A stretch of 64,000 nucleotides of DNA, taken from positions 395,001 through 459,000 of the forward strand of contig JARUPZ010000019.1 in assembly GCA_031213475.1 (NCBI GenBank), read 5' to 3'. The DNA comes from Nereocystis luetkeana (lineage: Eukaryota > Sar > Phaeophyceae > Laminariales > Laminariaceae). The translations under genes and the position numbers were made by a program. The notes beneath the pieces were generated by a model. It saw only the letters and a list, made by a program, of their open reading frames with translations, was not told the origin of the DNA and did no database searches. Within the stretch, counting starts at the first letter, position 1, and the number at the start of each line of letters is the position of its first letter. Below are positions 1 to 64,000 of the stretch, one piece after another.

Positions 1-369
1 TTGTGACCGTCGGTGGTTACTTTTGGGGGTGTTTTGAGCCGTTTCGTTTCCAGTCCACGAGATGTTGGTTGGTCGCTGAAAATACGATGGGTGCGGGTGC
101 GTGTGGTGTTTTTTTTTGCTTGTTTTTTTGTGTACCGTTTTGTCGGTGTGTTGGGTTGCATCATTGGGGGGTCGCCGGTAGGTGTGTTTTTAGTCCCCAC
201 GCAGCGGTAAAGCACACCCTCGTCCGCGGCCTCGATGTGTATTTTTTTTTTTTCTTATACGTACCATACTGTACTGGCTGTGGTGCGTCTCCCTCGTGAT
301 GCACGGGTTTGTAGAGAGAACGCAGCAGTTTGTGTAGGGCGCGCGGAGGGAGGGGGGGGGGGGAGGGGG

Positions 370-480
370 GGGGGGGGTCTGTACTCATGTCATGCTCGGT
401 CGGCGTCGCATGACCATAGACCCTCGCATCCCTACACCATAATGCCGTAGGGGGGGCATGTGATGCATGTCCGTAGTCGG
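370..480 (-). repeat. Fragment of poly(C)-tailed repeat
   Basis: A poly-G tract is followed by a minus-strand piece of the poly(C)-tailed repeat described at 30831, recognised by the segment reading GACCATAGACCCTCGCATCC. It is short and diverged, so only the family assignment is claimed. Confidence 0.45.
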
Positions 481-551
481 GGGTCTGGAGGGGGGTACGA
501 TAGAGGGTACTATCGGGGGTCTGGAGGGGGGTACGATAGAGGGTACTATCT
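478..551. repeat. Tandem duplication of a 36-bp unit
   Basis: A 36-bp unit starting GGGGGTCTGGAGGGG and ending in TACTATC is present twice head to tail with no visible difference, which suggests a recent slippage duplication. Confidence 0.85.
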
Positions 552-2569
552 GTATGCAACATGCCGTCTGTTTCGTTTTGTTTTGTTTAGTTGGCGAAAA
601 AAGGCAGCAGTAGTATTACCTGATAAGTTCAGAGCCGGCCGATATTCCTTGGCGTTCGGAGGCCTCCTAAGGCCGCAGCCATACGCGCCCTCTTACACGC
701 TCGCTAGTACTGCGAAAAGTAGTCTGCTCTAGTTCGAAGCTCTTTTATTTCCGAAAACGTGCCTGCGGGGTTGGTGTAAAAGGCTTTTTATAAAGTGCGG
801 CGGTCGTGTGGTGTGGTCAGATGCTCGTGATGCCAGACATCTTTTGCTTACGAGACGAGGGGGTGACGCCTTAGGTGCGACTTCTTTTGGTGTGCCGTCG
901 CGGTTCAGCGACCCTGCCTTCGATAAGAATATATCCTCCTTGGTACATCGCCGGTATTCGTACCAGTAGTAGAGTAGCGTATTGCACACGCTCTGGGCTA
1001 CCGTCGTACGTGCGGTATGTACGAGTGCGTGTTTTGGGTTTCCGTACAGTAAAAAATGCGTTTCGTTTTTTTTTTCTTCTTGTTGCCGTGCCGTGCCGTT
1101 CGTGTTTGGTTGCTGTTGTGGTTTGCCGTGTAACCGTTTCATGTATGTACCTGTTTGCCGAGGGAACCATCAAAAAGAAAGTTGAGCCAGAAAGAGAGAG
1201 AGAGAGAAGCTTTTTCAGTGTACTGTGCCGTGAGTCAAACTCTTAAGTCAGAAGTGCCGTAGCTGGTTGTGTGGAGACGACTAAAATTTGTGCGAGGCGG
1301 GGCCGAATCGGACGCGGAGATAATGACAATTTCGTACCCGCTGTGGAAGGCGTTTCGTGCCCGCAGCTTTCTGATTGGTCCATATTTAAGGGTGGTTTTT
1401 TTTTTTTATTGGTGGAAATCCAGAAAACTGCGGGCTCAACTGTTCTTCAATTTGCTGTTTTTTGCTTTTGATAGGTTTAGTACCAAGTTATTCATTCAGC
1501 GAGAAACACGAGAGAGAAGAGAGATAGAGAGAGCGCGAGTGAGCGGCGCGCGCGCACGCAGTAGCGACAGCAGCTCCGGTGTTGGCGTGCCTTGTCCTCC
1601 CTTGCCAGTCAGTATTATTTTTTCAAGAATAGGCCGAACACATTACCTGCTATATACATTCCCTCGGGTAGTTTTTTTTTCGGTTTTGCCAGAATTTGAA
1701 AGGCCGGTCGGATGCTTGTGAGAAGCATGACACAGAGATGGAATTGTGGCGAGCTAACGTGTAGAGCAACTTAATATACTGTAGCTTGAGCAGTTTAACT
1801 CCCAGTTATTTTTTGTTTTGTCTTGGGCTCCTTGATTAACAAAAACGTTGATACCGGGACATCAAACGGTATCTCCAACTTTTCTTTTTTTTTTGGGCCT
1901 TGAGCTGAGCTTCTTCTGTACCGCTAACTGGCGTAAAAATCAGCGATGTACCGTTTTGTGGCTATTTTTGGCCGGTTGCGCACACGTTCGGACTTTTTGC
2001 TTTTGAAGACAGCATACTGGGAAAATTATTTGCACCCGTCCCCGGTTCGCCAGAGGATTGAAACCCAAAACCGAAGCACGGAAAATATAGTGCCACTAAC
2101 TTTAGGTTTGTATTCACGTGTACCTGTTGTGTGTGCCCACCAGAGGGATGCTGACAAAGATATTTGTGCCTGTCGCCGCAACTTGAGTGTGTTGATCTGT
2201 TATGGACGGCGCTTCACACTCATGCAACTAAAGAAGACGCGTCTTCTGCCGTCAATAAAATAAAATAAAAACTCACTCACTCACTCACTCACTCGCAATT
2301 ATAGTACTAGCAAAAACAAACCAAAAAAAGGATCGGAAAGGTTACAAAGGTCAAAATGAAAAAAAAAACGATCGGTATAAAAAGGATGAGGTGCAAATGA
2401 ATCCCCGATATATGTACCATGTGCCTCGGGGTTTTGGCAAGCTGTCTGCGATTGCTCGCCGCCCAAAGGGCGTGTGCGATAACAATCGGGACTATAAAGC
2501 GCATGCCGCACTTCCCGCCCGCCTCTACTTTTATTTTTTCCGTCCAATCTGTCATTAGCTTCGCCTTCT
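552..2569. other. No gene recognised
   Basis: I see no supported gene here. The stretch has T-runs, a GA-rich patch near 1185-1210 and 1500-1545, and an (ACTC)n microsatellite at about 2271-2294 just after an AATAAAATAAAA stretch. The frame at 1946-2263 (105 codons, plus) ends beside that A/T stretch and could be a terminal exon, but it matches no family I know. Confidence 0.4.
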
Positions 2570-2720
2570 CTTCGCTCTCCCTCCTCCTACTACTATATCC
2601 GATCAAATAGCGCAGACCCCTTCTCCCCCCTCCCCGCTACGTACATGGTTCGTGCCTTGCATTCTCATCGCGAGGAGGCTTTCTTCATTTCTTCTTCCTT
2701 CTCTACGTACTACTCGTACT
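2570..2720 (-). mobile_element. Old diverged SINE-1 body
   Basis: The order CCCCTTCTCCCCCCTCCCCG, then CTACG..., GTGCCTTGCATT, ATCGCGAGGAGG and TTCTTCATTTCTTC follows the body of the SINE-1 family (copies near 25440, 29648, 33279) with many substitutions. The tRNA-like head is missing. It is probably an old copy. Confidence 0.5.
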
Positions 2721-3199
2721 GCCGCTGTGCGGTGACCGATTGATGTGTGATTTGACAGAACCGTGCGTTGTGAATCCCCCATGCATGCGATCTATTGCTC
2801 TTCACGAGGTTCAGCAAGATTGGACGCCACTAAAAATGTTTTCAGGCGAAACCATGACAATTTTCTCCTTGACTGAGACAAAGCTCTTCGTAATATCCAT
2901 AGGACAGTCCGTTGGGAGTGTCTGCGCGCAAGCAAACATTTTCAAGCCGTTGAAAAAAATATATCAGGTACAATCCAATTTCGCGACCATAGCGAGTCTT
3001 TCTTGTCAATCCCATAGGAAATAATTTGTTGTTTTGTGGCTTGCAAACATCTCGACCGAGGACAAAACAATGGCCAATGCGTAAGATACACACTCTTTGG
3101 GGCCGCTCTCTTACTTCTTGTAGTGCGTTTTCTCGCCGTTGTTTTCCCATGTCCTGATCGTCTCGCGCCTGCTCTACGTACGTACGCAGGATTTGGTAT

Positions 3200-3235
<36 letters not shown>

Positions 3236-3238
3236 TTT
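2721..3238. other. Unassigned, with (GT)n microsatellite
   Basis: No gene can be supported. A (GT)15-type microsatellite lies at about 3202-3232 followed by a T-run. Overlapping frames exist on both strands (plus 2740-3024, minus 2842-3150). The minus one looks slightly more protein-like but has no recognisable domain. Confidence 0.4.
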
Positions 3239-3556
3239 TTAATCATCACTTTTACTTTCCAACCTAATTCGTAGGAGGTTTTATCCTCAGCGATCTTCTG
3301 GACGAGCCGTGGTCACAGGTGTCGTCCCTTCTCCCCCCCCGGTACGTACCTTTATTTTTTGTCGCGCATAGGGTTCAGCATTCCCACTGCTCGTCGATTT
3401 TCATCCAATGTAGCTAGCTCACGCTCTCGCGCTTTCCGCCAATCATTTTTTTATGCAAGAAAAAGTCCCTACGAGCATGCACCTCGGTGAGACTTGAACC
3501 CACGAAACTCATCTTGATAGGTACGCGGACCACCTGCCAAGCCACCGGGGACGCCG
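3239..3556 (-). mobile_element. SINE-2, full-length copy
   Basis: A tRNA-derived SINE in minus orientation. The head begins GGCGTCCCCGGTGGCTTGG (A box region) and contains GGGTTCAAGTCTC, a good B box, spaced as in a tRNA. The body carries GGAATGCTGAACCC and GTGACCACGGCT blocks and ends in an A-rich tail (T-run at 3232-3241). Other copies: 13318-13650 (plus) and 17832-18157 (minus). Confidence 0.85.
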
Positions 3557-4821
3557 GCTAGCATGTATCAGCAGATGGCTACTTACTTTCGCCCGATAAT
3601 CTACACGCTACACGGCCGACTGCCCGCTTTCCGTGTCCCCTCGTGGCCGCGACGCAACGCAAGAAATTGCTAATGTACGTGTACCTGGTACAGCAGAAGA
3701 GGTGGCCCCTCTATAGGGCTGGTATGTAAGCGCCAGTCAACAATACCGGCATTATGTAGAGCGGCATCCGGCACGAATTCGCACAACGACTACACCGGTG
3801 AATCCCGTCTGCGCCAAGCGAATTCACAGGCGCTGCTTGTAACGGGCAGCCGGGGACTATAGAGAGGGACCACTACTGTACTACCATATGCCCCTGCGCC
3901 CCATGATCCTCTTATCCTTCCACGTCAGGCGTCGGAGTGAGAATTCCCTCGATAATCGCGTACATGTCGTAGAGCCTGCCACGGGATAAAAGAAACACAC
4001 GCGTGAGCAACCGATGAAAAAATATACAGGGGGAGTTATAGTCGTTAGAGACGCTCGGCGCGGCAGCAAGCACCAAGACCATCAAATTACTGTACTTCAG
4101 TACAGGCCCGCGAATGACGAATACACCTTGACGACAACACATCTACGGCTCGATTGTTTTTGGGGGGAGAAGCTTAAAAAGGAAATTGGATTTAAGACAT
4201 AGTTATCAGCGGTGAGCGTCACAACAAGACCCTACCTGGTCTACGGTAAAAAATTATAGCCCCCTCGTCACCAAGCAGGCTGAACAAAAAAACGCCTCGA
4301 CGGAAGAAAAGAAAACAACTTCAGTACGACATTATGATATATACGCCCCGCAGTATATGTATGTAGTCGTATATACATATATATCTGGTAAACCAGTAGG
4401 CAAAGGAACGGCACTAACGTGGTAGGTGGGAGGCAAACCACCAGCGAGTTTTTGCCCAGGGGGGGAGGGGGGGGGAAGTACGTACACCCGACGAAAAAAA
4501 CGCATGAAGAACAAACGAAAAAAAAATGATTACAAAAAAAAAAATCATGTACCTGCTTCTCAGTTTGTAAAACTGAGTCTCTATTTCGGTAATTGCAAAT
4601 CTGTCTGTCTGTCTGTCTGTCCGCATCCCTTATATTTTCGAACCTATATTCTTAATTTTAGTACAGGTTAGGTGTGGGCGTGAGGTCCCTTCTATAGCCG
4701 GTACCAGCAATATCGGTGTCCATTGAACGTTGTGCGCAGTGATGAATTTCGTTTTTTTCGACCACAAAGAAGAAAATTGACAGCAGCCGTCATCATTTTT
4801 TTCTCAAGCCCAAAAGCCTGA
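3557..4821. other. No gene recognised
   Basis: Mixed-composition DNA with a TACCTGGTA word at 3682-3690, a poly-G run near 4460 and a (GTCT)n microsatellite at 4602-4620. No frame here is long or protein-like enough to support. Confidence 0.4.
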
Positions 4822-5355
4822 GAATTAGAAAACAAGGAAAAACCTTCGTATGGGATACAAAAAGGTAGGATGAGCAGCAGCAGCAGACAGCGCAGCAGCA
4901 GGGAGAGAAGGAGATGGAAGGTGGCGATCCATCTCCTCCGACAGTCTCGCCACCTCTGCCCACCTCCGCCCCTCCTCGGCTGCCAGCGCCGCTAGTGCTG
5001 TACGCGTATCTGCTTCCGCGTGCGGCCGCTGTTGACGCTCCTCGGATAATGTTCCTGCCGTGTCAACTCGCTCCTCGGTTTCCATTGCCAATTTTCCCAC
5101 CTCGGCTAGACTCTCGGCCGATTGGCGAGCTTCGCTCTCAGCAGCATATTTGGCCACAGCCTCGTCGCGTGCACGGGCAGCCCCGCTATGACGTCACTCC
5201 AACGCACGGTAGTCGCGGCGCTCCGCTATGTTCTCGGCGCGCTTATCTCTCCCCGCTTCTCCTGTTGTTTTCCCCGTGCGGGCGAAGAAATCCTCGTCTA
5301 TTTTTTCAAAGCCTCTTCTTGTAGGCTGGTACAGGTCCTTGTTTTTTTTCGTGTG
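4822..5355 (-). pseudogene. Degenerate Ala/Glu/Arg-rich coiled-coil frame
   Basis: Not recognised as a named family. One minus-strand frame runs from about 5355 to the TAA at 4822 and is rich in A, E, R, K and D with almost no P or G until the tail. Segments such as RDKRAENIAERRDYRALE and LAALAAEEGRRWAEVARL have the heptad look of a long helix or coiled coil. The frame holds one internal TGA at about 5194-5196. The helix character continues unchanged on both sides, so the stop is either a recent mutation, a sequencing error, or the edge of a very short intron I cannot prove. The C-terminal part ends in an Ala-rich, then hydrophobic, stretch. A possible splice acceptor (polypyrimidine then CAG) lies near 5330. 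No neighbour suggests a function. Confidence 0.35.
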
Positions 5356-6002
5356 CCGTGTCGTGTCGTGTTTCCCATTGTATTTTGTATATAAAAAACT
5401 ACCAGGTACTATGTTTTGACGGGGTGGTACTCTTGACTCAAGTGTACGATCGGAGTTATTTTTGTTTGTCCGTGTGCGGCATACCACGAACTAGCTTTCT
5501 GTAGCCTCGATTCTTCGTATCAGTCGATGCGCTCTAGAACGGGGTACATATTGCCGTAAAAAACGCTGAAAATCACACCTATTGCTGTTTTTGAGATCAG
5601 CATCAAACGGAAAAACATTCCGGTTCATGAATTTGTTCAGAACATATGCTTTTATATGTCTGGGCACACTATGGACAGCCAATTCGTGACGTATCAGGAG
5701 TTAAAAGCGATCTAATGCTGACCTTCCGGTATACTATAGTCAAGTTGTTTTGGAGCCCCATGACAGTTCGGAATTGCAGAAAATTATTCCGTCTGTTGGT
5801 AGTTCCGTTTGAAAATTATTCATCATTTTCACCATGCCACCGATTTCTGGTCGATACGGACCTCACGCGCACTACTAACAGCAGTAGTACGTTCCAATGA
5901 TCGATATATTCGGTCGTGACAGATGATGTTCGTACGACGTATTCGACTCTTACAGACCTCATATCCTGAAACATACTAGACCACCAGGCAATATTTCGCC
6001 AT
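5356..6002. other. No gene recognised
   Basis: Contains a TACCAGGTA word at 5400-5408. I see no other repeat family member and no supported frame. Confidence 0.35.
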
Positions 6003-6200
6003 ATGATACATCCACCACACCGCACCATCATACCATACCACCAACATACCATATCACATACCGTGTTTTCCCATATGGTATATCAAACCGCACCGTCATA
6101 CCATACCAACATACGATATCACATACCGTGCCACACCGCACACCATGCCACACCTTACCGTACCACGTACCATACCATACATACCCATACTGCATCAACA
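6003..6200. repeat. ACCATACC-rich imperfect minisatellite
   Basis: The strand reads as variations of CACACCGCACCATCATACC and ATATCACATACCGTG. A block at about 6010-6065 recurs imperfectly at about 6090-6135. Confidence 0.6.
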
Positions 6201-6239
6201 CCACCCGAGGGGCTCAACCATAGGAGGACTGAACGAGTC

Positions 6240-6770
6240 TATTAATTGATACCATCATACTATTGTACCAACAAACACCACAAAAGTAAGTGCTCAAGAG
6301 CATGCCTTCGGGAGACAGAGCAGGAGGAGCGAGTATAAATACCATACTGCTGTACCAACACCACAAGTACGCAAGAGCATGCGAGCGCGCGACGAACGAT
6401 GACGGAGCGTCAGCTCTCTGACCGCATACTGCTGTTACAACCAACAACACCACAAGTACACACGAGCATGCCTTCCGGGCGACAGAGCAGGAGGAGCAAG
6501 CGCGCGACGAGCGATGGCAGAGAGTCCTCATCCCTCTGGCCGCAGAGCCATACGAGGACACAACAAGCGCATGCCCCGCGCAGAGCACTCGAGCACGAAC
6601 GAGCATAGATGCCATACTGCTGTTGTTGTACTAAGCTACTCGTACCACCCTGACCGAAAATAAAACACCCCTTTGAGACCGATATCAAACGGTGTTTCAA
6701 AGTGGTACCATACTGCTGTTGTACCAACGCCACACGTTGCACGAACGAGTATATAGATACCACATTGAGT
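6240..6770. repeat. Degenerate tandem repeat, 80-110 bp unit
   Basis: Four to five imperfect units contain ATACTGCTGT, ACCAACACCACA and AGAGCATGCCTTC(C)GGG, at about 6250, 6345, 6425 and 6705, with an intervening copy near 6610. Overlapping frames in it are repeat translations. Confidence 0.55.
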
Positions 6771-6829
6771 TTCGCAAAATGGTCTCCACAGCAGCGAGTA
6801 GCTAAAACATTTTTTTTTCTTGTGTCATA

Positions 6830-6985
6830 GGGTCAGTTGGCAAAACTCGATGAAAACAGACGAGTAGTCGGGAATGCTGAACCGTCTGGGCAATAAAAAT
6901 AATGCGGAGAAGGGACGACACACACATGTGACCACGGTTTATCCAGAAGCTGGAAAGTAAAAGAAAGATAACCCCCCCCCGAAAA
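6830..6985 (+). mobile_element. SINE-2 body fragment
   Basis: A headless, diverged stretch follows the SINE-2 body: GATGAAAACAGACGAG, GGGAATGCTGAACC, AATAAAAATAA, GAAGGGACGACAC and GTGACCACGGTTTATCCAG. It is missing the tRNA head. Confidence 0.6.
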
Positions 6986-7246
6986 AATACTCGATTGGCT
7001 TCTTTCTAAGTCAGGTATGTACCCCACTCAAGACTCGCAACTGAAACGATTTTCTATCCGACGTCGCAGCCGCAGCATCAACTTCAAGACGAAAAGTATT
7101 TCGATTTTGCGTTGCGATCCTCTGTGTGGTACAAACATCTTCTGCCTATTGGTCAGTCGAATGCTTTGTAACCGTCGTGCGTACAAGCGCAATATCAAGA
7201 AACCCCGCTGTAGACCACTGCCGCCGCCGTAGATCTATCACGTTCG

Positions 7247-25019
<17,773 letters not shown>

Positions 25020-25439
25020 GTCCTTCGGCGTTTCCAATCACTGCTGCTGTCAGACGTAACGCTGTCGGAAGTCGGAAGTCGGGAGTTGCATGATAACAGG
25101 ATTATTTTTTTATTTGGAACAGTACGGGAACAGGGGAAGAGAAACTGTTTTTGTTTTTTTTCGTGTGCTGGCGGCTGCCACGGATAAGCGGCCGACGCAG
25201 AACGCTTGCCGCGCTCGCTGCTCGGCCGCAGTCAGCCGGGGTGTGGTACTATACCACCCGGGCAGTAAATCAAAGACCACCAGCAGCGAACAACGCCGCC
25301 GGTTATTCTACTACGGTACTCACTAAACAATACCCCCCCGACACACCCGATACACCCATCGCAGGAAGAAGTATGTATAACATGATAAACATAACAAGCA
25401 TCGCACAGGACAAGTAAGTTGGTATATATATATATATAT
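25020..25439. other. Region upstream of the GTPase gene
   Basis: The promoter of the minus-strand GTPase should lie here. I see no convincing TATA or initiator element. There is an (AT)n run at 25420-25438. Confidence 0.3.
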
Positions 25440-25777
25440 TTTTTTTTCCATCCCATTCATTATCTTCGCACATCTTATTCTCTCTCCTTCCAACTCGTAA
25501 CTTAGATCCGGGGTCACATAGCAGGCTCTTCTCCCCCCTTCCCGCTACGGTACGTGCCTTCATTTTTATCGCGAGAAGATTTCAGCCTTTTCTTCCCTCG
25601 TCGACTCGCATCGAATTGTGCCTACCCACGCTGCAAGGCGCTCTCAACAATTGAATCCTTTTTTTTTTTTTTTTTTTTTTTGCAAATAAAGTCAAAGTCC
25701 GACCCTCCTAGGGCTCGAACCCAGGACTCAAACAAGTAGAATTCGAGGTTAACCACTTGAACCACCGGGGCGACCGG
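25440..25777 (-). mobile_element. SINE-1, full-length copy
   Basis: A tRNA-derived SINE, minus orientation. The head is GCCGGTCGCCCCGGTGG..., with A box-like GGTGGTTCAAGTGGTTAACC and B box GGGTTCGAGCCC. The body holds TCTTCTCGCGATAAAAATG and GTGACCCCGGATC and ends GGATGG then A-run. A long internal T-run (plus strand, 25660-25681) is expanded in this copy. The likely target duplication is TATATA. Confidence 0.92.
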
Positions 25778-26524
25778 TATATACCAGGTACCAGGTACCT
25801 GGTATGGTAACAACAACAGCATGGGTTGCCCCGAAAGCGCCGGCCCGTGTGTCCTCTCAGTAGGGGCATAAACCAACGTTGTTACAACCAACCACGATGA
25901 TATTGATGATGAACTTATGGAACTTATGGACTGATCTGTGCACAGATTATAAACTTTACGTACCAACGTACCAGGTAGGCCATGGTAGTAGTAGTGTAGT
26001 ACGTATATTCCTCGTTCGTGTCGTATCACGCAGACGAACAACGAGAGGCGGGAGACAGAGGGGTGTACATGCCGGGTCTTGCGACAAAGTGGCCTTTTTG
26101 CTCCGCTGCGGCGGTGTGGTCGTTTGATACTGCTGCTCGAGCGAGTTTTTGGTCAAGATCTACGTAGCTGCACCCCCCTCCCCCATCTTCAACATACCCA
26201 GAGTATTATAGTCCATACTGGTACTGCTGTATATATCGTGTGGCGACGTGGCGACCCGCCTGACACTTCGAGCGAGATGATGGAGACGCACACCCATCCT
26301 ACGAGTACTCCTCTCCTCCTCCTCCTCCTCATCATCAGAGGAGAGGGTTCGTGGGGGTTCGGCCCCGAAGTCAGACCCTCCGCGACTTTATTTTTCCAGA
26401 AAGAGGAAAATTCTGAAAAAAAAACTTCCACTATTATTATTTGTTGCTGCTGTTGGCCAGGTTGAGTGAGAGAGACCTCCAGGATCCTGAGCTGTGTGCT
26501 TGCTTTAGGACGCGAACTTTGATT

Positions 26525-27389
26525 ATTATAATATTAAATATTAATAGTCGGCTACGACCGCCCCCCTTAGCCTTAAAGTCCGAATGCTGAAGGCCGAGGT
26601 GATTGAGACCCTGCTGTACGGGTGTGTGACGTGGACCCTCAGAGCGGAACACTTTGCCAAGCTTCGAACGGCTCACCACCAAGTCCTGTTGCGAGTCATT
26701 GGCTTCCAGCGCCGACTTCGTACTGACCATGCCACCCTCTCGTACGTGAAGGCCCTCAAGATGACACGTTGCGAGAGCATCGAAACGACCATTCGCAAAC
26801 GGCGGCTCTTCTTTGCGGGGGGCGTGGCACGGCAAAGCAAGGAGCGATTACCCAATCGGGTAATGCTCGGGACGATAGCTGGTGGGGAGAACCCGAGACC
26901 AGGCGGACAGTGTAAGACTTGGCATAGATGCATAGTCGAAGACCTTAGGGAGTTCCGAGCCACCGAAGGGTCAACGGAAGTTGCCCCCTTGGTGTTTGGA
27001 GTTGAGACCGCGTTGTGGTCCACAGCAGCCAAAAAGGCGGGGAAGTGGTACCGGGGGATCCTTGAAGCAGCCGAACGGTTCATGGTGAGGTGGCACGAGG
27101 CTGAGGCTGAGATGAGTAGACAGCGCCGCGCATCCGCCGTGGATGGTGCCCAAAGGAACGGGGGGGGAGGGGGCAACAGGAGAAGTGGCATAAAGCCCGA
27201 CCGAGTGAATGCGGAGAGGGGGGGGAACAGGAGGGGTAGAAGGGAAACGGCGGTAGACGAAAGTAGGAAGGAGATGGCAGACAGGGTAGCAAGGCACCAA
27301 GTCGACTAGGAAGTAGAATATGACCATACTACTAGTGCTACCAACTGGTGCAGCTGGCTCGAACGTGGTCTTCCCTTGTCTTCTCTTTT

Positions 27390-27395
<6 letters not shown>
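26525..27395 (+). mobile_element. LINE 3' end: C-terminus of ORF2
   Basis: A 5'-truncated non-LTR retrotransposon. One open frame (about 26550-27309) encodes the region after the reverse transcriptase palm: VIETLLYGCVTWTLRAEHF, then LRTAHHQVLLRVIGF, IETTIRKRRLFFAG and GGENPRPGGQCKTWHRC. This arrangement is typical of LINE ORF2 C-termini in stramenopiles and other protists. The frame ends ADRVARHQVD and stop at 27309. Catalytic RT and endonuclease domains are absent. It is followed directly by a second LINE fragment. Confidence 0.85.
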
Positions 27396-27424
<29 letters not shown>

Positions 27425-28200
27425 CTCTCTTGCGCTGACTCTCCGTGATTTTCATTTCATTTTTTCTCTTCCTCTTCCTTTTCTGATTGATAAGCCGTAC
27501 TCAAGGAGCCGTGTGGCGTGGTTGGAAGACGAACCTGCTCTGCTCGGCTCGTATTGTCTGACGCCAAGGGGCTGGGCATAGTTGACGAACGCAGGGCGGA
27601 GACGGCAGTCTGGGTAGCAAGGTACCAGGCGGATTAGCAGGGAGAACCTGGCTATACTACTCGTACCACAAGCTGCTGCCGCCACCTAGAAGGTGCTTTG
27701 GGCTTTGGTCTGCCTGTTATTTCCCCTTTGTTATTTTTCCTTGTTACTTTCTCCTTGGTTCTTTGTCTTACTCTGTTCACAAGCAGTGGTGTCTTTTGTT
27801 ATTTCTTCTTTTTTCCAGCTCGTTCTTTTTCAAGTGTAGGCCACCTCGCCTGCGGGGGGGGGGGCACGACAGATTGTTTCTCTTAGATTTTGCTTTCATT
27901 TTTCTTCTTTTTCTTTTTCGACTTGTCTACCTTGTTTTGTTTTCTCTTTGATTGTTTCTTTTCGTTTCACTATTTCATAGATTGCGTATGTCGTGCCTGT
28001 CGTATCTAGTATGATGACATGGCTTTGCATTGCCCACTGCAGTTCACACTGCACACGTGGCAACGTAGTATCTCTGTGGCGTAGCTTTGTGACCACAGAA
28101 CTTGTATCTCTTCTAGGATGGAAGAATCGGCACGGACACTGGTTGTGCTGGATGTCGACGGGTAGAAAGAACGGTTTAATGTGAAGAACACACACACACA
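27396..28200 (+). mobile_element. LINE 3' end with 3' UTR and (AC)n tail
   Basis: The last codons of an ORF2 (DERRAETAVWVARYQAD then stop near 27638) are followed by a 3' UTR of about 540 bp and an (AC)n tail at 28187-28200. Closely similar copies in the opposite orientation lie at 51855-52268 and 62240-63030, and all end at the same point with an (AC)n tail, as expected for target-primed reverse transcription. A frame antisense to the UTR (VCVLHIKPFFLP...) is shared by the copies but is not believed to be a gene. Confidence 0.85.
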
Positions 28201-28345
28201 CGAGGAACAAACAAAACATGGTGAACGAGGGGGGGGGCAACTATATATACTGGTATATATGTATACTTCCGGGAGAGAGACCAGACGAACGACGAGAGTT
28301 ATCGGCGAGCATGATTATGACTATATTATTATTATTTTTATTTTT

Positions 28346-28655
28346 ATTTTTCCATCCCATTCATTATCTTCGCACATCTTCTTCTCTCTCTCCTTCCAAC
28401 TCGTAACTCAGATCCGGGGTCACATAGCAGGCTCTTCTCCCCCCTTCCCGCTACGGTACGTGCCTTCATTTTTATCGCGAGAAGATTTCAGCCTTTTCTT
28501 CCCTCGTCGACTCGCATCGAATTGTGCCTACCCACGCTGCAAGGCGCTCTCAACAATTGAATCCCTTTTTTTATTTTTGCAAATAAAGTCAATGTCCGAC
28601 CCTCCTAGGGCTCGAACCCGGGACTCAAACAAGTAGAATTCGAGGTTAACCACTT
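28346..28655 (-). mobile_element. SINE-1, head-truncated copy
   Basis: As the 25440 copy, but the similarity stops at GAGGTTAACCACTT, so the first 20 bp or so of the tRNA-like head are missing. Confidence 0.9.
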
Positions 28656-29500
28656 ATTATAGACAGCTAGGTTATTGTGGCTCTGCTCTGTTACGTAATA
28701 CAGCAGCAGCAGCAGCAGTATACTAGTATATAATAATAAATGTGCTGCTGCTGCTGTCACTCAGTGACACGCTGCTTTCATTTTGCTTTGGAAAAGTAAA
28801 ATATTTAGTGTCGTATGGTGCTGGCGTTTTATGAGCAGTGCGTGGCGTGGTCCAGGAGGGGGGAAAAAAGAAGATTATCGTGCGTCATGTGTGCGGTCTG
28901 GACCAGAAGAAAAAATGGTGCGATCGCTGTGAACGAACAGCATACATACGTCCAGCCCAATGAACGGCTGCCTTTCTTTGTACCAAAAAACCTGAAAAAG
29001 CCGCCTCTGGAAAGCGCACGGGGCTGCACGGGGGGCTTTTTTTTTTTTTTTTTTTTTTTTACAGGGGGCTAGAAGATGAAGATTGCTGAGGAAAATGAGG
29101 AATGAGGTCGTGTGGCAAAGGACACACTCAACACGACGACGCGAGAGCTTTGCCGTAGTTACGGACATCAGGCACGAGCACGCAGGCCAGGTTTTGAGAA
29201 GTTCGATGAAGTTTCCACAATTAAATTATAGTTTTGTTCGTTGGTGCTGTTGTTCTCACATAACAGATAAACTCTCAAATCAAGGAATCCGTGGTCACAC
29301 CAAGTTTAAGGTGTTGGAGCCCTAGGAAGACCCGGAAAACCATAAGAATCAAAACTCGGGTGGGAAGCACGACGCTTCCAACCTAAAAATACTCGTCGAG
29401 ACGACGGCAATCTTCTATTATTATTATTAATAATATGCCTAAATAAGGCTCCCGGCTTGTTGTTTTGGTCAAAACGTTGAGCGCGGACAGAGGCTATTAT
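28656..29500. other. Unassigned
   Basis: CAG/CTG microsatellites near 28701-28720 and 28742-28757 form an inverted pair. A T-run lies at 29038-29060. A plus frame at 28815-29072 has ordinary composition but no recognisable domain and ends in a homopolymer. Confidence 0.3.
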
Positions 29501-29647
29501 AGACTATTTATTATTATTTCTCTTGCCATCCGACAAAGGATTTGGAGTTGTGCGTCCTCGCTGAGCACAGGTATCATATACCATGGTAATGCTTACTACG
29601 TGGCCTCGACGTACTACTAATATTAATATTAATTAATATCTGTGCCC

Positions 29648-29980
29648 TTTTTTTTTCTCATCCCATTCATTATCTTCGCACATCTTCTTCTCTCTCTCCT
29701 TCCAACTCGTAACTCAGATCCGGGGTCACATAGCAGGCTCTTCTCCCCCCTTCCCGCTACGGTACGTGCCTTCATTTTTATCGCGAGAAGATTTCAGCCT
29801 TTTCTTCCCTCGTCGACTCGCATCGAATTGTGCCTATACCCACGCTGCAAGGCGCTCTCAACAATTGAATCCTTTTTTATTTTTGCAAATGAAGTCAAAG
29901 TCCGACCCACCTGGGGCTCGAACCCAGGACTCAAACAAGTAGAATTCGAGGTTAACCACTTGAACCACCGGGGCGACCGG
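29648..29980 (-). mobile_element. SINE-1, full-length copy
   Basis: Complete head, B box and body. Flanks share CTGTGC (29641 side and 29985 side), a probable target duplication. Confidence 0.92.
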
Positions 29981-30339
29981 CTTCCCTGTGCATAGATAAC
30001 TCAAAATTATTACCAGGTATAATACTTCCTGTTAATATACCAAAAACGGTCTAAAATTATCAACTACCGCTGACTACGTACCGAACAAATCCTGAACATA
30101 TACCTGTACTACAGCAGTATGAAAACACTCGTATGTGTATGTATAACGGGGGTACTCTATGTTATAGTTGAGAGGATATACCCGGGGCCATGTTAGTTCA
30201 GTTTGCACATTGGTTTTAGCTCGTGTGCGCTTTCTTCGTCTCGTGTATTTTGAGGCAGCCCAATTTTCGTTTTTTTTTTGTTTTTCGGATCTTCCTAGGG
30301 CTCCAGCACCTTTGTGTGACCACGGACTCCTTCGTCAGA

Positions 30340-30351
30340 GAGTTATGTGAG

Positions 30352-30390
<39 letters not shown>
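30340..30390. repeat. (AAC)n microsatellite
   Basis: About eleven AAC units on the plus strand. Confidence 0.95.
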
Positions 30391-30391
<1 letters not shown>

Positions 30392-30504
30392 AATGCCGCG
30401 TATACTCTGTTCGAACGAGTGGTATCGTTACGATACGTACGGTGTTTGACGATCATCATGTTGTCACTGAGATGTTGAGCTTTGTCTGCGTTGAAGTGGG
30501 GAGA

Positions 30505-30640
30505 GGGGATACCATACTAACATGCCATCCGACATTTAGTGCAGCATGCATAAGCTTCAACGTTGATCACTCAAAACACTCCTGAAAGAAGAAACCCACA
30601 GAAACACAGCAGGCAACCTGTGCACAAGGTCTGGCTACGA
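30505..30640 (+). repeat. TAA-linked repeat (family R5)
   Basis: The unit reads CATCCGACA...AGTGCAGCATG, then CTTCAACGTTGATCACTC, CTGAAAGAAGAAACC and CTGTGCACAAGGTCT. Members recur beside (TAA)n tracts at 32230-32460, 33765-33835, 40765-40800, 54935-55055, 58955-59085 and 59575-59610. It may be the end of a LINE or SINE with a TAA tail (inference). Confidence 0.75.
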
Positions 30641-30830
30641 GTACCTTATTATGTCTACTTCCCGCTGTGTGCTTTATCTACCTGGTACAGTAATACTCCA
30701 TTTATTTGTCATCCCGTCTCAAGATGCGCTCTTTACGTTATATTCTCGAATCCTCAACCGCACCCAAGCTCCATCCCCACGCCATCGGTGTGGGTCTGTC
30801 ACCCCCCCCCCCATGCTCACCCAAGAGGCA

Positions 30831-31152
30831 GTTAGTTACACATAGTACTCCCATTGCTGTCTCTGGAATTGCCTACCAGGTACACCGGAAATTAAATTAA
30901 CTCATTGAAGTTGTCATCCATTTGCAAGTCCGCCTCACAAGCGGTTCTTAGTTGGGTGCAGCTCGCCCTTCATGCGACTCGCCGGACACCTCACGGCGCT
31001 TCGCGCTTGGTGCGAGCAAATGTCTGTCTGGTCGATGAAAAAACCCGGCATGCTCCGTCCCGGCATTGTAGGGATGCGAGGGTCGATGGTCATACGACTA
31101 CGGCCATGCATGAGATCGAGCACATCTCTCCTATCGAGTACACCCCCCCCTG
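30831..31152 (+). repeat. Poly(C)-tailed repeat, longest copy
   Basis: Reference copy. It starts near CAAGAGGCAGTTAGTTACAC, passes CACCGGAAATTAAATTAACT, CGCCTCACAAGCGG, CGGCATGCTCCGTCCCGGC and ACGACTACGGCCATGCATG, and ends CTATCGAGTACA plus C-run. CGAGTAC or a near match occurs twice, 19 bp apart, just before the C-run. A TACCAGGTA word is inserted at 30874-30882 relative to the copy at 61960. Confidence 0.9.
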
Positions 31153-31428
31153 CTCTCCTTCTCGTTTCCTGGCGGTCCTAACTACTATTAATAAGTACCA
31201 GGTAAGCTGGAGTTTGAAGCGCGGCACCCTCCTCGAGGAAACAGAAGAAACGTCCAGAAGATCCAGATACGTACCTGGTACCACAATAGAGTATCGTAGA
31301 TAAAACATAAAAATAAGTAGACACACAATACATACGTAGAAGATAGATCAGACTTTGTGTGCATAGGTTTCCTTTGTGTACTACGGAGATTTCTTCTTCC
31401 AGGAATGTTTTTTGTTTTCATTGATCAA

Positions 31429-32226
31429 TGTTAAGATCATGGACAGCGGGACACTTTGTATCCCTGGGCAGGTCTGCCTATTAAGCCGGTACTCATTGGT
31501 ACTCACGTTGATGTTCGCTTAGAGATAGAAGAGCCACTTCATTCCTTTCGTGCACGACAGAGACTGGGACCACGCTCGTGCCTCTCTGGAAAACCCCTGG
31601 TTTTCCACCTAAGATACGCCTTCCAAGTACTACAAATACGATCCCAGTGCCAGAACCCAGGTAATTACCGGGCTTTCAACCTCATACAAAGCAGTATCAT
31701 AACACTAGCCCACTCTGATGAGCCGTATATGCAGAATTATGGGAAATTCATGGAAACCCCGATTCCACAACAACTAGAACATGAGTCGAAGATGCGGCTC
31801 CTCAAAACCCACTCCTAGAACATGAGTCGAAGATGCGGCTCCTCAAAACCCACTCCCACACCTCTGAACGGCAAGGCAACGATTAAGGGAATGGATTGGA
31901 AACCCATTGTGATTTCACGCGCAGGTTCGAGTCCTGCCGACGACGCCACTTGTTAAGATCATGGACAGCGGGAGACTTTGTATCCCTGGGCAGGTCTGCC
32001 TATTAAGCCGGTACTCATTGGTACTCACGTTGATGTTCGCTTAGAGATAGAAGAGCCACTTCATTCTTTTCGATCACGACAAAGACTGGGACCACGCTCG
32101 TGCCTCTCTGGAAAAACCCCGGTTTTCCACCTAAGATACGCCTTCCAAGTACTACAAATACGATCCCAGTGCCAGAACCCAGGTAATTACCGGGCTTTCA
32201 ACCTCATACAAAGCAGTATCATAACA
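31429..32226 (-). mobile_element. TRIM: miniature LTR element, Ser-tRNA primed
   Basis: Two direct repeats of 276 bp each (31429-31704 and 31951-32226) begin TGTTA and end TAACA and are about 97% alike by eye, so the element is young. The 246-bp interior has no coding capacity. Two bases inside the right repeat lies a primer-binding site complementary to a serine tRNA 3' end, so the element reads on the minus strand. TCAA flanks both sides (31425-31428, 32227-32230). It sits inside an R5 repeat. A 42-bp direct duplication lies in the interior near 31769-31856. It looks whole as a non-autonomous element. Confidence 0.85.
31865..31948 (+). other. Serine tRNA-like sequence with encoded CCA
   Basis: This reads like most of a tRNA-Ser. 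The anticodon arm is ATGGATTGGAAACCCAT (anticodon GGA), then comes a long variable arm, a T arm GCAGGTTCGAGTCCTGC, the 3' acceptor strand CGACGACG, and CCA at 31946-31948. No matching 5' acceptor strand is present, so it is not a working tRNA gene. It overlaps the primer-binding site of the TRIM. Confidence 0.75.
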
Positions 32227-32229
32227 TCA

Positions 32230-32460
32230 ACGTGAAAGCTCATCATGCTGCATATTGTCGGATGGCAAGCCTAATAATAATAATAATAAATAATTCTCAG
32301 CAGAAAAAAAAATGGAGTAGACAAGCCGAAAGTTGGCACAGAAGGGAGGTAGACTTGGTGCATGGGTTTCCTTTTGTTTCCGAGGTTTTCTTCTTTCGGG
32401 AAAGTTATGAGTGATCATTGTTGAAGATCATGCTGCACGTTGTCGGATGGCAAGGGAAAT
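32230..32460 (-). repeat. R5 repeat, two minus-strand pieces
   Basis: The right half of the R5 copy interrupted by the TRIM (32227-32275) is followed by (TAA)n and a second R5 piece at about 32335-32460. The left half of the interrupted copy is at about 31370-31428. Confidence 0.75.
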
Positions 32461-32908
32461 AATAATGAAGAAGGCTCTATCCGTCTCAAGGAGACTCACG
32501 GGCTCACGGGCTCACAGGGCTGTATACCAGCTACTACAACACCAGACCACTATCAATAGTATAGAACACACAGACTTGGGAAACTCTTCTACGTACTGTA
32601 CGATGTATTTCAGAGCAGTTTTGAACTGGAAGTCTACACAGCAAATTTATTAAAAAATAAATGTATAAACAGCAAACAGCTAGCTGCGAGATCTAGGATT
32701 TTGTCGACTCGTCATGTATCTTGTGTGCGATTCTTCGATCGCGCGTACTACGCGTTTTATATGTCCTCATCATGCAGGAGATACAGTAAGCAGTAGTCCG
32801 TATATATATGAGGAAGAAAAACTCTAAAACTAAAGCAAGCTGCAGAATTCCAGGAGTAGGTGTATCTACATAATAATATATACCAGGTATAAAAGAAAAA
32901 AACAACTA

Positions 32909-33013
32909 TTACGGGGGACCATAGTTAACAGGACCTATGGTATACATAAAAACCTATATGTTTGACCATTTTTACTAACAATATTTGGTCCTGTTAACTA
33001 TGGCCCCCCGTAA
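32909..33013. mobile_element. TA-MITE (TTACGGGGG family)
   Basis: Complete copy, 105 bp, flanked by TA on both sides (ACTA|...|TATC). Confidence 0.92.
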
Positions 33014-33278
33014 TATCTATCTCGTACTTAATTTAATATCTATCCATCAGATCTGTGAGATCGAAGATTTATTTCGTCCAAACTCGTCTTTGCATTTTTT
33101 TTAAAGCTGTGTGTGATGCTGCTCTCGATCGCGCGCACTACGGGTTTTAAATGGCCTCATGTGTAGGTGACACAACAACAGTAGTCCGTGTATGTATTCA
33201 ATGTGCCTTATAGAGGAGGGAGCAGGAATGCCAATGCTGGCGAGGACACGCTTCTTGGTAGAGGTCTTCTTGTTGCTT

Positions 33279-33621
33279 TTTTCTTTTTTTTTTCTCATCC
33301 CATTCATTATCTTCGCACATCTTCTTCTCTCTCTCCTTCCAACTCGTAACTCAGATCCGGGGTCACATAGCAGGCTCTTCTCCCCCCTTCCCGCTACGGT
33401 ACGTGCCTTCATTTTTATCGCGAGAATATTTCAGCCTTTTCTTCCGTCGTCGACTCGCATCGAATTGTGCCTACCCACGCTGCAAGGCGCTCTCAACAAT
33501 TGAATCCTTTTTTATTTTTATTTTTGCAAATAAAGTCAAAGTCCGACCCACCTGGGGCTCGAACCCAGGACTCAGACAAGTAGAATTCGAGGTTAACCAC
33601 TTGAACCACCGGGGCGACCGG
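33279..33621 (-). mobile_element. SINE-1 with perfect 10-bp target duplication
   Basis: A full-length SINE-1 flanked by CTTGTTGCTT on both sides (33269-33278 and 33622-33631). The related element at 38187 carries the uninterrupted site, so the insertion is proven by comparison. Confidence 0.96.
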
Positions 33622-33829
33622 CTTGTTGCTTATCCCATGGGAGCTCAATGATAGAGTGCGAAATCAGAGTGCGACAGAGGGGGGCCGTCAAGTACCAGTC
33701 TGCCCCCTTATCCATGTATATAAATGCATGTACAATCTACTATGTAGACGTTTCCGTTATTCTTCTTTCGAGAAAGTTATGAGTGATCAATGTTGAATAT
33801 CATGCTGCACAAGGTCGGATGGCAAGAGA

Positions 33830-33831
<2 letters not shown>

Positions 33832-33918
<87 letters not shown>

Positions 33919-33942
33919 GAATAAGAATAAGAATAAGAATAA

Positions 33943-34026
<84 letters not shown>

Positions 34027-34036
34027 TAATAATAGC
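33832..34036. repeat. (TAA)n microsatellite, about 200 bp
   Basis: About 60 TAA units with a central GAATAA-type interruption (33918-33945). Ile/Tyr/Leu frames over it are artefacts. Confidence 0.97.
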
Positions 34037-34735
34037 ACGTCACGTGATCTCATATACTCGAAGTACGTATCTATCTGCCTGTCTCCTCACACCGATACAA
34101 TCTACGGAAACACTTCGTTCACGTGCTCTCATGCTGGTACGTATTGCACCGCCTTGTAGCTTCTGGTACGCAGATACCATATCATTAGCCCACCCTAAAT
34201 AGTGGTAGATGCAGAGCACACGACCATAAAAAACGATGACGACCATGTCATCCGAAAAATCGGAAAGGGGGGTCGAAGGTGCGACTATTCAAAAATAAAT
34301 AAAAATATATATAAATCTACCCCACACCTTGTAATGAGGCTTCAACGCCTCACGCGTGGTACAACCGCACAAAAAGAAAATAACAGGCTATGATATGACA
34401 ACGGCAGGCGCGCTACGGACCAGGGCGCGAAGGTGCCGAAATAAAGGGAATCCCAAAAACGTGAACGGAGAAAGTAACAGACGAAAGGTAGAACAGTGCA
34501 CGCTGCGATGCATAAAAGCAAACTCCTGAACTTGGACGTGTAACGGCTACGTAGCGCGGGGGCATTGATCGGGCCAAAGGAGGAAAACGGCTATATGCCG
34601 GCCGACAAAACCTGAAGCTGCAGATTTCAAGGGGTGAGTGTGTCGATGTTTGGGAACTAATAAATAAACAAATAATTTCGAGGGTCCACGTAGCTCGCCA
34701 CGAGTGGTCATTTTTTCCGGTGTGTATTCCATACC

Positions 34736-35098
34736 TGCGTGAAGGTGTTACCTACTTAGCTATAGCGGAATAAGATGGATCGACTACCCAGCCCAGGGCA
34801 ATCCTTGTAACACTCTCCCCCCCTCTGAACGGCGGGATCTTTGGGGCGTCGGTACCGTACACGGCCGCACGCTGACCTAGCCGCTTCGTTTCAATACCTA
34901 GGGAACCAGGGAGATATATGTGTTCAGGGACGCACGCTCAAGCGCTTCTATAAAAGAAACGTTCAAAGTGAGATTCGAATCCTTGTCCTCGACGACGTCA
35001 AATAAATGTTGAGGTGTTACCTATAGTATACGGAGCTATAGGGGTGAACGATCGATCGATTGCCCAGCCCAGGGAGATCCTTATAACACATGTGGTAC
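34736..35098 (-). mobile_element. Mini-LTR element (75-92 bp repeats)
   Basis: Direct repeats at about 34736-34812 and 35007-35098 carry GGTGTTACCTA, CTATAG and GCCCAGGG blocks and TGT.../...ACA ends. The interior is 194 bp. Next to the right repeat is CCTCGACGACGTCA, a degraded tRNA-primer site, and inside is GGATTCGAATCTC (minus strand), a Pol III B-box match. The same family occurs at 54494-54838, 57080-57156 and 57173-57379. No coding capacity. The repeats are clearly diverged, so it is older than the TRIM at 31429. Confidence 0.65.
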
Positions 35099-35116
35099 CT
35101 GTTAAAAACTGTTTAA

Positions 35117-35142
35117 TATATATATATATATATATATATACA
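35117..35142. repeat. (AT)n microsatellite
   Basis: About thirteen TA units. Confidence 0.9.
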
Positions 35143-35299
35143 TAGATATTCATACCATCATCATCACTAATACCGAGCAGCATTAAATAATAAGGATGTG
35201 GGCCTATATTGTAGAGAGAACAAGAGTAAATGGGACGTGCGAAGACCAAATTCCACTCGCGAGGCAGGTGGAGACATGTAACTACTATTATCACCTAGT

Positions 35300-36700
35300 A
35301 TTTATTCATTTGTGACGTTGACTATTGCATTTTACCTTTTGGTTTCGTAGCATCCTGTCCAAAATACTACCTGGTATATAGAACTACATACTTAGATCAC
35401 AACCCCTGAGCGTGCTCGGTTGGTGCATCCCTGGCCTCTCAGAGCTCCCACTTCCAAACCGCCTCCTTTCATGACTTGCCGAACCTTTCCAGCAGTTCTT
35501 TGTTTTCTCGGTCATTTCTTCCTTTTTTCTTCTTTCGTTTCGTGTGCGTGCGTGTTCTCCGAGCACGGCATCGCGGGAGGACCCGGCACCGTCGCGGGTG
35601 CCAGCGGGTGCTGGCGGGTAGAGGGGGGGTTGCAAGGAGCGCGATCGCCGCTTTCGTGCCTAGGCGTCGCGTGCGCCTCGAGACACGAGGGATGCATGAA
35701 CGGGCTTTGTCTGGCTTCGATTTATGATTGTTGATAGAGTATGCACGAGTTTATAAAGGTCGTTCGGAAGGGCAAGATAATATTCAAGCGGTGCTTATTT
35801 TTGCGACCACGCTGAATTTGAAAAAGGGAGGTGTGCAGTTTGAACACCAACGTTGTCGAGTTGGCGAACGAAGGCCACGGTGAGCACCGGGCTTCACGCG
35901 GGGCGGGCGACGGGGCTGATAGTGGCAGAGAGTGATAAAAGCTTTACCCGGACCGAATCGGTAGCGAGGTGGTCGCGAGAGGGGCGGGCGGCGTACGAGG
36001 CTGAGAGAGAAGCTCTTCTGTGCGATTTTTTCTTTTCTTCTTTTCGACCGGGTGTAAGGTGTTCCAATCAGGCAGAAAAATATTACACGAGAGGGGGCGG
36101 GTTTTTTTTTTCCTTTCCGAGTTTTCGGTTTCATTTTCATTGTTTTTGCTGCTGTGCGGTGCTGTGCTTTCGCTTTCTTCGTACATACAGTACAGACATA
36201 GAGCATATCGAAAGAAGAAAATAAGTACAGGCAGTAGTACCCTACCTGGGGTGTATGTACGTACGTACGACATCCGCGACGCGAAGCGTATATGTGGCAT
36301 CCAAGCTGGCGTCGGAGCAGTTTTTTCCTGAAGCATGGCGGCGGGACTCTTGGCATTATCAAGTCGCCGGTTTGCAATTACGATCCTTGAAAACACTAAA
36401 CTCAATCGTGGACCTCTGTTCGCTTCGCATAATTTGATGTACTTTTTGTCTTCCTGAGCGAGCGTAGCGGGCGGCGTAGGCCGCCCGCGGAGCGAAGCGC
36501 CTTGTATTACCTATAGCACTGTGTCCCAACACATACGTACCGTTTCGATTACATATGAATACACAAGGGTTCCTTGTATTTAGGTACATAGTGGTACGAC
36601 GAGTCGAACATCATGTTCATGATATAAATTAGACCCACAAGCAGCGCGCGGGGGGTGTAGCACCGAGACAAAAGACAGAGTCCGCCACCAAGTAGAGAAG
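35300..36700. other. Unassigned
   Basis: Mixed DNA with no recognised repeat family. It has a GC-rich hairpin at 36466-36490 and scar-like words at 35370. Several frames of about 80-120 codons on both strands have no recognised domain. Confidence 0.3.
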
Positions 36701-36739
36701 GAAGCGCAAAAAGAGTGAAACCAAGGCGCTGCGGGGAAG

Positions 36740-36870
36740 AAGAATGGAAAACAAAAAAAGGCAAAAAGAAAAAAAGCGGAAAAACGAAAAAGGAAACAGG
36801 AAAAAAGAAAGAAAAAGGAAAAAGGAAAAAGGAAAAAGGAAAAAGGAAAAAGGAAAAAGGGAAAAGCGGG
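36740..36870. repeat. GGAAAAA purine minisatellite
   Basis: A pure purine strand with about seven GGAAAA(A) units at 36808-36862. Lys-rich or Phe-rich frames here are artefacts. Confidence 0.9.
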
Positions 36871-36936
36871 GACAATAATAAGCGAAGGATGCGGGACCCA
36901 TAGAAAGTAAAATGTGTGCAGGCGGCACTATGCTAG

Positions 36937-37490
36937 CTATTTGAGTCTCGGGGGAGCATCATGACGATGATGGCCGCACCCAGGCGTCAGTCTACTGAGC
37001 AGACCGCTTGCCCCCCCCTGCCCCCCCTGCCTGTGTCGCTCTGCCGTTGCCTCCTCCTCAGTCTTGTTCCTTTTCCGCATGAACCCCTCCGCCCCTTCTT
37101 CGACCCGTCGGAACCATCTGCCGACCATCTGTGCGGCCTTGCGCCACCCTAATAACTCGATTCCGACTGCATTAAGGTCCTCCTCAGGGTCCTTCATCCT
37201 GTCCCGCTCCTGTCCCCCGGAGTAGCCCTTACCCCGGCACTCATCCCCAAACGCCACCTTCCTCGCCAGGCGCTCCTCTCCCATGCGTGCCACGAAGCTC
37301 GCGAACAACATCCTTCGTCTGCGTGCCACTGTCAACGCTCTCGGAGTCCGTCCTGGTAAGCGAGTTGGCATACGATGTGATATGGTCTTCGCGCTTTCGT
37401 TCCCGCCAGCCGAGTCATCGGAAGAGCTTCTGGTGGTGGACCTTCCAGAAGCCTGTCGAAATCAGCCTTGTTAGGGCTCTACGCGCTGCA
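36937..37490 (-). mobile_element. LINE ORF2 C-terminal fragment
   Basis: A minus frame encodes RRRRMLFASFVARMGEERLA, then a Gly-rich linker and LLGWRKAAQMVGRWFRRVEE. The order RKRR(L/M)LFAxxVAR... linker... RRxEExxxxFM matches the LINE C-terminus at 26584. An upstream segment (HHQKLF...) continues the similarity in another frame, so a frameshift and a stop lie near 37400. It is truncated at both ends. Confidence 0.7.
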
Positions 37491-37538
37491 CCCGCATAGT
37501 ATCGTCTAGATTACATCGGCGATCAGCATCCGCACCTT

Positions 37539-38419
37539 AACGTCATGGTGAGGACAAAGGGATGTTGATGCTGGCCAGGGCACGCTTCTCTTTGGTACAG
37601 TTCATCTTGGCGCTCTCTCATGAAGAGCTCAATTAGGGTACAGGAACAGAGTGAGATCGAGAGGGGACAATTAAGTGCCAGACTGTCCCCCGAAAACCAA
37701 GTATCTTTATACAAGTACGATCTACTGAGACGTGTCCGTTACTTGCACGTCACGTGATCTCATACGCGTGGTACGTATTCGCCTACCTTCTCGTACTGGT
37801 ACGTATTGGACCCCCTCATAGCTACGTAATACCATCACATTATCACATTAGCCCACCCTGAATAGTCGTAGATGCGTATCACACGACAATCAAAGGATAA
37901 TGGTCATATCATCCCAGAAATCGGAAAGGGAGGCCGAAGGTGCCGCTATTCCAAAGAAAATAAATGTTTCTATAAGTATACCCCACACCTTGTAATGAGG
38001 CTTGACGCCTCATGCGTGGGATAAACGCACAATACGAGAAGAAAACGCTACGATACGCCCACCGCAAGCGGGCTACGAACCGGGGCGCAAAGGTGCCGAC
38101 GACGCCAAATGTCGTGGTGCCTCATAGAGGGGAGGGCACAGTGATGCCGATGCTGGCCAGGGCTCGCTTCTTCTTGGTAAAATTCTTCTTGTTGCTTATA
38201 TAATGGAGAGCTCAATTAGGGTACAGGGACAGAGTAAGATCGAGAGGGGACAGTTAAGTACCAGACTTCCCGTGAACCATGTTCATACATGTACGATTTA
38301 CTGAGACGTTTCCGTCACTAGCACGTCACGTGATCTCATACGCGTGGTACGTACTTGCCTATATGTTTTCATACTGGTACGTATTGCACCCCCTCATAGC
38401 TACGTACGTGATACCATCA
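37539..38419 (-). mobile_element. TRIM-2: miniature LTR element
   Basis: Direct repeats of about 300-310 bp (37539-37837 and 38110-38419) contain GATGCTGGCCAGGG, GGGACA.TTAAGT and CACGTCACGTGATCTCATAC blocks. The interior is about 270 bp without coding capacity. TGCCGACGACGCCA (ending 38107) two bases before the right repeat is a serine-tRNA primer site on the minus strand. The repeats differ noticeably, so it is older than the element at 31429. Confidence 0.75.
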
Positions 38420-38936
38420 TATTCAGGAGTAAGCGTACACCCGGACGCTGGTAGGATTCTATATTTTTCCGCCCAAACCTGTGTACGAACTTACAAGTAT
38501 TATTGCATTGTTTTCTGTGTGGGGCACACCTGGTATGCTCTATTCCATCGAGCCCGTGCCGCTTGACTTGCATCTGATATTCACAACAATAGCAGATACG
38601 TTAAATATACCGCGTTCCCACCGCTGCATATTAACTGCTTCCTTCGATGCAAGGCACACTTTTTTCTCACTCCTTTCTTGTTGAGGCATATTATCCTTGT
38701 ACTACTCCTACAGTACTTCTGCTGAAAAAAGGATCACATCTGTTTCCAAATAGTTTGTGTGAAGATACGTAGCCTAGGCATTTGTCTCCGGGAACGTGTA
38801 CCTGGTACGTACGTATTAACCGCAAGGCGCGCCGGTGGGCCACGTACTGTAGTAATGCTGATGTTGGACGTCCTAGCAACCTGGATGGAGTGCCTGAGTG
38901 GAGTCAGGGAAAGATCACTCAATTTTATTTATGCTG

Positions 38937-40310
38937 TCACTCCCATCTCCCTTCAGAATATTTAGGTATAGCTCGGGTCCGCCCTTGCCCTTTCTCAGTC
39001 GTGGCTCGAAATCGGGTTCCCGAAACAATAGGGCTCTCCCCCCGAGCCCCTAGCTGCCTGTTTCTGTACGGCTTGCTTCTGCTATCGCGTACAGCGTAGA
39101 TGGAATTTTCGCGTACCGACGACCCCGTTGCTACCATTTTGGAGTAGTGTAGCATTGCAGCCACCGCACTACCCCACGGGACAATACTACCGCCGGACCA
39201 CTCACGCCCCCCCTCCGCTCCCTTCCACGGCACGCCGGTCTCCGCTTCTCCCATCGGGAGTAACGTCGACCCGGCTGCTTCACCGGACAGCGGCCGCCGC
39301 CATCACCACCATTACCGCCGCCGCTATCGCCGTCGCCGGCACCACTGGTGACGCTGGTGCTCCACCCTTTGGCCGCCGTACGTTGCGGCTTTGCCGCTCA
39401 GATTCCACCCCCTTCCCCCAGCGCTCGGCGATCGACCGTCGCTGCACCACACCCTCGACGACCATGGTCGCTTTCGCTTTCACTTGTTTGGTGATAGGCT
39501 CGCAAGTATCGTCAATCCTGGTCCGAGCTGGTACGCAGGCACGGCCTGGGCGTGCCGCCCCCTCGTCGCTCGATCCTGGTGCCATCGATTCGACCGCATG
39601 TTGTTCCGACACGTTTTCGTTGGGGGAGATGGGTTTCCGCGAATCGGTGGAGCCTAAACATTCGTACTTTCCGTGAGAGGGAACGACAAAACTTCGGCAC
39701 ATTCCGGGCGTCTTTTCTTCAAACTTCGCAAACGACACGTTCTTGATCGGAAATCCCGAGAGCTCCCCGACGAGCGGTATACCTGTCGTCTCTACCCTAT
39801 CGATGACGGCATCAACGTGGGTGCGGCGACGTACCCTCCTCGTCCTATTCCCCGCCAAGGATAACCTGGTAGTGGCCTTGCAGGCCTTTTTACATCGTGT
39901 TTCGTATGAGTCCACAGGTTGGTCTCGCACCCCAAAACTCTTGTATCAACGTGGTCGTGGATTGCGGTCACGTGTATCACGCCACCGCTATGGGCCACCA
40001 TTTGTTTAGGCGTCGCACACAGCCTTAGCGCACTCAGACGTTTCTGCTGGCGACACGACTCGGCAAGGATAGGTATTTACTTGCACGTGGTTTGCGGCCT
40101 CGACCCCTCTGTCTCAAGCGGCACGTTCGCAAAAGCATCCACGCGGACGGTGCGCTGCCTCGCCCGTTCGTGGCCTCTACCATCCGGATATCTCCTGGTG
40201 TCGCGACCAACAGCGCCGATGGCTTCGGTCGCCTCTCCGTTTCTCGCCACCCCCGCGGGCCCTCTCCCCCGTCCCCTGTTCTTAGTGGGCGTGCTCTTTG
40301 ATAACACGCT
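38937..40310 (-). CDS. Unrecognised coding-like minus-strand frames
   Basis: I do not recognise this protein. The longest frame is minus 39930-39280 (about 216 codons), with balanced composition and few repeats: THVDAVIDRVETTGIPLVGE, LSGFPIKNVSFAKFEEKTPG, and a Lys/Glu-rich part ending Ala-rich. Smaller minus frames flank it (39254-38937, 40001-39792, 40390-40034). The plus strand also has open frames of similar length over the same stretch, so the strand is not certain. No microsatellite, SINE or MITE interrupts about 1.3 kb, unusual for this window. It could be an exon of an unknown gene or part of a mobile-element protein. Confidence 0.35.
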
Positions 40311-40707
40311 TCCACCACGGGATTGTAAAGTTTCGAGTCTAATGCTCCAGACTCAGCGATGCCTATGGTGCCGGGTCTGGAGTAACGCATTTGACTATCC
40401 TCTCTTTCTTTCTGATGGTGTTTTTTTTCACCAAGACAAACCGACCATGCTTGTACTTGATGTGCTGTCTGCTTGCCTTTGCGTCTGCGTCTTACGTTCT
40501 GCCGGTTGCCGGGAGAAGGAGCGAGTTACTGGTCCGTCCCCTTACGTAGACAGTCACATACACAGTGATTTCGATATTGGTCCTCCAATAATATATTTCC
40601 TTCCACGATCAAGCATGCATTCATGCATTTATTTCCGTTCCCGTTTAGGTTCCCCTTGGTTTCCATCTTTTGGAGGGATCAGCGCTGAAGCTCATGTTGC
40701 ATACCTG

Positions 40708-40710
40708 GTA

Positions 40711-40759
<49 letters not shown>

Positions 40760-40765
40760 TTTATT
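40708..40765. repeat. (ATT)n microsatellite with R5 fragment
   Basis: About seventeen ATT units beginning right after a TACCTGGTA word, followed by TTGCCTTCTGACAATGTGCAG, an R5 fragment. Confidence 0.85.
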
Positions 40766-40925
40766 TGCCTTCTGACAATGTGCAGGGCGTTATTCATTCA
40801 AAATGAAAAAACTGACAAAATTCGTCGAATACCACTAACTAACTTCATGGAACCAATTCTCCTTCCCTGCGTGTACTCACTTGCACCCCCACCAATACAT
40901 GCGGTTGTATATATATTACATACCT

Positions 40926-40927
<2 letters not shown>

Positions 40928-40957
<30 letters not shown>
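40928..40957. repeat. (TA)n microsatellite
   Basis: About fifteen TA units beginning within a TACCTGGTA word. Confidence 0.9.
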
Positions 40958-40959
<2 letters not shown>

Positions 40960-41604
40960 GAGTGTCTCACAGATGGAAACTCCAGTAAGAAATAATGGCT
41001 TTTTTAGCAAAAATCAATTCACATCGCACACTAACCCGCCCAATTTACGTGCATACCCGGTGTATATTATTCCCGGTAGTAGTATTTATTTTGTCCGGTG
41101 GCAAACAACCGCAGAATGATAATGCTGTAAATATTAATATTTTATTTCTTGTTCCCCGTGCGTTTCTTATTTCGGAGTCCTCAAGCTCATGCCACACACT
41201 GCAGCAGCAGCAGCAGCTGTCTGCTGATGACAAGGTTGGCGAAAATAAATAACCATAACAATACTAGTAGTGCAATAATACTATGCGGTGATATATCGGA
41301 TTCAAGTTGGGATGGAGCATGTACGATACATACTACACTGCTGTCAAAGGGCGAAATTAGTAATATCTAATGTTGAACTCGTAGTAGTAGTAACCGAACA
41401 GTGAATGGCTGACTTCTCGTCCCCTTGCGGTAGGTCGGCGCATCCCCCCTCTTTTAGACTATAATAATAACAATACACATTTAAATGTATCAGCATACAG
41501 ACATACATGCCTGGTACGTAGTAGATATATATTCTTAGAGATACATACACCCTACCAGGTATATGATAACCACTGAGTGAGCTAACAGTCAGCGCTAACT
41601 ATAT

Positions 41605-41690
41605 ATATGAGCTCAGTGGTCAAGGTGTAATCTCCCTGATAAAACACAACCCGGGTCCAAACTGGCTTAAGCCGGGACCTCCGATTTTAC
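41605..41690 (+). other. tRNA-like segment, possible SINE head
   Basis: TGAGCTCAGTGGTCAAGGTG resembles an A-box/D-arm and CCCGGGTCCAAACTGG a weak B box at tRNA-like spacing. No body family is recognised, so this is tentative. Confidence 0.3.
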
Positions 41691-41797
41691 TCATGATCAA
41701 GGGTTACAACCCCTTTATTTAGTCAGCACTGCCCCTCACTGGTTAGGGTGTACCTCTAATAAATACTCCGAGTACCTGGTAGTGGATACGGTATATA

Positions 41798-41845
41798 AAA
41801 ATTTGTCCCCAAAACGGGGCTACGGTAGGTACTAAAACGGTCAAG
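41798..41845. mobile_element. TTAA-MITE, right half
   Basis: TTTGTCCCCAAAACGGGGCT followed by a degraded tip. Only one half of the hairpin is present. Confidence 0.6.
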
Positions 41846-41849
41846 TCCT

Positions 41850-42760
41850 TCCAGCCAGGTATTATATTATTACTAGGGAATAAAAGGCCCTCCCGCCCCC
41901 ACGGCGGTCTGGCCAGATTCTTGTAGATAATATGGGAGCTATAATAGGTGAGCCAATACGTACATAGGATGGACATTAATTGTGGCCCCGTGCTTTAAAT
42001 GAATGAAAACCACTTATTAATAGTAAGTCACTTTATGTAGGACCTCAATAAGCGTTAAAATTATGAATTAATTGTGCAATATTTATTTGATGTGCTTGCT
42101 CCCTCTCTGGAATCTCGCACTGCAACTTTATTAGTTGATGGTTGCAGCAGCACGATGCAATACAATCTGCGGGCAATACGATAAACGCACAGCAGAGGGG
42201 CCACACTCGGAGTATCGACTGTTTCCGTATCGAGCAAATTTCGTACTCTGAATGCTGAGACTATTTAAGGGTGCTTACGGCCTCAACATTGCGAGTGACT
42301 GGGAGTGTGAGCAGTACTCAACTTCAAACCTCGAAATACTGCCTGAATGTTGCGAGTAAGTGCGAGTGTGAGTAGCACTAAATATCCAAATGCCACGGGT
42401 GCAAGGAGTGCCCGCAGGATCGGACGCCGAAATATCCGAATGAACGGTCGTCAATATTATCACTTTAATCGAGAGGATGAGGTGTGTTAAATCGAGGTGT
42501 CAGAGCAGAGATCAGACGACCGTGCTGGTAGGATAACGAACTGAAAACGATGTCGAACTTACTTAATCACAAACACGAGGATGATGTAGACGGCAGGAGC
42601 AGTGGTAACGCAGAATGTAAACGCCGTATCAGACGTATCTGCACGAAGAACGGTTGTAATTATGGTGGTCATCGACAGAAGAAGAGTGTGCCGGATTGGG
42701 TCGTCCTGAGCAAAGGCCAGACGATGCTCGTAAGATATTAATATGGGAAGGTGCAGATAG
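41850..42760. other. Unassigned
   Basis: No family recognised. A plus frame at 42550-42741 (63 codons, Arg/Lys/Asn-rich, two Cys) is small and unsupported. A direct repeat GCGAGTGACTGGGAGTGTGA / GCGAGTAAGTGCGAGTGTGA lies near 42291 and 42351. Confidence 0.3.
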
Positions 42761-42779
42761 ATGCCTCGAGTACCTTGGA

Positions 42780-43445
42780 GTGAAGTAACGAGTATCGGAG
42801 ATAAGTTACTTCAGGTACTTCGTGTACTCGGAGTATTTCAGGGCTCGATACTCCGGGATACTGCTCGTACTCGGAGTATTTCGGGTATGGTCACTCTCAA
42901 TACTGCTTGTACTCGGAGTATTTTGGGGTTCGATACTCTGAAATACTGCTGTACTCCGAGCATTTCGGGGTTCATTACTCTGGACTACTCGTCGTACTTG
43001 AAGTATTTGGGGATCTTGTACTGCTCCTACTTTAAGTTCTCGGAGTGCTTGTGGGCATTTCATACTACAAAAACTTCAACACTCGGAGTAGTTCAGGGTT
43101 TCATATTCCAAGGTACGAGTAATACTCGGAGTATTTCAGGGTTTTATACTCCAAGGTACTCCGGGTTGGAGTATAACTCGGAGTATTTTACTCGGATGAT
43201 GAAGTATTCCTGGTTTCAATACTCGCGATACTCGGAGTACTCCGAGTAATTTAGATGTTTTTACTCCGGGTACTGCTTGTACTCGAGTATAATTACTGCT
43301 CACACTCCCAGTAGTACTCGGAGGTTTTGGCCCTTCAGTACTGCTCATACTGCAAGTACTCCGAGTTTTTAGGCCACCACTACTCTAATACTCGGAGTGC
43401 GAAAATTACTCGATACTCCGAGTATACTCGGAGTATCGAGTACCA
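42780..43445. repeat. TACTCGGAGTA satellite
   Basis: Roughly sixteen degenerate units of about 40-48 bp are built on the palindrome TACTCGGAGTA followed by TTTCGGGGTT and ATACTC. Frames across it are repeat translations. Confidence 0.85.
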
Positions 43446-44645
43446 TATAGAATACCGAGAAATCGAACGCTTTCGAGCCGCGAGCAATGTCGGTACAACC
43501 CCCAAAAACCGTCAAACCGGCTGCTGCACGGGTGATATAGGGCGAGTTTTGACGTCGTGAAAAGCTGTTTTGGATCATCGTGATTCTTACTGATATTAAA
43601 GTAGTAGTGGAGCTCGAGCAGGGTGCCAACAACAGCATCATACGATGGCGAAACAACAGAAGGAGGAGCGGCAGCAGCAGCAGCAGCGTCAAGCCGAGTG
43701 GTAAAAATCGACGGCGATCAAACGAAGCCGGCACGAGCAAACGTGAACCGACGGAAGATGATAAACGAACCGCGCATACGCGTCATACATCCGCTCCTGC
43801 TAGGAAAGCCAACGTATTTCGCACCGTGTAGGTGGTTTGTGTTGTCTCACCACGCAGGTGCTGCAGGCAGGCTTCTTCCTTCCGCTGCTGCTGTATGCAG
43901 TTGAGTTGTCTTTGCTCGGGGCAAGGTCTTCGTGCCGAAACTCATCATCATCGCCACGGGCCACCAACAACGTGGTGTAGCGAGCGTCGCTCCTCATCCT
44001 CTCTATACGGGAGGTGAAATCGGTTGGTTATATAAAAATTGCGGCGGGTTTTCGATACGTGGCGGCAAAGTGCGATCTCGACCAACAACGCGGCGGGACA
44101 AACAGATTCCTTTTCGTGTCAAGCGTGCATGATTGTGTGTGTACAGCAGTGTCTAGCGGTAGAAGGAGATAGGGAGGATGATTTGGAAATTGGGTGTTGT
44201 TGCAGAGCTTATAGAGGAAGGTACTGCTTTGTTGTCTGCAGAACCAGTCCACAGCGCGGCGTATGCAGTGTACAAAAGACGACAGAGAGGATTGCGTGAA
44301 CCCCTCGGTAGCTCGATTGACTCTCATTCGATGGACTTCGGGTGAAGCGGCGGTAGATGACGAGCACCGGATGTTCAAAGCGCAGGAGGGCAGGAACACA
44401 TGCGTGTTTAGAAGATGACGTTGCAAATGACAAGATCTTGGAACGTTGCACGAAGGCAGCTTGCAAAAGGCGATTTCGGAGTATGTGAGAGATACATTTT
44501 TTTTTACGTTGTTGCACGAAGGGAGCTTTTACAAAAGTTGATTTTGAAGTACGTGAGGTACATATTTTAAGAACAAGTTGGTAATAGAGGCAATACTATG
44601 ATGAAGTTATAAATTTAGCATCACGCTGTCTATATATAGTTAATA
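43433..44645. repeat. Duplicated 1.2-kb block, copy A
   Basis: Almost identical (well above 95% by eye over most of its length) to 49559-50850. The block starts TATACTCGGAGTATCGAGTA in both places. It contains a short plus frame rich in R, S and K (43580-43831) and antisense frames shared by both copies. I recognise none of the products. It may be a non-autonomous transposon or a segmental duplication. Confidence 0.85.
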
Positions 44646-45197
44646 GATATGATTTTTCAGTCTCTGTCCCCTAAAACTCAACCAACAACGCTCTTCAGCT
44701 ATAACGATAACATAGAGAAACCCTCGATCAACGTCGACAACCGAAACTGAAGAAGGCTAAAGCCGTTCAAGGGGAGGGTATGAGATTTTCTCGTCCCGTG
44801 GCGTGTCAGATAATGCAGACTAATCTACTCTCTGCATCAATAAAGCTGAAGAAAACAAAAAAAAGTATGATTTTCCACAGAGCTCTTCAGCAATAAAGAC
44901 CAAAAAAAGTGAAACTATCCATCAAAACGCAGCAAGCAGCAGTACTTTCGTCGGAAAGGAAACAAACACCGACAGCTAAAACCCCAGAAAAATAAGCGGG
45001 CGTAGTCTAGCAGGATACAACAGAACAGTCGTCTCATCCAATCTGACGTCTCATCCAATCTGATGAATACTTAAGCATCGAACGAAGCAAAACCCTCACC
45101 CCCTAAACGTAAGTGATGAGTGTCAGACAGAGCACCAACACACCACAAGAAAAACATACACTACAAAACACACAAAGTATGCTAGTTCTTCTATTGT
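44646..45197. other. Unassigned
   Basis: A/T-rich DNA with no frame or repeat family I can support. ATCCAATCTGA is directly repeated near 45036 and 45054. Confidence 0.3.
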
Positions 45198-45246
45198 GCA
45201 TGGTTTGCCCCCAAAACGGGACTGCAGTAGTAGTACTAAAAGGGTC
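45198..45246. mobile_element. TTAA-MITE, right half
   Basis: GGTTTGCCCCCAAAACGGGA, then CTGCAG and CTAAAAGGGTC. Half of a hairpin copy. Confidence 0.6.
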
Positions 45247-45354
45247 ATTCTCCGCCCAAAAAAGAACACACAGACAGAAAAGAAGATCATCAAAGAAACA
45301 ACACACCACCAGTTATAATAGCGTATATTTGCTGCTCTACTGCAGGCATTAGAA

Positions 45355-46073
45355 ATGCACACCAGGCTGTGTTCTTTTTTATACTTGACAATAATGGTGG
45401 GGGGGGGGGAGAAGAGCCTGGTCTATGCGCGACCGCGGATCTATAGGTTATATACGACACATCGCAGAAGGGAGCAAAAAATAAGGGCGAACATCAATAA
45501 TAATGGGACGAAGAAAATATTGAAAAAACAATGCAGAAAGCAGGGGATAATAGTCTGAAGATTATTAAGATCACGCTGCAGTAGAAATTACTATATACAT
45601 GCATACATATATACATGCTTGGTAATAATACAGCAGCGGTAGTAATGCACACTCCTTTTTATGCTTGACAATAATAGTGGGGGGGGGAGAAGAGCCTGCT
45701 CTATGACCGACCGCGGAAATGTTGAAAAAGCAATGCAGAAAGCAGGGGAACATAATCTGAATTAAGATCTCGCTGCAGTAGAAATTACTATAAATACATA
45801 CATGCATGCTTGATAATACAGCAGCGGTAGTGATGCACACTAATAATAGGCAGTGTTCCTTTTTATACTTGACAATAATAGTGGGGGGGGAGAAGAGCCT
45901 TGTCTATGACCGACCGCGGATTTAGGTTATATATACGACGCATCGCAGAAGGGAGCAAAAACATAAGGGCGGACATGAATAATGGGATGCAGGATGAAGA
46001 AAATATTGAAAAACAATGCTGAAAGCAGGGGATAATAATCTGAAGATTAATATCACGCTGCAGTAGAAATTAC
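45355..46073 (+). repeat. Three-unit tandem array (215-280 bp units)
   Basis: Units begin near 45372, 45653 and 45864 with CTTTTTATACTTGACAATAA, then a G-run, GAGAAGAGCCT, GACCGCGGA, AATGCAGAAAGCAGGG and CACGCTGCAGTAGAAATTAC. The GAGAAGAGCCTG...GGAT part resembles the SINE-1 body. The array is interrupted by two hAT elements and its last unit resumes at 47522-47561 and 49496-49558. Confidence 0.85.
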
Positions 46074-47521
46074 CAGGGCTTTTCGCGGGTCAGGTCGAAC
46101 CTCACGGGTCGGGTCGGGTCGGGTCAGCTGACCCGATCCAACCCGCGAAAATTTTGAGGTGTGTTGACCTGACCCGACCCGACCCGTGAGATTTTGAAAT
46201 CCTCTTGACCCGATCCGACCCGTCCCGCGAGATTTAAAAACCTCTTGACCCGACCCGACCCGACCCGTGAGATTTCAAAACCCTGTTACCCGATCCGACT
46301 CGACCCGCGAGGTTTTTAACACTTCCTGACCCGACCCGACCCGACCCGCGACCTTCCGATTGACCCGTGAGACACGGGTTGCATGCGGGTCGGGTCAACT
46401 GGACCCATGACATATCTCACGGGCCAACGACGAAAGCTCACGGGTCCAAAGGTATAAGCGTTGGTACCTTGGTCGGTTGTATGGTCCTTGGTCCCTTGTA
46501 CTTTTCCCAAATTGTCATACGTTTGTGTTCGTTTTTTTATTTTTTATATTTATTAGGAGCATTGTGTGGTGTGCGCTTCAAAAAAGACCATGGTGATCAA
46601 AAAGATGATGACATCGAAAAAGGCACACACCCGCACTCTGCCGGACGGATACCTCCCGGCCCCTGGGTAGACCCTATAGCTCTGACCCAATGGCTTCTGC
46701 TGGAGCCCCGGCGAGCGACCTAGCTGTGCAGCCTCCAGCAGCAAGCACTGATGAAGCGGTGGATCTGACAGCGGGGGCCACGACCCGCGAGGATCCGGGA
46801 CCACCGCTGCTACTGCTGCTGCTGCTGCCGCGACGAGCGCGGGCTTGCTACACTGCTGTCATGTCTTGTCTTCATTGTTGCACCCTGCATGAGAGTGTGG
46901 CCGTTTTTTTTTGTGGAAATGGATGGACCTGAACATGAGCACAATAATATACTACTACTGTACGGCTTCATCCGACCCGGGATTCGCGTGTGATTATTCT
47001 ACACGCTATGATATGCTCTCGGAGGTCTACGTATCGGCACGAGAGAAGCCTTTGGACGGAAAACGGTGAATATTTTTTGTTGTACAATGTCGGACCCGCG
47101 GGCCAGACCCGTGGGTCACAAAGGCGGCCTTCCGGCAGGTAGCTGCACACGTTTAGCAAAAATACTGATCCGTGGGCCACACCCGCGGGTCGGACTTACG
47201 GGTCAGCCAGAAAAAAATCACGGGTCATGATGACCTGACCCGCAAATGACCCGTATCTCACGGGTCATAGCCCGACCCGACCCGTGACATTTTGAACACC
47301 TCCTGACCCGACCCGACCCGACCCGCCCGACCCGACCCGACCCGACCCGACCCGACCCGACCCGACCCGACCCGACCCGCGAGATTTCAAAACCTCTTGA
47401 CCCGACCCGACCCGACCCGTGAGATTTCAAAACCCGTTGACCCGACCCGACCCGATCCGCGACATTTTGAAACCCCCCAGACCCGACCCGCCGGTCGGGT
47501 CATGGCCCGCGAAAAGTCCTG
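46074..47521. mobile_element. hAT-type element 1
   Basis: The tips are CAGGGCTTTTCGCGGGTCAG and, inverted, GCCCGCGAAAAGTCCTG. The 8-bp flanks are GAAATTAC (46066-46073) and AAAATTAC (47522-47529), a one-mismatch target duplication. CAGGG tips with 8-bp duplications define hAT. Both ends are lined with CCCGA/GGGTC arrays. The interior (46440-47090) is homologous to element 2 and holds a short frame (MASAGAPASDLAVQPPAAS..., 46690-46932) without a transposase, so the element is non-autonomous. Confidence 0.88.
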
Positions 47522-47561
47522 AAAATTACTAAAACTACAGTACATACATGCTTGATAATAC

Positions 47562-49495
47562 CAGGGTTTTTCGCGGGTCAGGTCAAACCTCACGGGTCGG
47601 GTCGGGTCGGGTTCTTAAACAATGTGGTTTGCGTGTGTCAGCACGAACTTCAGGCTGATGGGAGGCGGACGCGTCACGTGGGCGCCTTCAACAGGGAAAG
47701 AGGACCATAGGTGATGTCTATCGAGCTGTAATATAAAGCTGACAGAGTCCACTGGTGTTCCTTTGTTTTGGGGAAGGTCAGGAACACTAGGCCGCCATTC
47801 ATTTCTATGCTCTTTGCGAAATGAATAGATACACAGTATGATAGACAATTACCTGGTGTAAGATACTCCTTTCTGTTCATTTCTTTGGTTGCCTTCTTTT
47901 GAGTATCACACAGTAGCGTAATGAGTTGGCTCTGAGTAACAAATGCGGAGCATTTTCCCCGCAACAACTGTCATCGTTGTTGTGTGCATTTTTGGAATTA
48001 TGGCATGTAACGCAGAAGTAGACTAAGCAGTATTAGTTACCCTAACGAGGGGACGTATTGGAGATGATACTTGTAAGTAACCATCTCCAATACGGGTCAG
48101 CTGACCCGACCCGACCCGCAAAAAAATTTGAGGTGTGTTGACCTGCCCCGACCCGACCCGCGAGATTTTGAAATCCTCTTGACCCGACCCGACCCGACCC
48201 GCGAGATTTCAAAACCTCTCGACCCGACCCGACCTGACCCGTGAGATTTCAAAACCCTTTGACCCGACCCGACCCGAGCCGCGAGGTTTTAAACACTTCC
48301 TGACCCGACCCGACCCGACCCGACACCTTCCGATTGACCCGTGAGACACGGGTTTCATGCGGGTCGGGTCAACTGGACCCATGACATATCTCACGGGTCA
48401 ACGACGAAAGCTCACGGGTCCAAATATCTTAACGTTGGTACGTTGGTCGGTTGGATGGTCCTTGGTCCCTTGTCTTTTCCGAAAATGTCGTAGGTTTGTG
48501 TTCGGTTTTTTCATTTTTTGAATTGTTTTGGAGCATTGTGTGGTGCGGGGTGTGCGCTTCAAAAAATACCATGATGATCAGAAATCATGATGATCAGAAA
48601 GATGATGACATGGAGAAAGGCACACACCCGCACTCTGCCGGGCGGATACCTCCCGGCCCCTGGGTCGACCCTATAGCTCTGACCCGATGGCCCTTGCTGG
48701 CGCCCCGGCGAGCGACTTAGCTGTGCAGCCTCCAGCAGCAAGCACTGAAGCGGTGGATGTGACAGCGGGGGCCACGATCCGCGAGGATCCGGGGCCTGCT
48801 GCTGCTACTGCTGCTGCTGCCTTTTTTCATGTCTTGTCTTTTGGCTTCTTTGGTTATATGTCGCAGGTATTCCGTGTGTACGCACTCGTTTTATTGTTTA
48901 TTGCGTGGGTTCATACACTGCTATCATGTCTTGTCTTCATTGTTGCACCCTGCATGAGAGTGTGGCCGTTTTTTTCGTGGAAATGGATGGACGTGAACAT
49001 GAACACAATATATATACTACTGTACGGCTTCATTCGACCCGGGATTTGCGTGTGATTATTCTACACGCTATGATATGCTCTCGGAGGTCTACGTATCGGC
49101 ACGAGAGAAGCCTTTAGGCGGGGAACGGCGAGTATTTTTTGTTGTACAATGTCGAACCCGCGGGTCACAAAGGCAGCCTTTCGGCAGGTAGCTGCACACG
49201 TTAGCACACATACTGATCCGTGGGCCAGACCCGCGGGTCGGACGTGTGGGTCAGCCGGAAAAAAGTCGCGGGCCATGATGACCTGACCCGCAAATGACCC
49301 GTATCTCACGGGTCATGGCTCGACCCGACCCGTGACATTTTGAACACCTCCTGACCCGACCCGACCCGACCCGACCCGACCCGTGAGATTTCAAGACTCT
49401 TTGACCCGACCCGACCCGACCCGACCCGACCCGCGACATTTTGAAACCCCCCTGACCCGACCCGCGGGTCGGGTCATGACCCGCGAAAAGCCCTG
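47562..49495. mobile_element. hAT-type element 2
   Basis: Same tips as element 1 and a perfect 8-bp target duplication GATAATAC (47554-47561 and 49496-49503). It has CCCGA-rich subterminal arrays at 48100-48420 and 49200-49490 and the same interior as element 1 (frame 48687-49055). It is longer by one insert at about 47612-48093. No transposase is seen. Confidence 0.92.
47612..48093 (-). other. Gene-like insert inside hAT element 2
   Basis: This piece is absent from element 1 at the matching point. On the minus strand, two overlapping frames look protein-coding: 47967-47674 (VTQSQLITLLCDTQKKATKE...) and 47848-47615 (...SFPVEGAHVTRPPPISLKFV). A short intron could join them, since a GTAATT donor-like site at about 47853 and an ATAG acceptor-like site lie between. 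I do not recognise the protein. A perfect 12-bp inverted repeat (48055-48066 and 48082-48093) closes the right end. Confidence 0.5.
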
Positions 49496-49558
49496 GATAA
49501 TACAGCAGAGTGGGGAGGGAGGAGAAGGGCTCCCTCTACGCGACCACTCCGGATTTAG

Positions 49559-50850
49559 TATACTCGGAGTATCGAGTACCATATAGAATACCGAGAAATC
49601 GAACGCTTTCGAGCCGCGAGCAATGTCGGTACAACCCCCAAAAACCGTCAAACCGGCTGCTGCACAGGTGATATAGGGCGAGTTTTGACGTCGTGAAAAG
49701 CTGTTTTGGACCATCGTGGTTCTTACTGATATTAAAGTAGTAGTGGAGCTCGAGCAGGGTGCCAACAACAGCATCATACGATGCGAAACAACAGAAGGAG
49801 GAGCTGCAGCAGCAGCAGCGTCAAGCCGAGTGGTAAAAATCGACGGGGATCAAACGAAGCCGGCACGAGCAAACGTGAACCGACGGAAGATGATAAACGA
49901 ACCGCGCATACGCGTCATACATCCGCTCCTGCTAGGAAAGCCAACGTATTTCGCACCGTGTAGGTGGTTTGTGTTGTCTCACCACGCAGGTGCTGCAGGC
50001 AGGCTTCTTCCTTCCGCTGCTGCTGTATGCAGTTGAGTTGTCTTTGCTCGGGGCAAGGTCTTCGTGCCGAAACTCATCATCATCGCCACGGGCCACCAAC
50101 AACGTGGTGTAGCGAGCGTCGCTCCTCATCCTCTCTACCAAGGTATACGGGAGGTGAAATCGGTTGGTTAAATAGAAATTGCGGCGGGTTTTCGATACGT
50201 AGCGGCAAAGTGCGATCTCGACCAACAACGCGGCGGGACAAACAGATACCTTTTCGTGTCAAGCGTGCATGATTGTGTGTGTACAGCAGTGTCCAGCGGT
50301 AGAAGGAGATAGGGAGGATGATTTGGAAATTGGGTGTTGTTGCAGAGCTTATAGAGGAAGGTACTGCTTTGTTGTCTGCAGAAGTAGTCCACAGCGCGGC
50401 GTATGCAGTGTACAAAAGACGACAGAGAGGATTGCGTGAACCCCTCGGTAGCTCGAAAGACTCTGGCAGTATTTCGATGGAATCCGGGTGAAGCGACGGT
50501 AGATGACGAGGACCGGATGTTCAAAGGTTCCTTAAGTGAGGAACTACCAGGTAGGATGAAAAGTTTACTCGGTTGTTCGTTTTAGGAATAATAGCGTATA
50601 CAAATTCCGGTCGGGTGGCACGAACGATTTTTTTTTAAAGTGTTGTATCGGGCGACTTATTGAGCTCCGAATGTGAGGGGCTCAGGAACGTCTGGTGCAC
50701 CCCCACTGTGGGATGGCTCGTTGTTGCATGAAGGGAGCTTAAAAAAATTGTGAGTATGTGAGGTATATATATTTTTTAAACAATTTGGTATTAGAGGCAA
50801 TACTATGATGAAGTTATAAATTGGGCATCACGCTGTCTATATATAAATAA
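49559..50850. repeat. Duplicated 1.2-kb block, copy B
   Basis: Second copy of the 43433-44645 block, with a different stretch at about 50525-50700 that includes a TACCAGGTA word at 50546. It starts right after the tandem-array unit that follows hAT element 2. Confidence 0.85.
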
Positions 50851-50872
50851 TAGATACGTACGTCACCGACAG

Positions 50873-51002
50873 TAATCCTTTTAGGACTGACTGCAGTCAC
50901 AGCAGTCAGTCCCGTTTTGGACAAACCACTCATTACATTCCAAGTAAGTATAGTTTGTCCCATACCTGGTATACGGGACTGTGACAGCAGTCCTGAAACC
51001 CT
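50873..51002. mobile_element. TTAA-MITE variant with scar word
   Basis: A copy enlarged in the left arm by GACTGCAGTCACAGCAGTC and with TACCTGGTA at 50963-50971 inside the right arm. Confidence 0.7.
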
Positions 51003-51854
51003 ACTATGCTCATCAACGTTGACGTCACAGTAGGTATACTGGTAAGTAAGCAAGATTCAAGGCTTACTGACGGAGCCAGAATACTCGCAGGAGATTCTCA
51101 ACTGCTGTCTGTCGTCGCGTAGACTGCAACTACCTGGTATGCTACAACAACTATTAATAACTGCAGCAGGCACTACTACATATTAATAGCACTGGTAGTA
51201 AAAAAATGTCGTATTATACTACGAAAATCATATTAATACGTACAGTAGTGGTGTCTATTTACTGCTACACGAGCGACGGTTTACTTCAATCATCGTCCTG
51301 TGACCCCTCTCCGCCCGTCGAGTTGTTCCGAGTTGTCTCGCCTCATCGTTTCTTATACCAGGTGCGTATATATGTGTGCGTTATACGTGTGGTCGTCCGG
51401 AGTTCGGTGCCTCTAATTTTATGGGAATATGGAGTGATTTCGTTCTACCGAAACTGAATGTTTCACTCGCGGTCATTTGTTTGCGCATCATGCACGCATC
51501 AACTGCAATTTGCAATAAATATCATGTATACCAGATACTTTTTACCAAGTACTGGTATCTCATAAAATTAATGATGCAACCCTTGTAACGGTTCGTCTGT
51601 GGTGTCTGAACAGGTGGTATATTATGGTACTGCGATGGTATGATCCTGTTTACACCACACATATATATACCAGGTATACAACATATATACCAGGTATATA
51701 GATCATGATATATACATATATACAGGTATACTCTCCGTCCTGGTGTCTTCAACCAACACCATGCCGCACCTCAACTCGGAATTCAACCGAGCAGGACGAA
51801 ACAATAATCAACAAGGCATGTACACGAATACGGAGTATATGATAATAAGATTAT

Positions 51855-52268
51855 ATGTGTGTGTTCTTCACATTAAACCGTTCTTTCTACCCGTCGACAT
51901 CCAGCACAACCAGTGTCCGTGCCGATTCTTCCATCCTAGAAGAGATACAAGTTCTGTGGTCACAAAGCTACGCCACAGAGATACTACGTTGACACGTGTG
52001 CAGTGTGAACTGCAGTGGGCAATGCAAAGCCATGTCATCATACTAGATACGACAGGCACGACATACGCAATCTATGAAATAGTGAAACGAAAAGAAACAA
52101 TCAAAGAGAAAACAAAAACAAGGTAGACAAGTCGAAAAAGAAAAAGAAGAAAAATGAAAGCAAAATCTAAGAGAAACAATCTGTCGTGCCCCCCCCCCCG
52201 CAGGCGAGGTGGCCTACACTTGAAAAAGAACGAGCTGGAAAAAAGAAGAAATAACAAAAGATATATGA
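51855..52268 (-). mobile_element. LINE 3' UTR copy
   Basis: Minus orientation. It begins at the (AC)n tail (plus-strand GTGTGTGTT at 51856) and matches the 3' UTR of the 27396-28200 LINE up to about 52265. It is strongly 5'-truncated and has no ORF2 sequence. Confidence 0.85.
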
Positions 52269-53254
52269 GCGCGACTCGAGCATGGCCACTCAAGCATATG
52301 GTATGTGGCCAACCATGCGTCACAACGAAGCGCCGCCCAAGAACACACAAGCGTATGGCAGCACCGCGCTGAACTTTTTAACACATACCAGGTACATAGA
52401 CATCTATACTCGTGCTCTGCTGCTGATGATGTTGTTGCAGCGAATATGTTGGCTTTGGGTATTTACGCGTGATTATTTACGTACCTGGTATATATGCATG
52501 TATGTATGTAAATGGCACAACAGCTCTATACGAAGGCTATATATATCCACATCATTCATTATCCTTGCACGTTACGTGCAGCAATACTCGTCGTGCTATA
52601 TTACGCCGGCATCATATATACCAGGTATGTAATATACATGCCAGGTACACATTAATAGTGTATATCCTTTTTGTTGTACAGCAGTATACACAGACAGCAT
52701 ATATATTCGTACATAAAACATATACCAGGTACCTGGTATTATATATAGTCCTGCGACCACGGACTGCATTGAATTGTGAGTTAATGTGAGAACAACAACA
52801 TAATGCATACCCTGGTATATACACAGCAGGACTGGAGTATGATGCATACCTGGTATTTTCTACCAGGCACCAGGTACCAGGTATTTATTACGAATGATCT
52901 GACCAATCATAAAAGCCAACAAATATTTCAATCGAGAATTTCCCATACTTATATTATTATACTACCAGGTATGTATGTAGCGTGTACCAGGAACCCAGCC
53001 CTTTCTTCGAGTGAGTATCGTATCATATCTATTTTTACATACTGGGTACCAGGTACCAGTATGTAATATATACGGCATTATTAGTAATAATAGTACAACA
53101 AATTATAAACATTCCATAATACGCTGCTGTTGTGTGTTATACTATTAATACTTGCCGTCCACGAAGAAGCAGGTGCTCCTCTTCGGTGGTAATATCATCA
53201 AGACGCAGTAAAGTAGCGTATACCAGGTATATTATAGCGGTTGGCAACCAACTC

Positions 53255-53346
53255 AACCCTCTTAGTACTGCAGCCCCTATTTGGGGACAAACTACTCAAA
53301 TTCCAAGTGGTTTGTCCCCTAGACGGGACTGCAGTCCTAAAAGGGA
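53255..53346. mobile_element. TTAA-MITE
   Basis: Both hairpin halves (CAGCCCCTATTTGGGGACAA and GTTTGTCCCCTAGACGGGA) are present, about 92 bp. Confidence 0.85.
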
Positions 53347-53879
53347 AATAAATACTGTTTTGGTATCGGACGCGTTGTTCAAGGTATATATATATATGCA
53401 AGTCGCGATAATTGTTGTTGCTCGCATTACACTTGCTACCAGGTTTTGAACTACCACACTCTCGTTCCTCCCGGAGTCCGTTGAAAGTGTAAAGTGAGAG
53501 CGACGATCGATCGCCAAGGATGGCCACCCGTAAATAAAACATGTCCATTGTTGTACCTGAGATGGTATATCGATATGTCTACGTGTCATCGTGTTGTCAA
53601 CGACGACGACCCCGTGTTTTCTTGTTCCCTTACTATTAATATTATTAATAATGCTACCATTACCTTGTACCTGGTATATATATATGCATGATACGTGTGA
53701 GCCTGTCATCCTCATCCAGGATCATTCCTTGAAAATCAAGTATTAATAGTAGTCGTGTGTCTCCGAAGCATGGGTGCAATCAATGAATGGGTTTTTATTA
53801 TTATGGCTCAGAGTACAAAAAGTGTGTCCCGACCTTGATATAATAATGGTTTTCAGACGCGCCTCCTCCCGGTCTTACG

Positions 53880-53940
53880 TTTGTTGTTGTTGTTGTTGTT
53901 GTTGCTGTTGTGGTTGTTGTTGTTGTTGTTGTTTGTTGCA
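53880..53940. repeat. (TTG)n microsatellite
   Basis: About nineteen TTG units with a CTG/TGG interruption. Confidence 0.95.
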
Positions 53941-54493
53941 CAAAAAAAGGACTTATTTCTTATTTCACTTGGTTCAATCTGAGTCCTTCCTCATCAAGCC
54001 CTCCCGGCAGAAAAGAGAACGGGATGGAGGATGGGTGGTGATTGATGATGCGATGCCCTCCGTGATGGAATTATTATATTGTTACGCGTTTTATCATGTC
54101 TGTTTGCTTTTCCGACAATATCTATGCAGCATTATGATGAACTTCAACAATCAAATGAATGATTGCTCATAAACGTTCCGTCCCGGAGATAGATAAATCA
54201 AAATGAGAAAAAAACAAGGGAAACAAAACAAGCAGGAAATAAATAAATAAATACGAAATACGTACTCGTACTATATTATTATCAACCACTGGACTATTAA
54301 TACTACAACTGAACTATTGATAGTAGTGGACTATTGTTATTGCTATTATTCCTGATATACTGCAGTAGACTATTATTATAGACTACGTGCAGCAGCCTAT
54401 TGGACTGTTGTTGTAGCTTTGGCGTAGATCACTCGTAAATATTCATCCCCAGAAATAAAAATAAAACTACAAGGGAATCAAGAAAAAAATACC

Positions 54494-54838
54494 TGTTACA
54501 AGGTCTTAGTCCGTTGGGCTAAAGGTAAAAGGTTAATCAGTCGCCTACCCAATCTAAGCCTCACAACACCCCCCCCCCCTGGAACGGACCGGATTTTACG
54601 GGTCGACGCGCCACCACACGCGGTTCCAACTTCTGGGGATCCAGAAGCATTTTTCAGATTCTTGACATGAATGAGGAAACTTACTTCGCTTTAGAAAGAT
54701 ATTTCATGGTGGACGTGAGATTCGAACTCACGACCAACGAACCATGTCCTGCCGTCGACGCCATTAGTTAAGGTCTTAGACCGTTGGGCTAAAGGTCGAA
54801 GGTTAACCAATCACCTACCCAACCTAAGCCTCATAACA
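54494..54838 (-). mobile_element. Mini-LTR element with Pol III-like boxes
   Basis: Direct repeats at 54494-54568 and 54765-54838 (about 75 bp each, TGTTAC.../...CACAACA and TAGTTAAGG.../...CATAACA). The interior is 196 bp. On the minus strand each repeat contains TTTAGCCCAACGGACTAAGA, an A-box match. The interior next to it has a tRNA-primer site (TGGCGTCGACGGCAGG) and then GTGAGTTCGAATCTCAC, a B-box match about 50 bp from the A box. No coding capacity. It appears whole for its class. Confidence 0.7.
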
Positions 54839-54934
54839 TACCTGTGGACGTATAGGGTAGGTACCACAAGCGTGATTAAGGGCATACATCCTCCCTCAAA
54901 TGACTTCTGGTTGAGTTGGTGCGATATCAATTAT

Positions 54935-55055
54935 TATAGTGCTTGCCATCCGACACAATATGTGCAGCATGCTGAGCTTCAACGTTGATCACTCGAAACA
55001 TTCCTGAAGGAAGAAATCCCCGGGAACAAAGGAAGCCTATGCACAAGGTCTATCT
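54935..55055 (+). repeat. R5 repeat
   Basis: CTTGCCATCCGACA, then GTGCAGCATGCTGAGCTTCA, ACGTTGATCACTCGAAACA and GCCTATGCACAAGGTC. This is one of the two best copies. Confidence 0.85.
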
Positions 55056-55379
55056 ACCTTCTATGTATGTATGAGATTAATTGGCTCATACTACAGGTCA
55101 ATTTCAAGACATTCGTTGATTGCCATCCACTCCAAGACACACGATAGGAAAAAAATATATATCGACAGCTAGCTACATACGAGGCTGTGCGTGGTGAGAT
55201 CGAGGATCTCGTCGAAACTCATATTTATTTGCAAGCTACGCGTGATATATACCAAGATAACAGTTACAATCGAAACAGTCTAAGTTATGTAGTACAGACA
55301 TTACCTCTTTTCGGCTGAACAACGTGCGCCCACCCCACCTGCCGCCCTTGTGACCCGCCCCTCTCCCCCCTTGCACGCA

Positions 55380-55930
55380 TGCTCATATATTTACCTTCTA
55401 CTCTTAATCGTAAGCCGCGCCCAGGCTCCGCCCTCACGCCATGCGTGATGGGTGATTGTGGGTTTGTCACCCCCCCCCCCCCCCCCCTCCCTCCTGGTCA
55501 CACTGTCCGACGACCGACCATGCATGATATCGAATACACCCCCCCCCCCTCCCCCCCGGAGCAAGCTCACATTGCAGGAGAATGTGAAATGTGTACACCG
55601 AGGAACGGGATGTATTATTACAAGAGGATAAGGGGAAAATAGACGAGTGTGACATGGAGGAGTTTGGTATCTGAATGGCGGCGAGAAAACGATATCTATC
55701 CTGTAGGTGATAGATGGTGGCCACAGGCGGCGAAAAAGGAAGGGGATAAGAGTATCAAAAAAGTTTCCATGTAATAGACGGAAACAACGTAATGAGCACC
55801 CAACTGTTGGGGGTGTCTCTTTTAGGGGCAGGAGCGGTGCTCCGTCTCGAAAGGGATAATATACGTGGTCAATGGCCAAATGAATAAGGCAAGCAACAAA
55901 TGAGTACCCCCCCCCCCCCCCCCCTCCCCC
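55380..55930. other. C-run region with companion-block copy
   Basis: C-runs at 55470-55487, 55541-55558 and 55907-55928. Near 55513 is ACCATGCATGATATCGAATAC, an end fragment of the poly(C) repeat. The companion block lies at 55790-55915 (plus) with AGCGGTGCTCCGTCTCGAAA and GTGGTCAATGGCCAAATGA. Confidence 0.65.
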
Positions 55931-56707
55931 AGCCCGGCTCCTTCTTGCTTCTCCAGCTATCTCTGTGCTGGATCTTGGAGCAGGACACCCGCCTCCACGA
56001 AATGGCTGTCTGTCTGTGCTGTGTGCTCATCACCGAGACTTTTGCGGTAGACATTTTTCTTCGCTACATGTGATGATGGTGCGTCTGAACCTGTTTGTCT
56101 TCAGTGGACTACCACCGATGGTGGCCACTATACTATATACCCCTGTCCTCGCCACGGACCCCCCGTCCCTCTCGCTGCCAGCCGGAGGATGAAGATGCTA
56201 TATAATATACACCCGGTATACACGTACGTTCTATCCTAAAGAGCCTTCTACTGGTGTACCACCAGTGTACCAGGTGCGACTTTGTGTCAAAATATAATGG
56301 TCGTTTACATATCAAGATTCGATAAAAAAAGATTGTTATATTTAGGGGCAGAGTGGTATCAAGTATTGACCCTCTGTGTTGAGACTTCAGACGGGAAAAT
56401 AGACCACAAAAAGTAACGATTGCTGCAACGACCATCACTACGTATTAATAGTACGTTGGATCCTGCCTAGATCTTGGAGGAGATTATTTGTTCTTCTGCT
56501 TGTCGAAGAAGAAGAAGAAGAAGAATGAGAAGAAGCCCCCTTTTTGCACGCCTCTCGGTCATGACGATTGACGTGTGTACCAGCTCGTGTATATCTGGGT
56601 TGAGACGCAACCTTTTCACAAGCTCAAGTTTTATACCAGCAGGTAACCCTGTGTTGTGCAGCAGCGACCAGATGAGATACTTACTACTTGTACTGCTGCA
56701 ATAGGTG

Positions 56708-57156
56708 TCATCCACTACTTATTACCAGGTATAACACTGCTTGTTGTGTAAAAAATTGGACGCTCAGGTCGATGTCTTCAGAGGAGTTGATTCGCCAAAA
56801 CCCCCCCCAGGAACGAGGGGTGCATTTCTGCTCGCACGCGATGGATGCAAGCATGCGATCCAAAACATCTCGCCGAATGGAAGTCTGTGGGGAGCCAGTG
56901 TCAAGAAGCGCCACGCAGCCAAAAGGTGCAAAAACACCAGCTCCGCTGCGAATCGCGATTTTGGTTGTAAAAGAGGCGTCATCGAGGGTACCTCGTAAAA
57001 AAGCAAAGCGAAAGAAAAACAGCGACAAGAAAAAACTTGTACTGACAAAAAAGCAAAAGGTCCTGCCGACGACACAATTTGTTAAGGTCTTAGTCCGTTG
57101 GGCTAAAGGTAAACGGTTAACCAATCAATCGCCTACCCAATCTAAGCCTCAGAACA
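56708..57156 (-). mobile_element. LTR-retroelement fossil with retropepsin fragment
   Basis: A minus-strand open stretch includes ALLDTGSPQTSI, the active-site region of a retropepsin-like aspartic protease, placed next to a 77-bp LTR (57080-57156) and a serine-tRNA primer site at 57062-57077. This suggests a remnant of a Ty3/gypsy-like or related LTR element whose LTR belongs to the mini-LTR family. Gag, reverse transcriptase and integrase are not seen, so it is broken. A host retropepsin-like protein is an alternative but less likely given the LTR. Confidence 0.6.
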
Positions 57157-57172
57157 CTTGATTGTGGGAGAG

Positions 57173-57379
57173 TGTTACAAGGAATACCTTGGGCTTGGTA
57201 ATCGATCGATATTTTACCCCTATAGCTCAGCAGGTAACCCCTTCACATTTGGTACACGGTTCCGACGCCCCGAAAACCCCGCCGTTCAGAGGGGGGGGGA
57301 GTGTTGTAAGGATTACCTTGGGCTGGGTAATCGATCGGTCTTTTACCCCTATTATTGCTCAGTAGGTAACACCTTCACA
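57173..57379 (+). mobile_element. Mini-LTR element, shortened
   Basis: Direct repeats at 57173-57247 and 57302-57379 begin TGTT..AAGG and end CTTCACA. They contain TATAGCTCAGCAGG, a near-perfect Pol III A box on the plus strand, and are separated by only 54 bp. It is probably an internally deleted copy of the family at 34736 and 54494. It lies directly next to the LTR at 57080-57156. Confidence 0.65.
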
Positions 57380-57630
57380 ATCATACACTATAACTACTGT
57401 ATGTACCAGGTAGTAATTAATCGGTGGGTATCTGGCCTACGCAAGAAGTCGTACGGGATGGGGGCGACATGATCCTGGCCCCTTCAGCAGCTGGGCGCTC
57501 ACTCGCTCGCTCGCAGACGATTAATTGAAAACACTGGAGCTATATCACACTGTTTAGGTCGAAAATAACTCGGGGTCCGAAAGAGGTTGTTATACGATAT
57601 TCGTAACAATGTCAACATGGCATATAATAT

Positions 57631-57957
57631 GCCGGTCGCCCCGGTGGTTCAAGTGGTTAACCTCGAATTCTACCTGTGTTTGAGTCCTGGGTTCGAGCCC
57701 CAGGTGGGTCGGACTTTGACTTCATTTGCAAAAATAAAAAAGGATTCAATTGTTGAGAGCGCCTTGCAGCGTGGGTAGGCACAATCCGATGCGAGTCGAC
57801 GAGGGAAGAAAAGGCTGAAATCTTCTCGCGATAAAAATGAAGGCACGTACCGTAGCGGGAAGGGGGTAGAAGAGCCTGCTATGTGACCCCGGATCTGAGT
57901 TACGAGTTGGAAGGAGAGAGAGAAGAAGATGTGCGAAGATAATAAATGGGATGAGCA
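57631..57957 (+). mobile_element. SINE-1, full-length plus-strand copy
   Basis: Best-readable copy. The head starts GCCGGTCGCCCCGGTGG and the B box is GGGTTCGAGCCCC. The body runs through AGGATTCAATTGTTGAGAGC, TCGACGAGGGAAGAAAAGG and AAATCTTCTCGCGATAAAAA, and ends GATAATAAATGGGATGAG. No long A-tail remains, and it runs into (AT)n. Confidence 0.94.
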
Positions 57958-57999
57958 ATATATATATATATATATATGCGTAGACCGTACATCGAGTCT

Positions 58000-58062
58000 A
58001 CACACACATACATACATACATACATACATACATACATACATACATACATACATACATACGTA
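58000..58062. repeat. (CATA)n microsatellite
   Basis: About twelve CATA units after ACACA. Confidence 0.95.
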
Positions 58063-58265
58063 TACCGGCACCTGGTGATAGGGCCTGTTGAAGTGCTGGC
58101 AGAATTTTGTTTTGGTTTCCCCTTCCTTGTGGGTGTCTTCTCCTTTCGGGGGATATTCTGATAGGATAGGAATATAGGGGGTGTATATAGCTGACTACCG
58201 GATAACAAAAGGGGCAGTATGGGGCAGGCCCGACTACTGTAATAATGCAGGTCGGCCTGGACGTG

Positions 58266-58611
58266 TTTTTTTTTTTTTTTTTCCCTCATCCCATTTATTA
58301 TCTTCGCACATCTTCTTCTCTCTCTCCTTCCAACTCGTAGCTCAGATCCGTGGTCACATAGCAGGCTCTTCTACCCCCTTCCCGCTACGGTACGTGCCTT
58401 CATTTTTATCGCGAGAAGATTTCAGCCTTTTCTTCCCTCGTCGACTCGCATTGAATTGTGCCTACCCACCACGCTGCAAGGCGCTCTCAACAATTGAATC
58501 CTTTTTTATTTTTGCAAATAAAGTCAAAGTCCGACCCACCTGGGGCTCGAACCCAGGACTCAAACACAAGTAGAATTCGAGGTTAACCACTTGAACCACC
58601 GGGGCGACCGG
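58266..58611 (-). mobile_element. SINE-1, full-length copy
   Basis: Minus orientation with a T-run tail at 58266-58282 and an intact head ending CCGG at 58611. Confidence 0.94.
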
Positions 58612-58818
58612 CATATATATACTTACTCACAGAGATTGATATCTTATCTTGATGATTCCCACTTCCTGGCTCTCAGAGAGTTCTGAGAACGAGGGGATTT
58701 TATGTAAATTATTTGTGTGGCGCGTTTCATCAGAAACACGCCTCCTCGACTATAGAGGGAGATGGGATCATGAATACCATGACAATATGTTTCTGAGTGA
58801 TCAGCGTTGAAGCTACTA

Positions 58819-58925
58819 TTTCACGGGGGACCATATAAAATAGGACCTACGGTGCATACAAAAACCGATATATTTCGCTTTTTTTACTAACAATATTTGG
58901 TTCTATTTACTATTGTCCCCCGTAA
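58819..58925. mobile_element. TA-MITE (TTACGGGGG family)
   Basis: Complete copy with a slightly changed left tip (TTCACGGGG). Confidence 0.85.
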
Positions 58926-58954
58926 TACTGCAGTCCAATACGTACTCGTAGGCT

Positions 58955-59085
58955 ATTTATTATTATTTCCCTTGCCATCCGACAATGTGCAGCATGATAT
59001 CTTCAACATTGATCACTCATATCTTTCCCTGAAAGAAGAAAACCTCGGAAACAAAAGGAAACCCATGCACCAAGTCCTATTGTAG
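58955..59085 (+). repeat. R5 repeat
   Basis: TTATTATTTCCCTTGCCATCCGACAATG, interrupted here as short pieces: TTATTATT, then CCATCCGACAATGTGCAGCA, ATTGATCACTCA and AAACCCATGCACCAAGTCC. Confidence 0.8.
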
Positions 59086-59102
59086 TCCAATAAGAGGTGC
59101 TC

Positions 59103-59199
59103 TTAACCCTTTTAGAACCGCAGTCCCGTTCTGGGGACAAACTAGTCAATTTTCAAGTAGTTTTGTCCCCAAACGGGACTGCGGTTCTAAAGGGGTTAA
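59103..59199. mobile_element. TTAA-MITE with TTAA flanks
   Basis: Clear copy: CTTAACCCTTTTAGAACCGC at the left and GGTTCTAAAGGGGTTAA at the right. TTAA flanks with CCC.../...GGG tips match the piggyBac-type pattern. It directly abuts the next element. Confidence 0.9.
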
Positions 59200-59300
59200 A
59201 GGGGACCATATTAAATAGGACCTAGGGCATACACAAAAACACATACATTCCGCTATTTTTACTAACAATATTGGGTCCTATTTACTATGGTCCCCCGTAA
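59200..59300. mobile_element. TA-MITE, left tip clipped
   Basis: GGGGACCATATTAAATAGG to TATGGTCCCCCGTAA. The left tip is lost at the junction with the TTAA-MITE, and its first bases overlap that element's end. Confidence 0.85.
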
Positions 59301-59816
59301 TACTGCAGAGGACCAATATTTGTTCTGTGTTTTTCGTTTTCATTCCCTGTTAGTTTTTTTTTTTCGGGGAGAATGCTTCTGAGTGATCAACGTTGAAGCT
59401 ATTGCTGAACACTGCTGTAGTAGTTAGGGTGTATCTCTAAGCTGGTAAACATACCATAATAACAACATTTATTTGATTTAATTTGTCGTATGATACTGCC
59501 GTGCTTTCGTTCTGGAGAGAGTTCTTCACTTACTTTCTGATCCCTCATTATTAATGGTATTTTTAGAACAAAACACAACAACATTGATTGTCGGATGGCA
59601 AGCATATTAACAACGACAACAATAATAATGCCATCCAACCATGTACAGTAGCAGTGTTGTTCTAAAAGTGTCGATGCAAAAAAAAGAGCAAAAGTATATG
59701 ACGCAATGAGAAAAGCCAGGTACGTACTATAATGTAGTGTGGAGCCGAGAATAAACAAAAAAAGTTGACCGTAATGCATGCTAATCATCCATTATTATTT
59801 TTCGTGAAATACACTA

Positions 59817-59930
59817 TTACAGGGGACCATAGTTAATAGGACCAAATATTGTTAGTAAAAATGGTTAAATATATACCGGTAGGTTTTTATGTTCACCATC
59901 ATAGGTCCTGTTAACTACGGTCCCCCGTAA
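59817..59930. mobile_element. TA-MITE with TACCGGTA
   Basis: A full copy with TACCGGTA at 59874-59881, shared with the 16774 copy. The right flank is TATTAATA. Confidence 0.88.
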
Positions 59931-60243
59931 TATTAATACCAATATGTACCAGGTACCTGATATGTATTATTTTACCGTGGTACATGATTATGACGTCCGG
60001 CCTTCGGCCTCAAAACAGTCTGCTCCTCTTCCTGTTTTTTCCGTGTTTTTGTGTTTTTCCGTTGTCCTTCTGATGATTCTTTTTTATTAATAGGATTATA
60101 TGTCACACAGAGTACCTGATATTTTAGATACATACCCTGGTATACTATGTGTTGGCCTCCTGAGCCGCGCATCTATAGGCTTCGTCCCAAAACCATATTT
60201 GCGGGGGGTAAATATTCTGTCACCCGCCCCTTCTTATTAATAG

Positions 60244-60420
60244 TAAGATGAAGCTCACCCACCCTTTATGCGACTCGCCGACCATCTCACGGCCGTCACG
60301 GCGCTTCGCGCTTGGTGTAAGCAATGCCTTCCTGGTCGGTCGAAACCCGACGTGCTTCGTCCCGGTACTATAGGGATGCATGCGAGCAGGGTCCACGGAG
60401 TTGGCACCTATCTGCAGCTT
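60244..60420 (+). repeat. Poly(C)-tailed repeat, diverged piece
   Basis: AAGCTCACCCACCCTTTATG, CGCTTCGCGCTTGGTGTAAG and CGTGCTTCGTCCCGGTA follow the family order. The C-run end is missing. Confidence 0.75.
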
Positions 60421-60625
60421 GAAAGGAGAGACACCCTGCGCGATTATTACCCGTCTGTGTATATGTATGTGTGTGCGAGGCGCTCTCCTTTCAGACTCGC
60501 TTTCTACACGTAGAAAGCGGTCATCGATTCCTTCCACACTAAATACCAGGTATATACAACACGTGCTTGCTACCAGCTGATCAGTGATTCTCACTATGTA
60601 CAACACGTGTGTGTTCTCCACATTA

Positions 60626-60723
60626 GCCCTGCCTTTTAGAACCGCAGTCCCGTTTTGGGGACAAACCACTCAAAATTCAAGTAGTTTGCCCCCAAAACGG
60701 GACTGCGGTTCTAAAGGGGTTAA
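60626..60723. mobile_element. TTAA-MITE, near-perfect hairpin
   Basis: AGAACCGCAGTCCCGTTTTG and its inverted complement surround a short AACCACTCAAAATTCAAGT centre. The right flank is TTAA. Confidence 0.92.
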
Positions 60724-61499
60724 ACCGTTCTTGCTACCCGTCGACAACACGTACCTGCCACCACCAACTAATCTATACCAGTACCTGGTAGTATAGAGCC
60801 GCAACAAAAGAGTAGCGGTATGACATTTGATACCTGGTAATATATATACCAGGTATAATATATATATAGATATATATACATTTGTGCACCACGGAGATGG
60901 ATGGTCGTTTTTTTGGATGACTATATTCTGAAACTCGCCCCGAAAATTCTTTTACTCTTCTTTCATTTTTCTTCCAATATATAGTCTTTAGATCAGATAC
61001 CTGGTACCATGTGATATAAGACACCAACAACAGCTATTCAATATTAATAGTTGAGATTGATGTGGGCGGACTCTTTGTGCCTTATACTCGTACTCTCCGT
61101 GGCCACACCGGGCCATGCGTCGGACTAACGACCTGCTAAAATTAATCCAAGACGTGAGAAAATATACACAACAATAATAGTATACTGCTACATGTGATAC
61201 GCATGTTGAATGAAGCGAATCCAAATCATCATAATCATCGATCAAACAAACGAAGAACAAGTAAGTATTCGTGTATGTTCGTGTTACTTTGAATGTTGCA
61301 GTCGTAGGCTAGCTTCTCATCACCCGGAGTGTGCTGCAGAATGCTCACGTGATAAAAAATATTGTGGAATAATGTGTCTTTTCCCTCTCCCTTGTGGGAA
61401 CCTTGTTGGCCTAAAAACATGAAACCCCTCCCTAGACAAAGTGGAAAGGTCTGAGCTCCCTATCCCTACAGCCACGAAGGACATGATGAGTTCACCCCC

Positions 61500-61565
61500 C
61501 CCCCTCCAATGACTAAGACCAGCAGCAAATGAGTACGCCCCCCACCCCACCCTCCCACCCCCCCC
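61500..61565 (+). repeat. Companion block with C-runs
   Basis: CCAATGACTAAGACCAGCAG then CAAATGAGTACGCCCCCC, between C-runs. Confidence 0.6.
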
Positions 61566-61609
61566 CCCTCCTCTACCCCCCTTCTCTTCCTTCAATCCAT
61601 TCGACGCTG

Positions 61610-61835
61610 TCATTCAGATGCAAGAAAGTCCACCTCTCAGGCGGTTCTTGACAGGATGCAGCTCACCCTTCATGCGCCCCGCCAAAAACGTCACGGGGTT
61701 TCGAGCTTGATGCAAGCAATGCCTGTCATATAGGTGAAAACCCTACGTGCTCCGTCCTGTTATTGTAGGGATGCGAGGGCCTATGGTCATACGATTCCGG
61801 CCATACATTAAACGTTAGTACCCCCCCCCCCCCCG
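61610..61835 (+). repeat. Poly(C)-tailed repeat, old copy
   Basis: TTCTTGACAGGATGCAGCTC, CGTGCTCCGTCCTGTTATTG and GCGAGGGCCTATGGTCATAC, ending GTTAGTAC plus a C-run. It is clearly more diverged than its neighbours. Confidence 0.8.
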
Positions 61836-61949
61836 CCCTTTTTTGTTTTGTTTTGGCGGTCGCCCACGGCTGGTCGTCAAGTTAGATCATTTGTGCGAGG
61901 TAAAGAACCTTTACTCCGCACAATTGGGAATGATCGTACTACGTAGTGT

Positions 61950-62239
61950 TCAAGGTAACGCACCCAAGAGGCAGTTACGTAGTACTCCCATTGCTATCTC
62001 TGGAAAGGCCTTCACCGGAAATTAAATTAACTCATTGAAGCTTTTATCCATATATATCCAAGTCCGCCTCACAAGCGGTTCTTAGTAGGATGCAGCTCAC
62101 CCTTCATGCGACTCGATGGACACCTCACGGCGCCTCGCGCTTGGTGCAAGCAACGTCCACCTGGTCGGTCAAAACCCGACATGCTCCGTCCCGGCATTGT
62201 AGGGATGAGAGGGTCTATGGTCATACGACTACGACCATG
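61950..62239 (+). repeat. Poly(C)-tailed repeat, left part of split copy
   Basis: Runs from CACCCAAGAGGCAGTTACG to CATACGACTACGACCATG, where a LINE copy begins. The repeat resumes at 63031 with ACCATGCATGAGATCGAG and ends in a C-run at 63070-63087. Confidence 0.92.
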
Positions 62240-63030
62240 TGTGTGTGTGTTCTTCACATTAAACCGTTCTTTCTACCCGTCGACATCCAGCACAACCAGT
62301 GTCCGTGCCGATTCTTCAATCCTAGAAGAGATACAAGTTATGTGGTCACAAAGCTACGCCACAGAGATACTACGTTGCCACGTGTGCAGTGTGCACTGCA
62401 TTGGGCAATGCAAAGCCATGTCATCATACTAGATACGACAGGCACGACATACGCAATCTATCAAATAGTGAAACGAAAAGAAACAATCAAAGAGAAAACA
62501 AAAACAAGGTAGACAAATCGAAAGAGAAAAAGAAGAAAAATGAAAGCAAAATCTAAGAGAAACAATCTGTCGTGCCCCCCCCCCGCAGGCGAGGTGGCCA
62601 ACACTTGAAAAAGAACGAGCTGGAGAAAAGAAAGAAAATAAAATAAAATAAGAAAAAACACCACTGCTTGTAAACATAGTAAGACAAGAACCAAGGAAAA
62701 AAGTAAACAGGAAAAATAACAAAGGGGAAATAACAGGCAGACCAAAGCCCAAAGCACCTTCCAGGTGGCGGCAGCAGCTTGTGGTACGAGTAGTATAGCC
62801 AGGTTCTCCCTGCTAATCCGCCTGGTACCTTGCTACCCAGACTGCCGTCTCCGCCCTGCGTTCGTCAACTATGCCCAGCCCCTTGGCGTCAGACAATACG
62901 AAACGAGCAGAGCAGGTTCGTCTTCCAACCACGCCACACGGCTCCTTCAGTACGGCTTATCAATCAGAAAAGGAAGAGGAAGAGAAAAAATAATATGAAA
63001 ATCACGGAGAGTCAGCGCAAGAAAGAAAAA
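62240..63030 (-). mobile_element. LINE 3' end nested in poly(C) repeat
   Basis: Minus orientation, about 790 bp. The (AC)n tail is at 62238-62250 (GTGTGTGTGT on plus), then the 3' UTR, then the last ORF2 codons (complement near 62800-62880). It is flanked by ACCATG on both sides (62234-62239, 63031-63036), a probable 6-bp target duplication. Confidence 0.9.
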
Positions 63031-63360
63031 ACCATGCATGAGATCGAGTACATCTCTCCTATCGAGTACACCCCCCCCCCCCCCCCCTCGCCCAGGATGC
63101 GTCGTCAATGGTCAAATGACTAAGGCAAGCAACAAACGAGTACGCCCCCCCCGCCCCCTCCCTCCCCCTTCCTCCACCTCCCCCCCATCCTCCCCCGTCC
63201 CCCGTCCCCACGTCCCCCTCTCTACACTCCCCCCGGTCCCCCCCCCTTCCCCTCCCCTCCCCGTCCCTCCCTTCTCCCCCCCCCTCTCCCCTTCCCTCCC
63301 CCCCCCCCCCCTCGACTGCGACCATGCATGATATCGAGCATACTCCCCCCTCCCTTCCCC
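63031..63360 (+). repeat. Poly(C) repeat right part and C-rich tract
   Basis: Resumed end of the split copy, C-run, companion block (GTCGTCAATGGTCAAATGAC), then about 200 bp of almost pure C/T, and near 63320 another ACCATGCATGATATCGAGCA end fragment. Confidence 0.85.
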
Positions 63361-63926
63361 CCTCCTCCACCCGCTTACATACTATTAATACCAGCCGGTG
63401 TAACCCAAGCAAACTTTTTTTGTGAGGTAAGTTAACGCTAAGACAACGACATCAACAACACGAACAAAGAATATAGTGTGATTCATACAGTACAAATGGT
63501 ATCGCCACCAAAAACAAGCACAACAGCACCAAACACCCACAAACAAAGAAGTGATTGATGATGAGTGGTATTCCACGATGCTACTATTATAGATAAAAGA
63601 GATATACTAATTTCTGCTGTAGTATGATATATAACAACACATATAATATCATACCAGGTACTGGTATGTATTATAGGACAGAAGTACTCGTAGATGAACT
63701 CAGATATATATAAGGTATAGGTCGACCGGCAGACCGGTATACGTGCCGCGGAAAAAGTGTACCTGGTACAACATAATATTATGTCGGGATGTCTCCACTT
63801 CTCTCCAGAATTCCGTTCTCCCGAGATACCTCGTAACATGCTCTGTACATATGCTACATACCAGGTACACTCCAACGGTAAATGACTGTATGTGTACCGC
63901 AGTGAGGAGGAGGAGAATAGCCTCCC

Positions 63927-64000
63927 ATTAGCCCCTTTATTACCGCAGTCCCGTTTTGGGGACAAACTACATAAAATTTGACTCGTTTGTCCCCAAAACG
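63927..64000. mobile_element. TTAA-MITE, cut by window end
   Basis: TTTATTACCGCAGTCCCGTT, GGGGACAAACTAC and GTTTGTCCCCAAAACG. The right tip lies beyond the window. Confidence 0.85.

Follow-up and report, generated by a model that had tools for sequence, protein, structure and literature searches.

A palindromic TA-bounded word in a 64-kb stretch of the Nereocystis luetkeana genome as the likely excision footprint of a TA-targeting transposon

Introduction

The word TACCWGGTA recurs throughout a 64-kb stretch of Nereocystis luetkeana contig JARUPZ010000019.1 (positions 395,001 to 459,000; hereafter the window, in which coordinates are counted from the first base). What is this word, and by what route did so many copies reach this locus? 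The abundance of the word, its state in paralogous repeat copies, its flanks and its derivatives were examined within the window.

Abundance of the TACCWGGTA word

Exact TACCWGGTA sites numbered 58 (i.e. 34 CCAGG and 24 CCTGG as read on the + strand), whereas 100 dinucleotide shuffles averaged 0.39 and never exceeded 2. A first-pass annotation had estimated 50–60 sites by eye against ~0.5 in random sequence, and all 15 of its example coordinates proved to be genuine sites, each to within 4 bases. Simulation under Markov models of order 1 to 4, with 30 runs for each, produced means of 0.5–3.8 sites; under an order-5 model, a control that already includes six-letter pieces of the word, sites averaged 20 and reached 27 at most, and the observed number was still well above this. 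The enrichment over shuffled and Markov controls, which the annotation had named as a check on its reading, holds within the 64-kb window. The centre base was A or T at 58/58 sites and C or G at none, with A and T centres in a ratio of 34:24 (P 0.24). Among all 16 words built as TA-XY-W-Y'X'-TA, CC alone stood out and GG was second with 7; TACCWGGTA was also the most enriched of 336 quasi-palindromic TA-x-TA families after masking of microsatellites (56 vs 0.78). The seven GG-type words were seen in copies of a single repeat element.

The sites are as follows (no strand assigned; scars are exact words unless described otherwise):

3682..3690, TACCTGGTA scar
5400..5408, TACCAGGTA scar
13264..13272, TACCTGGTA scar
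16567..16575, TACCAGGTA scar
18310..18318, TACCAGGTA scar
18898..18906, TACCAGGTA scar in an inverted-repeat element copy
18931..18939, TACCAGGTA scar, same element copy as 18898
19078..19086, TACCTGGTA scar
19149..19157, TACCTGGTA scar
20369..20377, TACCAGGTA scar
20734..20742, TACCAGGTA scar
21998..22006, TACCTGGTA scar
23373..23381, TACCTGGTA scar
24325..24333, TACCAGGTA scar
24649..24657, TACCAGGTA scar
25782..25804, three-scar stack TA-CCAGG-TA-CCAGG-TA-CCTGG-TA (words at 25782, 25789, 25796)
25969..25977, TACCAGGTA scar
30011..30019, TACCAGGTA scar
30679..30687, TACCTGGTA scar
30874..30882, TACCAGGTA scar in a repeat
31196..31204, TACCAGGTA scar
31272..31280, TACCTGGTA scar
32881..32889, TACCAGGTA scar
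35368..35376, TACCTGGTA scar
38799..38807, TACCTGGTA scar
40702..40710, TACCTGGTA scar
40921..40929, TACCTGGTA scar
41553..41561, TACCAGGTA scar
41773..41781, TACCTGGTA scar
50545..50553, TACCAGGTA scar
50963..50971, TACCTGGTA scar
51131..51139, TACCTGGTA scar
51668..51676, TACCAGGTA scar
51688..51696, TACCAGGTA scar
52386..52394, TACCAGGTA scar
52482..52490, TACCTGGTA scar
52619..52627, TACCAGGTA scar
52723..52738, two-scar stack TA-CCAGG-TA-CCTGG-TA (words at 52723, 52730)
52847..52855, TACCTGGTA scar
52861..52883, stack TACCAGG-CA-CCAGG-TA-CCAGG-TA, one TA reading CA (intact word at 52875)
52963..52971, TACCAGGTA scar
53047..53061, full and trimmed scars TA-CCAGG-TA-CCAG-TA with a shared TA
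53221..53229, TACCAGGTA scar
53668..53676, TACCTGGTA scar
56723..56731, TACCAGGTA scar
57404..57412, TACCAGGTA scar
59947..59955, TACCAGGTA scar
60544..60552, TACCAGGTA scar
60776..60790, trimmed and full scars TA-CCAG-TA-CCTGG-TA (full word at 60782)
60831..60839, TACCTGGTA scar
60847..60855, TACCAGGTA scar
60998..61006, TACCTGGTA scar
63652..63666, full and trimmed scars TA-CCAGG-TA-CTGG-TA with a shared TA
63760..63768, TACCTGGTA scar
63859..63867, TACCAGGTA scar

Comparison with paralogous repeat copies

Usable sister copies were available for three of the 58 words (18898, 18931 and 30874), all of them located in repeats, and relative to those sisters each word was a 7-bp insertion; six further words matched only AT-rich or off-repeat sequence and were set aside from this test. 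The words at 18898 and 18931 are inside a ~120-bp inverted-repeat element and that at 30874 is in another repeat family. At 18898 the 7 bp were absent from 10/10 other aligned copies, in which the site was TA in eight and CA in two. At 18931 they were absent from six of ten other copies (TA in four of these six); one of the remaining copies had a 6-bp gap and three carried other short words between the TAs (CCGG in two, CTTG in one). Both sister copies of 30874 lacked the 7 bp, with an empty site of TT and not TA. Relative to the sister copies, TA duplication (i.e. TA to TACCAGGTA) is observed at 18898 and 18931 and is ambiguous at 30874. Empty TA sites, a prediction of the scar reading in the first-pass annotation, are present in the paralogous copies at the first two positions. 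Because the word is a 7-bp insertion at all three testable sites, TACCWGGTA is, on these alignments, CCWGG plus a duplicated TA and no functional motif. The words inside repeat copies were the informative ones.

When 11 copies of one short element were aligned, two CCAGG scars and a TTAA scar all fell in one and the same copy. Among 46 catalogued length differences of 4–10 bp between paralogs, the longer copy had the form TA-x-TA in 13. For eight of the 13 the shorter copy was TA: three rows were CCAGG (from two sites), two were CCGG (in sister copies), and TTAA, CTG and CCAAGG supplied one each.

Stacks, target flanks, trimmed forms and distribution

Stacks of words with shared TAs were observed at 25782, 52723 and 52861. 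In the flanks, A was depleted at the first outward base (5.5% vs 19.6% in the background) and C at the second (6.4% vs 20.4%), while TA at offsets 0, 2 and 5 was raised 2.3–2.9-fold. None of 5000 random-TA draws was as extreme on any of these five measures, similar values were obtained with an unmasked background, and the preference was symmetric and AT-rich. No clear correlation was seen between the two flanks of a given scar.

Shortened forms were enriched for one reading of the word, with 13 TA-CCAG-TA (2.2–3.6 expected) and 24 TA-CCA-TA (10.8–11.9 expected), as compared to four TA-CCTG-TA (2.2–3.3 expected) and three TA-CCT-TA (5.0–6.1 expected). Three of the 13 TA-CCAG-TA forms have a TA in common with a full scar. 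Since it is CCAG and CCA, and not CCTG or CCT, that make up the trimmed forms, the tip of the putative transposon probably reads CCAGG. Single-change variants of the word were also in excess (41 vs 13.9 expected) and may be read as slow decay of, very roughly, 6% per position.

The words were clustered (variance/mean of 3.4 vs 1.07 in 2-kb bins). Two word-free gaps, picked after the sites had been seen, span 5409–13263 (4.9 expected by TA count) and 41782–50544 (7.0 expected); they contain a GTPase gene and two hAT-like elements. The statement in the first-pass annotation that the word is absent from GTPase exons and from the well-preserved SINE and hAT copies it had read was too wide in one respect, some words (18898, 18931 and 30874) being in repeat copies. 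The GTPase stretch itself (7700–10200) had zero words with only 0.96 expected, so that this absence is uninformative.

Proposed origin by excision

Excision with a 5-nt overhang would leave a footprint that matches the W-only centre, the stacks on shared TAs, the target-flank preference and the trimmed derivatives. Together with the paralog insertions, these features support the earlier suggestion of a TA-targeting transposon scar with a 5-base overhang. Judging from sequence patterns, a TA-targeting DNA transposon of Tc1/mariner type with such an overhang is likely to have left the words behind as it excised; its existence, inverted repeats, transposase, 5-nt cut and Tc1/mariner kinship are what we infer from them. 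A cut-and-paste element with an inward-reading tip of CCAGG would insert at TA and duplicate it. Upon excision, cleavage would fall at the transposon end on the transferred strand but 5 nt within the element on the other, leaving each flank with a 5-nt 3' overhang of CCAGG. Two such overhangs could pair via CC/GG with a single central A:A mismatch, whose repair to A or T would seal TA-CC(A/T)GG-TA with a net gain of 7 bp. Trimming of the overhang would yield CCAG or CCA footprints, and entry of new copies into favoured TAs, among them the TAs that border earlier scars, would build stacks. Clustering of the words is explained by this excision model only with local hopping or regional bias.

The first-pass annotation held that no intact source element is present, and a search of the window for an element with CCWGG tips indeed found none: pairs of TA-CCWGG 60–15000 bp apart did not exceed the AT-rich background (best 21/30). 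Fifty-eight scars with no element in the window make a lopsided ratio, which requires that excision be very frequent or that the element was lost later.

An AT-rich, symmetric target-flank preference is typical of the Tc1/mariner group. The words resemble the products of this group (e.g. Sleeping Beauty) in TA target and duplication, palindromic footprint, A/T centre, AT-rich targets and trimmed variants, but differ in their density, at ~0.9 per kb in a window where no element was found. They also differ in length: 58 sites have the dominant 5-bp footprint, beside minor 3- and 4-bp forms, whereas a passage of PMC7913693 reports 2–4 bp between the TAs after Tc1/mariner excision. The same paper describes a palindromic AT-repeat target preference for ZB, and an excerpt of PMC2170065 has ISY100 cutting two nt inside. 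Stowaway MITEs and Osmar5, plant Tc1/mariner elements, similarly leave short inverted-repeat fragments between TAs and reinsert at a footprint-bearing TA (PMC1925063), but their fragments are 1–4 bp, come from either end and vary from site to site, unlike the one stereotyped self-pairing 5-nt word seen here.

Alternative origins

A transposon that targets TA but has an ordinary 3-nt overhang (tip CCA) would give the same word and W-only centre, provided that fill-in of the left CCA and right TGG were followed by end-to-end joining with loss of one base at the junction (i.e. CCA+GG or CC+TGG). This lies inside the 2–4 nt range given in the cited passage of PMC7913693 and accords with the enriched CCA series and with the untrimmed join TACCATGGTA, present once (29579). 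It is nonetheless unlikely, as exactly one base must be lost nearly every time (58 CCWGG, one CCATGG, three CCGG), CCAG is an unnatural product of a 3-nt tip, and CCA and TGG do not pair, whereas a 5-nt CCAGG pairs at 4/5 positions and yields the word directly.

Programmed removal of elements from the sequenced DNA, as for ciliate internal eliminated sequences, would account for 58 scars without an element, and several distinct palindromic TA footprints do adjoin one another. Ordinary hopping, however, accounts for the empty TAs among sister repeat copies and for the presence of two footprint types in one repeat copy only, and ciliate eliminated sequences leave a single TA; removal of this kind is very improbable. 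We give marginally less credence to a dispersed functional palindrome (a binding site, or a highly iterated palindrome such as HIP1) kept or multiplied by selection. The palindromic form, strong over-representation and fixed centre composition would be expected of it, but the three testable sites differ by insertion and not by substitutions, and the TA-sharing stacks, the trimmed and decayed forms and the other TA-x-TA insertions alongside argue against it. Spread of a TACCAGG heptamer microsatellite by slippage is hardly credible in spite of the three stacks and of period-7 tandem arrays in public contigs (24/106 loci, pattern on the + strand, with 7-base steps only), since 53 of the 58 words have no TA in common with another intact word, A and T centres are mixed within stacks (TACCAGGTACCAGGTACCTGGTA) and slippage is unable to place a single unit at an unrelated TA.

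If the excision reading is correct, scars suffice to describe a transposon (i.e. tip, overhang length and target taste), the reported TA-transposase footprint is extended from 2–4 to 5 nt, and self-pairing tips may be favoured because they make excision repairable. The window would then hold a dense, datable record of transposition, with about one event per 1.1 kb and the rough decay given above, and would raise the question of where the element is and why scars outnumber it so heavily. Motif discovery would have reason for care as well, since a strongly over-represented palindrome is not necessarily a binding site.

Other possible TA-bounded footprints

A second scar type, TA-TTAA-TA, was present at 25 sites with a flank preference different from that of CCWGG, one insertion being shown by paralogs. 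Further TA-bounded differences were detected (no strand assigned):

13463..13469, TACTGTA, Sleeping Beauty-form 5-bp TA insertion vs two close sister copies
16831..16838, TACCGGTA, scar minus its central base, or else an independent footprint; also at this site in the 59874 copy, 6-bp gap in other copies
18959..18966, TATTAATA, TA-TTAA-TA scar; 6 bp absent in 10/10 other aligned copies, TA in 7
19445..19452, TACAAGTA, probable 6-bp TA insertion at the hot-spot TA of the inverted-repeat element family
50136..50145, TACCAAGGTA, clean 8-bp TA insertion (CCAAGG) vs a 96.3% identical copy at 43421–44380
59874..59881, TACCGGTA, counterpart of 16831 in its sister copy, from paralog alignment

The TTAA of the second scar recalls piggyBac. 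This origin was rejected, as TTAATA has been added at a TA (18959), whereas piggyBac has a TTAA target and footprint-free excision according to an excerpt of PMC8151067. A hAT origin of the words was likewise rejected: the window has two hAT-like elements with CAGGG tips and an 8-bp target duplication (GATAATAC), whereas the words duplicate TA only, and neither element has an intact TACCWGGTA at its ends.

It is conceivable, if on balance doubtful, that these footprints come from a lineage of TA-targeting transposases cutting 4 to 6 nt inside self-complementary or near-self-complementary tips (CC-W-GG, TT-AA, CC-WW-GG, C-WW-G), with chromosome overhangs that anneal and are cleanly sealed by the host. 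Several families would be so mobile that palindromic scars (58 + 25 sites per 64 kb for the two commonest words) form a visible share of the genome and the elements are rare or gone, and scars alone would yield the cut geometry, tip and target preference of unseen elements. The CCAAGG at 50136 is no simple product of the 5-nt overhang model. Sleeping Beauty-type TA-C(A/T)G-TA gave one clean paralog case (13463), and the word occurred 25 times vs 8.6–11.3 expected.

Abundance and form of the TACCWGGTA word

The nine-letter word TACCWGGTA, a proposed excision footprint (scar) of a TA-targeting transposon, occurs 58 times in the window, within the rough range of 50–60 copies that the first-pass annotation had estimated by eye against a near-zero chance expectation. 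That annotation had also proposed a genome-wide count against shuffled and Markov-model controls; run on the window, these gave a mean of 0.39 and a maximum of 2 for 100 dinucleotide-preserving shuffles, means of 0.5–3.8 for Markov orders 1–4 and a mean of 20 for order 5, in which six-letter pieces of the word are already learnt. The observed count lay above every model mean. Among 336 quasi-palindromic TA-x-TA families the word showed the highest enrichment after masking of microsatellites (56 versus 0.78), and CCWGG sites were flanked by TA on both sides in 58 cases, on one side in 33 and on neither in 78. Single-change variants were also in excess (41 versus 13.9 expected), which is read as a rough decay of ~6% per position.

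The scars are clustered (variance/mean of 3.4 versus 1.07 in 2-kb bins) and some form stacks, i.e. consecutive scars sharing TAs, with a triple stack at 25782, a double stack at 52723 and a further stack at 52861 in which one of the TAs reads CA. A reading of the word as a heptamer microsatellite was rejected for the window.

Insertion of the word in paralogous repeats

Other contents of the window were listed as follows, the name hAT-like being taken from tips and target duplication only.

7776–10149, minus strand: fragments of a gene for a P-loop GTPase (GAPNVGKSS; MDTPGVLSRPDGDRNEMEALTLASMQHL; LRKRFPRRPWLDVVSKADL)
18870–19010: diverged inverted-repeat element of ~115 bp, TATTACGGGGGACCATAG...CTATGGTCCCCCGTAATA, with ten other copies (e.g. 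11420, 15934, 32902, 58814)
25429–25777, 28335–28674, 29641–29980, 33278–33621, 57627–57958, 58269–58616: a dispersed repeat of ~340 bp, in six similar copies
46074–47521: hAT-like element with CAGGG-type ends, GACCC-rich repeats and an 8-bp target duplication, GAAATTAC/AAAATTAC
47562–49495: hAT-like element with CAGGG-type ends, GACCC-rich repeats and an exact 8-bp target duplication, GATAATAC

The GTPase gene, apparently split by introns, is presumably NOG1-like. One copy of the inverted-repeat element (19368–19490) holds inserted TTAGGG telomere-like repeats. The ~340-bp repeat is perhaps a young SINE; its six copies contain no scar, as had been claimed for the SINE copies, and this absence is not informative because only about two scars would be expected there. 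A comparison of ten open frames with Pfam yielded one sub-threshold match (DUF3021), and Rfam and tRNA scans found nothing. For the open frame at 26548–27306 the protein collection holds 220 relatives, one of the 120 listed carrying a Parasphingorhabdus MAG label. Interstitial TTAGGG repeats in the window hint, weakly, at a stramenopile host.

All 58 sites, with 150 bases on each side, were aligned to the rest of the window, and matches spanning the word were obtained for nine. Six of these (19149, 40921, 51668, 51688, 59947 and 60847) matched only in AT-rich or off-repeat sequence, in some cases with the word on both sides, and were set aside. At all three remaining testable sites (3 of the 58 words, in two repeat families), sister copies of the repeat lack the 7 bp. 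The clearest case is alignment A1, in which the element copy at 18870–19010 is compared with its ten other copies. Site 18898 reads TTAAATACCAGGTAGGACC where other copies read, for example, TTAAATAGGACC; the 7 bp are absent from all ten, with TA kept in eight and CA in two. Site 18931 reads AACCTACCAGGTACATATTT, and a 7-bp gap is present in six of the ten others, four of them with TA (e.g. AACCTATATATTT); the remaining four have a 6-bp gap in one copy and other words in three, i.e. CCGG between TAs in two and CTTG in one. Both sister copies of 30874 have the 7-bp gap and read TT at the site. The empty TA sites expected of a scar were thus found at 18898 and 18931 and not at 30874. Since the word enters paralog alignments as a 7-bp insertion, its interpretation as a functional palindrome was rejected.

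A word-independent catalogue gave the same picture. Among 46 paralog length differences of 4–10 bp, binned by position and length, the longer copy contains TA-x-TA in 13, and the shorter copy of these reads TA at the site in eight, TT in two (one being the CCAGG of 30874), TG in two and GG in one. In the eight TA-empty rows x is CCAGG three times, from two sites, CCGG twice, in sister copies, and CTG, TTAA and CCAAGG once each; as rows repeat sister copies and sites, they amount to about six events. The CCAAGG at 50136 is a clean 8-bp difference between copies that are 96.3% identical.

Target flanks

Flanks were read outward and symmetrised, with 109 of 116 used after removal of 7 that run into another scar. 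The first outward base avoids A (5.5% versus 19.6% in the background) and the second avoids C (6.4% versus 20.4%), while TA occurs at offsets 0, 2 and 5 at 25–29% versus 9–11%. AT content is raised over the first 8 bases (67.7% versus 55.5%) and more weakly at positions 9–14 (59.9% versus 54.5%). In 5000 random samples of 58 TAs, no sample reached values this extreme on any of the five base/TA measures or on 8-base AT content; the background omitted microsatellite TAs where the scar set did not, and base and TA frequencies were similar in an unmasked background. The two flanks of a given scar showed no clear correlation with each other. Flank preference and stacking are read as signs of a transposase.

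Proposed tip and overhang

If the footprint were one end's overhang, its trimmed forms would retain the outer bases of the tip. Shorter TA-x-TA words, read as trimmed scars, were enriched for CCAG (13 versus 2.2–3.6 expected) and CCA (24 versus 10.8–11.9) and not for CCTG (4 versus 2.2–3.3) or CCT (3 versus 5.0–6.1), and the transposon tip therefore most likely reads CCAGG. Two of the 13 CCAG words (37794 and 38372) sit in sister repeats and may represent one event; three (53054, 60776 and 63659) adjoin a full scar, one TA being common to both. If both ends left CCAGG, the two overhangs would pair everywhere except at the middle of the five positions, where A faces A; only A or T is then predicted in the centre, as observed in all 58 words (34 CCAGG and 24 CCTGG on the plus strand; P = 0.24 for a difference). 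Mariner tips often start YYAGRT, which CCAGG(T) would fit.

Relation to published footprints

In the accessible portions of published papers, footprints are given as 2–4 bp for Tc1/mariner elements (PMC7913693), 0–4 bp for the pogo-type Passer (PMC9976928) and 1–4-bp fragments for Stowaway and Osmar5 (PMC1925063); that of Sleeping Beauty is CAG (PMC8151067), written TAG(T/A)CTA in another review (PMC2874221), and ISY100 is cut two nucleotides inside (PMC2170065). The stereotyped 5-nt footprint in the window differs from the 0–4-bp range of these Tc1/mariner-type elements. As its length lies outside that range, the scar, which would appear to work like a Tc1/mariner excision footprint, is likened to this group and not classed as a member.

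Mariner-Tc1 copies are numerous in an Ectocarpus repeat survey, and the word 'footprint' is absent from its main text as far as accessible (PMC12477816). Literature searches found no paper on a mariner footprint of 5 nt or 7 bp, and titles retrieved with TACCAGGTA or TACCTGGTA plus transposition named no such scars. Two of those titles concern Drosophila transposable elements; TACCAGGTA occurs as a bare string in published papers.

Search for the source element and relatives

The source element had been described as not present intact in the window, and this held: neither pairing of TA-CCWGG ends nor the 33 one-sided TACCWGG words revealed a convincing shared extension. The TACCAGGG...CGCGGGTC words at 46071 and 47559 were rejected as its ends, being hAT-like ends that follow TAC.

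In viral_contigs the exact triple stack had no match, a pattern search with a LINE-like open frame matched three stretches of which none was confirmed, and of two scans with repeats from the window, one yielded a single 18-mer match without wider similarity and the other nothing. A looser stack pattern matched at least 119 stretches in genome_contigs and 20 in viral_contigs. The word was counted in all 139 loci from these matches, and six were examined closely. Among the loci listed, many dispersed words were present only in L120 (23 clusters), which is a gene of collagen-like GLPG repeats, and L019 (11 clusters), a contig packed with copies of a different repeat, TTACCTG; both were rejected as scarred relatives. 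The stacked pattern was on the plus strand in 106 of 140 loci among the matches listed, with period 7 in 24, 12 in 17, 13 in 15 and 14 in 8, and 61 of these 106 have it inside an open frame of at least 150 codons. Judged by their step pattern, the other matches are largely tandem repeats, and no recognisable relative locus was found among the public stacked-word matches listed.

Several short GTACCWGGTAC-like arrays with periods of 7, 12 or 13 occur in bacterial metagenome genomes (e.g. JAAYTK01, PQAI01, JAUYJH01; loci L015, L032, L060, L003, L007, L027 and others). L019 (NYTS01000027.1, labelled Deltaproteobacteria) is highly repetitive, with CAGGTAAA present 53 times in 8 kb alongside many copies of TTACCTG, and is possibly misassigned.

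A probable second scar and other TA words

A separate word, TATTAATA (TA-TTAA-TA), occurs 25 times in the window versus 0.76 (order 2) or 4.6 (order 3) expected, and 24 times versus 0.42 after microsatellite masking; examples are at 12176, 18959, 19016, 31186, 51152, 53143 and 63383. Its insertion is demonstrated by paralogs at one site, 18959 in the element copy at 18870–19010, where the 6 bp are absent from all ten other copies, seven of which read TA. A second transposon is the probable origin of this word, as an excision scar. Its flanks have T at the second outward base (32/50) and A at the third (28/50), a preference unlike that of TACCWGGTA, and it was therefore likely left by a different element.

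TACGTA occurs 54 times in the window versus 18–20 expected. The paralog pair 37823/38401 differs by 4 bp near 38401, at TACGTA, which could be a 2-nt TA-CG-TA footprint.
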